From Siphonodentalium dalli (Eukaryota; Mollusca; Scaphopoda; Gadilida; Siphonodentaliidae): a DNA stretch of 64,000 nucleotides. This document shows positions 1 through 64,000 of this stretch, piece by piece. The position numbers were made by a program, and so were the translations under genes. The notes below the pieces were generated by a model. It was not told where the DNA came from, made no database searches, and saw only the letters and a list, made by a program, of their open reading frames with translations. Within the stretch, counting starts at the first letter, position 1; each line of letters opens with the position of its first letter. The stretch spans positions 121,959,989-122,023,988 of the forward strand of contig CP136068.1 of the NCBI GenBank assembly GCA_032622095.1, in the 5' to 3' direction.

Positions 1-248
1 AGCTTTGTGAAATTTTGCAAAAACCCTGTGCCAATGCATTCTCTTATATATGCAAGTCGACCATGCATTGGGCACCTCACAAATATAAGAAAATGCATTG
101 GCCTAACAATATTTACCCTGATCTTGTAAGCCAGTGCATTCTCTTATATAAGCGAGGCACCCTATGGGTGACTCACATATATAACAGAATGCACTGGCAC
201 ATGATCTTCAATGCTGCACCAGCGCAGCTCCTGTCATGAAAGGGTTAA
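1..248 (-). mobile_element. Family A TTAA element, cut by window edge
   Basis: Reverse-oriented copy with two hairpin modules (about 30-110 and 130-200). It ends GCAGCTCCTGTCATGAAAGGG followed by TTAA at 245-248. The left end is outside the window or lost. Confidence 0.8.
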
Positions 249-416
249 AGGAATGCTAAATGGATAACACCCTCAGCAGAGATATTTTATCTGTAATTTT
301 ATCCTACATGTATTGTAGAAGCAGACTCAACTGTATATAGCAACTCAACTTATGTAACTATCAAACACGGGTGTGTCTTGAAAAACGGAACTTCTATAGG
401 GGTAAGGCTGCTATTA

Positions 417-678
417 TTAACCCTTTCATGATGGGAGCTGCGCTGGTGCAGCGTTAAAGATCCTGTGCCAGTCCATTCACTTATATATGCGAGTCTCCCA
501 TAGGGAGCCTCGTATAATTAATAGAATGCACTGGCTCACAAGGTCAAGTCAAATATTTTTAGGCCAATGTATTCTCTTATATATGCGAGTCTCCCTACTG
601 GAGACTGGCATATATAAGAGAATGTATTGGCACAGGATTTCGCAAAATTTCAGAAAGCTCCAGTCAAGGAAGGGTTAA
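417..678 (+). mobile_element. Family A TTAA element, complete reference copy
   Basis: A 254-bp element between two TTAA sites (417-420 and 675-678). The left end is CCCTTTCATGATGGGAGC, then a GCTGC(G)...GCAGC motif. Two hairpin modules lie at 467-535 and 565-633, about 30 bp apart, and the right end is ...GGAAGGG. TTAA flanks with CCC/GGG ends are the hallmark of piggyBac-like elements. It has no coding capacity, so it would need a transposase supplied elsewhere. Confidence 0.85.
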
Positions 679-1127
679 TATCTTTGTTAGCGTATTTACT
701 CTAATCAAAGTAAAATGTCTGGGAAGGTTGGTCGTCTAATATTTTTTATTACTTTCTTAATTAACAACTTAATTTTTTAACTTTAATTTTATCTGTAAAA
801 TGTATTATCTTACAACCCAATTACTCTCAGGTGCCCTGTAATAGTGTTGGCACTAATATTATTTTTGTGTGAAAACTTGCTCCTGATCACCAGTATTTGT
901 CAAAAAGTCATCAAGTAAAATTGCCATTACTATTACTTTAAGAAAAAATAATATCAATTTTGTGAAATCGAAGTCATAATATATGGCTGTACAATGAATA
1001 AAAATTTCATGTCTGTCACGCTGATAAAATGTTTCCAGCAGGGGGCATTTTCTTGGGTAGGTAGGGGGTGGGCAAACAAACAAAATAATAATTTTGGCCA
1101 AAGATCATGCCATGAATCTCTATTCTA
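679..1127. other. AT-rich sequence without recognised feature
   Basis: No exon, palindrome or known repeat seen. A short stretch at 1040-1075 resembles the 'gggtaggtaggggg' debris also present near 63440. Confidence 0.5.
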
Positions 1128-1374
1128 GCCACGCCCATAGATATCATATTCCACCAGTACAAAATCTGGGAACTTTTTTACGTCTGACAGGAACTTTATA
1201 AGATTGAATAAAAGGTCGCAGACCACATGTCCCCCGACTCGAGTGGTAAACTTCATGATTGGAATTGTTAGAAGGATACTATTTGCAACAATGTTATACA
1301 GTATATAGATGTTGCAAACCACCGCAAAATTTCTTGGACAAAACAACCCGATGAACAAACGCATGCAAACGCGA

Positions 1375-2082
1375 AAAAATGATATTTTTGTATTAGCTAT
1401 ATAGATGTTGCATGTCACCAACATGTTAGGAACAATATCCCAAAGTTTCAAATCTCTACATTTAAAACTGTAGGTGGAGTTGATTACACCATGAAGGTAC
1501 CCAATCTCATCCAAAAGGCAAAAATGTTCCAAATTTTCTAAGTCGAAAACCCCCCAAAAATATGGAAAAAATGATATTTTTGATTAGCTATATAGATGTT
1601 GCAAATCACCAACATGTTAGGAACAATATCCCAGAGTTTCAAATCTCTACATTTAAAACTGTAGGAGGAGTTGATTACACCATGAAGGTACCCAATCTCA
1701 TCCAAAAGGCAAAAATGTTCCAAATTTTCTAAGTCGAAAACCCCCCCCAAAAATATGGAAAAAATGATATTTTTGATTAGCTATATAGATGTTGCAAATC
1801 ACCAACATGTTAGGAACAATATCCCAGAGTTTCAAATCTCTACATTTAAAACTGTAGGAGGAGTTGATTACACCATGAAGGTACCCAATCTCATCCAAAA
1901 GGCAAAAATGTTCCAAATTTTCTAAGTCGAAAACCCCCCCAAAAATATGGAAAAATTTATATTTTTGATTAGCTATATAGATGTTGCAAATCACCAACAT
2001 GTTAGGAACAATATCCCAGAGTTTCAAATCTCTACGTTTAAAACTGTAGGAGGAGTTGATTACACCATGAAGGTACCCAATC
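1375..2082. repeat. 191-bp tandem array, block 1 (about 3.7 units)
   Basis: The units repeat at 191-193 bp. Each carries TTAGCTATATAGATGTTGCA, CACCAACATGTTAGGAAC, ATTACACCATGAAGGTACCC and a C-run of 6-8. Long apparent reading frames on both strands follow the repeat, but the 191-bp period is not a multiple of three, so these are not genes. Confidence 0.9.
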
Positions 2083-2140
2083 TCGGACGCACGGACGCAC
2101 GGACGGACAGACGCACGGACGCACGGACGCACGGACGGAC
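2083..2140. repeat. GGACGCACGGACG minisatellite
   Basis: Short tandem GGACGCAC/GGACGGAC units directly after array 1, ending at GAGGGTTATTTCTATAGTCC. A second copy is at 3134-3172. Confidence 0.85.
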
Positions 2141-2216
2141 GAGGGTTATTTCTATAGTCCTCCGACGGAAACGTCGGGGGACAACAAACAAGGCAGGGAA
2201 AATATTTCATGGTTAA

Positions 2217-2496
2217 TACTTATTCCTCAATAATCTAATTCACTTTAGGGGGTGGTCCCAGCTTGAGACTGCATGCCTTTTTGTAACTTTTGTGAGCTGA
2301 TATCGCAATAAACATTGAATAAATTAAAAGGGAGAAATTCCAATTGTAATTGTAAGCAATGCAAAGCAAAATCGCTCACAAAATCACTTAAATCGTGCAT
2401 TTCGAGTTGGAACCTTCACCTACAGTGAAGTACATTATTAAGAAACAGGTCAAAACTAAGAAATATATTAGCCTGTACTGTTACACTTCCTTGTCA
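2217..2496. other. AT-rich spacer between the two array blocks
   Basis: No feature recognised in this stretch. Confidence 0.5.
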
Positions 2497-2573
2497 CAAT
2501 TACAATAAAAGGTCAGCAGACCACAGTGTCCCCCGACAACATGGCAAGTCGATGCCGCTTTGTTAAAGAAATT

Positions 2574-3133
2574 TTAAAAAATGTTGAAATTTTCTAAGTC
2601 GAAAAGGGTTAATAACTCCATAAAAAAAATATTAGCTATATAGATGTTGCAAATCACCAACATGTTAGGAACAATATCCCAGAGTTTCAAATCTCTACAT
2701 TTAAAACTGTAGGAGGAGTTGATTACACCATGAAGGTACCCAATCTCATCCAGAAGGCAAAAATGTTCCAAATTTTCTAAGTCGAAAAAACCCTGAAAAT
2801 ATGGAAAAAATGATACTTTTTTATTAGCTATATAGATGTTGCAAATCACCAACATGTTAGGAACAATATCCCAGAGTTTCAAATCTGTACATTTAAAACT
2901 GTAGGAGAAGTTGATTACACCATGAAGGTACCCAATCTCATCCAAAAGGCAAAAATGTTCCAAATTTCCTAAGTCGAAAACCCCCCCCCCAAAAAATATG
3001 GAAAAAATTATATTTTTGATTAGCTATATAGATGTTGCAAATCACCAACATGTTAGGAACAATATCCCAGAGTTTCAAATCTCTACGTTTAAAACTGTAG
3101 GAGGAGTTGATTACACCATGAAGGTACCCAATC
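2574..3133. repeat. 191-bp tandem array, block 2 (about 3 units)
   Basis: Same unit as 1375-2082, with C-runs of up to 10 and the same transition into the GGACGCACGG minisatellite at its right side. Confidence 0.9.
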
Positions 3134-3266
3134 TCGGACGCACGGACGGACGCACGGATGCACGGACGGACGAGGGTCATTTCTATAGTCCTCCGACGGA
3201 AACGTCGGGGGACAAAAAGGTCCCAGGTTTTGTACTGGTGGAATATGATCTCTACAGGCGTAGCTA

Positions 3267-3479
3267 CAGTAATGCCCTAAAGAATCGACTCCTTAACCAC
3301 AGCAGAATTATAGGTAACTTTTCAGGATGTAGTCTGAAATATGGCTTGTTGCCATTCATCGGAAAGCTCTCAGTGAGATCTTTCCGATGAATGGCAACAC
3401 GCCATATTTCCAACTAAATCCTGAAAAGTTACCCATTATTCTGCTGTGGTTAAGGAGTTGATTACTTAGGGCATTACTG
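3267..3479. mobile_element. Family P palindromic TA element (P1), complete
   Basis: A 213-bp near-perfect palindrome whose two halves are reverse complements over almost the whole length. Ends are CAGTAATGCCCTAA and TTAGGGCATTACTG, flanked by TA on both sides. The centre is GAAAGCTCTCAGTGAGATCTTTC. The TA target duplication and CAGT ends fit a Tc1/mariner-type foldback MITE. It has no coding capacity. It lies in the intron after exon 5. Confidence 0.9.
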
Positions 3480-3557
3480 TATCCACGGGTGAAATTCCTT
3501 GACTTTTCCAGGAGTCTCTAGAATTTTCCATGGCCCATCAAGCAATATTAGACGCAG
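3480..3557. repeat. 77-bp repeat flanking P1, shared with 52500-52577
   Basis: From TATCCACGGGTGAAATTCC to ATTAGACGCAG this is almost identical to the sequence right of P19, and the match stops at the same base. A degenerate third copy without P is at 7867-7905. Confidence 0.8.
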
Positions 3558-3603
3558 ATTCATGGCATGATCTAAATTTTGGCCGTAGATAAGAGATACT
3601 AAC

Positions 3604-3775
3604 TCAGAAAGGCGGGTATTGAGCTCCCCAGAATCATGAGTATCAAACCATCCAATTTCTTGTCGGATAATATTGCGGAATAACTTCAGTCGAATCTTGT
3701 ACGTTTGTCTCTCTGCTGCTGCTGACCAGAACGCTACTTGACCATATGCCACAACGAAGACACCAACACCAATAA
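3604..3775 (-). CDS. ABCB-type transporter, coding exon 5 (TM2 and first coupling helix)
   Basis: This 172-bp exon encodes about residues 167-222. TM2 is IGVGVFVVAYGQVAFW, followed by AAERQTYKIRLKLFRNIIRQ and the family signature RQEIGWFDTHDSGELNTRL, the first intracellular coupling helix of ABCB exporters. The acceptor is attgacag. The donor is GA|gttagt, a weak but valid GT site; the split GA codon would become Asp in the usual R-L-(S/T)-D-D. The remaining exons, including the other membrane segments and both nucleotide-binding domains, are not in the window. P-family element P1 and an unexpected 77-bp repeat follow within 50-340 bp. ABCB1, ABCB4 or ABCB11 type cannot be told apart from this part. 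Confidence 0.95.
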
Positions 3776-3798
3776 CTGTCAATGTATAGTAGATTAAA

Positions 3799-4065
3799 TT
3801 ACGTTTTCATAATGAGAGTTGCGCTGTGCAGCATTAAAGACATTATGCCAGTACATTCTCTTATATATGCAAGTCTCCCATATAGGGAAACTCACATATA
3901 TAAGAGAGTGCACTGGCTTACAAGGTCAATGTATATATTATTAGGCCAATGTATTCTCTTATATATGCAAGGCTCCTTATGGGAGACTCGCATATATAAG
4001 AGAATGCATTGGCACAGGGTTTTAAAAAAAAAAAATTCAGGAACCTCCAGTGTTGGAAGGGTTAG
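3799..4065 (+). mobile_element. Family A element, left end decayed
   Basis: Two hairpin modules at 3842-3915 and 3946-4015. The right end is TTGGAAGGGTTAG (TTAA decayed) and the left end reads TTACGTTTTCATAATGAGAG. It sits 25 bp upstream of exon 5. Confidence 0.75.
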
Positions 4066-4384
4066 CACTTTGTCGAGTAAAACAACATATATGTCGCCGT
4101 ACAGTTCGCGAGTACAACGACATATATGTCGTTTCAGGAAGTGTCATTTTTTATAGACATAATAATTACTCATCTGATTTATAAATGAATTGTTTTGGAG
4201 ATCTTTTGATTAATATAATGTCCCAATGTATAAGTGCAATAGATTATGATAGCACACGTAAACAGAAAATTCACATAAATTAAAACAAATTTTTGGACCC
4301 TTTTGACCCAAACTTTTAATAATTATTGCTATGAGGTTAACGTTAAATTCACGTATGATGTCATTTATATGATGTTATAATTAC
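4066..4384. other. Intronic sequence with a small CGACATATATGTCG hairpin
   Basis: Two CATATATGTCG motifs at 4084-4130 can pair. The rest is AT-rich and unrecognised. Confidence 0.45.
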
Positions 4385-4738
4385 TCTCCAAAGGGTTAAG
4401 AAATAAATGCGACTGAAAATGTTGATTATGTGCTCTGGATTAATAATGATGAAGGGCCATAACTCTGATGAATCAAGGGTTCATACACCTATCCAAGTTC
4501 AGGATGAAGTTCCTTCAAGTTTCAACAAGAGCATTGCCAGGGCATGGCAAAGTACACCTGTGGTAATTCTAACAAAGGGCCATAACTCTGGTGAAAATTG
4601 GCGGTGGAACCTGTATTTGAACTTGACGAATGAACAGTCGGACCAATCACATAATAATACATCTCGTTTTTTTCTTCAAAATGGGCGTATAAAATCTATT
4701 CGAGGAATTTTCACCACCCCAGAATCTGTGAATTAAAT
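4385..4738 (+). repeat. GGGCCATAACTCTG degenerate repeat
   Basis: Contains AGGGCCATAACTCTG at about 4453 and 4575, with 'TTGAACTTGA' context. This widespread degenerate family abuts G1. Confidence 0.65.
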
Positions 4739-4739
4739 A

Positions 4740-5595
4740 ATGAAAGTGTCAATGACACTGTAGCTCAACATGGGAAGGAGTTATTTTTTTTACTCCCATC
4801 TAGAGGTCACCCCGAAGATCTATATGAAGTTTTGTGAATGATCAGATGAGGGATGTGACCTGTATGGTGTGCCAAAGGATTTAGTCATGCAAACAGTAAA
4901 ATCCAAGATGGCTGCCAGTGGCCATGTTTTTCATCAAAATTCATTCAAATTTGATAGCTCTCATCTAGAGGTGATCCTAATCAAGTCAAAATTTACAAAA
5001 CATTTCTTTGACATATGCGAGCTGCAGGGTGTGCTGATGGATTCAAATTTGAAATCAAAGATGGCTGCTGGTGGTCATGTTTTGTAACAAATTTCAGAAA
5101 TAATTGATGGCTCCCATCTAGAGGTCATCCTGAAAATCCCTATGAAGTTTGGTGGCAATTAGTTGAGGGATGTGGTCTGTAGGGTGTGCCAAAGTATTTA
5201 GTCATGCTAAGATTAAAATTCAAGATGGCTGCTGGTGGTCATGTTTTTCATAAAAAATTGCTAAAATTTAATAGCTAACATCTAGAGGTGATCCTAAACA
5301 TGCTGTATTTAAAAAAAAACATTTCTCCAATAAATGCGGGCTGCAGGGAGTGATGATGGATTCAAATTTTAAATCCAAAATGGCTGTTGGCAGCCATGTT
5401 TTTTAACAAATATTGGAAAATATCGATGGCTCCCATCTAGAGGTCACCCGAAGATGCATACAAAGTTTTGTGATGATCGGATGAGGGATGCGGCCTGTAG
5501 GGTGAACCAAAGGAAATTGTTGCCAGATGGATGGATTGACGCCAACCTATGGCAATAGCTTATGTTTGACTTTGTCAATTTGAGCTAAAAATGAC
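4740..5595 (+). mobile_element. Family G degenerate element (G1)
   Basis: Begins TGACACTGTAGCTCAAC and ends TGTCAATTTGAGCTAAAAATG, so the tips are inverted repeats (TAGCTCAA/TTGAGCTA). Inside, units of about 200 bp each carry CTCCCATCTAGAGGT, GAAGTTTGGTGA.GATCGGATGAGGGATG and AAATCCAAGATGGCTGC. No coding frame. Similar copies are at 8352 and 14140. Confidence 0.7.
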
Positions 5596-5729
5596 TCATT
5601 AGGTTTATTCAGGCACATACAGGACTTGTTTTGTCATGCATGATGATAACATTATTTTATAGTTGCGATTTCATGGTTGAGGCAAACATCACTTAGGTCG
5701 TTTGATATCAACTAAATGGGTATCACATA

Positions 5730-5942
5730 CAGTAATGCTCTAATTAATCTACTCCTTAACCACCGCATAATTATGGGTAACTTTTCAGGATTTAGTCTGA
5801 AATATGGCTTGTTGCCATTCATCGGAAAGCTCTGGGGGAGAGCTGTCCGATGAATGGCAACAAGCCATATTTCCGACTAAATCCTGAAAAGTTACCCATA
5901 ATTCTGCTGTGGTTAAGGAGTCGATTAATTAGAGCATTACTG
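5730..5942. mobile_element. Family P element (P2), complete
   Basis: Full palindrome with TA flanks. Ends carry the CAGTAATGCTCTAATTAATC variant. Confidence 0.9.
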
Positions 5943-6779
5943 TACGTGGGTCATACGGTTTTGTAAATATCACACAGCAGGATCACTGTAATTCTAAGAA
6001 CAAGCAGACATTGAAATTAGCGATAGCAAAAGGCAATACCATAGAAAAAGTTGTATATATAATGCAATTCTAAATATATGCAGTAGAATGGCATTTCCCA
6101 TTAAAATAAAATATCTGTGTTCTCAGGCAATCAGAACTCAATTTTTTTAGATGAGGGAGGGATGCTATTTATGTGAAAAAAATTCTCAAGATCTGGAAAA
6201 CATACTCCAGAAACAAACAAAAAAATTTCCTTGTACAAAGCTTCAAATCCAATATTACTAACAGAAAATATTAAAAAAACAATATGACGATGCTTTCTAA
6301 AAGAACCTTTCAGTGATGAGTGAGGTGCTGAAAACACCAAATTTGTACTTATTTGGCCGAATGGTAGCAGTACACAATATTCAACGATGTTGGCGAATTA
6401 CTTATGCTGTGGCATATTCAGACAGGAATGGTCAGAGGAAACAACTATCTAAACTTTGGTTTGTTCACTCCATTAGTCACCAGTCCATTGATGAGTTATG
6501 CCCCTTGGTTATAATGCAAACATTAATATTAACATTTTTTTTGACTAAAATGAACCATTTTCAGTCCCAATGCATACAACGCAAATGACAAGTGTCAGTA
6601 AATAAGCATTTTATCACCTAAGGATTGCAGGAAAGTCCATCAATGTGACCAAGGGTAATTTTAGTCAGTTCATTAAAACTAAAGCTATCGTTCGGAGATC
6701 TCTAAAAGGCAACATTTCCACTTCTTCTTAATAAACCAATAGGGAAAAGTGAGTTCTATAAAAGGCCATTACCACTTAT
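5943..6779. other. Intronic sequence without recognised feature
   Basis: AT-rich. No splice-bounded open frame or palindrome found. Confidence 0.45.
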
Positions 6780-6955
6780 CATCCAGAAACCAAAATAGTC
6801 CAAAATATAAAATTATAAGTCGACAAGGACCATAACTCTGGTAAAAATGGGCAGACCTCACCCATATTCCAAGTTGACCTGTACCCATACCAAAAAGCTG
6901 ACATATCAAATATTTTTTAGTTTAATTTATTACTACTGAAGATGTCATCCAGATA
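6780..6955 (+). repeat. GGGCCATAACTCTG-type repeat, host of H1
   Basis: Contains ACCATAACTCTGGTAAAAATGGG and ends at GATGTCATCC, where H1 is inserted. The continuation CGGAAACC...TCTGG resumes at 7213. Confidence 0.65.
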
Positions 6956-7209
6956 CAAGCCTTGAAATAGGGTGTCTGTCATTTGCAGAATGAGGTCCCC
7001 AGAGGGTGAATTTAGTGACGCTCTCCCGCATAGCGGGCTAGCATCACCAAATTCACCCTCTGGGGACCTCATTCTGCTTACACCTCAGCAGAATAAGGTT
7101 CCCAGAGGGTGAATTTGGTGATGCTACCCCGCATAGTGGGCTAGCATCACTAAATTCACCCTCTGGGGACCTCATTCTTCAAATGACAGACACCCTATTT
7201 CAAGGCTTC
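6956..7209. mobile_element. Family H hAT-like twin-hairpin element (H1), complete
   Basis: Ends are CAAGCCTTGAAATAGGGTGTC and its inverse. Two hairpins of about 85 bp (core GAGGTCCCCAGAGGGTGAAT, tip CCCGCATAGCGGG) are separated by a 15-bp spacer. The flanking 8-mers TCCAGATA and TCCGGAAA are a decayed target duplication. An empty site, ATCATCCGGAAACC, is at about 42117. Eight-base duplication with a CA..G tip fits the hAT superfamily. Non-autonomous. Confidence 0.85.
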
Positions 7210-7323
7210 TCCGGAAACCTTCTGGTGCTGACTCATGGACACCGTGATTTCTATAGTCCCGCCAAATGTTTTATATGGGGGGGGGGGTAAAACATCTGTG
7301 TTGGCCCCTGATTATACACTTAC

Positions 7324-7442
7324 TACAATAGTATATTGAGTAACTCTCCATTAGACTGAGTATGTCATCCTCCATTCTAGATGCATCCTTTGTGTAGTCC
7401 AATGTACCGTTTGTGAAAGCATATATTTTATCAGCCTCTGTG
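7324..7442 (-). CDS. ABCB-type transporter, coding exon 4 (extracellular loop 1 to TM2)
   Basis: This 119-bp exon was predicted from a phase mismatch between its neighbours and then found. It has acceptor ttactgatttcag, donor TGTA|gtaagt, and a single open frame with the required length of 2 modulo 3. It encodes about residues 126-166: a second N-glycosylation sequon at about N137 (NGT), an acidic stretch (MEDDILSLMESY), then SIYYC entering TM2. That parallels the D-M-x-x-Y-A-Y-Y-Y segment of vertebrate ABCB1. The last base A joins TT of the next exon to give Ile. The acceptor is only about 70 bp from hAT-like repeat H2. Confidence 0.88.
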
Positions 7443-7507
7443 CTGAAATCAGTAAATGTTTTAAATTACAAACAGCAAGCTGAGTGAGACTTGATATCTA
7501 CAGACAA

Positions 7508-7835
7508 GTCTGTAAATAGTGTGTCTGTCATTTGCAGAATGAGGTTCCCCCAAAGAGTAACGGGGACCTTATTCTGCTTAGGCCTCATCTTCTGGGAAGA
7601 ATCTATGGTCTCAAATTAACATTGTTTTTAGTTACTTTTTCCCATTTGGGAAGTTTTATATCCCCTAATTTGCAGAAGATAAAATGCATAATCGAGGTGA
7701 ACATCACCAACTTCAACTGGGGAACTTAATCTGATCCTAGGTCTCACGTAGCAGTTGAGGCCTAAGCAGAATGAGGTCCCCAGAGGGTGAATTTGGTAAT
7801 GTTAGCATGCTGTGTGTCATAGCATCACAGACAAT
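7508..7835. mobile_element. Family H element, long-spacer form (H2), decayed
   Basis: Begins AATAGTGTGTCTGTCATTTGC. The first hairpin is damaged. A spacer of about 190 bp contains TTTGCAGAAGATAAAATGCA, followed by a second hairpin half. It lies in the intron just upstream of exon 4. Confidence 0.7.
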
Positions 7836-8025
7836 CTATTTGCAGCCTTGTCTACAGGGTTATACATCTATCCATGGGTAAAATTCCATGACTTTCCAGG
7901 ATTTTTAAACTCAAGCTAATGAAATTCCATAACTTTTCCAGACTTCGCTATGCAGTATTTCAGTTAAATGTATGATAAAATAAATATATAGTTCATAACT
8001 TTTCACAACTCATATTCAGTATCAG

Positions 8026-8255
8026 TTAAACCTTCCACGACTGGAGCTTCCTGAAATTTTGTGATAGCCCAGTGCCAATGCATTCTCTTATATATGCGAG
8101 CCTCGCATATATAAGAGAATACACTGGCCAAACAATATCTACCTTGAACTTGTAAGCCAGTGCATTCCCTATGGGAGACTCGCATATATAAGATAATGCA
8201 CTGGCACAGGATTGTTAATGCTGCACCAGCGCAGCTCCCATCATGAAAGGATTAA
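8026..8255 (-). mobile_element. Family A element, reverse orientation
   Basis: TTAA at 8026-8029 and 8252-8255 bound ACCTTCCACGACTGGAG ... GCAGCTCCCATCATGAAAGG. Hairpins are at about 8080-8130 and 8155-8215; the first is shortened. Confidence 0.8.
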
Positions 8256-8351
8256 ATTAGTATTATCTTCTAAAGGTGCCCAGTGATAATGACAATTTAC
8301 CCACATGCTTCAAATTCATGGGTAATTAAAGGATAATTTGGAAATTCCATG

Positions 8352-9036
8352 ACCAAAAGTGTCAATGACACTGTAGCTCAACTTGGAAAGGGGATAATGT
8401 CATACATTACAGTCATTATAGAAATAGGGAATGCAGAAAGAATACATGTTTAGGTAATACTAGAGGTCAACCGGAATCGCAATTGGATGAAAAATTCTTT
8501 TGGCTGTGGGGGAATGCTGAAGTATTTAGTAAAATCCAAGATGACTGCCGGCAGCCATGTATTTGGAAAAATAGGATTCAAATTTGATAGCTCCCATCTA
8601 GAAGAGATTCTGAATATCAAGTTTCGTGAAAATGGATGAGGGATGTCTGTTCTGTGTGCTAAAGGATTGGTCAAAGAATAAAATCCAAGATCTTCGAAAA
8701 TTGTTCCAACTTCAATAGCTCCCATCTAGAGGTGATCCTAAACATGACTGTAAATTTTCCAAAGAATTCTCCAATATATGCGGCAGAGTGTGCCGTTGGA
8801 TTCAAATTTGAAATACAAGATACTGCTGGCAGCCATGTTTTAAAAAAGAATTGATGGTTAATTCCCATCTAGAGGTCACCCCGAAGAATCATATAAAGTT
8901 TGGGGACGATCGAATGAGAGATTTTACCTGAAGGGTGTGCTAATGGAAATTGTTGACAGACACACGCAGATGGATGTATGATGGATGCCAACCCATGGCA
9001 ATAGCTCAAACTTGACTTTGTCAAATTGAGCTAAAA
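8352..9036 (+). mobile_element. Family G element (G2)
   Basis: Starts AAGTGTCAATGACACTGTAGC and ends CAAATTGAGCTAAAATG. Its start (GATAATGTCATACATTACAGTC) is an uninterrupted copy of the site where the 14189-16174 element is inserted in G3. Confidence 0.7.
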
Positions 9037-9660
9037 TGCTGATTTTAAATATGGAATCTGGTGTATGAGAGAGAAGTCACTAGGACAAAAATAGGGAGAG
9101 GTGGCCCATATTAGGGAAAAGATTTCTTCAAAGTAGCTGGTCCTTCAACATTGTACCTTTCTTTTGGCTGGAATTGTACATCATCATATACATTGTATAT
9201 ACTGATGCAATTTTGCACAAAACTGGACAATTAAGTAAACTGAAATTTATTTGTCCAGCATAGTAACATTGACCCCTATTATGTCAGCTCTTGTGATTAA
9301 TCAATCAGCGTCGATAAATAGTGACGTTATATGAACCCATATTCATATGAGTCAGATCTAACTCAACAAGTTGTCCTACTTCTGGTGATTAGCCATTGAC
9401 TCAATGTGTTGACGTTCAACGCCCATGGCACGTCACTATGACGTTACATAAGTTAATGGCAATAGGCGACACATTTAACTTACCAAATTAAAATCAATTA
9501 CAGCGACAATTAATTGAATGGATATTTTGGATTTTGTCCACTGACATAATAAATACGTTACGGGACGCTTAGTAGTCGGATATGGTGTCATGTGAGGCTC
9601 AGCGAAATCAATATTAGGCTCGGCCTATGGACTCGCATGATATGATTTTTGTTTTGTCTA
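9037..9660. other. Intronic sequence between G2 and exon 3
   Basis: No repeat or exon recognised. Contains several AACTCAAC/GACGTT motifs of no clear meaning. Confidence 0.4.
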
Positions 9661-9679
9661 TTTATGAACCGCTACTCAC

Positions 9680-9909
9680 AATATAAGGAGAGGATCATCT
9701 CTGAACATTTGTGCAGTGAAGTTGTAGAAGGATATGTAGCCCGCGTCCGCGATTGCTTGAATTTTAATGTCAAGTGCTCCAGAGTTGACGAACATGTCAA
9801 TCATGTCTCCGAATACAATGATCATTCCCGGTAGAGCACATCCATGGCAAATGGCACAAAATGTTCCCACAATCATTAGGAAGACATCCAAGCCACCGCA
9901 ATATTTGAA
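9680..9909 (-). CDS. ABCB-type transporter, coding exon 3 (TM1 and extracellular loop 1)
   Basis: This 230-bp exon encodes about residues 50-125. It begins FKYCGGLDVFLMIVGT, matching the M-F-R/K-Y...D...VGT entry into TM1 of ABCB1-type full transporters. TM1 is followed by GMIIVFGDMIDMFVNSG, the conserved inner end of TM1. The rest (IQAIADAGYISFYNFT) belongs to the first extracellular loop and carries an N-glycosylation sequon at about N112 (NFT). The acceptor is cttccttcag and the donor is ATT|gtgagt. The exon enters in phase 0 and leaves two bases of a codon, which requires a following exon that supplies one base; the exon at 7442 does so. A P-family palindrome sits 22 bp upstream of the acceptor. 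Confidence 0.93.
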
Positions 9910-9930
9910 CTGAAGGAAGAAAAATAACTA

Positions 9931-10143
9931 CAGTAATGCCCTAAATAATCGACTCCTTAACCACAGCAGAATTATGGGTAACTTTTCAGGATTTAGTCGG
10001 AAATACGGCTTGTTGCCATTCATCGGAAAGCTTTCACTGAGAGCTTTCCGATGAATGGCAACAAGCAATATTTCCGACTAAATCCTGAAAAGTTACCCAT
10101 AATTCTGCTGTGGTTAAAGAGTCGATTATTTAGGGCATTACTG
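9931..10143. mobile_element. Family P element (P3), complete
   Basis: Full palindrome with TA flanks, 22 bp upstream of the exon 3 acceptor. Confidence 0.9.
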
Positions 10144-10248
10144 TACGGAATGTGATGTTTTGAAATTTCAATATCAAGAAGTCTATTTGGAAATGAGTCT
10201 GTTTGATCAAAATAGTTGCCTTAGAGACCTGCAGGCTGTGGTCATTGA

Positions 10249-13200
10249 ATTACAATAAAAGGCAGCCAGGCCACAGCCCCCCCCCCCCAGGATATCTCCC
10301 CCCCCCTGGATATCTTCCCCCCCCATGTACGACTAAAAATAATTTCACTCATTTGATATTGTTTGGTCCTGAAATGGCCAGAAATTTTTTTTTTTGAGAT
10401 TGAATTTTGTTTTATTAAATTTTTTTTTATTTAAAAAAAAAACAAAGTGACAATTTTTTTTTACACTCATTTGATTGTTTGTTCCTGAAATGGCCAGAAA
10501 AATATGTTCGTTTTTAATTCAATTTTTTTTTATAAATGTCCAGGCTTGGATATTCCCACCCCCCCCCCCCACCCAGCACCTACATGACTAAAAAAATCAT
10601 CTTATGATTTTATTGCTTATTTTGCTTTATATATTCATGAAACAGCGAGAAATTAACTTCTGAGAAAAAGTTTTTTGAGTCAGGGTTTGGGGTGGTGGGG
10701 TAAGATGTCCAGGTCAGGATATAGTCCAGGAGATATTGGTCGACCTCTGCACCCCCCCAGGACTTAACTTCACCCCACTAATTTTCTTCCTTAAGGTCTC
10801 CTCTAATTTTGTTCACTTGTTAACAAGAACAAAAAGTGGCCGCAGAGACTCCAGACAAGATGGCGTCCATCATGGCGGCCATTTTTTTGTAATGCACCAG
10901 GTCTCTTTAATCGCCATTATAGTAAAGATGATAGCACATGCGGTCTTGTTTTCCGCTCGATTCTTATGCTAATACACAACCCTTACAAATTAACCAAAAA
11001 TCTGAAACCAGAATCCAATATGGCGGCCAAGATGGCCGCCGAAATGTGAAATTATGCTATTTTTCTGACATGTTACCACCTTTCGTTTGTCTCTGTGGGA
11101 AAATGTTACATTTATAATATACATTTATAATATAGAGGAGTCATTGGCGAACACATGGGGACCATAATATGCATTCATTGCAGGATATTTTTGTCCGATA
11201 TCACGTCTTCCCAAATGCCAGTATCATAGGTCAAAGCCTAATCTCCGTTAATAACGCGATGTTATGTTTCGAATCAATGAATGTTATTGCTATTATAACA
11301 ACACCCATGTATATATATTTGCAGGAGATACTCGAGCTAGGATTCCTCTTATACCTGAGTTGAGGAATATTTACCCAAATCCAAGATGGCGGCCAAAATG
11401 GCCACCAGAAATAAAAAATCGCCGAAAATCGCTGATTTTAACATCAGTGAGCATTATTGTCATGGCAACTCCACACCTGCTTACTATTGTAAGTTGGGAA
11501 CACTTAGGCGAAGAACTTTCCTTGTACCATATCCAAATAAAAGTCCCCCAAATCCAAAATGGCGCCCACAATGGCGACAGATTTTGAATAATCACCGAAA
11601 TTCCCTCATATTCACATCATTGGGCATTATTGTCGAGACAACTCCACTCATGCTTACAATTGAGTTGGAAATACTGAGGTGAAGTAATTACATTACATCT
11701 CATGCAAGAAATGGTTTTCCAAATCGAAGATGGCGGCCAAAATGGCGACCGAAATTTGAAAACAAGTCTACATTCCTTTACTTTCTTACGATGGGCGTTA
11801 TTGTTTCGCGATTTCTATCCACCATTACATGTTGATATGGAATAGTGACATGAAGTATTCATTAGGGTTTGGCAATTGATACTCACAGCCAAGATCGCTG
11901 GTAAATTGGCGGCTAGAAATTGAAAAGAAATCGATATTTTCACATATTAATTTCAACTTTTTGTCATAATATCGGTATGTATGGACGAAATTGTACATAA
12001 ACCATCTACTAGTCAACTTAAAGGTATCAAAACGCATAACATAGCTCGTATCCTTCAGGAAAGATGAATCACCATAATTAATATCGCGATGTGGCATTTC
12101 GAAATCCAGTCTCCACTTAGCGCCGATAATGGCCGTAAGCGTAGGTGCGCCCGAATAGTTATATCAGAACAATTACCTGATAACAGATTCTGATTTGCCA
12201 CGTCACGTCCATAATTATCTGGACCAGCTTCCATTTCTTTGTCTGATAAATCTAGGTCGCTCACACCGACAAAGTATTCACCACTTCCTGGGAGTAGGGT
12301 CCCTCTAATCATAACGTTTCAAACAATTCATTTTCCGGTATCCAGCTTACAGAAGGTCATCTCTATGTATGTGTCTCATACCCCATGGGATAACGACATG
12401 TACACCTGGCGAACCAGTTAGCTAGTCACTTCTCACTAGATGGTTCGTCAACTCACAAACTCAGCGAACGCATTGGCATATGTGGACAACTTCGAGAGTG
12501 TTTCGAAGGTTGCTAGCTGTCTCATTCCCTTGGACAGATGTCTATCTGCTAAGGAGAAGACCCTAGAAGACCCATAAGATGATTTTTTTGTCATGTAGGT
12601 GCTGGGTGGGGGGGGAGATATCCTGACCTGGACATCTTCCCCCCCCCCCACCCCAAACCCTGACTCAAAAAACTTTTTCTCAGAAGAAGTTAATTTCTCG
12701 CCGTTTCATGACTAGATAAAGCAAAACAAGCGATAAAACCATAAGATTATTTTTTTGTCATGTAGGTGGTGGGTGGGGAGATATCCTGACCTGGACATCT
12801 CCCCCCCCCCCCCCCCCCCCCCCAAATCCTGACTCAAAAAACTTTTTCTCATAAGTTAATTTCTCGCTGTTTCATGAATATATAAAGCAAAATAAGCGAT
12901 AAAATCATAAGATGATTTTTATTTGTCATGTAGGTGCTGGGTGGGGGGTGGGGAATATCCAAGCCTGGACATTTATAAAAAAAAAAATTAATTCAAAACG
13001 AAAACATTTTTCTGGCCATTTCAGGAACAAACAATCAAATGCGTGATAAAAAAAATTTGTCACTTTAAAAAAAAACAAAAAAACAAAAAAACAAAAAAAA
13101 TTCAATCTCAAAAAACATTTTTCTGGCCATTTGAGGACCAAACGATATCAAATGAGTGAAATTATTTTTTAGTCGTACATGGGGGGGGGGGGGGAACTTA

Positions 13201-13300
13201 TCCAGGGTGGGGGGGAACTTATCCTAGGATAAGTAACCCCGCGGGGTGACTTATCCAGGGGGGGGGGGACATAACGTGGTACACCGGTGGCTTTTTACGA
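10249..13300. mobile_element. 3-kb element with long inverted arms and homopolymer C/G runs
   Basis: Left arm 10249-10760 and right arm 12570-13300 are inverted copies. CTGGCCATTT/AAATGGCCAG blocks, AGTTTTTTGAGTCAGGG and long C or G runs occur in mirrored order. The right arm holds three 167-168-bp tandem units (TCATGTAGGTG at 12591, 12758, 12926) where the left has fewer. The left tip, AATAAAAGGC..CCACAGCCCCC, resembles the tip of the 1128-3264 element. The core holds the 'AAGATGGCGGCC' array. No transposase seen. Confidence 0.7.
10850..11960. repeat. Degenerate 'AAGATGGCGGCCAAAATGGC' tandem array
   Basis: Units of about 160-180 bp start at about 10857, 11011, 11377, 11550, 11721 and 11890. 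Each carries AAATCCAAGATGGC..CCAAAATGGC followed by GAAA and a conserved GGGCATTATTGTC..G..AACTCCAC segment. It forms the core of the 3-kb element. Confidence 0.75.
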
Positions 13301-13844
13301 AATTAAAATTCTTATTCTTGATGCTTCCAACTGTCTATGCTGTTAACATGTTTGATTAGACACTAGAATAGTCATAAAGTGAATTAATATTCAAGTTATC
13401 ATCATAATTATCAACAAAATAACCAACAAATTTTAAATCGAAAAGGGGCATAGCGCCATCAGAAATAGACAGACCGGATGCAAATTCGGGACTTTCTCAT
13501 CTTCATGTTTCATGAATTTTTGTCAAATACTATTCAAGTATCATACTGATAAAAAAATAAAATATATTTAAAAGAATGCATTGGCACAGGGGCTTTAATG
13601 TTGAGCCAGTGCAGGTCCCATCATAAAATGGTTAAAATGGTTCTGATAATTGGATTTTTCAACATATTTAGTGTGTTCTTGGAAAAAAATTTGAATATTT
13701 TCCTTTTTTTTGCAGACTTTTAGGCAATTTTTTTAACTGAAATGGCCACTAGTTTGAAAATATCCAAAGCTCTCAGTTCTTCTGACAGAGCAAATACATG
13801 TAGAGATCACAGGATTAATATGACTGCGACAATGGATAGCTTAC
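13301..13844. other. Intron upstream region with a family A remnant
   Basis: At 13562-13638 a decayed right end of family A remains (AAGAATGCATTGGCACAGG, then CAGGTCCCATCATAAAATGGTTAA). The remainder up to the exon 2 donor is unremarkable. Confidence 0.6.
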
Positions 13845-13930
13845 CATTTCAAGTGGTCCAACCATTTTGATTTCTTCCTTTTTTTTCTTTTTATCATCTT
13901 TATCATCTTTGACCGCTTCACCATTTTGAT
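13845..13930 (-). CDS. ABCB-type transporter, coding exon 2 (lysine-rich N-terminal tail)
   Basis: This 86-bp exon encodes about residues 21-49, a highly charged segment (VKDDKDDKKKKKEE) ending KMVGPLEM. ABCB1-like proteins characteristically have such a Lys/Asp/Glu-rich cytosolic tail just before TM1. The acceptor is a pyrimidine-rich tattcccag and the donor is ATG|gtaagc. The exon opens with AT, completing a Gly-to-Asp split codon GAT with exon 1, and closes in phase 0, which suits the exon at 9909. The intron to exon 1 is about 31 kb. A G-family repeat and the composite element 14189-16174 lie about 210-260 bp upstream of the acceptor. Confidence 0.85.
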
Positions 13931-14188
13931 CTGGGAATATCAGTGGGAATATGGGAAAATATCTACACTCATTTACACTGAGGAACATGAATGCAGGATG
14001 TTGATTGGTTGAAATCAAATCATGTGACAGTGCGGCCCCAACTTGCTTCCAAAGCGTATAGACACAACTTGCAGTGCACTACCAAAATATCATTGAAAAT
14101 TGCTGCTATATGCTTAAGTTTAATCTGCATGTTGAGTATAAATATAATGACACTGTAGCTCAACTTGGAAATGGGATCATGTCATATA

Positions 14189-16174
14189 TGTGACCCGCCA
14201 TATAAAATCCAGTCATAAGTCAGGATTTTTTTTACCCTGTGCCAATGCATTCTCTTATATATGCGAGTCGACCATAGGTTGCCTCGCATATATAAGAGAA
14301 TGCATTGGCCTAACAATTTTACGAGTCTGGTGGTTTTACTGATGATATTGAACATTGTTCACAGTCAGAAGAAACGCATGAAAAGTCAACAAAGTTGCAT
14401 GCTTCAAGTTCGAGGGTGGCTTTCAGGTCTGGAATAGAGTCTAGAGCAAGTGATAGAGTTCAATTCCCTCAAATTTTCCCTCATGCATCATTACAACATG
14501 AGTATGTGGGAATGGACATAGCATTCAAAGACTTGTCCTTCCAACAATTTGTTGCGGGGGAACTGGAGACCATCCAGCGAGCAGGAATTCATGAAATTGA
14601 AAGGAGAGGTAGATTAAGTTTTCTCACTAAGATTGTGTATTATTATACAACATATGAATGGAAGGCCTTATTAACAACATTTTATGGAGACTGGCTCCGT
14701 AGAGTAGAGTTAGGGGCAAATACATGGACAGACGACCCTGCTATTATTGAAACGCCTATTCTCGCCAAACATGTTAGGACTAAATCTAAGTGGGGTAACT
14801 CGGTTGGTGACGCTCCGTCATCGCAAAGTCAAAATTATAGACCTAAGTGGGGTAACTCTAGCATTGGTGACCCTCTGCCATCTCAATCAAGTCAAGGTCA
14901 AAATTCTAGAGTTAGTCATGAGTCGTTGCCACAGGGACCTTGGTTCTGTTCAATGTTCAACAGGGGGAAGTGTTTTTCACAGGCTCCACATCCTGGATTC
15001 ATTAGGGGGCAATCAAGGTCATTGGAACATTTTTGTGCCACTTGTTGGCAAGTCAGAAGAGAAAAGGCCTTTCACGCAGAGTCGTCCAACGTGTGTCCCT
15101 TTATTAAAAAATGGTGACTAGATGGAAAGTGTTCACACTTGCATGAATTAAATCCAGCAGCCAATATGTTTTATCCTGAGTATATGACAAAGAATGGTCT
15201 CAATATCAGTAAGTCAGATTCAAAAACTTCAACGTGCATGAGAAACACGCCTGTTTCGACCAAAAAAGGTTCTTTGTCAGAAGTGGAAATGAATCAAGAA
15301 CATTCAGTTAACAACAACATTGTTGAGGTTAAAGAGGTGACATTGAATCCATTGGCTAAGGTGTTCATTTCGGAGCTAGAGGAAGTCTCTGTTGGAAGTT
15401 GTCAGACAACACTCTCTAAATTAGATAGAGCTCATAAAGAGAAAAAGAATCTGGCAGCACCAACACAAATTCCTCCTTCTCCAAATGATCATTCATTCCA
15501 GGGCTACATTTTAGATATACACAAGGTAATTTCAGATTCAGGGAAATATAATTTTGAAGGCTGTAGGATACCATTGAAAACCCATTTTAAACTGGATAAT
15601 ATCAAACAAATGCTTAGGAATTATAAAGATTTTAGAGTTGTAGAATTTTTGGAATTTGGATTTCCCATAGGCTATACTGGTAATAGAGATGTAGAGAAAT
15701 TACCTTTCCAAATAAACCATAAAGGGGCCAGAGAGTATCCAATGGACCTTAGGAAGTACTTAGAAAAAGAAGTTAATTATCATTCAATTCTAGGTCCTTT
15801 GCCACCAGATTCCTTCGAGCATATCAAAATAAGCCCACTTAACACTGTTCCCAAATTTTTTAAATAAGTGTTTCTTACAATTTTTAGGACATAAAATAAA
15901 AAACATCCATTACCCTGCAGGGAGCCCCACACATATATAGAAGCATATAGAAGAGTGTCGTCTGCTCATGTTTGTCTGGGGCTCTGTATGGGTGAAATTA
16001 TAAAATTGTTAAAGAATACAAGAAAAAATTATTAAAATTGTAAAAAATTGTTAGGCCAATGCATTCTCTTATATATGCGAGGCGACCGATGGTCGACTCG
16101 CATATATAAGAGAATGCATTGGCACAGGGTAAAAAAATCCCGACTTACGACTGGATTTGATATGGCGGGTCACA
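14189..16174 (+). mobile_element. TA-flanked composite element with captured DIRS-like gag-RT fragment
   Basis: The terminal inverted repeats of about 125 bp start TGTGACCCGCCATAT and run through GTCGTAAGTCGGGATTTTTTTACC into a hairpin module at each side (14237-14309 and 16052-16125). TA lies on both flanks. The uninterrupted site in G2 fixes the target duplication as TA, because the joined flanks give the same 14-bp site length. The 1.7-kb interior holds a retrotransposon gag-RT fragment (14314-15855), then a 140-bp segment also present at 20074-20213, then the AT-rich cassette spacer. The transposon superfamily is not assigned. Confidence 0.85.
14314..15867 (+). pseudogene. DIRS-like retrotransposon gag-RT fragment, one in-frame stop
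   Basis: One frame is open from 14314 (no ATG; it abuts the hairpin) to TAA at 15865, broken only by TGA at 15115-15117. The first part has a gag-like region (WKALLTTFYGDW) and a Cys/His cluster: WFCSMFNRGKC, EHFCATCW, then H..ESSNVCP. After the stop, DGKCSHLHELNPAANM continues the same protein. The last 100 residues (EFLEFGFPIGY, NHKGAREYP, LGPLPPDSFEHIKISPLNTVPK) match the entry to the reverse transcriptase of DIRS/Ngaro-type elements. The RT palm, RNase H and tyrosine recombinase are absent: after NTVPK the frame runs into unrelated sequence. About 518 codons remain of a much longer polyprotein. Confidence 0.85.
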
Positions 16175-17006
16175 TATTACAGTCCATAGAGTGAAAGGGA
16201 ACTCGGACAGTTTATATGTTTAAGTAACTGGAGGTTACCCTGATGATGCATAAACTGTTTGGGATTAATCAGATGAAAAAGTTTGGCTGCAGGGAGTGCC
16301 ACAGGATGCAGAAATACTTATAAAAAGAGTAAAATCTGAGATGGCTCCTATCTGCGTACAGACCTGTCACCCCGAAGATCCATATGAAGTTTGGTCATGA
16401 TCGGATGAGGGAGTTGGTCTCTTGGGTGCTCCGAAGGACATACCGGTAGTCATACAAAGAGTAAAATCCAAGATGCTTGTTTTCAATGATATATGGAAAA
16501 ATTTCATGGCTCCCATCTAGTGGTTCTCCCCTGAAGATCCATATGAAGTTTGGTGAAGATCGGATGAGGCATGTGGTCTGTATGGTGTGGCAAAGGATTT
16601 AGTCGTGTAAAGAGTAAAATACAAGATGGCTGTTTTTTTACCAAAAATCTTTCAAATTTGATAGCTCATATCTAGAGGTGATCCAAAACATGCCTGTACA
16701 TTTTCAAAACAAATACGGGCTGTAGCGATGGATTCAAATTTGAAAATGAATTTCGTAAAAAATTAATGGCTCCCATCTAGAGGTCACCCTGAAGATCCAT
16801 ATGAAGTTTGGTGACGATCGGATGAGAGATGTGAAATGTAAGATGTGCTAACGGAAATTGTTGACTGACTGACGCACAGTCGGATGCATAGATGGATGGA
16901 AGATGAATGCAAGTCGGTCAGACATTTATATGTGATGAAAGTTTTGTGTCAGATGAACTTTATGCATACTCCATGGAATTCATGGGAATTAATTAACATC
17001 AATTTG

Positions 17007-17404
17007 TTAACCCTCTACCCAACAGAACGGCCCTGTGCCAATGCATTCTCTTATATATGTGAGTCGACCATAGGTCGCCTCGCATATATAAGAGAATGCA
17101 TTGGCTTAACACATTAAAAATTATAAAATTGTTAAAGAATGTAAGAAAAAATGATAAAAAGTGTTAAATTTTTTTTTTTTAGGCCAATGCATTCTCTTAT
17201 ATATGCGAGGCGACCTATGGTCGACTCGCATATATAAGAGAATGCATTGGCACAGGGCATAACTGTAACCATCACAATGTGGTCAATGAGCCGGTTCCAA
17301 TGATATCCATATTTGTATGGTTCTATTGAGACAGACCGAAGATATTTTAGGCTGTTGAAGCTTTATTTGGCCGGTTTTGGCCGGTTTGTTGGGTAAAGGG
17401 TTAA
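17007..17404 (-). mobile_element. Family B TTAA element (B1), complete
   Basis: Bounded by TTAA at 17007-17010 and 17401-17404. Ends are CCCTCTACCCAACA and TGTTGGGTAAAGGG. Hairpins are at 17037-17106 and 17184-17257 around an AT-rich spacer. The asymmetric arm carries AAACCGGCCAAAACCGGCC and TTCAACAGCCTAAAATATC. The empty site in unit 2 (ATTTGTTAATGGGACAC, about 17738) confirms TTAA duplication. Confidence 0.92.
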
Positions 17405-17835
17405 TGGGACACAATAGGGACATGTGAAAAGTCATAGATGCCTGTAAAACAACTATCATCAACAAGTACATGTTAAAACATACTAACTTTCTTCCAATTA
17501 TCATGATCAATAATTCTCCAATATAACAGGATTTTGCATGTAAATCGTTATTTGAACATTTCTGTTACAACTACATTACTGATCAAACCGATCAAAGTCC
17601 AATTAGTCCCATAAAATAATTGGATGAGGGAGTTGGTCCTTTGGGTGCTCCGAAGGACTTTGCCATACAAAGAGTATGAAGTTTTGTGTCAGATGAACTT
17701 TATCCATACTCCATGGAATGCATGGGAATCAACATAAATTTGTTAATGGGACACAATAGGGACATGTGAAAAGTCATAGATGCCTGTAAAACAACTATCA
17801 TCAACAAGTACATGTTAAAATATATAACTTTGTTC

Positions 17836-18089
17836 CAAGCCTTGAAATAGTGTGTCTGTCATTTGCAGAATGAGGTTCCCAGAGGGTGAATTTAGTGATG
17901 CTACCCCACATAGCGGGCTAGCATCACCAAATTAACCCTCTGGGAACCTCATTCTGCTGAGGTGCAAGCAGAATGAGGTCCCCAGAGGGTGAATTTGGTG
18001 ATGCTAGCCCGCTATGCGGTGTAGCATCACTAAATACACCCTCTGGGGACCTCATTCTGCAAATGACAGACACACTATTTCAAGGCTTA
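17836..18089. mobile_element. Family H element (H3), complete
   Basis: Flanked by CTTTGTTC at 17828-17835 and 18090-18097, a perfect 8-bp target duplication. Twin hairpins with a short spacer (GCTGAGGTGCAAGC). The unit 1 empty site reads CTTTCTTC once. Confidence 0.92.
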
Positions 18090-18199
18090 CTTTGTTCCTA
18101 TTATCATGATCAATAATTCTCCAAAAGATTTTGCATGTAAATCGTTATTTGAACATTTCTGTTACAACTACATTGCTGATCAAACCGATCAAAGTCCAA

Positions 18200-18592
18200 T
18201 TAGTCCACTAAAATAATTTGAAAACAATCAGATAACTAAAACTAAAGTTATCACCCAGAAACCAAAATAATTGGCAAATTCTAAGTCAAGAAAGACCATA
18301 CAACGGCAAAAATGTCCAGACCAAAACCAAAATTGAGCTTGACCTATATTTTCATGTGGTTAATCTACATACAAAGTTTCAAAACATTCAGAAAATTAAA
18401 ACTAATGTCATTATCCGGAAACCAAAATAATTGGCAAATTCTAAGTCCTGACCAATACACATATTATGGTACATGAAAATACCAAAAAAGTTAAGTAGTG
18501 GGGGAGGGGTGTGCACAAGGGGGTCCTACCAGCCAATGGACTAAAATTGTTTTAACATCTACTGAAGGACATAGCACAATGGTAGTAATTCA
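18200..18592 (+). repeat. GGGCCATAACTCTG-family debris
   Basis: Contains repeated AAAACTAA.GTTATC..GAAACCAAAATAATTGG units (about 18240 and 18405). No gene. Confidence 0.55.
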
Positions 18593-18992
18593 TTAACCCT
18601 TTACCCAACAAACCGGCCAAAACCGGCCAAATAAAGCTTCAACAGCCTAAAATATCTTCGGTCTGTCTCAATAGAACCATACATATATGGATATCATTGG
18701 AACCGGCTCCTTGACCACATTGTGATAGTTACAGTTATGCCCTGTGCCAATGCATTCTCTTATATATGCGAGTCGACCATAGGTCGCCTCGCATATATAA
18801 GAGAATGCATTGGCCTAAAAAAAATCTTTTTTTAACACTTTTTACCATTTTTTCTTACATTCTTTAAAATTTTTATAATTTTTAATGTGTTAAGCCAATG
18901 CATTCTCTTATATATGCGAGGCGACCTATGGTCGACTCGCATATATACGAGAATGCATTGGCACCGGGCCGTTCTGTTGGATAATTCATTAA
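18593..18992 (+). mobile_element. Family B element (B2), right tip decayed
   Basis: The left TTAA/CCCTTTACCCAACAAACC is intact. Hairpins are at 18747-18816 and 18894-18968. The right end reads TGTTGGATAATTCATTAA. AATTCATTAA occurs on both sides. Confidence 0.85.
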
Positions 18993-19360
18993 GATGCCCA
19001 CAATATTGGATAGTTACACTACTGTTTATGGATATGTGCTTTTCATCACATTCTTACCTATTTTTCCATTAACAAGCTCTACATCAACTGGTGACACTCT
19101 ACCTGTAATTTAGAATAATATTAATTCAATCAGTATTATGAAAATCTGAATATAATCTGAATATAAAACATAATATCCTAATTCCTTTCTGACCGACCTC
19201 ACATCGCTCGAAATGTTCTGAACTATATACTTGTTATTGGGGACAGGTACAATCACTTCTTACCTAGCTGTCACCTCAGAAGTTTGCCTTTGGCATGTTT
19301 GCATACCTTTAAATCATATGTGAGACCATAACTGTTTCAGAGTGAAAGGATGAGATTATT
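18993..19360. other. Intronic sequence without recognised feature
   Basis: Nothing beyond ordinary AT-rich sequence seen. Confidence 0.4.
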
Positions 19361-19733
19361 TTTCGCAAAATTTCAGGAAGTCATGAAAGTAAATACTGTT
19401 AGGCCAATGTATTCAATGATACAGTAATGCTCTAAGTAATCGACCTCTTAACCACAGCAGAATTATGGGTAACTTTTCAGGATTTAATCGGAAATATGGC
19501 TTGTTGCCATTCATTGGAAAGCTCTCAGTGAGAGCTTTCCAATGAATGGCAACAAGCCATATTTCCGACTAAATCCTGAAAAGTTACCCATGATTCTGCT
19601 GTGGTTAAGAAGTCGATTACTTAGAGCATTACTGTATATGTGAGGTGCTGTATGGGCGACTCGCATATATGAGAATGCATTGGCACAGTGTTTTCGCAAA
19701 ATTTCAGGAAGCTCCAGCCATGAAAGGTTAATT
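19361..19733 (-). mobile_element. Family A remnant interrupted by P4
   Basis: The left part (TTTCGCAAAATTTCAGGAAG and GTTAGGCCAATGTATTC) and the right part (TATGTGAGGTGCTGTATGGGC ... ATGAAAGGTTAA) flank a P element inserted at the TATA of the hairpin arm. Confidence 0.75.
19422..19634. mobile_element. Family P element (P4), complete
   Basis: Full palindrome, TA on both sides, inserted in a hairpin module of family A. Confidence 0.9.
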
Positions 19734-19756
19734 TCACTCCATCAATTCATTGTTGT

Positions 19757-20241
19757 TTAACCCTTTCTATACTCAATAGATTCTCCCATTCAGCTATAAA
19801 GGAATACATTGGAATGGTCTATTATTCATTTGGAGGGATGTTCAGGTAATAAAAGCAGACGACAGACATGGGAAAATATAATAGAAGTGCAGAATGATAC
19901 ATATTCATTGAAAGGAAATGTTCAATAAAAAGTTCAACATGTTTGTTGAACTTATTATCTGAACATTTCCTATTTTTTACCCTGTGCCAATGCATTCTCT
20001 TATATATGCGAGTCGACCATATGTCACCTCGCATATATAAGAGAATGCATTGGCCTAACAATTTTTTATCATTTTTTTTAAATAAATGTTTCTTACAATT
20101 TTTTAGGACATAAAATAAAAAACATCCATTACCCTGCAGGGAGCCCCACACATATATAGAAGCATATAGAAGAGTGTCGTCTGCTCATGTTTGTCTGGGG
20201 CTCTGTATGGGTCAAAGAGTATTTAGTATAGAAAGGGTTAA
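19757..20241 (+). mobile_element. Family D TTAA element (D1) with one hairpin module
   Basis: TTAA at 19757-19760 and 20238-20241. Ends are CCCTTTCTATACTCAATAG and TTTAGTATAGAAAGGG. The interior has a GTTCAACA..TGTTGAAC palindrome, one hairpin module (19985-20057), and a segment (20074-20213, ACCCTGCAGGGAGCCCCAC) shared with the composite element at 15856-16000. Confidence 0.85.
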
Positions 20242-20777
20242 ATGTTCACAAGTGGGTTCATCTGGACAGACAGACAGACAGACTAGAGACAAATGGTTGA
20301 TTCAGAGATTCATAGAACTACTTCAAAACTTGTATCTCAGGTTCATAAACACAACCAACATGAACAGACCATACTCACTTTTACCAGAATATTTATCCAT
20401 CATAGGAAGCTAATATATGGAAATAAACTCCAAAATAGTATGGCTACACCATTGTAGCACACATCTATCTATTAAAGGTCATTCATCAAGGAATCCACAG
20501 AAGACATTAAAGCACTGTTACAATGTTATGATTAATCATTCTAATTCAATGGTTTTGTAGAAGATATTTCACTTCGAATGAGGCTCGGTAGTGCCATGTA
20601 ATGCCTCATACACGTGTGTTAGGTATAGTTAGGTATTATTCAAACATAATAGCCAAAGACTTATTGACCCACTCGAATGTACAGAACACAATAGGCAGTG
20701 ATTTAGCATTATTTGTTTGGGCTGTCTCATTTTAAGGTCATAAATTAATAAGAGGATCACAGACATTAAGGTCAGTC
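20242..20777. other. Intronic sequence, GACAGACAGACAG microsatellite only
   Basis: A short (GACA)n run lies at 20265-20282 within the end of D1's flank. Otherwise no feature seen. Confidence 0.4.
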
Positions 20778-20830
20778 AGAACATTTAACAGCACCAGTGA
20801 AAACTACAATCAAAACCTGTTGAAACTTCT

Positions 20831-21276
20831 TTAACCCATCGGCCCTAATTTACGGTCTGTAAAATCGGCCCTAAAAAAAATAAAAATAAAAATAAATAAT
20901 TTTGGGTTGAATTTTTTTTGGGTATGCTTAAGCATGCTATAGCGAATTTAAAAACAAACTGGATAAAACCTTAGGGGCATGTTATAATTCAAAACTATCA
21001 CCAAGTATTCATAGTAATAATTTTGATTCCCTTGAAAAACGTAAGATTCCCTGGCACTAAACCTACAAAATAAGTCTGTTAAAGAATATAAGAAAAAATT
21101 ATTAAAATTGTATTAACAATTATAAAAAATAATAACAAATGATGAAAAATTGTTAGGCCAATGCATTCTCTTATATATGCGAGGCGACCTATGGTCGACT
21201 TGCATATATAAGAGAATGCATTGGCACAGGGTATATGGGTTGATACAAAAATCGGACCTGGCACTGAAAGGGTTAA
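20831..21276 (-). mobile_element. Family C TTAA element (C1), one hairpin module
   Basis: TTAA at both ends. The right end is AAAATCGGACCTGGCACTGAAAGGG and the left end CCCATCGGCCC. It holds ATGCTTAAGCAT and one hairpin (21152-21226) with half of the cassette spacer. Confidence 0.8.
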
Positions 21277-21322
21277 TAGCACCAGTGAAAATTACCATTG
21301 AAACCTGTTGAAACTTCTTTAA

Positions 21323-21666
21323 TTAACCCATTACCCAACAAACCAGCCAAAACAAGCTTCAACAGCCTAAAATATCTTTGGTCTGTCTCAATAGAACCAT
21401 ACAAATATGGATATCATTGGAACCGGCTCCTTGACCACATTGTGATAGTTACAGTTATGCCCTGTGCCAATGCATTCTCTTATATATGCGAGTCGACCAT
21501 AGGTCGCCTCGCATATATAAGAGAATGCATTGGCCTAAAACTTTTTTTATATTTTTTAATGTGTTAAGCCAATGCATTCTCTTATATATGCGAGGCGACC
21601 TATGGTCGACTCGCATATATAAGAGAATGCATTGGCACAGGGCCCTTCTGTTGGGTAAAGGGTTAA
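21323..21666 (+). mobile_element. Family B element (B3), spacer shortened
   Basis: TTAA ends with CCCATTACCCAACAAACC. Hairpins at 21466-21535 and 21572-21646 have only about 35 bp between them. The right TTAA (21663-21666) is also the left TTAA of the next element. Confidence 0.88.
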
Positions 21667-22016
21667 AGGGGTACTGTACACTAAATCCGGCCATTTATGA
21701 GACCATTTCCTATTATACTCAACAGAATACATGCAACAAATGGATGAATTTGAGCCATGGATTGGTGCAAAATACACTTATGTGGTCTAAGAACAATGTA
21801 AACACCATGGTAATTATAATGAAAATGAGTTAATGACTCGAGCCAATAACTAATTTTCATTATAATTACCATGTTGTTTTACATCATTCATGAGTAAATG
21901 AGTGTAATTTGCACTAATCCATGGCTCAAATTCATTCATTTGTTGGATATATTATGTTGAGTATAAAAGGAGATGGTCCCATAAATGGCCGGATTTAGTG
22001 TACAGTCCTCCTTTAA
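21663..22016. mobile_element. 350-bp TTAA palindromic element (family K)
   Basis: Nearly the whole element folds on itself: AGGGGTACTGTACACTAAATC at left pairs with GATTTAGTGTACAGTCCTCCT at right, then TTAA. A second copy is at 45383-45636. Confidence 0.8.
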
Positions 22017-22080
22017 GGTCAGTCAGTACATTTAATAGCACCAGTGAAAATTACCATTGAAACTTCCTAAAATGGACATG

Positions 22081-22599
22081 ACTTTATTGACCAAATTATG
22101 TACCACTCAAATATACAGAACACCATTGGGTGTAGTTGGGGAGGGGGGACTCACATAACTTAACAGCATCTAATATATAATCAAGTATAAGTATATCTAA
22201 TCCATCAAGCTGCACCCATAACGCTTAACCTTTTCCATGCTGGATTGATTTTATCCCACTACTATCTGATGTTATTTTTTCAGATTATCAATCCTTGAGT
22301 TACCCTTATTTCATTGACGTCAAAGACGTACATGATATTCGACTCAACCATGAAACCAAAACTATAAAATAAAAGCATCATCACATATGACAAAACAAGC
22401 CTTGTATGTGCCCCGAGTAAATCTTGTAAGCCTGTATTTTTTAATGCACAGATTCTAGGACGGGTGACATGTAATAAACATCTCCCATTCTATCCTTCCA
22501 CGCTAACATTCGTGCTAACATTCGTGCCGTATCAACAAACCCATTAACACTCATGTAATTCTATGTATTTGTTACATAGATTCTCGATTTGAGTTTTAA
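22081..22599. other. Intronic sequence without recognised feature
   Basis: No repeat or exon identified. Confidence 0.4.
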
Positions 22600-22808
22600 A
22601 ATTATGAATTGTGATGGTCTATAATTCATTTTGGGGAAAAATGAGCGGACAACAAACAGAAAAAAGGATAATACAAGTGCAGAAGGATTCATATTCATTG
22701 GAGGGAAATGTTCAGATAATAAGTTCAACAAACATTTGTTGAACTTATTATTTGAACATTTCCTACAGGAACTACTCATCAATGAGTATCTAGTAAAGAA
22801 AGAGTTAA
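22600..22808 (-). mobile_element. Family D element (D2), partial
   Basis: Shares ATGGTCTAT.ATTCATT and GGAAATGTTCAGATAATAAG with D1. The right end is AGTAAAGAAAGAGTTAA. The left tip is not clear. Confidence 0.65.
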
Positions 22809-22858
22809 TCAACACCTCAAGGATGCACACTTCAGTAATTCAGGCAATATACCACATA

Positions 22859-23075
22859 CAGTAATGCTCTAAATAATCGACTCCTTAACCACAGCATAAT
22901 TATGGGTAATTTTTCAGGATTTAGTCGGAAATATGGCTTGTTGCCATTCATCGGAAAGCTCTCACTTTAATAGAGCGTTCCGATGAATGGCAACAAGCCA
23001 TATTTCCGACTAAATCCTGAAAAATTACCCATAATTCTGCTGTGGTTAAGGAGTCGATTATTTAGAGCATTACTG
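22859..23075. mobile_element. Family P element (P5), complete
   Basis: Palindrome with TA flanks and a centre slightly longer than usual (CTCTCACTTTAATAGAGCG). Confidence 0.9.
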
Positions 23076-23285
23076 TATCTCTCTGTCAATACAGTAATGC
23101 CAGGGATGCCACCTTTGAGTTGTTGATTTATCCACATGATTTGAGTGACATGAAACACTTACTGATGTGACAGCGATTATACTTTCTGGCTATAATGTGG
23201 AATTTAGTCAGCTTTATTCAACTCCAGAGTATTGATCTTTCAGAAAATTATGTTAAGTATTTTGGTGTGTCAGTTTAGCCATATA

Positions 23286-23498
23286 CAGTGATGCTCTAAA
23301 TAATCGACTCCTTAACCACAGCAGAATGATGGGTAACTTTTCATGATTTAGTCGGAAATATGGCTTGTTGCCATTCATCGGAAAGCTCTCACCGAGAGCT
23401 TTCTGATGAATGGCAACAAGCCATATTTCCGATTAAATCCTGAAAAGTTACCCCTAATTCTGATGTGGTTAAGGAGTCGATTATTTAGAGCATTACTG
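23286..23498. mobile_element. Family P element (P6), complete
   Basis: Palindrome with TA flanks; left tip CAGTGATGCTC. Confidence 0.9.
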
Positions 23499-23599
23499 TA
23501 TGTTTCTCTGGAACTCAGATACTGTACTCTCACTTGCCACGATGGCTCACTGAGATATATATCCCTCAACTCAAATTAAGCTTGAAAATTGGTCCTGAT

Positions 23600-23700
23600 T
23601 TTAACCCATGTCGGGGTTCGAACCCGTGCCAACCTTATCTGGCCCATACTTAGATGATCATATACTGGACCTAACCACCTCGCTGCGGGAACAACCTTTA
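23600..23700 (-). repeat. tRNA-like SINE fragment
   Basis: On the minus strand GAGGTGGTTAGGTCC resembles an A box, and 50-60 bp downstream CACGGGTTCGAACCCCG is a strong B-box/T-arm. There is no clean acceptor stem, so it is a SINE or tRNA relic, not a functional tRNA. Confidence 0.5.
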
Positions 23701-23870
23701 AAATGAAGCCCTTTTGCCGAGAGTTGGGAAGCATATCTCTAGTCTGCTCATAGGTTTGAATATTGGAACCAAACAGGTCTACCATTTTATTGGAGAACAG
23801 CATAATGCGCTTCCTCTGAAAATGTATATGTGACCATATTGGTACTGGAGTACATATATATATATATACA

Positions 23871-23975
23871 CAGTAATGCTCTAATTAATCGACCTCTTAA
23901 CCACAGCAGAATTATGGGTAACTTCTCAGGATTTAGTCGGAAATATGGCTTGTTGCCATTAATCGGAAAGCTCTC
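23871..23975 (+). mobile_element. Family P half element (P7)
   Basis: Left arm only, stopping at the palindrome centre (GGAAAGCTCTCAC). It follows a (TA)n run at 23856-23869. Confidence 0.85.
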
Positions 23976-24290
23976 ACATTTTTGGCTGAAATTAACAGTG
24001 AAGAGGATGCATATTTGGCTAATTCGTGACTTTGGTGTGTTCATTCGCCAATAATTGGCAGCTTAACTGTTAATAATTTCAGCCAAGAATGCACCTCTTC
24101 GATATTATATTTGACCTTTGCTATTATTTGGCAGGTGAGAGTACAATAGCTGAATTCCAGAGAAGCATATGGCTATTAAGATAAGTTTGGTGAACTTCTG
24201 AAGACAGACACTCTTAGACAGCTGGAGCTGCACTTCTTAATTGGCCAATTTAATAAAAGATCCACTACCAAGCTTGACTTTAGTTTTGCA

Positions 24291-24652
24291 GAATGAGGTC
24301 CCCAGAGGGTGAACTTAGTGATGCTATCCCACACAATGGAATAGGATTACCAAATTAACCCTCTTGGGACCTCATTCTGCATGGCCTCATCTGCTATGGG
24401 AGACATATACTCAGATTGAAATTCCCAAATGGTGAATATTGTGATGTACACCCATCGCGATTATGCAATGTGTCGTCTGCCAATTTTGGCATACAGAAAA
24501 CTAAACTAAAAAAGAAATAGAAGAAGTTTCCACAGAAATGAGGTCCCCAGAGGGTGAATTTGGTGATGCTAGCCCATTATGCAGAATAGCGTAACTAAAT
24601 TCACCCTCCAGGGACCTCATCCTGCAAATGACAGGCACACTATTCTCAGGCC
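24291..24652. mobile_element. Family H element, long-spacer form (H4)
   Basis: Two decayed hairpins (GAGGTCCCCAGAGGGTGAA) are separated by a spacer of about 190 bp containing CCAAATGGTGAATATTGTGATG. The outer tip is GACAGGCACACTATTCTCAGGC. Confidence 0.75.
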
Positions 24653-24655
24653 TGA

Positions 24656-25050
24656 GAGCCGCATTTCTTAATTGGCTAATTTAATAAAAGATCACTACAG
24701 GAACGCTAAAATCTTATTGTTATATATGTCATATTCTAAGTTGTCGTTGTGCCTATATAGTAGTGTTATTTGCTACCACTGCATGCAGTCTACGTATGTG
24801 TTGGTTAGTATCTAACTGGTGCAACGCGCATTCATTTTATTATACTTTGCACCAAATTTGGCAGCACAAAATTATATTGGCAGAATCGTACCCATTTGTT
24901 TATTGGATATTTAATAACTAGAAATGAGATTATTCCAATGGGACTAAGGTTACCCATGCAAACAATTGGTATCAATCGGATAAAATCTTGAAGATATATA
25001 TTAGAAAAGGTCAGAGCATTGAATCAGATTTTCAACCAATACATTCGAAC
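24656..25050. other. Intronic sequence without recognised feature
   Basis: AT-rich. GCATTTCTTAATTGGC.AATTTAATAAAAG occurs here and at about 24231, a short flank duplication around H4. Confidence 0.45.
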
Positions 25051-25054
25051 GGCA

Positions 25055-25217
25055 CTTTTCAGGATTTAGTCTGAAATATGGCTTGTTGCCATTCATCGGA
25101 AAGCTCTCAGTGAGAGCTTTCGGATGAATGGCAACAAGCCATATTTCAGACTAAATCCTGAACAGGTTACCCATAATTCTGCTGTGGTTAAGTAGTCGAT
25201 TAATTACAGCATTACTG
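25055..25217 (-). mobile_element. Family P element (P8), left arm truncated
   Basis: Starts inside the left arm at CTTTTCAGGATTTAG. The centre and right arm are intact to CATTACTG. Confidence 0.85.
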
Positions 25218-25269
25218 TACATATCAATGGTTGCATCACATGGAATCGCATTACTGGATAGTTATCAAT

Positions 25270-25428
25270 GATAGATAGATAATCTCTAATGAGTCGCAAT
25301 TCTATACGAAGACTTATTAACCGAGTGCACTAAATTTTATTCGAGTCGAGCTTTATCGAGGCTCGAATCAAATTTAGTGGATGATGTTAATAAATTTCAT
25401 ATAGAATTGCGATGAATATGAGATCCAT
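25270..25428. repeat. Inverted repeat, about 155 bp
   Basis: GAGTCGCAATTCTATACGAAG...TTATTAAC pairs with TAATAAATTTCATATAGAATTGCGATG. The middle is CGAGTCGAGC...GAGGCTCGAA. A single-copy foldback here. Confidence 0.65.
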
Positions 25429-25895
25429 TTTATCACATACTAGTAATCACATTTTAGCAAGGAAAAGTGATCTCGAAATGGCTGGCGTTAAAAAAAATAA
25501 ATACTGATTTCCCAATCACAATCAAATAGGAAGTATAGACACCTCCAAGACAAAATATAGTTCCATTTTATGTTTTCATGTTGAAAAAATTGTTCAACCA
25601 CCATTATCACACATGTTTATCTCACTGTCAACACTAAATAACCCAACAAAAATTAAATTTCATAATTATAGTCTAATTAACATAATACTAAGTTCCGGCA
25701 TTGACATCAATATCATTTCGCTAAGCTCTTATGTCACTACGCATGCCGATAATACACGTGTGTCATACTAAAAATATGAGGACAGATTTAGGGGCTATTT
25801 ATGCAATAAACATAAAAATGAGGTCAATATATTGCTCCATGTTTTTCTTTGCAGTGATGGTTTACAGACTTATAAAATTATGCACAGGTGCCAGT

Positions 25896-26280
25896 TTAAA
25901 GTCCTATTATGGACTTGTTCGAGTTCGTGAAGCTGATAAGTTAGTATTCAGGTGTTATGCCAACCTGGAGAATGTAGCATTCTACTGACATCGCCGAAAA
26001 ATTCAATGAAATCGACCATACCACTCAATAGAAAACATCATCAAAACTACGCTCAATTGGAAATATTTACATCTGGATTCGGGACGCAACAATCGGCAAC
26101 AAACAAACACAAATGATTTTGCCATCCAGAGTCAGTGCATTTAATTAATATATCAGAATGACGGTGTGTGTTGGCAATTTGGATTAATATTCGTATATAG
26201 AACAACTTTGAGCAAGATTATTATCCATTTCTATTGGATCACCCTACCGGTGTGTTTCACATCACTTTAATATCAAGGCT
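25896..26280 (+). mobile_element. Family R element (R1)
   Basis: Begins TTAAAGTCCTATTATGGACTTG, contains ATCGCCGAAAAATTCAATG and ATCGACCATACCACTCAATAG, and ends CCTACCGGTGTGTTTCACATC. No coding frame. Other copies are at 31660, 40449 and 47955. Confidence 0.7.
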
Positions 26281-26428
26281 GTCTGTCCCTTTAAAGGGCA
26301 AAGTAATTGCTTAGTCCCTGATTATTTCTATATGGAGCCAGTAATTAATATATAGTATTACTGATAACGGCGCCAATGGCATCCTTCTATTGTTCAATGC
26401 AATCAGTTTGAAGGATAATAGATAAATA

Positions 26429-26560
26429 CAGTAATGCCCTAAATAATCGACTATTGAGAGCTTTCCAATGAATGGCAACAAGCCATATTTCCGACTAAAT
26501 CCTGAAAAATTACCCATAATTCTGCTGTGGTTAAGGAGTCAATAATTTATGGCATTACTG
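26429..26560. mobile_element. Family P element (P9), internal deletion
   Basis: The left arm is reduced to CAGTAATGCCCTAAATAATC; the right arm is intact; TA flanks. Confidence 0.85.
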
Positions 26561-27230
26561 TACTGCTGCGATCGTGAACATTAAATCAACTGTCCAATAA
26601 ACTGAGATTAGCATCCATTATTTTAGTATATAATGTATGCTTGATGCCCAACTAAATGGATAGTTTCACGAATTTAAGCTATGAATCAAATTTGGTCCTA
26701 ATTGGATAATGTAAGCTGGAATGATGGATATGTCTAGTGAAATGGACACCCAATAATAATCTTTAGAGGCTCCTGACATAAAATTCCAGCTGAATATTTT
26801 TCAAAATCATCAAAGATTTTCATGAGTGCATGGAAGCTGTCAACCAAATTTTGTCACTATCAGATACACTGCTTGCTGGAGTTTGCGTTCTCATGTCACA
26901 AAATGGACACCTGGAAAACAATCAAAGAGGAATAACTCCTGACATACTAGTAACATTTCAAACCATCCAAGATATTCATGATCAAGTGATGAACCATATT
27001 TGATCTCAATTGGATTAGGGCCCTGCGAAACGGGGGTTTTCTTTTCGAATCAAATCTTGATTGAATCAGGCAGAAGATTTGAAATAGTATCGAATCTCGA
27101 ATCGAATTATTGTGTAAAGTAAGTTTACAAGAGTGAAGGTATGGAACAGTTCTGAGAAACACTCAAATCAGTCGCCATAATAATTAAATAACCTCATAAT
27201 CATCAATACACTGTGATTTTTAAATGGATC
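26561..27230. other. Intronic sequence without recognised feature
   Basis: Contains decayed 'CCTGACATA..A.TCCA' type debris at 26750-26990. No exon. Confidence 0.4.
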
Positions 27231-27237
27231 GTGTACT

Positions 27238-27685
27238 TATCTAATCAAAGTAATCTGACGCAAAAGACCATAGACAACAAAAGGTTGCACGAGCAGTGCT
27301 GGCATACCCGTCAATCATCAAAACATAGTTTTGTTATACAACTCCAGTGGAGTTACAGTAATGCCCTAAATAATCGACTCCTTAATCACAGCAGAATTAT
27401 GGGTAATTTTTCAGGATTTAGTCGGAAATATGGCTGGTTGCCATTCATCGGAAAGCTCTCAGTGAGAGCTTTCCGATGAATGGCAACAACCATATTTCCG
27501 AATAAATCCTGAAACGTTACCCATAATTCTGATGTGGATAAGGAGTCGATTATTTAGGGCATTACTGTATCTAATCAAAGTAATCTGATGCAGAAGACCA
27601 TTGACAACAAGAGGTTGCACCAGCGGTGCTGGCATACCCGTCAATCATCAAACCATAATTTTGTTATACAACTCCAGTGGAGTTA
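27238..27685 (+). repeat. 117-bp direct repeat flanking a P element
   Basis: TATCTAATCAAAGTAATCTG to CTCCAGTGGAGTTA occurs at about 27238-27355 and again at 27568-27683. P10 lies exactly between the two copies. Confidence 0.88.
27356..27567. mobile_element. Family P element (P10), complete
   Basis: Palindrome with TA flanks at the junction of the two 117-bp copies. Confidence 0.9.
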
Positions 27686-27689
27686 CTCC

Positions 27690-28815
27690 ACCAAAAATGC
27701 AACTTGTGTGCACCACCATATGTAGTACAGAGGAATAAAGACCCATATCAGTAATGCATTTGACCCTGAAATGAGGCAGCCGGTCATCCTAACAAAGCAT
27801 CTCTGAAAATAAGTGTTCTTCCATTTCAATTAAATTTCCACACGCTGGGTTTAAGAATATAGAAAACTAATTCAAACTTGACAATGCATGCCAGGGATGG
27901 TTATGGTAAACTAACTACACAAAAAACCACTGAGCAAGGTACATAACAAAGGTTCTCAATTTTCATGGTTGGATGAAGGAGTGTAATGCCCCGTGTGGAG
28001 CGTCATATAGAAGACATCATTATCGTATCAGGAGGTTAATAAATGGGACATGTCATTGATATTAAAGGCTTATATTAAACATTGCTTGGTTCTCATCCAA
28101 GTTTTGGTGCACTTGTGAATGCCTCAAAACAAATATTTTTTCTGATTTAATGAAAGAGGGAGGACTTTATGTTTTTATATATATTTTTTTTGCATGTCGT
28201 AAGCATGGATCGTGAAAGCTTCCCTTATCTAGTAATAGTCAGAAATGTAGAGGGAAATTTGTTTTGCATATACACTCATTTAATCTGATATAAAAATGAC
28301 ATTGCACTTCTGCATGGTACATGTACCAATTATTGATTACTAATAATGTTCTAATGCTCTTTACTGTTCACAATTGTTATTGTTGTCTATAAATTGACAC
28401 CTCTCCATTTTAACAATTGATCCTAAATTTCCTCCAATGTCTTTCAATTGTTTTGGAGTTACAATAAGTACACCAGGCTATGATGATCAGCTAACCATTT
28501 TCTTCAATGAAGTCATCTTACTTAACGTTCTATGTCACTATGTGCATACATGATAGTTAATCTTCACACATTACATAGAGATATGTTAAGAGTGCATGTG
28601 TTTTGCAATTAATGCTCAATACGTATCGACATGTTGGAAAAACATACCAAGAATATCAAAAATCGAAATAAAACGTCCAATTCTGGCCGTTTATTTCAAT
28701 GCGGCGGTGTCAGACTCAAATAATATTTTTTATTTGTCATAATCAATCAAATTTAAACATGCATGCAGGGTTCCATGCAGGCCTCCAGCCATGACAACAA
28801 CATATAAAATCTAAT
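27690..28815. other. Intronic sequence without recognised feature
   Basis: About 1.1 kb with no palindrome, hairpin module or splice-bounded frame seen. Confidence 0.4.
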
Positions 28816-28949
28816 TTAACCCTTTCAGTGCCAAGTCCGATTTTTGTATCAACCCATATTTCCTTGATCATTTTTCAAATTTATTGATTATAATAATGTG
28901 ATACATTGATGGAAAGAGCTCTTTGATACAAAAATCGGACTGGCACTTC
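28816..28949 (+). mobile_element. Family C short palindromic form (C2)
   Basis: TTAA, CCCTTTCAGTGCCAAGTCC, then TTTTTGTATCAACCC, and the inverse GATACAAAAATCGGACTGGCAC. The right tip is lost. It has no hairpin module, so it shows family C without the cassette. Confidence 0.75.
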
Positions 28950-29170
28950 CTGCTCCAAAAGTTTTATTTTATACACCAGAATCTAAATAAAAAATGTTTA
29001 AAACATGGAAGGTTTCCCAAAAAATTAACCTGGAACCCTGAATACCTCTTGAATCAAACTTGGCAGTTTCAAAGCATTTGGTATGATATATTACTTTAAT
29101 TTTCAGAAATGGCTATGGAAAATTTAATTCACCTACCACCATTTTCAAAAGAAAACCTCCAAACATTATG

Positions 29171-29620
29171 TGTCATTTTCAGAATGAGGTCCCGAGAGGG
29201 TGAATTTAGTGATGCTATCCCGAACAGTGGGCAAGTGTCACCAAATTCAACCTCTGAAAACCTCATTCTACTTAGGCCTCAATGGCCTATTCAATGATTT
29301 ATGTCATTTGTGTATTATGTGTATTATGTTTGGATTTGGAAATAAAAATATGTTTACACTAATGAGTTCCCCAGCTGAAGTTGGTGATGTTCACTTATTA
29401 GTCACCTCAATTATGCATTTTATCTTCTGCAAATTAGGGGATATAGAAACTTCCCAAAAGCGAAAAAGTAACTAAAAAAAATGTTAATTTGAAACTATAG
29501 ATACTTCCAAGAAGATGAGTCCTAAGCAGAATGAGGTCCCCAGACAGTGAATTTGGTGATGCTAGACCGCTGTGAGGGATAGCATCACTAAATTCACCCT
29601 CTGGGGACCTATCTGCAGGT
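29171..29620. mobile_element. Family H element, long-spacer form (H5)
   Basis: Hairpins at about 29180-29275 and 29525-29612. The spacer of about 245 bp includes GCAAATTAGGGGATATAGAAAC, related to the H2 spacer in inverse orientation. Confidence 0.75.
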
Positions 29621-30096
29621 TGGATGAGAACCTAGCAATTTATTTATTGTTGCCTGAGCCCATAGGGCTGTTAGTCAATCTTAGTTACATGCCTGAAGAT
29701 TGAACGTCATTGTTACACAAGTGTTTGTCAAACACAGGAATGGAGACTTGAATGTGATGGCAAATCAATCTGCACATAATTCAGGCATTTTTACGATATA
29801 GAGAATGAAATATTGCACTTTATATATCAGTAGAATGCATGGCACAAGTGCTATATTATGTGTAAGCAAACACAAGTCTATTCATACATTTCACGGACTT
29901 CCATGTGAATTTAATATATGAAAGTGTCAATATCAAGGTTTGGTTTATTGGAGTTTATACATATACTTGTTGAGTTGCTAGGCCATATAAGTTATAAATG
30001 ACGTCAGTTTTATTGTGGAGTAAAGACTGTGGATGGTCAATTTCACAGAGAAATCATTCGACTGTACGTAGAAACTGGAGAGACAGACCCCTAGTA
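29621..30096. other. Intronic sequence without recognised feature
   Basis: Contains one stray AGAATGCATGGCACAAG (29831) that may be a hairpin-module relic. Confidence 0.4.
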
Positions 30097-30195
30097 CAGC
30101 AATGCCCTAAATAATCGACTCCATAACCGCAGCGGAAATTTTTCAGGATTTAGTCAGAAATATGGCTTTTGCCATTCATCGGAAAGCTCTCAGTA
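30097..30195 (+). mobile_element. Family P half element (P11)
   Basis: Left arm only, ending at GGAAAGCTCTCAGTAG. Confidence 0.8.
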
Positions 30196-30368
30196 GAAAT
30201 TCATGTTTTATAGAAATGCCCCCTTATTAATCCATGAATGAAATTTGCTTAGATTATTTTATATTTGTCTTTGTTTCCACGGTTTATATACTTTGCTCTG
30301 AGATTTTATTCTATCTTTTGTTTTCTGCTCTCAGGTGAAGATGTCTCGGTTGAAGGTTTCTTGTGATA

Positions 30369-30476
30369 CAGTAATGCCCTAAATAATCGACTCCTTAACC
30401 ACAGCAGAATTATGGGTAATTTTTCAGGATTTAGTCGGAAATAAGGCTTGTTGCCATTCATCGGAAAGCTCTCACT
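30369..30476 (+). mobile_element. Family P half element (P12)
   Basis: Left arm with TA at its tip, ending at the palindrome centre. Confidence 0.85.
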
Positions 30477-30628
30477 GAAATGAAGGAAATGAAGCAGCTT
30501 CGCCATCAACCTAATACGCTGCTCACCTTACTTACTGAATCTCTGGAGCCCCCATATTTTAGGCTTTGTTATTATTATATAGAGACAACATACTGCAATC
30601 CTTGCAGTCTGACTCGATTTAGTTGTGT

Positions 30629-30753
30629 AGCCCTAAATAATCGACTCCTTAACCACAGCAGAATTATGGGTAAATTTTAAGGATTTAGTCAGAAATATGG
30701 CTTTTGCCATTCATCGGAAAGCTCTCAGGAGTCGATTATTTAGGGCATTACTG
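30629..30753. mobile_element. Family P element (P13), both arms shortened
   Basis: The left arm lacks its tip. The right arm keeps only AGGAGTCGATTATTTAGGGCA and CATTACTG after the centre. Confidence 0.8.
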
Positions 30754-30832
30754 TAGTTGTGCAGCATGGTGACTGATGATTGTGACCAAAGATCCAGACC
30801 CCTTGTGCACTGTGCAGAGAAGTCATCCAAGG

Positions 30833-31287
30833 CTGAGTTTAGAGTGTGCCTGTCATTTGCAGAATGAGGTCCCCAGAGGGTGAATTTAGTGACGCTATCC
30901 CGCATAGCGGGGCTAGCATAACTAAATTTATCCCTCTGGGGACCTCATTCTACAAGGCCTCATCTGTTATGGGAGACATAGACTCAGATTGAAGTCCCAA
31001 ATGGTGAATATTGTGATATACACTCATTGGGAACCTCAATTATGCAATGCGTCATCTGCCAATTTGGGGATATTTCAAAAACTAAACTACCGATAAAAAA
31101 GAAATAGAATCTATGTGAAGAAGTTTCCATAGCAATTTGATAATAAAATAAACTTAGCAGAGAATATGATGCCTAAGCAGAATGAGGTCCCCAGAGGGTG
31201 AATTTAGTGATCTAAATTCACCCTCTGGATCACTAAATTCACCCTCTGGGGACCTCATTCTGCAAATGACATGCACACTAAACTCAG
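30833..31287. mobile_element. Family H element, long-spacer form with variant tips (H6)
   Basis: Tips are CTGAGTTTAGAGTGTGCC and the inverse GCACACTAAACTCAG. Hairpin 1 is at 30860-30955. The second hairpin has collapsed to a short repeat of TCACTAAATTCACCCTCTGG. Spacer about 190 bp. Confidence 0.75.
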
Positions 31288-31507
31288 ATTTGAAGTCATC
31301 AGCATTCCATATTCACAAGGCAGCCTCTATACTACATCTCATTAAAAGATCAGTTCGTTTAAAGACTTGTACATGTAGGTTATAATTTAGAATTAAAAAT
31401 TACCACAGTATGAATGTCTTCAAGAATATACTAATAGTATAGTGTAATGATTATACAAATCCAATATTATCCACAACACACACCTTGTGTGAACCGAGCA
31501 TTTGTTT

Positions 31508-32210
31508 ATATATAGTACGTCAGTCCTTCCCAGGAGACGGGAGCGATTGCTCACGCACCCATATACACTCGCAATTTTACATTCATGGGGGCTAAAATTT
31601 GCACTCGTCTCTTTTGTCAAAATGTCTATGGTCACTGTAAATTGTTGATTCAATATTTAAAGTGATGTGAAACACCCCAGTAGTGTGATCAAATATAAAT
31701 GAAGAATAATCTTGTTCAAAGTAGTAATTTTTAGAAATATTATATCCAAATGGACAACACACACCGTAATTCTTATATATTAATTAAATGCAGTGACTCT
31801 CGGTGGCGAAATCATTGTTGTTAGTTTATCGACGATAGAGGCATCCCAAATCGAGTAGTAAATATTTACAATTGAGAGTTGTTCAGCCGATGTTTTCTAT
31901 GGTGGTACGGTCAATTTTCTTCAGATTTTCGGCGACATTAGTAGAATCTTACATCCCTCCAGTTGGCATAGCGCCCGAGTACTATCTTATCAGTTTCACG
32001 CACCCGAACATTAGTATTTAAAGGTATATTTAGAACTTTTCTCATCTCAGTTATGGGCATGTGAAAGTGTAACTGGACATAGGTCTATTACAAAATGACA
32101 TTTTGTTTGAAGAAAAATACCCAACTTACAATTATATTACGAGTACAATTACAGCCCTTTTCTGAATTGCGAGGACTAATAAGTGCTCTCGTGGAAAGGA
32201 CTGGCACGTA
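31508..32210. mobile_element. CAGTCCTTCCC terminal-inverted-repeat element with R2 inside
   Basis: Ends CAGTCCTTCCCAGGAGACGG and GTGGAAAGGACTG. The interior on both sides of R2 matches the uninterrupted copy at 52872-53217 (CTGGACATAGGTCTATT, TTTGCACTCGTC). Confidence 0.75.
31660..32040 (-). mobile_element. Family R element (R2), nested
   Basis: Reverse copy starting AAAGTGATGTGAAACACC and ending GCACCCGAACATTAGTATTTAAA. The copy at 52872 lacks it. Confidence 0.7.
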
Positions 32211-32339
32211 AAGAGTATATGCGATAAGTAAAACACTCAATACTGTGGCGATTGTTTTGCGAGAGTGATTCACAGTGACCCATTCAACACTGAAATCTTG
32301 CATGGCGAGGATTAGCGAGCACTATATCGGTATGTGGTA

Positions 32340-32620
32340 AACAATATGGTGTCAATTTTAACCAAAGTTCATTATAGTGGGGTCACCCCAGTGTTGAGTG
32401 TTTTGCACACTCTTTACATACTGTACTGTATCATAATACACAGTATGGCATTTGATTACTAACAAGGTGTACAATCTTGACAATAACATGCTATTTATGT
32501 GATATTTATGATTGGTATAAGAACAAAACTGTCTATATTTTAATATTCTTTCCATTTATGGCAGTTTTAACAGATGTAACTATTTTAACAGCAATACCCA
32601 CCATGAAGGCCATCCATGAC
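32340..32620 (+). repeat. Repeat shared with 59260-59440
   Basis: TTGACAATAACATGCTATTTATG through CTGTCTA.ATTTT.AT.TTCTTTC and ATACCCACCATGAAGGCCATCC occurs in both places. No coding function seen. Confidence 0.65.
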
Positions 32621-33021
32621 TTAACCCTTTACCCAACAAACCGGCCAAAACCGGCCAAATAAAGCTTCAACAGCCTAAAATATCTTCGGTCTGTCTCAAT
32701 AGAACCATACAAATATGGATCTCATTGGAACCGGCTCCTTGACCACATTGTGATAGTTACAGTTATGCCCTGTGCCAATGCATTCTCTTATATATGCGAG
32801 TCGACCATAGGTCGCCTCGCATATATAAGAGAATGCATTGGCCTAAAAAAAATCTTTTTTTAACACTTTTTACCATTTTTTCTTACATTCTTATAACAAT
32901 TTTTTAATTTTTAATGTGTTAAGCCAATGCATTCTCTTATATATGCGAGGCGACCTATGGTCGACTCGCATATATAAGAGAATGCATTGGCACAGGGCCC
33001 GTCTGTTGGGTAAAGGGTTAA
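32621..33021 (+). mobile_element. Family B element (B4), complete
   Basis: TTAA at both ends. Hairpins at 32775-32846 and 32926-32998. Confidence 0.92.
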
Positions 33022-34082
33022 ACTATACATGGATGGTGTAGAAGTACCATATTTGAAGGATTTTATGTCAATAAACATGCTGCATATCTTCTGTGTGATG
33101 AGCCATATCCTACAGTTTCACATTTGTACATCAAAGATACATAATCCGAATTAACGCCCCTAAATTACTATTTCTTTGGCTTCGTGGTAAAAAATATTTG
33201 ATACGAGTCGAGGAACCCACATATGAAAGCTCAGAGTTGTCAGATATCGATTTTTGAAATCTGTTATTTTTCACCCCTGGAATATTTGGCGGCCTAGCAA
33301 ATATTCAACGAGCCGACCGACATTTCTATCGATACCAAATTGCATTGAACAAAATGTTGATATATAACATGTTTTGGATAATTTTATGTTACAGTTGACA
33401 GTGCTTAGCATTATTTTTTGGTATCGATTCTGATAACTAAAGCGTCTTTTGAAGAATTGTTGTTGTTGTTGGAATGTGATGATACTGTTGATACAGGGAC
33501 CATCAAATCGAATTGTGTACCTTTAACAACACCAGTAGTTAAAGATGGTCTAATAGTTTGTATAGTGAAAATGTGATTATATAATCCACACCTCAGTTTC
33601 CTTCAGAGGTTATCTCTTCTTTGAAAATGTGATTATAGAAACTTGAGTATTCACATTTTCACAATACAAACTTTATCTCTTCCAGGCCACAATTACAACA
33701 TCATATTTTTTATAAAAACATATTTCAAGACTATAAATAACACTTTCTGTGAATAAAATACTGACAAACTTAATATTGGATATATTATTTGTCTATAAAG
33801 GTGGGGCGTGTTCCATATCACTTTAATTGAAACAAGTTAATTAAATATCTTTTCTGATTTTATATTTTATTATTTATTTTCTAGGCACCATGTACCATTC
33901 ACTGTGACCAAGAAAAGTCCTTCTCTGTATTTGGAATTTGTGTGGCAATTGTGGCGATTTCCATAATGTGGGGAATCTTGAAATATCAGGGTGGGGGATG
34001 ATTATACATTGTAATCAAAGTATTTATATTTTATGGCCTAAATATCTCTATAAATGAAAAATGAACCATTCTAATGCATAGT
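33022..34082. other. Intronic sequence with one weak inverted repeat
   Basis: At 33551-33672 TTTGTATAGTGAAAATGTGA pairs with TATTCACATTTTCACAATAC. A 'GGCGTGTTCCATATCACTTTAA' tip at 33800-33828 resembles the end of family R. Confidence 0.45.
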
Positions 34083-34480
34083 TTAACCCTTTACCCAACA
34101 AACCGGCCAAAACCGGCCAAATAAAGCTTCAACAGCCTAAAATATCTTCGGTCTGTCTCAATAGAACCATACAAATAATGATATCATTGGAACCGGCTCC
34201 TTGACCACATTGTGATAGTTACAGTTAGCCCTGTGCCAATGCATTCTCTTATATATGCGAGTCGACCATAGGTCGCCTCGCATATATAAGAGAATGCATT
34301 GGCCTAAAAAAAAACTTTTTTAACACTTTTTACCATTTTTTCTTACATTCTTAAACAATTTTATAATTTTTAATGTGTTAAGCCAATGCATTCTCTTATA
34401 TATGCGAGGCGACCTATGGTCGACTCGCATATATAAGAGAATGCATTGGCACAGGGCCCTTCTGTTGGGTAAAGGGTTAA
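34083..34480 (+). mobile_element. Family B element (B5), complete
   Basis: TTAA at both ends. Hairpins at 34237-34306 and 34383-34455. Confidence 0.92.
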
Positions 34481-35110
34481 GAACTGAATGGGTGAATCCA
34501 TTCAGTAATAAAAGGGTTAAAGATGAGTGAATTTAATGTGTCCCACGTGGATAGTACACATTATAGGTGACATTCTGATCTCTTTAATATAGAGGCTCAG
34601 AATGTCTATTAATAGTTAGAGGTGAGTTAATCAATAGCAGTGTGTCCGTCAGTTAACTAGACCATGACGCCATTATCTGCTAGTTAACCGGAGTGCACTA
34701 AACACTGTGCAGTGTGTCAATACAGCACGCAACAAGCGATCATGACTATGCAGGTTTATCGCCTTCGATTATATTGCTCGGTACAGGAGCACCTTTGGCC
34801 ATGTTCCTATCAGACTACGCTATCCCCAATACTATTTACCTAATAAGGAAAAGCTGATATTGACTGTGCAGCAGTATCGCTCTAGATGGCAAGCATATAT
34901 CCTTATAAGGTACACTTTGTTACAGGGCGTTGGTCATAGCACTGGAGATACAATGTTAAGTATTATAATTAATGTCTGGGAGTAATCCCTGAATCTTACA
35001 GCACACAGCCTGCAGGGATTAATGAATCAGCTCCATACATGTTTACACTTTAAAACAGTAATATGCATGAGATACATGAATACAATTATATATAGTATAA
35101 ATTAATATAC

Positions 35111-35143
<33 letters not shown>

Positions 35144-35334
35144 AATTATAGTGATATCTTGCATGGTGGGCTATTTGTTGGACTACTTAATTCAGGATTT
35201 TTTACAAGAGTTAATAATATCAGTCATACCACTTGAACCCAGATGACATCCTATAGGATTAAGTATTATTGGGTGTGGGGTAAATTTTTTTTCTGGGGAT
35301 CTGTGTCCCACCACTGAGACTAAGAGGTGGTTTA
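34481..35334. other. Intronic sequence; (TA)n microsatellite
   Basis: TATATA run at 35101-35145. The rest is unrecognised. Confidence 0.5.
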
Positions 35335-35496
35335 CAGTAATGCCCTAAGTAATTGACTCCTTAAACACAGCAGAATTATGGGTAACTTTTCAGGATTTAG
35401 TCGGAAATATGGCTTGTTGCCATTCATCGGAAAGCTCTTGAAAAGTTACCCATAATTCTGCTGTGTTTAAGGAGTCAATTACTTAGGGCATTACTG
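35335..35496. mobile_element. Family P element (P14), centre deleted
   Basis: TA flanks and both tips intact. About 50 bp of the right arm beside the centre is missing. Confidence 0.88.
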
Positions 35497-35544
35497 TAGC
35501 TTGGCAAGCCCATGCTGACCACAGATGTTTGCTGTAGAAGCAGT

Positions 35545-36598
35545 CAGGCCTCAGCTTACCAGGCGAGTAGGGCGAAATAGTCGCCCTCGACGCATCGAAG
35601 TCGCCTTAGTGTCACGCCAGGGAGAAGTGAAGTCGCCTTCCGATTTCGGCGGGAGTCTCCCGATTTTGTGTCATTTCTCCAGTGCATACTCCCGATAGGG
35701 AAATGAAATCTCCCGATTCAAAAGATAAAACCCAAAATTAGCCTACGGCTGTAGCAAGCGATAAGCCATGCATGCTATATAGTGTTACAAATCAATTATG
35801 AATATATCGCCTGCGAGTCAAACAGGGACAAAATGTTGACACAAGGTCGACTCCTTTTGTTTAACAGCGTTGAGTAAGTAAATGCGGTCTTCAATGTCCA
35901 GACAAGGATTATAATATATCAAACAAAGAAGCCTTCCGTTTTGGCCATACTTAATAAAGTGTTGGTTTCTACTCGTCCCGACTGACTGCTTTAAAACCGC
36001 CGACTCAAATTATTATTATATTGCCGATTTAAACGTTTTGTTTGTTTTAGTTCCGTTTCCGTCTTTGTGGTATTCCGTGTTTTTACGCAATAACAGAACG
36101 CTAATCGAACGGGCCTCAAACATAATCGCCAACCACAAAACAACCCACTCCCTTTAAATTATCCGATGAATATATTTGGCGACAAAATTATCCGAGAGCA
36201 CCAGTTTATATACTATAGTGTGCAAATAAAGTTTTAAACGTTGTATTGCCTTGTTCGAAATAAAACGTGATCCATAACCGGAAAATCGTAATTTTATTCC
36301 CAATGATTCAGTGATTTTAGAGACACTCGGTAGTCGATGTCAAGGACTCAAGGCCGTTAATTGTGGCATGATATAAACAATCTATATTACATTTAAATAA
36401 AAAAAAAAAATTTCTATGATGTTTTTTTCGTTTGTTTAACCTATACATATTAAATAAATTATCAGATGAAATGATTCTCCAGTCTCTCACTTCTCCCTAT
36501 TTTCCCCTCACTTCTCCCTATTTTCCCCTCACTTCTCCCTATTTCTGCCAGAGGGAGAAGTCACTTCTCCCTATTCTCAACCTGCAAGCTGAGGCCTG
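35545..36598. mobile_element. Non-autonomous hAT-like element, 1054 bp
   Basis: Perfect 8-bp target duplication GAAGCAGT at 35537-35544 and 36599-36606. Tips are CAGGCCTCAGCTT and AAGCTGAGGCCTG. The left subterminal region has repeated (A)AGTCGCC and TCTCCCGATT motifs. The right has three tandem TCACTTCTCCCTATTTTCCC units (36484-36545), likely transposase-binding repeats. No transposase frame is visible. Confidence 0.9.
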
Positions 36599-36729
36599 GA
36601 AGCAGTAAATGGGTGACAGGATGACATCCAGGTATAAGGGTGGACAGAAAACCAACACAAACACATTTAAATGTGAAAAGCCAGAATGTATTTGTAAGAG
36701 GGATTGCAGTAATATTTCCATATATACTA

Positions 36730-36900
36730 TTAAACCCTTTCTATACTAAATACTCATTGATGAGTAGTTCCCTTACGAAATAATCAGGTAATAAGTTCAA
36801 CATATTATCAGAACATTACCCTTCAATAAATTGGGACTCCTTTGCACTTTTATTATCTGTCATCTTCTTATTTTTCCTGAAAACCCATTCAGAATAGACA
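36730..36900 (+). mobile_element. Family D remnant (D3)
   Basis: TTAAACCCTTTCTATACTAAATACTC, then AATCAGGTAATAAGTTCAAC and AGAACATTACC. The right end is unclear. Confidence 0.55.
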
Positions 36901-37038
36901 CGTTACTTTATGTAATTCGTTTATAGCACTGACGCCGTTTTCTGCGTATTTGGATATCGAATTTATGAAAATAACTTTTTTTTGCATTATTATCTGTTAT
37001 TCCTTTCTGAACACCTCAGTGGAATGCTTCACATGAAT

Positions 37039-37563
37039 TTAACCCTTTCAAGACAGGAGCTGCACTGGTGCAGCATTAAAGATCCTGTGCCAGTGCATTC
37101 TCTTATATATGCGAGTCCCATAGGGAGCCTAACATATATAAGAGAATGCACTAGCTTACAAGGTCAAGGTAAATATTGTTAGGCCAATGTATTCTCTTAT
37201 ATATGCAAGGCTCCCTATATGGGAGACTCGCATATATAAGAGCACAAGCCTTGAAATAGTGTGCCTGTCATTTGTAGAATGAGGTCCCCAGAGGGTGAAT
37301 TTAGTGATGCTACCCCGCACAGCGGGCTAGCATCACTAAATTCACCCTCTGGGAACCTCATTCTGCTGAGGCCTAAGCAGAATGAGGTTCCCAGAGGGTG
37401 AATTTAGTGATGCTAGCCCGCTGTACGGGGTAGCGTCACTAAATTCACCCTCTGGGGACCTCATTCTGCAAATGACAGGCACACTATTTCAAGGCTTGTA
37501 AGAGCATGCATTGGCACAGGGTTTTCGTAAAATTTCCGGAAGCTCCAGTCATGGAAGAGTTAA
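37039..37563 (+). mobile_element. Family A element split by H7
   Basis: TTAA at 37039-37042 and 37560-37563; left end CCCTTTCAAGACAGGAGC. The second hairpin is broken in its right arm by H7. Confidence 0.88.
37245..37498. mobile_element. Family H element (H7), complete, 254 bp
   Basis: Perfect 8-bp duplication TAAGAGCA at 37237-37244 and 37499-37506. Tips are CAAGCCTTGAAATAGTGTG and its inverse. The twin hairpins are nearly perfect, with spacer GCTGAGGCCTAAGC. It is inserted in a hairpin arm of family A. Confidence 0.95.
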
Positions 37564-38560
37564 CTCACCTTGGACAAACTTGTAACCTCCGGAGTTTGAA
37601 TTTGAATTAACTCCTCCGACGTTTGAATTTGAATTAACTGACATCCTCGTGATTTAAACTGAATAAATGTTCACCAAGTTAATACAGAGTGACAATTATC
37701 TTCATTCACTCAATTTAATGTTAAATCATAAATCGGATGCAATGGCCATTAAAGATCATCACTGTCTCAAACTTAAACAATATACAGTGAACAAAATCAT
37801 AAAGCAGTCAATTCAACATGCTACCATTGCTGGGATTTTTGCACCATATGACGTCAATTTTCTCCCCGCTTGCATAATTCCAATGGGCGTGGACTGTCGT
37901 TAGATCCTGTGGGAATATACTAGCTTCTCCGTCCTGCGATGCCATCGTCATGACAGGTGCATATGGAATGAGGATATACCCCTAGCCAGAAATCAGGCAT
38001 CACCTCAACATATCTGAGGTTTTCCGATCTTTTTTGCCTTTATACAGATCTACAGACTATTCTGCACTGACATACACTCATAATTCCATTTGTTTACATC
38101 CACTTTTCTGTATCAGTATTGTATTGATTATTCGCCTGCTAAGACTACTTATGGAACATTTATCCCAATCACCTTGGTGGGTACCCAGACACAGTTACCC
38201 AGATGTTTGTTGAAGACTTGAGATATGTCATGTTAATTAAAAAGACCAGGTCTTGACGAGGTCTTTCCACATAATAAAACCTGTGAGAGTGGGTCGCAAT
38301 TAAAGACGAGGTCTTCCCACAAAATAAAACCTGGGTCGCAATTAAAAATATTTCTATTTGCATTTGCCGTACCCATATTTTATTACCTGGTAGCCTGGTT
38401 GGTAGGATTTTTCTTATATTTTTGTTGGATGGTGTTTCTTAACTAAATACTCAATGACGAATAATGGCCTTAGGAAATGTTGAGATAATAAGTCGAACAA
38501 ACTGCCATTATATTATTTGTTTGTCTTTTGTCATCTACTTTTCACTCCTGAAATATCTCT
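37564..38560. other. Intronic sequence with a 48-bp tandem repeat
   Basis: GACGAGGTCTT.CCACA.AATAAAACCTG..GGGTCGCAATTAAA occurs twice at 38255-38345. TTTGAATTTGAATTAACT occurs twice at 37598-37638. No gene. Confidence 0.55.
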
Positions 38561-38640
38561 CTCAATGAGGTCCCCAGAGGGTGAATTTAGTGATGCATGC
38601 CAACTGTGAAAGATGAATAACAGACTATTCCATTGTATAA

Positions 38641-39116
38641 CTACCATATGAAGAAAGACTAAAGAAGCTAAATATACCAACACTTAACTACAGAAGAATA
38701 AGAGGAGATATGATAGAATGCTTCAAGATATTTAACACCTATGATCCGGAAGTGAATGACATATTAAGAAGAAGCACCGAACTCAGAACCAGAGGACATA
38801 ATTATAAATTATTTCTGGAAGGAGCAAACAGGGATGTGAGGAAATACTCATTCAGCCTAAGAGTGGTGGAGCCATGGAATCATCTAACAGAAAAAGTCGT
38901 CTATGCAGAAGACATGAATTCATTCAAAAACAATCTCGATTACCATTGGCAGGACCAAGAAATTAAATTAAATTTCAAGGCTGAGTTGAGGCTGACAGAC
39001 CCTGATACGATCAGTCAAACAAAAAACAAAAATTCAGGAGAGTTCGGAGAAATAGAAGATGAAGAATCAGAGGTGGATATAGTGGCATCTATAGAAGCCA
39101 GCGTCCACTAACAACA
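38641..39116 (+). pseudogene. CR1/Jockey-type non-LTR retrotransposon, 3' end of ORF2
   Basis: From LPYEERLKKLNIPTLNYRR (38641) the frame runs through RGDMIECFKIFNTYD, TRGHNYKL, DVRKYSFSLRVVEPWN.L and FKNNLDYHW to a stop at 39109. This is the typical C-terminal tail of CR1/Jockey-clade reverse transcriptase proteins. It is 5'-truncated, abuts a scrap of H hairpin (38563-38600), and is followed by a heptamer tail. Confidence 0.85.
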
Positions 39117-39192
39117 TAAGGTTACATAAGGTATAAGGTATAAGGTATAAGATATAAGGTATAAGGTATAAGGTATAAGGTATAAGGTATAC
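39117..39192 (+). repeat. (GGTATAA)n heptamer tail
   Basis: About nine ATAAGGT units directly after the retrotransposon stop, as expected for a microsatellite-type 3' end of a CR1-like element. Confidence 0.85.
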
Positions 39193-39219
39193 TTTTCTAA
39201 CAGAATGGGAGTATCCATT

Positions 39220-39316
39220 CCGGCCTCAAAATAAGGTGCTGGACATTTGCAGAATGATGTATTGACACTAATTTCACCCTCTGGGGACCTCATTCTGTAT
39301 ATTTTGAGGCCTGATC
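39220..39316. mobile_element. Single-hairpin relative of family H (H9)
   Basis: Tips TCCGGCCTCAAAATA and TATTTTGAGGCCTGAT, one damaged hairpin with CATTTGCAGAATGA and CCTCTGGGGACCTCATTCTG. Confidence 0.65.
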
Positions 39317-39353
39317 CATTCAGTAAAGTAAGGGTTTATATCAAATATATATA

Positions 39354-39566
39354 CAGTAATGCCCTAAGTAATCGACTCCTTAAACACAGCAGAATTATGG
39401 GTAACTTTTCAGGATTTAGTCGGAAATATGGCTTGTTGCCATTCATCGGAAAGCTCTCCCCGAGAGCTTTCCGATGAATGGCAACAAGCCATATTTCCGA
39501 CTAAATCCTGAAAAGTTACCCATAATTCTGCTGTGTTTAAGGAGTCGATTACTTAGGGCATTACTG
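39354..39566. mobile_element. Family P element (P15), complete
   Basis: Near-perfect palindrome with TA flanks. It carries CTCCTTAAACACAGCAG, the exact uninterrupted form of the B6 insertion site. Confidence 0.92.
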
Positions 39567-40058
39567 TAGGTCATCTCAGAGAATCGCCAGCAGAGGTGAT
39601 ATATTTAAAAGTTTTAAAGGCCCACTAAATGTTTTAGACCCCAACGGTTATGTCTATACAGAGTCAGTGTTATCGACAATTGTTGGCACGATATAAGACC
39701 AAAAATATATATATTACACTAGGATACAGATCAGCTGTGGCCTAGGATTTTCCACCAAGTGATAGATATTCTCAGATTCACCCCCCAAGACTCCCCCTTA
39801 TTTATCCAAAACGCCTCAAAATGGAGAACTAGGAGATACATGCAGTTATTCACCCTAGCATTGAAAATAATAGACTGGCAGAACAGACTCGATCAAAATT
39901 AAGCAGAGAACCACTCACTCAGAACACATGTCAGTACCTCGAAAAAATAATTTTCAGTTTATTCGACAGGAAAGTTGATAATACAATCCTTTGAAGCTTC
40001 CTCTTTCAAATGGTATATAAAGTGGAATATGTTGTATATAATTTGATCTGGTTGGCTT
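39567..40058. other. Intronic sequence without recognised feature
   Basis: Nothing identified. Confidence 0.4.
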
Positions 40059-40317
40059 TTAACCCTTTTATGATGGGAGCTGGTGCAGTATTAAAGACCC
40101 TGTGCCAGTGTATTCTCTTATATATGCGAGTCTCCCATAGGAAAGCCTCGCATATGTAAGACTGCACTGGCTTACAAGATCAAGGTAAATATTGTTAGAA
40201 CAATGCATTCTCTTATATTAGTATATGCGAGGCTCTCTATGGATACTTATACCAGAGAATCCATTGGCACAGGGTTTTCACAAAAAATTCAGGAAGCTCC
40301 AGTCATGTAAGGGTTAA
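40059..40317 (+). mobile_element. Family A element
   Basis: TTAA ends with CCCTTTTATGATGGGAGC and CATGTAAGGG. Both hairpins (about 40105-40165 and 40190-40270) carry mutations in the right arms. Confidence 0.85.
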
Positions 40318-40731
40318 TATGTTACTTTACATTGTAGGCTACATACATAGCCCTGGAAATTAACTACGGCAAAAGGCGATGTCATAGAAAAAGCGGTAAA
40401 AGCAATTCTAAAGCAATGCAATGAAAAATATCAATATCCAGTCAAGAAAGCACTAAAGACATATTATGTACTTGTTCGGGTGCGTGAAAATAATAAGTTA
40501 GTATGCAGGCGCTATGGTGGAATGTAGCATGCTACTAACATTGCCGAAAATTTTAAGCAAATCGGCCATACCACTCCATAGAAAACATCGTCAATACTAT
40601 GCTCAATTGTAAATATTTACTACTCGATTCGGGACACATATATCGGCGATAAACTAATGAAAACGATTTCGCTATTGATTAATCACTGCATTTAATTGAT
40701 AATATAAGAATGTCGTGTTTGTGTTGTGAAT

Positions 40732-41673
40732 TTTGATACACTATTTGTAAAAAATACTACTTTGAACAAGATTATTCTCCATTTCTGTTTGATCACCATA
40801 CCGGAGTGTTTAACCCTTTGAGTGCCAGGTCCGATTTTTGTATCAACTCATATACCCTGTGCCAATGCATTCTCTTATATATGCGAGTCGACCATAGGTC
40901 GCCTCGCATATATAAGAGAATGCATTGGCCTAATAATTTTTCATCATTTGTTATTATTTTTTACAATTTTTTACAATTTTAATAATTTTTTCTTATATTC
41001 TTTAACTCTTTCAGTATTTTGTAGGTTTAGTGCCAGGGAATCTTACGTTTTTCATGGGCATCAAAATTATTACTATGAATACTTGGTGATAGTTTTGAGT
41101 TATAACATGCCCCTAAGGTTTTATCCAATTTGTTTTTAAATTCACTATAGCATGCTTAAGCATACCCAAAAAAAATTCAACCCAAAAAATCTAAAAAAAA
41201 AATTTGATACACTATTTGTAAAAAATACTACTTTGAACAAGATTATTCTCCATTTCTGTTTGATCACCATACCGGAGTGTTTAACCCTTTGAGTGCCAGG
41301 TCCGATTTTTGTATCAACTCATATACCCTGTGCCAATGCATTCTCTTATATATGCGAGTCGACCATAGGTCGCCTCGCATATATAAGAGAATGCATTGGC
41401 CTAACAATTTTTCATCATTTGTTATTATTTTTTACAATTTTTTACAATTTTAATAATTTTTTCTTATATTCTTTAACTCTTTCAGTATTTTGTAGGTTTA
41501 GTGCCAGGGAATCTTACGTTTTTCATGGGCATCAAAATTATTACTATGAATACTTGGTGATAGTTTTGAGTTATAACATGCCCCTAAGGTTTTATCCAAT
41601 TTGTTTTTAAATTCACTATAGCATACTTAAGCATACCCAAAAAAAATTCAACCCAAAAAATCTAAAAAAAACA
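40732..41673 (+). repeat. 471-bp direct tandem duplication
   Basis: TTTGATACACTATTTGTAAA starts copies at 40732 and 41203. Each copy contains the end of R3 and most of C3. The copies differ at only a few bases, so the event is recent. Confidence 0.92.
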
Positions 41674-41711
41674 AAAAAACAAAGATCGGCCCCTGGCACT
41701 GAAAGGGTTAA
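40810..41711 (+). mobile_element. Family C element (C3) with internal 471-bp tandem duplication
   Basis: Left TTAA/CCCTTTGAGTGCCAGGTCC; right GGCCCCTGGCACTGAAAGGG/TTAA. The hairpin module plus half spacer occurs twice (40862-40935 and 41333-41402) because of the duplication. Confidence 0.85.
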
Positions 41712-42160
41712 AACATCACTTTAAGTCTTTACCACTCCTAATTTGATTTGATTACACACCAGAATTATCAGTAAATTATAAGTCTATGAAGTTATTAACA
41801 TGATCCTGATATCAAAATAATCAGGGAACAAGAGTCATAATTCTGGTGAAGGAATGGACCGACCCCAAATTTGAACTTCCAATGTAACCTATATTTTCAA
41901 GTTACTAATAGATATATCAAATTTGAAAACAATGAGATAATTAAAACTAAAGTTATCATCTGGAAACCAAAATAGTCTGCACATTCTAAGTTGACAAAGG
42001 CCATAACTCAGGTAAAAATGGGTAGACTTCACCAATATTTGAACTTGACCTGTGCCCCTAACCAATAAGCTCACAAACCAAATATTGTTTAATTTCTTTA
42101 ATTATAACTGAAGATATCATCCGGAAACCATCTGGGGGACGCACGGACGGATAGACAACA
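41712..42160 (+). repeat. GGGCCATAACTCTG-family repeat with uninterrupted H1 site
   Basis: Contains AAAGGCCATAACTCAGG and ATATCATCCGGAAACCATC, then a GGACGCACGGACGGATAG tail. Confidence 0.7.
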
Positions 42161-42270
42161 ATAGTACAGGGTGGTTGTGATCGATTGCTGACCTGATGGA
42201 TACCAGAGTAGAAACCATAATTTCATACTCAATAATATAGTACCCAAGATATATGCAAATAGTGTGTCTG

Positions 42271-42735
42271 CAAGCCTTGAAATAGTGTGTCTGTCATTTG
42301 CAGAATGAGGTTCCCAGAGGGTGAATTTAGTGATGCTACCCCGCATAGCGGGCTAGCATCACCAAATTCACCCTCTGGGAACCTCATTCTGCTGAGGTGT
42401 AAGCAAAATGAGGTCCCCAGAGGGTGAATTTAGTGATGCTATTCCTATCCTGCACAGTGGGCTAGCATCACCAAATTCATCCTCTGAGGATCTCCTTCTG
42501 CTGAGGTCTCATCTACTGGGAATTATCTACAGTAATGCCCTAAACTTATGGCATTACTGTATAGTCTCATAATAAGCTTGTTTTAGTTTACCCTTCTGTT
42601 CAGTTTCAATATCCCTAAATTTGCAGTTGATGCCTAAACAGAATGAGGTCCCCATAGGGTTAATTTGGTGATGCTAGCCTGCTGTTCAGGATAGCATCAC
42701 TAAATTCACCCTCTGGTGACATGATTCTGCAAATG
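42271..42735. mobile_element. Family H element, long form (H10) with P relic in spacer
   Basis: Tip CAAGCCTTGAAATAG. There are three hairpin-like blocks: 42300-42395, 42408-42500 and a decayed one at 42640-42730. A 30-bp P relic is at 42530-42559. Confidence 0.7.
42530..42559. mobile_element. Family P relic (P16), tips only
   Basis: CAGTAATGCCCTAA joined almost directly to TATGGCATTACTG with TA on both sides. About 183 bp of the palindrome is gone. Confidence 0.85.
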
Positions 42736-42939
42736 TCTGAAACAGTAGATAGAATAGATAGAAAATGCATACACTGCAATGTAATGGAAGATGAAGAGCA
42801 CTTCATTTTGTACTGCAAAAAATATGACAGGCAAAGAAAATCCTTATTACGGAAACTTAAAATAGACATTAGCATAGATTTTCTTAAAATACTACTCAAT
42901 CCAAAAACTGCTAAAGCTTCAAAGGCAATATGTAACTAG
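42733..42939 (+). pseudogene. Non-LTR retrotransposon zinc-knuckle fragment
   Basis: The frame encodes RKCIHCNVMEDEEHFILYC, the C-x2-C...H-x4-C knuckle found at the C-terminus of many CR1/Jockey/L1-type ORF2 proteins, followed by a basic tail and a stop at 42937. It is truncated at the junction with H10. Confidence 0.75.
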
Positions 42940-43760
42940 AGGTGTGACTGTCCCGATGGAACTAAGGATAACCCCTGTGTTTTTAAAACACTAAGGCCAA
43001 ACAAAAAAAGATATTTGATTCTCAGGTAATTTTTTTTTTTTAAATCAATGAGAGAGCGAGGGTTTTATTTTTATTTTTTATTATTTTCTGACCATAGATT
43101 GGCATAGTAAGCATGGGTTATTATACCTTCCCAGGTCCAGAAAAATGTAGGGAGAACTTTTTATGCATATAAACTTATTTAATCAGATATAACGAATGAC
43201 AGATTATGACATGGTACTAAATATCTGTGCCATAAGTTTTAAAACAATTGACCTAAAAATGTAGGAATAAAAGTTCGGACAGAATTATACATGTTTTGCG
43301 AAAAAATTTGAAGTTGAAAAAGGGGGATAAATCCACAAAAAAAAGTCTGATAGATGTCATAACGCAGGTGCACAGGTTACATTGGTGGTTGATGTCTGTG
43401 TCACGTTTCATCGAAAATGATTAAAAATGACTGAGAAAAACTCCGGACAAATTAGTGCCTACAAATGACGGATGGACTGACGGATGAGCTGATTCCAGTA
43501 TACCACCACCCCCCCACAACTTTGTTGCTGAGAGTATAACTATATTAAGACCTGTTCGAGTGTGGAGAACAATTCATATGCTGGACCCAAAGATGCTTAA
43601 TTACTAGCCTCCTAAAGAACGAGAAGCCATAATATACAAGTACATACTACAATTAACTCTTATTGTACAGTGTAGTATTAGACTGTATATGTCTCTTAAT
43701 CCCATCCATATTGTATTGTATTGTCAAAATTATTTATGTCACTTTTGTAGCAGACATCAT
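42940..43760. other. Intronic sequence without recognised feature
   Basis: Decayed 'TGACGGATGGACTGACGGATG' debris at 43468-43488. No gene. Confidence 0.4.
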
Positions 43761-43784
43761 ATTCTCTAGGATTTGCTAAGTAAC

Positions 43785-43882
43785 GGTTAGAGCACAAGAA
43801 TAGTTCTTTACCAGAATCAATCGAGTCGAAGACGAGATTTATTCTGGTAAAGAACTATTCACGTGCTCTGACCGACTTAGAG
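43785..43882. repeat. Perfect-stem hairpin, about 95 bp
   Basis: AGAGCAC.AGAATAGTTCTTTACCAG pairs with CTGGTAAAGAACTATTC.CGTGCTCT around the loop TCGAGTCGAAGACGAG. Confidence 0.8.
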
Positions 43883-44606
43883 CACAATTGACCCCACATA
43901 ATGCAATTAACTGGAAATGCGCCGTTGATGTTCGTGTTCACCACGACGCGAAATCCGTGCGCTGGCCGAGATTCAACACAATAGCCTGTTAGCCACGCCT
44001 AACAATCCGATTAACCATGCAATGATCGCCGTTGAATGTGAATATATGTCCGAAACGACACGGTCTGGTCATATGCACGTGATTAACGGGTGACCCGTTT
44101 TCACAAACCAAGTCACTCGCAGATGTGTTTGGAACATTGCATAAGTGGATCATGAATTCCGAAGTAGTCTGTCTGCCAGAATGATAAGGAATTTGGACAT
44201 GTAACCAACAACCAACTTACTCATTATTATGTGACAAACGTGTCGACTTTACAAGAAAAATGTTTCGAAATTACTACTAATAGTCCATTGGTTCCTCCAA
44301 ATTCTCCAGATACAAGTTTTGTTGTTAGTTATATCCGATATGCATAGCGCTATATCGTGAAGTGGTGATTCTGTTCGATTATTGGATATATATCACTATT
44401 TAGTGGTTCTAAATGTAAATGTTAATTCGTTTAGTTTCATCGTTGGATTAGTGGTCCTGAGTAACTGTGAATATTTTCGGAACTGGATTAGTTTTGTGCG
44501 ATAATTATAATAAATGTAATTATTTTACTAGTTTATAAATAATTCAACCAATGCATGTGTTACTATTGCCACCGCCTTCTGTTAGCCCTGTTGATGTAGA
44601 TATATT
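43883..44606. other. Intronic sequence without recognised feature
   Basis: Richer in CpG (44000-44110) than its surroundings. No exon found. Confidence 0.4.
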
Positions 44607-45023
44607 GTATTTTTGGTAAATCACACCAATTCCCAAGGCTGGCAAATTAATATTTCAGTGATATCCCATTGTTCGACACGCGCCACTCATAACAAACAAA
44701 TTGCGCGGTCGTTTCAATGTAGCTTCAATTATTATACCAGAGGACATGCACCCCCACCCACACTCCCCTTATACGCCGTCCCTATATATGTGCCTGCTTA
44801 GTATACATGTACTAGAGGCACGTAAATAGTAACGGCGTATAATGGCAGTGTGTTTGGGGGAAGCAGAGCGCTGGTCGTGCCCCTGTTGCCTCTGGTAATT
44901 GAAGCTAGTTCGAAGCGCACGTGCGATTTGTCTGTTGTGAGTTGCGTGTGCCTAACAATGGGATAATCATTGAACTATTCCCTCGCCAGCCTTGGGAATT
45001 GGTGTGCTTTACCAAAAATCAGG
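44607..45023. mobile_element. Long inverted-repeat element near exon 1
   Basis: Arms of about 200 bp: CACACCAATTCCCAAGGCTGGC at left and its complement at 44983-45004, ATCCCATTGTT..ACACGC, AGCTTCAATTA..ACCAGAGG and TATACGCCGT, all mirrored. No coding region. It lies about 210 bp into intron 1. Confidence 0.8.
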
Positions 45024-45134
45024 AAACGATTGCAACAATGGGATTGTGCTCTAATAAATATTTTCTAATCTTATCAATAAATTCAGGCCATTTTGGCAGA
45101 AAAAAACATTTGTATTGCTGTCCCTCCCTGAGGT

Positions 45135-45277
45135 AGAAGATAATGGGATGTAACTCTTAACTAGAGAGTTAGACTTATCATCTCCTGTCGTATAGGATAT
45201 GAGATAGAAGATCAAGTGATGTAACTCTTACCTAGAGAGTTAGAATTCTTATCGTCGTCTGGGGTATAGGATATGAG
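45135..45277 (-). repeat. 71-bp tandem duplication across the exon 1 donor site
   Basis: Two adjacent copies about 71 bp apart share the exon 3' half, the splice junction and the first intron bases. The exon-proximal copy keeps the donor (CTAG|GTAAGA). The downstream copy reads CTAGTTAAGA, so its GT is lost. Confidence 0.85.
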
Positions 45278-45319
45278 GTGTGGTTCTGACATATCTTTAC
45301 TATTGTGATTCTTGATGTT
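45232..45319 (-). CDS. ABCB-type transporter, first recognised coding exon (start codon)
   Basis: This exon encodes the cytosolic N-terminus of a P-glycoprotein-like ABC exporter. On the minus strand a good acceptor (ctgtttcag) precedes the exon, and a consensus donor, CTAG|gtaaga, follows it at 45231. The ATG is at 45292-45290 and begins MSEPHLISYTPDDD. The 61 coding bases give 20 codons plus one G. That G joins the AT that opens the exon at 13930 to make Asp, so the frame continues exactly. There is no in-frame stop between the acceptor and the ATG, so an upstream exon could extend the protein; I chose this ATG because it is the only one in the exon. The sequence itself is not conserved enough to identify alone. 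The call rests on splice signals, phase and the fit to the next exon. A 71-bp tandem copy of its 3' half lies just downstream. Confidence 0.72.
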
Positions 45320-45382
45320 CTGAAACAGAAAGAAATTGTGTTATCCATTTGGAAAATCTATTGCATATTATGAGCTTATTTA

Positions 45383-45636
45383 AAGGGGGACTGCACACTA
45401 AATCCAAACATTTATATGACCACCTCATTTATAATTATAAGAAAATTGAGTTTATGACTTGAGTTATTAACTAATTTTCATTATAATTACCATGTTGTTT
45501 GCATCGTTCAAAGAGCAAATAACAGTATTTTGCATTAATCCATGGCTCAAATTCATTCATTTGTTGCACATATTCTGTTGAGTATAATAGGAGATGGTCT
45601 TATAAATGACCAGATTTAGTGTACAGTGCCTCTTCA
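45383..45636. mobile_element. Family K palindromic element, second copy
   Basis: TTTAAAGGGGGACTGCACAC at left and TTTAGTGTACAGTGCC at right. The interior AACTAATTTTCATTATAATTACCATG matches 21663-22016. It lies about 60 bp upstream of the exon 1 acceptor. Confidence 0.75.
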
Positions 45637-45649
45637 AGTGAATCAAATT

Positions 45650-46110
45650 GACAAGTGAGTACCCAGTGAGTACCCAGTGAGGCTCAAATGGTCATTGTCG
45701 CCTCCTTTTGTTCAGATGGGTTCCCAGCTTTTTAAAACTTTCAGTTGGGTACCCAGCTGCTATAATATTTACATTTGGGTACCAGCTTTGTGAAAGCAGC
45801 TAGTCTGCAGCACTTACCTTAATACTAGTATGTCCTATGCCTACAATTCTTCTCCGCTATTATTTTCAACCATCGTGACGAATATATATCATATAAACAA
45901 GTATTCACAAATTTAACAGGTTCATTTCGCAATCAACTGATGGTGATCACTAATTAAATCATGCTCTGTGTGAGATTTCATAAAGCTGGGTATCCAAATG
46001 TAAATTTTACAAAAGCCGGGTACTCAACTGAAAATTAAAAAATGTTTGGTACCCAACTGAACGAAAGGGGGTGACAGTGACCATTTCGGACCCAGTGAGC
46101 ACACTATACT
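45650..46110. mobile_element. Inverted-repeat element with GGTACCCAGCT motifs
   Basis: ACCCAGTGAGGCTCAAATGGTCA at left mirrors TGACCATTTCGGACCCAGTG at right. Repeated GGGTACCCAGC / GGTACCCAACTGA motifs occupy both arms. No coding frame. Confidence 0.7.
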
Positions 46111-46316
46111 TTTAAAATCAGAATCTAGATCAACTGATATCACACACTGGTTTTAGTCGATGATTCTCTTCTATGTTCCATACATATGAATATTAAAAGG
46201 CTAAAGGTCAGGGACATTTTATTTCAACAGGAAAACATAAATTTATAAATTTTCAGTATGAGTTATACGTAAACCACGAGAGAATACATGTACTATTTCT
46301 AATGGCAAGGGATAAC

Positions 46317-46737
46317 AAGGTTTAATTAGTTACCCATCCACTCCCCTGCAATATTCATCACATACAAGAACTTAGTTCAGAAAGATGACAAAAAGATTAA
46401 GATAAATGTTTATATAGTCTGTAAACACTTCATTAATATCAATTAATACATCAATATTCAACCCTAATCATCTACATGTATATAAAATTACATAAGTTTA
46501 TAATTATTTATCTATAAGAGATATCACACAAGGTTTAATTAGTTATCCCCCCTCCCCAAGAAGCTTCATCACATACAAGAACTTAGTTCAGAAAGATGAC
46601 AAAATGATAAAGATACATGTTTATATACACAGTAGTCTGTAAACACTTCATCAATATCAATTTATTTTCATCATCATTCAAACATTATCATCTATATAAA
46701 ATTACATCAGATTATAATTATTTATCTATAAGAGATG
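46317..46737 (+). repeat. 213-bp direct tandem duplication
   Basis: AAGGTTTAATTAGTTA..CC starts units at 46317 and 46530. Both end ATTATTTATCTATAAGAGAT. Confidence 0.85.
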
Positions 46738-46739
46738 CA

Positions 46740-47950
46740 GAGGAAAGCTTTATCAAATCTATTGTACAAACCGCTAGAAATCAAGGTAAATCCTAAGATA
46801 ACATGTTGTGACATTTACCCATTAAATAACACTAAATTCACCTGTGATTGAAGGTAAATCCATTCACTAATGCACAAATAGTGTACTGGTACTCAGGTAG
46901 TTTTCAATTACATTGGCAAATGACATGTACAGTTTACCTGATGAGTGTGTCACCGCCACCCAGTGAAAAAATAGTGTGCTTATCAAATTTCTGAATGAAT
47001 ACTATCACTACTACCTGTTGGCTTCAAATGGGGTTTAATATCACAATTGATTATAACCTCATGGTTCTATTTTTAGATATGATTATAGTGTAGGTGCGTT
47101 TATCAGCTGTTGAGATGTTTTTTTAGCAAATGAAGTGGGAGAGACTTGACTTATTAAGTCTTATTTCATAAGAACTTTGTGTTATTGCAAAATATTTTGA
47201 AGTTATTCAGTGCATGACCCTTGATCGAATTGCCTCACAGTGAAGGACAAAAACAAGGTTTCCATACAGAGATGTAGCGACAGGAAGGGGGAGGGTGTCT
47301 CAACTTTGGTCAAAATTTTCAAAAGTTGGAAATTTCATACCTGACACAACATTACGGTAGTTGGAAATTTAATACCAACACTAAGTTAAAAAAATTCTCG
47401 TGGTTTGATATCCCTATAATTTATTAGTGGGGAACTTGTTTTTAGACCACCATTTGTATATTTTCCTACTTTATATCAACATTTTAATTGGAAAGTTTGA
47501 GGCCAGTCTAGATGCTAAGATTTTGCCATTTTCAGGTTCCGATTTCAAAATTTTCTCACACCAGGCTGAGTCATGGTTGGCCTGGTGTGTCCTGGTCCCT
47601 CCCCATAGCCAATCAAAAATAGTTCAATTTAAGAAAAACAAATCGGGTTCTGAATTTGCCTGGAGTTATGTCACTGGATACAAGAAATTTGTAATTTCAG
47701 TTTCTGATTTAAAATGCTCAAACCAGGCCACTAGATATTAGGATTTAGCAATTTACAGATTAAGATCTACAAATGTTCTCCTACTGCACTAAACCATGGT
47801 CGGCCCAGTGGATCATGTACATCCCCACGGCAGGTGGTGGTCAGACAAAGACTACTGTTCAATTCAGAATAGCCTACCATCCAGGTCTGTTAGGTACTAA
47901 GAAACATCAGAGCACAAGGGGCCAGAAATAATCAAAGATCATTTCTTGAC
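46740..47950. other. Upstream or 5' intron sequence, no gene recognised
   Basis: An open frame of 104 codons at 47427 has no family motif or splice support. GTTGGAAATTT.ATACC is doubled at 47325-47375. Confidence 0.4.
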
Positions 47951-47967
47951 AATTTAAAGACATATTA

Positions 47968-48525
47968 CAGTAATGCCCTAAGTAATCGACTCCTTAACCC
48001 TTTACCCAACAAACCGGCCAAAACCGGCCAAATAAAGCTTCAACAGCCTAAAATATCTTCGGTCTGTCTCAATAGAACCATACAAATATGGATATCATTG
48101 GAACCGGCTCCTTGACCACATTGTGATAGTTACAGTTAGCCCTGTGCCAATGCATTCTCTTATATATGCGAGTCGACCATAGGTCGCCTCGCATATATAA
48201 GAGAATGCATTGGCCTAAAAAAAATCTGTTTTTAACACTTTTTACCATTTTTTCTTACATTCTTTAACAATTTTATAATTTTTAATGTGTTAAGCCAATG
48301 CATTCTCTTATATATGCGAGGCGACCTATGGTCGACTCGCATATATAAGAGAATGCATTGGCACAGGGCCATTCTGTTGGGTAAAGGGTTAAACACAGCA
48401 GAATTATGGGTAACTTTTCAGGATTTAGTCGGAAATATGGCTTGTTGCCATATTTCCGACTAAATCCTGAAAAGTTACCCATAATGCTGATGTGTTTAAG
48501 GAGTCGATTACTTAGGGAATTACTG
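47968..48525. mobile_element. Family P element (P17), split by B6
   Basis: The left tip CAGTAATGCCCTAAGTAATC continues after B6 as ACACAGCAGAATTATGGG. The centre is shortened. TA flanks match the R3 empty site. Confidence 0.93.
47994..48392 (+). mobile_element. Family B element (B6), complete, inside P17
   Basis: TTAA at 47994-47997 and 48389-48392. Removing one TTAA and the element restores CTCCTTAAACACAGCAG as in P14 and P15. Hairpins at 48149-48217 and 48295-48367. Confidence 0.95.
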
Positions 48526-49282
48526 TATGTACTTGTTCTGGTGCATGAAACTGATCAATTAGCATCCAGGGGCTATGTCAACTGGAGGGATGTAGCATTC
48601 TACTAACAATGCCGAAAACCTGAAGCAAATCGACCGTACAACTCCACAGAAAACATCGTCTGAACTACGTTCAATTGTAAATATTTACTACTCGATTCGG
48701 CACGCATCTATCAGCGATAACCTAACGAAAACGATTTCGCCATCGAGTGCCACTGCAGTTAATTAATATATAAGAATGACGGTGTGTGTTGTCAATTTGG
48801 ATATAACATTTGTAAAAAATACTACTTTGAACAAGATTATTCTCCATTTATATTTGATCACCCTACCGGAGTGTTTCACATACATATGGTAAAACACAAT
48901 TGGTATAAATTTACGTGTCTAGCAAGCATATATTGTCGACATTTCAGCCCCCCCCCCCCACGCCATGGCAACTCAAGCACTTTCTAGGCCTTGAATGGCC
49001 ATTTGTTAACTCTTTCGCTGCCAAACGCGCATAAATGCGAACTTCGAAGACGCTGCCAATCGCGCATTTTTACGAATTTGGTATGTAGTCTAATGTATGG
49101 GATATAACTCTATTCTTTCCGGCATGTTTGACAGTGTACAATGTATTTATCTGTAGTACTGTTGCGCGCGAACAATTTAAAGCGACAATGTCCTCAAGGT
49201 CATGCTATTTCTGACGTTATGGGAGTACAGTCAGAGCCGGAATATTGCGTCATTGTTATTAGCACGTGGTTATCAGTCGAAA

Positions 49283-49342
49283 ATGGCTGCTCGCAAAAGA
49301 CTCAGGACTGAAGAAGTTATTGTTATTACCTCTATACTCTAA
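49283..49342 (+). pseudogene. 19-codon N-terminal relic, possibly of a piggyBac-like transposase
   Basis: ATG opens MAARKRLRTEEVIVIT, then the frame enters the tandem array and stops. A basic N-terminus followed by an acidic TEE motif is typical of piggyBac-type transposase starts. The length is far too short to assign firmly. Confidence 0.4.
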
Positions 49343-49680
49343 TGATCGAGGGGCGCCTGCGGCGCATAAGATACTTATACCTAATATTTATGTGGCAGTA
49401 GCCTCTATAGGGGCGCCTGCGGCGCATAAGATACTATGGGTGGCGGGATGGGGAGGTGGGTGGGTAACTAACCTCTATACTCTAATGATTGAGGGGCGCC
49501 TGCGGCGCATAAGATACTTATACCTATTATTTATGTGGGCAGTAGCCTCTATAGGGGCGCCTGCGGCGCATAAGATAATATATGGGTGGCGGGATAGGGT
49601 GGCGGGTGGGTAACTAACCTCTATACTCTAATGATCGAGGGGCGCCTGCGGCGCATAAGATACTTATACCTATTATTTAT
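49328..49680 (+). repeat. 143-146-bp GC-rich tandem array
   Basis: ACCTCTATACTCTAATGAT starts units at 49329, 49472 and 49618. Each has two copies of GGGGCGCCTGCGGCGCATAA and a TGGGTGGCGGGAT tail. Confidence 0.92.
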
Positions 49681-49792
49681 AATACACCTTTACTGGTTTT
49701 GAACAACCCTTGTCTATTGTATCGTTTTCCAGTGGTGATAACAGGCAACTAAATTAATTATGCTGGTGACTTGACCATGCATACGCCCGCGT

Positions 49793-51050
49793 GTATGGGA
49801 GGCCAAATTCACATTTAATAATTAATTGTGCTTAAGCGCAATCAATTGCGCTTAAGCGCAATTCATGGTTATATGAAACAAAACACCCCTGGTGAATAAA
49901 TAGGTTTCTCCATAACTTAGCATTAACTCCTATTGACATGTCACCTCTTGGTTTCATTGGTTTGATTGGGTAGGGAGCTAGCCCAACTTCTTTATCAAAA
50001 TGGCTGACTCGCAATAGTATCACCTTCTGTTTAAGTTGGATCGACTCGTGATAGCATTATATTATCTTCGGTATATATTAGTTGGGGCTACTTGCAATAG
50101 CATTACTTTCTGTATTAGTCGGGGCGACATTGATTTTCTTAAATTTTCGAGTATACAGGCACACCTTATGAGGGAAGCAAGCCCTCGGTGACACCACATT
50201 CACACTATATGATCATGGAAATACAATAGATTTGTGCAAGAGACGCTGATTTAATAAGAAAAACTAGAGCTCCAGGACTGAGACACCAAAGCTCCAATGA
50301 TTACACACCATTTTTTGGACAGGGATGCTGATAATATGAAAATAGGGTTTTTTCCCCCTGATTTAAGTCAATAAGTAAACCATACAGTAATGCTCTAATT
50401 AATCGACTCCTTAACCACAGCAGAATTATGGATAACTTTTCAGGATTTAGTCGGAAATATGGCTTGTTGCCATTCATTGGAAAGCTCTCGAGAGCTTTTC
50501 GATGAATGGCAACAAGCCATATTTCCGACTAAATCATGAAACGTTACCCATAATTCTGCTGTGGTTAAGAAGTCGATTAATTAGAGCATTACTGTATGAG
50601 GTAAGAAAGCCCTCATGCAGTGACACCGCATGCATGTATAGGCTAAAATCTGTGCAAAAATACATTAAAAACATCATACAAAAAATTACTAAGAGTTCCG
50701 GGAAGGCGACATCAATTCTTTGGATAGAGGGATGCTGATAATATGTAATTAGGGATTCTCCTTGTTGAACACATACTCACAGTTGACTGTTGAGTACAGG
50801 TCAAAATTAGCCCAATGCTCATCTTGTGTTGCTAGGTGATACACCAGGTCATGCTAATAGTTTATGGGTAGGTTAGATAGTAGTCACAATTATGCTTAAG
50901 CGCAATTGATTGCGCTTAAGTGCAATTAATTGCGCTTAAGCGTAAATGCCCTATTTGCGCTTAAGCACAATATGTGGTATTTGCGCTTAAGCGCAATCAA
51001 TTGCGCTTAAGCGCAATTCATTATTAAATGTGAATTTGGCCTCCCATACG
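49793..51050. mobile_element. Inner inverted-repeat element with GCGCTTAAGCGC blocks
   Basis: TATGGGAGGCCAAATTCACA at 49795 is inverted at about 51028-51047. Directly inside each end are AATTGCGCTTAAGCGCAATT palindromes: two at left, and a cluster of seven or so at 50891-51020. Confidence 0.8.
50385..50594. mobile_element. Family P element (P18), complete
   Basis: Palindrome with TA flanks, nested in the inner element of family E. Confidence 0.9.
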
Positions 51051-51186
51051 CGTGACCCATATAATTCACATACATAATCGTAAAACCCAATTTTCCTGAA
51101 ATTCAAGATGGCCGTCAAGATCACGTGACTTATAAGGAGCAGAGCAGGGTCATATGTCCCCCTGCAGGTATATATACATAAGGGTA

Positions 51187-51222
51187 TGGTTATATATATA
51201 TATATATATATATATCTATATT
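51187..51222. repeat. (TA)n microsatellite
   Basis: Uninterrupted TA run within family E. Confidence 0.9.
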
Positions 51223-51713
51223 TGGAATTGTACCTATCAGGGAATATTCAAGCAACAAAAGCACGAACTCAACAAAGTGCGCCATTGTATCCCATTTTGC
51301 TACAAATAGGTGGCAACTTTCATAAATCCAAGATGGACACCAAGGTCACGTGACCTATTTTATGTCCAAAGTGGGTTCATATAGGTTACTCCCGTGTACC
51401 TTACTGTTGGACATATAAACTAAGAAAATAAACAACACACCCATTCATACCCACACAAACTGTAGATATACCGGCAAATAGCCACTAATCCAAGATGGCC
51501 GCCAATGTCACGTGACCTTGGTGGGCGTGTCCACGGCGGCATTCGACAGGGTATACCTATGTCTATATACATGTGAAGTTTCAACTAATTATATTAGAAA
51601 CTGCTTGAGATATAATGTATTACCCATATATACCTGAAATACATGGATATATGTACAGGATGCGTGGCACTGGGGGGTACGTCTGTGGTGGCGGGTGGCA
51701 GCGAAAGAGTTAA

Positions 51714-52286
51714 ACTCCATGGAAACCCTGAACAAATATAATTTTCTTTTTGGAAATTGTTAGAAATTATTTTTCTATTAGGGGAATGCCCGTAAATATG
51801 ACAGATTTCAATGATTGCATCACTAGCGATACGGGTAATTAATTGTGTCCACCTGATCGAAGCAGCATAATTCTAAATTTATTGCAGTACACCATGCTAT
51901 GATTACAGGTAAAATATTGCTTTTATGAAAAGCATGCTACTAGTATATCTCAGGCCCCCTTTAACCAATCGGCTTGCAATTTTGCGTGTCATATTATAAG
52001 ACGTGCAACTGGACATGGTCACAATTTGGGGGGCTGCAATCGGACATGAGGGTCATATATTTTTAAATGCGCCAAAATCGTGACGGAATTAAATACCCAC
52101 ACATAAACACTTGGCTTTTATATAGATATATGTAGATGTTTTGGGTGATAATGAACCGATTATTTCCCTAGTGTAACATGATATACATGTACCCCCACCA
52201 CCCATGCTGAATATGAATAAATTGAATTTAGATATATTATTTCTCAATTCAACCTTCAGAGCCTTGTCACATTGTTCTTACACCTA
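51714..52286. other. Sequence without recognised feature
   Basis: Nothing identified. Confidence 0.4.
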
Positions 52287-52499
52287 AAGTAATGCCCTAA
52301 ATAATCGACTCCTTAACCACAGCAGAATTATGGGTAATTTTTCAGGATTTAGTTGGAAATATGACTTGTTGCCATTCATCGGAAAGCTCTCACTGAGAGC
52401 TTTCCGATGAATGACAACAAGCCATATTTCCAACTAAATCCTGAAAAATTACCCATAATTCTGCTGTGGTTAAGGAGTCGATTATTTAGGGCATTACTG
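52287..52499. mobile_element. Family P element (P19)
   Basis: Palindrome; left tip reads AAGTAATGCCC (C lost). Followed by the same 77-bp flank as P1. Confidence 0.9.
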
Positions 52500-52871
52500 T
52501 ATCCACGGGTGAAATTCCTTGACTTTTCCAGGAGTCTCTAGAAATTTCCATGGCCCATCAAGCAATATTAGACGCAGGGTTTCTGCTTGGGGTCGGGGGA
52601 ATGGTACCCCAATAGCTGGGGGGGGGGGGAATCTCAGTCCATTAACAAACTGTGAATATCTATTATTATTTAGTAAATCAGTCGATAATTTTACCCAAGT
52701 TGTTAATGTCTACGGTAATATCAGCAGATAAAGTTAAGGAATTTTAATTGTGTTAAATTCAAGGGTAATATACGGTAAGTGTATTAACAATTTTTCATAC
52801 CACCATCAACAACGGTAGAGCAAATTGTTAAAATTCCCAATTGATTTCTATGTCCAACTTCATTACATTCC

Positions 52872-53217
52872 AGTCCTTCCCTGGAGACGGGAGCAATTGC
52901 TCTCGCAACCTACACACTCGTAATTTTCAATTCATGGTGCTAAAATTTGCACTCGTCCCTCTTCTCAAAATACTTATGGAGACTGTAATTGTTGATTCAA
53001 TATTGAACTTTTTTAAGGTTTATTTAGATCCTTTACCATCTCAGTTCAACTATGACATATTAAAGTGTAACTGGACATAGGTCTATTCCACAATGTCATT
53101 CTGTTTGAGAAAAACCCAACTTACGATTATAGTATGGGTGCAATATTACACCCATCTTCTGAATTATGGGAGCAAATAAATGTTCTCGTTGTGTTTTCCT
53201 CGTGGGAAGGACTGATG
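52872..53217. mobile_element. CAGTCCTTCCC element, uninterrupted copy
   Basis: CAGTCCTTCCCTGGAGACGG and CTCGTGGGAAGGACTG are the tips. The central TTCAATATTGAACTTTTTTAA shows the state before R2-type insertion. Confidence 0.75.
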
Positions 53218-53418
53218 ACATTCATTACAAGCTTTTAGCGATGTTCGCTTTGATATCTTTCAGAATAAGACAATAATTATTGATGTGTTAAGCCCTGAAA
53301 AAGCATTCTTTTCATGCAAAATGGTTCACCTAGTGATAAGCATCAGCGGGCAAATAAAATTATCTTTGTTTATCACTCCCTGTTGATTTTATTTAGTGAC
53401 AGATACACAGAAGATGTA

Positions 53419-53620
53419 CAGTAATGCCCTAAGTAATCGACCTCTTAACCACAGCAGAATTATGGGTAACTTTTCAGGATTTAGTCGGAAATATGGCTTG
53501 TTGCCATTCATCGGAAAGCTCTCTCAGAGCTCTTTCCATCAATGTATCACATTATTATAATCAATAAATTTGAAAAATGTGGGTTGATACAAAAATCGGA
53601 CTTGGCACTGAAAGAGTTAA
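53419..53620. mobile_element. P half element (P20) fused to a family C half (C4)
   Basis: The P left arm runs to GGAAAGCTCTC and joins AGCTCTTTCCATC..TATCAC, the centre of the short family C form, ending AAATCGGACTTGGCACTGAAAGAG and TTAA. The two centres share GAAAGAGCT/AGCTCT, so fusion at microhomology is likely. Confidence 0.7.
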
Positions 53621-54436
53621 GTTAACTGATGCCTTATTGAACATGATCTTCTCAAAGATAGCATCCTTAATATCTGTAGAGGACAGGCAAATAATAAAAA
53701 ATGTAGATCATGATTTATTTAAAAAAATAAAAAATAAAATGAACTTTATATAAAAGAGTACCAATAGTTTGATGAAATTATCCAATTGATGTTCTAAAAA
53801 ATTGCCCCCCCCCCTTATTTCTATACCTGTAGTTGGCAGACGAACAATCAAAAATATAACAGAAAATCATGATTTACCTTAATTACATGTACTGGTAACT
53901 TAATTAATTAAAGTACTAGTTAGTTATCCACCAGGTATGTATTTAAATGATGTAATTATCAAATTGATCTCTGAAAGATAGTCCCCACCCCCTTAATTTC
54001 TACAGTGGACAGACAAACAGCAACACTTTATATGCACATCATGATTTACATGTACCTTTATAAATTAGAAATACCTTTAAGAGAGTACAAGTATCCACAG
54101 GGAGGGAATTAACTGATCCAATTACCAATATAAGTTTGAGCAGAGGAAGTTATAAGTCACCTTGCCAGGTGTATCATATGCCTCGGATTTGTTTACATAA
54201 AAATGTCTGCTGTTATACCTGTGTAGACTAAAGCAAGGAAGAGTGCTCTATAAAAGATTTATCGACACAGGATTAAACAAATATTGTTTATTCTAAGGTT
54301 TACCATAAGTATTTAGGGTTCCCATGCAGTTGGTGAGTCAGACAGTATAAAGGGTATTCAGTGCATTAGGCCATCAGAAAAATGCCAGCAATACCAAAGC
54401 AAGTAAAGTGCACAGCACAGAGCATCCCTTGCAGGT
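53621..54436. other. Sequence without recognised feature
   Basis: Imperfect repeat of about 190 bp (GATGAAATTATCCAATTGATG / GATGTAATTATCAAATTGATC). No gene. Confidence 0.45.
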
Positions 54437-54795
54437 CTGAAAAAATAGTGCCGGACATTTGCAGAATGAGGTCCCCAGAGGGTAAATTTAGTGATGCTAC
54501 CTTGCACAGTGGCCTAGCATCACTAAATTCAACTTCTGGGGATCTTATTCTGCTTAGGCCTCATCTTCTCTGGAAAGTATCTTTATTATCAGTTAACAAA
54601 TTTTTAAATTTCTTTAAAAACATCTTTAGAAAGTTTCTTTTTCTATTTTAGTTTAGTTTCTGAAAATATCCCCAAATAGGCAGATGACACAATGCATACT
54701 TGAGGCGCCCAATGGGTGCACAACTGCACATCACCATCTGGAAACTTAAATCTTCGTCTATGTCTCCCACAGCAGATAAGGCCATGTAGAATGTG
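54437..54795. mobile_element. Family H element, long-spacer form (H11)
   Basis: AATAGTGCCGGACATTTGCAG, a first hairpin with AGGTCCCCAGAGGGTAAAT, a long spacer and a decayed second hairpin. Confidence 0.7.
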
Positions 54796-54810
54796 ATCCC
54801 CAGAGGATGA

Positions 54811-56685
54811 ATTTTGTCTGATCATTCCCCATTTATGAAGAAACAACCATTAGCTTTTATTTTTTTAAATGCGGCTTTCAGTTATCAGACTCGATTAATT
54901 GCCGAAAAATAATGCTAATCACAATCAACTACCAGGTATAGTATAAAATTGCCCAAAACATGTTTTTTGTCAACATTGTGTTCAACGAAATTTGGCCGGA
55001 TTGTAAAATATCTAACACCCAAAGCCATTTGATTTTAGAGTTACCCATCTAGTAACGAGAGGCCGATCACGGTCGGCAGATGTTTAACCCATACCTTGGC
55101 GACAGCGATGAGCTATTTTCATATATTCTTACCCCATCCTTTTCATGAGTGCAAAACTTTAAACAATTCACACCTTACTATTAATTCACAAGTGAAATCA
55201 CACTTATTGGGCACCTTGCTCACATTAACACAATGTTAACACAGACGTGGCTTTGATTTCAACCTATTAGTGACTCCAACACAGATACATGTATGTCTTA
55301 TAGAGTTATAAGGCTATTTAAGCTCAATCCATAGTCGGAGAGAAGCACCATAGCTGTTAAATATCAAATAGTTAAGAAATTAGGTAGATAAACATCATAG
55401 CAACTCAATTTATCTATTTATTACATTGGAACATGAGACATTACATATTGTGTTTTTTTTTTTTATTATCATTGCTATTTTTTTGTTTATTCTATTTTGT
55501 GTCAGCTGCATATTAAAAATTCATAGCAACCTATTAATATTTCACCACTAAAAAAAAATCAATACCTGATCAACTATAGAAGTGAGGGATGTATAGACCT
55601 GGATATAAAATATGATTGCTAATGATTGGATATAAATGTTAATTTTATTGTAAGTTGATCATTAGAAAGATATGTTTGTGAACAGTTTAAATATAATTAA
55701 AGTTAAGGTTAATATTATCACAACCATTCGATCGATACCAAAATCTATACAGGTGAAGAATGTGTCATGATTATCACAGATGTGATTATTTATAGAGTAA
55801 TCATGCAAAAAATATTTAGCTATCACATTGTGTCAACAGGATTGGTGAAGGATGTTAATATATTTAAGCAAATAAACCAAATGACCCTCACTATGCAGGT
55901 TAGAGGTGTGTTATCATAAACTGTGCCAGAACTATAAACATAATCAATGGAAATATTTGAGTTATCAAATTGGATAGTAATGGGTTAATCTTAGCCAAAC
56001 TAATGAACTGTAAACACAGAGTAGTCAACAAAAAGCATGTCATTGGATTTAGAAACCCATACAATAAGTCAGTCTCAAGAATCCCAGCACTGTTAATATT
56101 ATCCTGTAGCCCAAATGCAATTGAGGGAATTTCAAAATAAGACATATCCTCTAATGATGAATTTCAATTGGTCATTTCTTGAAACACTGACTGAACCTGG
56201 CTCAAAGTTAAAGTGATAATTTAATATATGTCTATCAGATAATATGAGTCAATCGAATGGGTTAATTTTAATCCCAAATCCATGCAAATTAAAAGTGGAT
56301 CACCATCAACATGTACATAGAATAGGAGAATGATCAAATAAAAAACATCAGAAGACCATATGATGTGTGCAGAGGGTTAATCATTTTCAATGACATCATA
56401 TGATGGAACTAAGGAATGCTGTATTAATTATTTTCTAAGTTATAACAACAGTGTCTCTGTAAACAATAATGCCATGAACTGCGTGGTTTCAACAGAGAAC
56501 AGAACTGGAATAAAGAGTCTAACATCAATCACAGTTTGACAGATGTTTATAAGTCTGCAGCCACCAGTGGAACTATCAGGTCACTGTGTCCAAAGCAATG
56601 AATTATCTCCTTCCAATAACACAGGTGTGTGTTGTGTCTTGTTCTATTCAAATTAAAAAGTGCATGGAAAAGAGGTATGAATTAT
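54811..56685. other. 1.9 kb of AT-rich sequence without recognised feature
   Basis: No repeat family, exon signature or hairpin module found. Possibly unique upstream sequence of the transporter gene. Confidence 0.4.
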
Positions 56686-56689
56686 AAAG

Positions 56690-56830
56690 GGCCAATCCCA
56701 GATTCCCAGGAAATAAATCAGCAAATCCCAGTTCCCAGGAAAAAAATATGCCATTTCCCAGTTCCCAGGAATTAAAAGTAAATCCCAGTTCCCAGTAAAA
56801 AAAAAAGCCAGTTCCCAGGAATTAAAATAT
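56690..56830 (+). repeat. CCCAGTTCCCAGGAA minisatellite
   Basis: Four to five units of about 28-34 bp, each AATCCCAGTTCCCAGGAATTAAAA-like. A related array is at 58675-58850. Confidence 0.8.
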
Positions 56831-57795
56831 TATATAGAGTATCGACAAAACATACAATATTCACAAGTAATGTAGATCAATGTACATATATTGTATTTTT
56901 ATGCTATCTTATGATTTACTGGCTACTGTCTAGTCAATTACATCATTTTATACAGGGGCTGACCCAGCTCGTTTTCGACTCCCATATACCGGGTTTGGGG
57001 ACATTGAGTTTGGGCGCCCAAACAAATTGAAGGCAAAAAATAAAAAAAATTAAATTAAATTTTTTTTTTTTTTAAATTCAGGTCCCAATTCATATTATTA
57101 CAAGATACACAGCATTTATGTATTTATATATATTGACATTTAAGTTTACAAAAAGATTTAAGTTTAACAGTTGGAATCATACTGTAAAGTATGTTTGGTT
57201 CTATCTAGCTTTCATCTGTGAAAACTTCAAATAGTTCAGGTTTGTTACCATTTAGCCTTCAGACTTTAGTATTTCAATCAAATTAAAGCGAAATTACATA
57301 ATACAGAATAGGAACAGTGACAATTTGATCAAATCAACCTGGTTATCAGGTGGGATCTCATAATACCAAATGAATAATTAACGTAGAGATTAGTTCTAAT
57401 TACTAGGGCCCTAACATATACCGGTATATCAATTGGAAACAAATAGAACACAACATAATTTTGAGAGTGTTTAACTACAAACCTAGAAATAAGAAATAAT
57501 GAAAAATGTAACAGGACTGTTCATTCTATCTTTTTCATCTCAGTCATACAGTGGGGCATATTATACATTATTAGATTATATTATGCATTATAATGATAAT
57601 ATATTAATATGTTATCATTATGTGTGTTTGTTTAATTCTGTTAAAACAATGTTATCTTGTAAGTTGAAATAAATATGTTGGTTCATTGTGTCTTTTCTTT
57701 TGTGTATAAATATAAATTGAGTTCATGTATTAAATGAATTTAGTTTTCTAGCTTAAATGACTCTGGTCATATTAATAGCTACTGAAAGTATAAAA
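56831..57795. other. AT-rich sequence without recognised feature
   Basis: Nothing identified except poly(T) at 57060. Confidence 0.4.
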
Positions 57796-58005
57796 TTCTT
57801 TTTGGTTGAAAAATGAAAATCATCCTTCAGATATGCCCAAGATCACTCTCAGAGCATTGAAATTTCAAACAATTTCCCGGGAGAAGCCCAATGAGAGGGG
57901 CCACCCCTCTCATACTCTCCCCGGCTCCTGCCATCGGCAGTCGACGATGACCTTTGGTCATCGGGAGGTGTCCCCAAATAAAACCTGGATCAGGCCCTGT
58001 TACAT
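57796..58005 (+). repeat. Unrecognised GC-rich repeat fragment
   Basis: Abruptly GC-rich against AT-rich flanks (AATTTCCCGGGAGAAGCCC ... GGCAGTCGACGATGACC). A 68-codon frame crosses it. It looks like a retroposed or transposon fragment, but I do not recognise the family. Confidence 0.45.
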
Positions 58006-58674
58006 GACATAAAATGCGAACCTATATGCAAATCCATTGAACAGAATCAACAGATCACTCTTTACACTGATTTACACCACCGCAAATCAGGTATTCCCTA
58101 AATGTCCAGGTGATGTATGCAAATTCATGTGGTCTCAATATATCTAAGACGGTTTGTGATTTGAGATTGTGCCCCATAACTGGAATGTTAGTATGAAAAA
58201 CCAAGTCACAAACCAACTGAGAAATAGGAGACAACACGGATGTACACAAGTCACCAGATACAACAGCTTAGATTGACCAAGTGGTAAAACTCGTATAAAT
58301 AAATGACTTTAAAATTTACTGGATACCAGCAGACTTTGTTGGTAGTTGTTACAGATGCACGGTATCGACAACAGCTGAATACTCCCTACAGAGAACTTAC
58401 ATTAAAAAGAGTTAAATAAATTATATATTTTTAATTTGACATAACGGTTTAATAAACATATAACTCAATAAACATTTGAACTATTAACGATATATATAAA
58501 TATAATTTGGCACACGATTCTTGATCACAAGTTTATGTTACAGTTTTACTATCAAATATCACAAAAACACATGAAACAGAACAAAACATGCCTGACTCAT
58601 CTTTCATCGCTGGAATACCGGTCGGGTGTGTGCATTTTTGGGGAAATCAGTTCATAATTAGGTGAATAAAAATG

Positions 58675-58850
58675 GAAATCCCGATTAATTGGGGATAATT
58701 TCCCGGATACCGGAAAATTAATTTCAACCTTTCCCGGGTCCCGGTGGAATTCTGTTCCCGATTCCCGGAAAATTAAATCTAATGATCCCAATTCCCGAAA
58801 AATAAAAAGGGTCGATCCCGATGTCCCGAAAATACCCGTTCCCCCCCATG
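58675..58850 (-). repeat. TTCCCGGAAAATTAA minisatellite
   Basis: About five units containing GATTCCCGGAAAATTAAA. Related in structure to 56690-56830. Confidence 0.75.
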
Positions 58851-58894
58851 AATAGGTATGTTATTCCATTATCAATATCATCAATTAATATGGG

Positions 58895-59755
58895 ATATCC
58901 ACCAATTGCGCTTCAGAGCAATTATTGTTAAAGGCACGTGAGGCCTTAGTTGTCGAAAATATTCATATTTGTTCTAATCACCGTAAACAGAAAAACATTA
59001 AAACGCATACAGTTTCGTTCATATATACCATGACCATCACGTAAACAGTATGTTATCATAAAGACCTACTATATTTTACCTAAGCAAGAGCCTGATTATG
59101 TTACAGAAGACAGCACAATGCTACTGGCTAATCACACACATATGGCATAAACGCTCTTTATTAGTTCCATATCAGGAATTAACCAAGAAAGAACGCTCTT
59201 TATGTTTGCCATCATAATATAAACAAACACCAGAAAAGTAACTTTTTATGCTTTTGTTTACATAACAATGGTCAAACATTTGACAATAACATACTGTTTA
59301 TGCGATATTTCTTATTTGTATACGGACAAAGTCTGTCTACATTTTGATGTTCTTTCTGTTTGTGGCGGTTTTTGACGGGTGGAAATATTTTCACAGGATA
59401 CCCACCGTCAAGGCCAACCGTACCTTTAAGCTTGCACCCCTAGATAGGTAGGCTATTCCATTGCTGAAGCGCAATTAATTTTGTATTGGATTTATTCAGT
59501 AATTAACTGGGGGTTAGCCATATATGGGAAAATAATTGCGCTGAAGTGCAATTGATAATTGAGCTGAAGCGCAATTGGATGGCACTGAAGCGGAATTAAT
59601 TTTTAATTAAAAATTAATTAACTGGGTGTTAAGCCATACATGGAAAATTAATTGAGCTGAAGCACAATTAATTTTGTATTGGATTTATTCATTAATTGAC
59701 TGTGTGCTTAGCCATATAAGGAAAATTAATTGCTCTGAAACCAGAATACTAAGTT
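58895..59755. repeat. GCGCTGAAGCGCAATT cluster
   Basis: AATTGCGCTTCAG at 58905, then repeated GCTGAAGCGCAATTAATTTTG and ATATGGAAAATTAATTG units at 59462, 59545, 59565 and 59650-59735. It also holds the copy of the 32340 repeat (59260-59440). It resembles the GCGCTTAAGCGC block of 50.9 kb. Confidence 0.7.
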
Positions 59756-60967
59756 TGTTCAAATGGTGCTAAAAGTGAAACACAAGTACATTTTAAAGTT
59801 TTAGAATCCTTTTGTATTTAAATTAATCAAGCTTACTGCCAATATGCTTCCAAAGATTAGTTCAAAGTTCAAACATTTTGAGAGACCAAAGAACGAAAAC
59901 TAAGTGGAGTACAAGAATTTCAATATTAGTTTCAGAAAGTTGACGATATAAGCATTTAACTGAAATCAAATTCAGAATGGCAACACAAAAATAGAAAATT
60001 GGTTTATGTGGAACTTTAATGTGGAATTAACCAATTATTATATTATTATAGGGCTCTGACCTACAAGCCATGGCTTCCACAGAGCCCCATTATCATAGTA
60101 TAATATATACGGTTAAGCCAGTACATGTACTTTGATCATCAAATAAAATCACTTGAGTAAATGTTGAGTTGAGCCTTGGTCAAGTTGTTGTGGAAATGGG
60201 CAAATTACATGTGGTCAGGTTATCCTAAGATTGTCCCAGAAACATTAGGTTAGTTCACTGCAAAGTGCCGATCCTTGTTCTCAAGTACTTCCAACTTTCC
60301 GGGGAACCCTGGGATTCACTTGGTGATGTCACAACGATGATCAGCCTCTTTCGATTCTCAACCTTCGACAAGGCAGGATCGTTTATTGAAAGCTCCGACT
60401 TTTATTATAAGGACTGTTTTCTTTACATTCTTTGACTATTGTATATAAAATATAAAGCATATGCACCCCAATTATACATGTACATGTTCAATTTTGAATG
60501 GGCATTAAAATATCCATGCAACTCTGCAGCAACTGCATTGCAAATATTTCTGGTCAGTATGTGTGACTTTGTGTGATATTGAAAACAATACATATCTATC
60601 TGGCTTGTCAACTTGCAATTTGTTCCATTGGAAGGTTGGTTGATACAGTCCTCGAAATTGGCCACGGGATATAAGCAATGCAATAGAAAACACTGTGGCA
60701 ACATTTGAAATCTAACATGCCACAGCATTAAATTTTCCATGGGACATTTTTCTTAATTTTGAGAGCTGTGTATATATATTTTAGAATTTTATATTGATTT
60801 TTCAAAAGTAGAACAAGTGTTGTAATTCCAGAAAATAATTCTCAAAAATAAATTAATTATAGCAAAAATTTACAATTTACCAAGCCCAGCCACCAGTTAA
60901 ATGCTATATATGTCTGCAATTTGTAAAGTCTAATTAGTATGGCTGCTTTTAGTTCCCAGGTGGCTGA
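59756..60967. other. Sequence without recognised feature
   Basis: Overlapping frames at 60423-60740 have no family motif or splice context. Confidence 0.4.
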
Positions 60968-61337
60968 TTAACCCTTTACCCAACAGAAGGGCCCTGTGCC
61001 AATGCATTCTCTTATATATGCGAGTCGACCATAGGTCGCCTTGCATATATAAGAGAATGCATTGGCTTAACACATTAAAAATGGTAAAAAGTGTTAAAAA
61101 AAAGATAATTTTTAGGCCAATGCATTCTCTTATATATGCGAGGTGACCTATGGTCGACTCGCATATATAAGAGAATGCATTGGCACAGGGCATAACTGTA
61201 ACTATCACAATGTGGTCAATGAGCCGGTTCCAATGATATCCATATTTGTATGGTTCTATTGAGACAAACCGAATATATTTTAGGCTGTTGAAGCTTTATT
61301 TGGCCGGTTTTGGCCGGTTTGTTGGGCAAAGGGTTAA
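60968..61337 (-). mobile_element. Family B element (B7), complete
   Basis: TTAA at both ends. Hairpins at 60997-61068 and 61117-61190. Its right TTAA abuts a truncated family A copy. Confidence 0.9.
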
Positions 61338-61486
61338 GAGAATACACTGGCTTATATTACAAGGTCATGGTAAATATCGTTACTGTAGGCCAATGCATTC
61401 TCTTATATATGCGAGGCTCTCAATGGAAGACTCGCATTTATATGAGAATGCATTGTCACAGGGTTTTCGCAAAAGGGAAGGGTTAA
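61334..61486 (+). mobile_element. Family A element, left half lost
   Basis: Begins within a hairpin arm (AGAGAATACACTGGC), has a full second hairpin at 61387-61460, and ends GGAAGGGTTAA. Confidence 0.75.
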
Positions 61487-62017
61487 TCAGTATCAGTCAA
61501 TACAAACATAGCAATATTGAAATTTTTAACTGAACGAAATTGACATATATTCTTTATGTGAAAACACATAATTAAACATTAAAATCATGGATTACATCTA
61601 GATAGAAATGATCACAAACCCTTATTATATTATGAAACATTAAAAATCATTAAACTATTTCTTCATTATAATAAAATAGCAGTTTCTTCTTGCTGTCCTG
61701 CTGTTATTGTATGGCGTTTCTATTTCTTTGCTTGTCAATTATGTATATCTTAGTTACTAGTACTACGTCTTGGTGGAATTCCGACGAAAATGTCATTGTG
61801 AAGTTCCATTTTGTTCAAATGAAATATTGACATCTATAAAGAGCAATTCTTATCATCTGTTTTTATTTATGTGATAAGACATGAATAATAAAGAGTTTAG
61901 TTTTTATGATCCATTAAAAAAATGTATTTACCTTCTACGTGGTTGATCGTTCGAACATTGCTAAAATATACACCATTTGGAGACACATAAAACGAAACAG
62001 CGAGTACCTGTATTTCT
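61487..62017. other. Sequence without recognised feature
   Basis: Nothing identified. Confidence 0.4.
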
Positions 62018-62030
62018 CAATGATATCATA

Positions 62031-62297
62031 AGGGGCCTCGGTGGCTCAATCAGTTAGGGGTACCACTCCAAACCGTTTCGCCCTCCAGCGCTGGCGATAA
62101 GGGTTCAAATCCACATGTTTCCATCGTGGACATGGTAACTCGAAATCGTCATCTGGTGGAGTTGCCAGTTACTCGCCGATGGCCGGCACTGTTAGATTAG
62201 TCGCAAGTGTGCGGATTTCCTCCACCTCTAAAACTGGCAATGTCGTGATATGGCCTTAGTGGCTAAAGCGACAATAACCCCCAATCAATCAATCAAT
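62031..62297 (+). mobile_element. tRNA-derived SINE with (CAAT)n tail, complete
   Basis: Target duplication CAATGATATCATA at 62018-62030 and 62298-62310. The head GGGGCCTCGGTGGCTCAATC holds an A box (TGGCTCAATCAGTTAGG). A B box (GGGTTCAAATCC) follows about 55 bp later. The body has GATTTCCTCCACCTC and AAAACTGG, then AAAGCGACAATAACCCC and (CAAT)n. I recall similar SINEs from molluscs. Confidence 0.9.
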
Positions 62298-62310
62298 CAA
62301 TGATATCATA

Positions 62311-64000
62311 TCAGCATCCAAAGGGCGATTCTGTATACTCCGTCATCAGTTATGCAAGTTTACAGACTTAGTGCCAGCTTGAATTGAGTGTGAAAAACGC
62401 CCGATCAAACATTCTTATAAAATTTTTCCCTTGCATGCATATTAATATCAATAGTAATTTCTTATATAGTGCTCGATTGTGATATTTGGATTTACCACAC
62501 AATGTGTAAGTAATAACAATTTATCATGTAAAAACTATTCAAAAAATATGTCAACATAAATAATTCATAAAAGATACAATTAAACTTTCTTTTATATATT
62601 ATAACATAAAAATCCTCCCCAAAATAGGTCTAAACATAGGAAGATTCAGCCGATACAACCAGCCAAATCTTCTTCCCAGCTGAATCTTCCCTCGGACGAA
62701 TCTTCACGGACCCTTTAGAATACCCTATAGTAATGGACAAAGTCCGACTCCTCCATCCTCTTGAATAACTCGCCTTTTACTGAATAATTCCAGTATATAC
62801 CGGTATAATAAAGACATCCACAGCATCGTTGACACTTTTATACTAGTTCAGTCATGAACGTAGCGAGTACCCTTCTTCTGGAAGTAGAATCTGCGAAAGC
62901 AGTCATGTTGACCTAGTTTTACACTATTAACTTTGACAATTTTAATGTCCAGCAAAAAGCTACTTGTAAAGGTATAAGGCATAATTCTCATAAAAAAGTG
63001 TGGAAAAACGTACACAATGCTGGTCTACCAAATGACATCCAAATTGGAATATCAATACTTGAGCAACCGGAACGTCATGACGTCGCAGCTGGTTTCCTAT
63101 TCGGGACTATAGTAAATTCCACCTTGATTTTATTTTTTATATCTCGATAAATACTCAATGTAGACACGAAAAAAGATTTAGTGATTCAAAAAATTCATAA
63201 TACGTACTGCTGTTTTAGCTGTAAAAAAATGATCTAAATTAGGTTTGGCTCAACGGAGTTCTAGCCGATTGAAAACAGGATACAGTCTCCATTTTCTGCA
63301 ATTATGAATTTATGGGCACCGACATCTTGATTCTCGCAACCTCTCGATTCGCGTTAGGTCATATAGCCTTATATGGCTCATAAGGCCTAACAAAAAAAGA
63401 CCTGTGTTTGGGGTCACATGGGCTGAAAATATTAGGGTAGGTAGGGATTATCTTCTTTTTTTTTTTTTCTTTTTTTTTTATAATTAAACATACCGCATAA
63501 TAATTTAACCTTGTAATGAATGATATTGTGAATGTATTAATTCCCCCATGTACTCTGACAGCCATATAGTATATGAGATGTGACATACTTCACATCAACC
63601 AGGCCTAGATGGATAATAATTTACACATACCATATTAATTTTAATATATTAAAATAATTTGATATAATTTCAGAACAAACATCAATTCACAATACAAGTC
63701 ATGGTCGGACGGAGGTCAATTCTATAATCCCCATTTTTTTCAGCGGACAATATTAAAGCACATTTTAACAACTTTTGCCAATTCATTTCAGAACAAAGTT
63801 CAACAAACATCAATTCCCAATACAAGCCATGAAAAATAAAACAAAATGTAACACATTCAATTATTAATGCAAGTCTTTGGTTTGGCCATATCAAATATTC
63901 ATTTAATATTGTACTAGTAGTAGTATGTGTTTCTATTCATGTATTTAAATTTATTATACCGGTACTTGTTTCTATAGTATTTGAATGTCTTTAAATACTG
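62311..64000. other. Right edge: no gene recognised
   Basis: GGAAGATTCAGC (62639) pairs with GCTGAATCTTCC (62680), a small hairpin. ATTTCAGAACAAA...CATCAATTC.CAATACAAG.CATG is doubled at 63667-63705 and 63785-63830 around a TCAATTCTATAATCCCC repeat end. GGGGTCACATGGGCTGAAAAT at 63410 is repeat debris. Confidence 0.45.

What the first reader, a model, noticed from the sequence alone, without database searches (positions are those of the whole stretch)
14237..61460. A hairpin cassette shared by unrelated-looking transposon families
About 36 copies of a 70-bp hairpin (arm core ATGCATTCTCTTATATATG, tips GTGCC and GGCCTAA) occur, usually as two hairpins in mirror order around an AT-rich spacer. 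The outer sequence differs: families A, B, C and D have different TTAA-type ends, and the element at 14189 has TGTGACCC ends with TA duplication. The spacer is homologous too, so the whole cassette moved between families. Family C exists without it (28816) and with one hairpin (20831, 40810). This suggests either a parasite of transposons with its own mobility or repeated recombination that grafts new ends onto one core. I know of no described element with this behaviour.
Basis: partly seen in the sequence, partly recalled or inferred. Interest (0 to 1): 0.88.

Follow-up and report, generated by a model that had tools for sequence, protein, structure and literature searches.

The report
Hairpin module shared by unrelated transposons
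A short DNA module made of two mirror-image hairpins sits, cut at exactly the same base, inside at least four kinds of small transposon with unrelated ends in one large genome, where one half of its hairpin occurs more than 120,000 times; it shows how a piece of junk DNA can spread by changing vehicles.

Summary
The 69-nt hairpin is a near-perfect palindrome (-54 kcal/mol, z -14). It forms the core of ~88-bp inverted repeats (CCCTGTGCC-hairpin-GGCCTAA) around an AT-rich spacer. One half-hairpin 33-mer has 124,021 exact copies in the 2.23-Gb genome. Three TTAA families (A, B, C) and one family with 2-bp A/T target duplications (T, the 14189 element) carry it, all with the junction at the same place, the CCC. 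Their ends share at most the TTAACCCTTT tip.

I see no sign of ongoing shuffling: every T end examined and 13 of 13 A ends sampled carry the module, and no intact module-free T was found. C is mixed (78 of 100 with, 22 native). This looks like a few founder events followed by amplification through the outer ends.

Some copies lie outside all these families. There the module end usually abuts TA (49 TA, 5 TT, 8 CA, 0 CT). This fits a module with its own TA-targeting ends, but A-runs shared with T and one copy with a ~10-bp duplication argue against it, and no clean empty site was found.

I call it a new variant of a known kind (nested/composite MITE). Independent mobility is plausible, not shown.

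The parts
14189..16174 (+). T element: TGTGACCCGCC... 44-bp outer inverted ends, TA on both sides, long form of the module inside
   Evidence: other T copies about 380-480 bp, 15,177 T-end 17-mers in the genome
14235..16129 (+). Module (CCCTGTGCC ... GGCACAGGG), long version with 1.55 kb of foreign protein-like sequence in the spacer
14242..14308 (+). Hairpin 1 of the T element
16056..16122 (-). Hairpin 2 of the T element (mirror copy)
14314..15867 (+). Truncated open frame (one stop at 15115-15117), probably captured; no Pfam match at the family cut-offs; resembles from memory the gag/zinc-finger and reverse-transcriptase start of tyrosine-recombinase retroelements
   Evidence: resemblance is a lead only
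17007..17404 (-). A element (TTAACCCTTTACCCAACA-type ends), hairpins 17038-17104 and 17184-17250
18593..18992 (+). A element, hairpins 18747-18813 and 18895-18961; right end mutated
19984..20760 (+). Module copy outside any recognised element on its left side; hairpin 19987-20053; right limit not fixed
20831..21276 (-). C element with one hairpin (21158-21224); one end TTAACCCATCGGCCC, the other the C inverted repeat
21323..21666 (+). A element, short spacer, hairpins 21467-21533 and 21569-21635
28816..28960 (+). C-type element without the module (native form, continues TTCCTTGATC); right limit approximate
32621..33021 (+). A element, hairpins 32775-32841 and 32924-32990
34083..34480 (+). A element, hairpins 34236-34302 and 34383-34449
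37039..37240 (+). B element (old), two diverged hairpins, right end lost
40059..40317 (+). B element (old), two diverged hairpins, TTAA at both ends
40810..41280 (+). C element with one hairpin (40862-40928), first unit of a 471-bp tandem duplication
41281..41711 (+). C element with one hairpin (41333-41399), second unit
47994..48392 (+). A element, hairpins 48147-48213 and 48295-48361
60968..61337 (-). A element, hairpins 60999-61065 and 61117-61183
61334..61486 (-). B-type remnant with one complete hairpin (61390-61456)
417..678 (+). B element (old) with two diverged hairpins, TTAA at both ends; outside the reported range
1..250 (-). B element (old), two hairpins, cut by the window edge
3798..4065 (+). 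B element (old), two diverged hairpins; left limit approximate
8030..8256 (-). B element (old), two shortened hairpins; limits approximate

Best explanation
The module ('H') is an old non-autonomous DNA element with its own inverted ends: about 88 bp reading CCCTGTGCC-hairpin-GGCCTAA at each side of an AT-rich, internally repetitive spacer. Shown: H is a unit with exact ends, because unrelated outer sequences meet it at the same place in T (both sides), A (both sides), B (both sides, within a base) and C (one side), and because copies exist outside those families. Inferred from structure and copy number: in the composites the unit is now carried and amplified by the outer ends (TTAA ends for A, B, C; TGTGACCC ends with a 2-bp A/T duplication for T). 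Inferred: each composite arose once or a few times, most simply by H inserting at a TA inside an older element, after which the composite spread and H multiplied as a passenger. Inferred and least certain: H ends are used by a TA-targeting transposase supplied in trans; T's own transposase, which also makes 2-bp A/T duplications, is a candidate, since two hybrid copies have one H end and one T end with TA outside each.
For: Exact and repeated boundary. Family-specific monomorphism: 15,177 T ends, 12,709 followed by an intact CCCTGTGCC, and every T end fetched without that intact 9-mer still has the hairpin, merely mutated or internally deleted; A-left ends 13 of 13 next to H. C occurs both ways: 78 with H, 22 native among the first 100 of 21,149. 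Copies outside the families: L068, L083, L089, L099, L126, L127, L129, L132/L133, L135. Both flanks of L089 belong to one dispersed repeat whose paralogues lack H. Dinucleotide before CCC when preceded by two G/C: TA 49, TT 5, CA 8, CT 0; 13 independent fetched TA loci have a flank from no known family. On the end not selected for TA, L083, L126, L127 and L132 also show TA. Hybrids L097 and L134: one H end, one T end, TA at both. The hairpin consensus is identical in A, T and C and matched by the sampled E and L089 hairpins although spacers differ.
Against: No clean empty site with a single TA was found. Several copies outside the families keep a TAAAAAAAT-like stretch as at T's inner end (L068, L083, L126, L127, L040), so they may be T copies stripped of their tips. 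L089 shows a ~10-bp duplication of its target (CCTGCGGTCT / CCTGCTTTCT, once in paralogues) rather than TA, and L099 a 7-bp one (ACCGTCC). A and B junctions are not flanked by TA. 24 of the 49 TA hits begin CGTA; five of the six of these fetched are a T deletion subtype and the sixth is a C variant, so the raw count overstates the enrichment. Pattern loci were chosen by an exact 33-mer, which favours intact copies. No transposase carrying these ends was found; none was searched for.
Confidence: 0.5

Rival explanations
1. End grafting by repair: the module never transposes alone. A break next to a module lets one long inverted repeat fold back on the other and copy whatever lies outside it, giving identical outer sequence flush with both module ends; a composite with usable transposon tips then amplifies.
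For: In T the two outer ends are inverted copies that abut the module exactly on both sides, with no leftover interior; no palindromic module-free T exists as an insertion target (1 hit genome-wide, itself a deleted module). Fold-back priming would put the junction at the same base on both sides automatically.
Against: A and B have different left and right outer sequences, so copying alone cannot explain them. C has only one hairpin. It does not predict TA next to the module in copies outside the families.
Confidence: 0.22
2. One lineage, drifting tips: the hairpin is the palindromic binding site of a TTAA (piggyBac-like) transposase, so hairpin and TTAACCCTTT tip are conserved while the bases between them drift freely; A, B and C are branches of one family.
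For: A, B and C all begin TTAACCCTTT or a near form. In piggyBac, identical 19-bp palindromes in both ends are bound by paired cysteine-rich domains (PMC11707139).
Against: Native C elements lacking the hairpin are abundant. T has no TTAA tip yet always carries the module. Between-family outer sequence is unrelated while within-family divergence is only 2-3% from consensus and the hairpin consensus is identical, so the tips did not drift gradually.
Confidence: 0.13
3. Retroposition: transcripts that begin at the module edge are copied into new sites by a LINE, giving copies with one sharp end at CCC, an A-rich other end and a 7-10 bp target duplication.
For: L089 has a ~10-bp duplication, supported by module-free paralogues; L099 has a 7-bp one with an A-rich stretch ATAAAAGAAAA. 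Several copies outside the families are sharp at CCC and A-rich at the other end.
Against: Only two cases, found after looking; the A-runs are also explained by T's inner end; L132, L126 and L127 show no long duplication beside the module.
Confidence: 0.1
4. Plain founder effect with no special mechanism: random recombination joined the module to each family once, and the coincident boundary is chance or reflects loss of all other joints.
For: T and sampled A are monomorphic for the module.
Against: Random joints would not fall on the same place in seven separate junctions.
Confidence: 0.05

Closest known systems
Nested or composite MITEs (several element types within one amplified unit)
   Same: A non-coding unit inside another non-coding element, amplified by the outer ends.
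   Different: The same inner unit, cut at the same place, in four unrelated outer families, fixed in T and in sampled A, at very high copy number. Searches of the held papers found no described case; the library is incomplete.
Foldback transposons such as Tetris/DAIBAM of Drosophila virilis (PMC4079207)
   Same: Long inverted repeats, modular structure, no coding capacity, seeding of tandem satellite arrays (here 97-bp arrays in L008/L009).
   Different: Tetris and DAIBAM share their tips and differ inside; here the inside is shared and the tips differ. Tetris has 8-10 bp duplications.
REPINs, two mirrored REP hairpins around a spacer, moved by RAYT (PMC3116915)
   Same: Two palindromes in mirror order round a spacer, high copy number, non-autonomous.
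   Different: Bacterial and much shorter; thought to be moved by RAYT enzymes. No such enzyme was sought here, and this module lies mostly inside other transposons.
piggyBac-type TTAA MITEs
   Same: TTAA on both sides and CCCTTT tips in A, B and C; palindromes near the ends are part of piggyBac recognition (PMC11707139).
   Different: The palindrome here is 69 nt, is itself part of a further inverted repeat, and also occurs in a non-TTAA family.
Helentrons / DINE-1 and their tandem-core relatives in bivalves (PMC4067079, PMC7492417)
   Same: Very abundant non-autonomous elements, sometimes with tandem cores; subterminal hairpins are known there (own knowledge).
   Different: Here target duplications and symmetric inverted ends are present, and no rolling-circle end structure was seen.

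Membership tests
TTAA (piggyBac-type) MITE: outer ends of A, B, C | TTAA at both ends, CCC(T) tips in inverted orientation | tested here: met
   e.g. 32621-33021, 34083-34480, 40059-40317; genome loci
TTAA (piggyBac-type) MITE: outer ends of A, B, C | Mobilised by a piggyBac transposase sharing the tips | not tested
Tc1/mariner-type element: T | Strict TA target duplication | tested here: not met
   TA, TT and AA duplications in an A(WW)T setting; 15 of 19 listed T copies (some are segmental duplicates) have an identical 2-bp A/T pair on both sides
Tc1/mariner-type element: module alone | TA target duplication at an empty site | tested here: inconclusive
   TA on both sides in L068, L083, L126, L127, L132; no clean empty site
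Composite/nested MITE | Outer family also exists without the inner unit | tested here: inconclusive
   Met for C (22 of 100); not met for T or for A in 13 of 13
Composite/nested MITE | Inner unit also exists outside the outer family | tested here: met
   L083, L089, L127, L132 and others
Foldback element | Long inverted repeats making up much of the element | tested here: met
   ~88-bp repeats of the module, ~132 bp with T ends, of about 355-460 bp
REPIN | Two mirrored palindromes with a spacer | tested here: met
REPIN | RAYT/HuH transposase in the genome recognising the tips | not tested
   Not searched
Structured RNA family | Match to a curated RNA family or compensatory changes | tested here: not met
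   No Rfam match; 47 breaking against 2 compensatory cells among 63 distinct hairpins
SINE / LINE-mediated retrocopy | 7-20 bp target duplication with A-rich 3' end | tested here: inconclusive
   L089 and L099 only

The most novel reading that the evidence does not exclude
The module is a parasite of transposons: its hairpin-bearing ends are real transposon ends that insert at TA, and by entering other families' elements between their tips it borrows their transposases, so a single core has been spread by at least two unrelated transposition systems to far more than 100,000 half-hairpin copies.
Probability: 0.33. Interest if true: 0.72.

Novelty: new variant of a known kind. Interest (0 to 1): 0.5.

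Why it matters
MITE families are usually defined by their tips, with shared tips around changing interiors. Here the reverse holds: one interior with exact ends is found both under a TTAA system and under a 2-bp-duplication system and has become very abundant in the genome. If the module's own mobility were shown, it would be a clear eukaryotic case of an element that lives by riding other transposons, and its >120,000 half-hairpins would make vehicle change measurable. As a caution it shows that classification by internal sequence or by tips alone would file the same DNA under different superfamilies.

Tried and rejected
RNA gene: no Rfam match, and changes in the arms break pairs far more often than they compensate, so neither selection on the RNA fold nor palindrome self-correction is supported. 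Insertion into the centre of palindromic module-free T elements: the pattern finds one place, a deleted module. The matching palindromic form of C was not searched as an exact joint; short native C forms mostly continue TTCCTTGATC instead. L068 as a clean empty site: the duplicate L080 holds the same module with a 3.2-kb nested insert, and the C2 paralogue lacks ~88 bp more than the module. L089 as a clean TA site: paralogues show a ~10-bp duplication with extra bases. I first read E (L029) and C as symmetric; those were two reads of one hairpin and were withdrawn. The first A and T alignments mixed orientations and were redone. Whole-genome DNA search with the hairpin returned nothing because its words are too common. 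The hairpin was not found in the viral and prokaryote collections. Literature searches gave analogues but no match.
Full report
WHAT IS THERE. The arm ATGCATTCTCTTATATATG is present as reported. With its tips the hairpin reads GCCAATGCATTCTCTTATATATGCGAGtCGACCataGGTCGcCTCGCATATATAAGAGAATGCATTGGC. As RNA it folds into a single stem with one mismatch and a three-base loop, -54.3 kcal/mol against -13.6 for shuffles, z -14. Each hairpin carries a polar pair of tips, CCCTGTGCC outside and GGCCTAA, GGCTTAA or GGCTTAC inside, so the two hairpins of a pair are inverted copies of one ~88-bp repeat, not just two palindromes. I call the unit from CCC to GGG the module H.

SCALE. The window lies in a 2.227-Gb genome of nine contigs. 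One exact half of the outer repeat (33 bases) occurs 124,021 times, and the reversed control 0 times. No copy is found in the viral or prokaryote collections.

OUTER FAMILIES. T: TGTGACCCGCCATATCAAATCCAGTCGTAAGTCGGGATTTTTTTA|H|TAAAAAAATCCC..., mostly about 440-480 bp, with 2-bp A/T duplications (TA, TT, AA) in an A..T setting. A: TTAACCCTTTACCCAACAAACC... about 150 bp |H| CCSTTCTGTTGGGTAAAGGGTTAA. B: TTAACCCTTTCATGATGGGAGCTGCGC... |H| ...GGAAGCTCCAGTCATGGAAGGGTTAA; short old copies have a two-sided arm change (A-T to G-C) and CTCCC loops, while long copies (L006, L057) have interiors of the common kind. C: TTAACCCTTTGAGTGCCAGGTCCGATTTTTGTATCAACCCATATA|H with only one hairpin and a different right part. 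E: seen at one duplicated place, one hairpin. In every case the change from outer sequence to module falls at the CCC, in B within one base of it.

IS THE MODULE SEPARABLE? T: 15,177 exact T-end 17-mers, 12,709 followed within 16 bases by intact CCCTGTGCC. I fetched 14 stretches covering T ends that were not in the second list: all still have the hairpin, with point changes or internal deletions. A T element with at most 30 bases between its 17-mers occurs once and is a deleted module. So T and H are one family today. A: the first 13 A-left ends of contig 1 all adjoin H. C: of 21,149 ends that fit either continuation, the first 100 split 78 with H and 22 native; fetched native copies are fold-back or simple TTAA elements.

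AGE AND CONSERVATION. Copies differ from family consensus by about 2-3% in outer parts. Hairpin columns not used for choosing loci differ by 0.3-3.0% (A) and 1.6-2.1% (T), spacers by 5.9% (A) and 2.3% (T). Within families the hairpin is therefore at most mildly protected. Between families the hairpin consensus is the same in A, T and C, and the sampled E and L089 hairpins match it, while spacers differ. Changes in arms break pairs (47 cells) far more often than they compensate (2 cells), which speaks against selection on the folded RNA; the left arm was partly fixed by the way loci were chosen.

COPIES OUTSIDE THE FAMILIES. In the sample chosen only by the 33-mer, L068 and L040/L051 are two-hairpin modules without T, A, B or C ends; the window copy at 19984 and the partial copy in L049 each lack such ends on the side that can be read. 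To find more I looked for module ends preceded by two G/C and TA: 49 in the genome. Relaxing the dinucleotide to [CT][AT] adds only 5 TT, 8 CA and 0 CT. Of 30 TA loci fetched, 14 (13 independent) have a flank from no known family; the rest are T or C variants. Where the other end was not chosen for TA, it is TA in L083, L126, L127 and L132, but not in L089 or L129. L097 and L134 have one module end and one T end, with TA outside both. L084, L098 and L125 have a module end at TA and an intact TTAA end at the far side. L132/L133 is the cleanest two-ended case.

WHAT SPEAKS AGAINST SIMPLE TA TRANSPOSITION. Many of these copies keep TAAAAAAAT or similar, as at the inner edge of T, so they may be stripped T copies. 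L089 sits in a dispersed repeat: paralogues L115-L119 run through the site without the module, but L089 repeats about 10 bp of the target (CCTGCGGTCT / CCTGCTTTCT) with a few extra bases, which looks like a longer duplication. L099 has ACCGTCC on both sides. Retroposition or another enzyme is possible for these two. A paralogue of L068 without the module lacks about 88 further bases and is not a clean empty site.

MECHANISM, WITH STATUS. Shown: exact module ends; joint presence with unrelated tips; fixation in T and in sampled A; copies outside. Inferred from structure: amplification by tip-specific transposases. Inferred, moderate: joining by insertion of H at TA inside older elements (natural for C, where a native variant CCCATATATCC exists). 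Inferred, weak: T transposase acting on H ends. The symmetric T ends without leftover interior fit fold-back copying as well or better, and I keep that as the main rival.

INTERIOR OF 14189. The 1.9-kb module there holds a long frame, 14314-15867 with one stop, lacking both protein ends. Pfam gives nothing above its cut-offs. From memory it resembles the gag and reverse-transcriptase start of tyrosine-recombinase retroelements; this is a lead only. Shorter modules join the same edges without it, so I take it as captured sequence.

COMPARISON. Nearest in behaviour are nested MITEs, foldback elements such as Tetris (PMC4079207), REPINs (PMC3116915) and piggyBac MITEs with end palindromes (PMC11707139). 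None described in the papers searched has one exact interior under several unrelated tips. The searches cover open-licence papers only.

VERDICT. Real, very abundant and unusual, but understandable as a composite-MITE system. New variant of a known kind.

Noticed in passing
G000 C1 about 735,000-780,000 (loci L010-L013) and C1 820,000-921,000 (loci L017-L026): The exact module 33-mer recurs every ~14,558 bp and every ~11,175 bp, so long DNA units containing A- or C-type copies are tandemly repeated.
   Followed up: partly
L008/L009, e.g. L009:1992-2731 and L009:1681-1964: The hairpin with a short spacer forms a 97-bp tandem array, next to a 33-bp array built from the B-type end TTAACCCTTCCATGACTGGAGTTACCTCCC.
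   Followed up: partly
window 14314-15867: Captured protein-like frame inside an otherwise non-coding element, truncated at both ends, with no Pfam match above the cut-offs.
   Followed up: partly
window, e.g. 17856-18069, 29171-29223, 37265-37478, 42291-42735: Another very abundant palindromic repeat (AGGGTGAATTTAGTGATGCTACCC...), about 20 or more matches in the window and in many loci.
   Followed up: no
window 1125-3390: A repeated segment whose translation recurs several times (EIGYLHGVINSSYSFKCRDLKLWDIVPNMLVICNIYIA), probably tandem non-coding repeats.
   Followed up: no
L088, L093, L095, L131 (C variants): Between the module and the C end, short insertions such as TAGG, TACGG and TAGGCC lie before a second TA, like excision footprints of a TA element; these loci were selected for TA followed by two G/C, so the pattern is biased.
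   Followed up: no
L080 (C1:6309500-6313800): Duplicate of L068 whose module carries a ~3.2-kb nested insertion.
   Followed up: partly
L082, L086, L090, L091, L096: A T subtype in which one end has lost the stretch between two TA dinucleotides (GGGTACGACTGG instead of GGGTAAAAAAATCCCGACTTACGACTGG).
   Followed up: no
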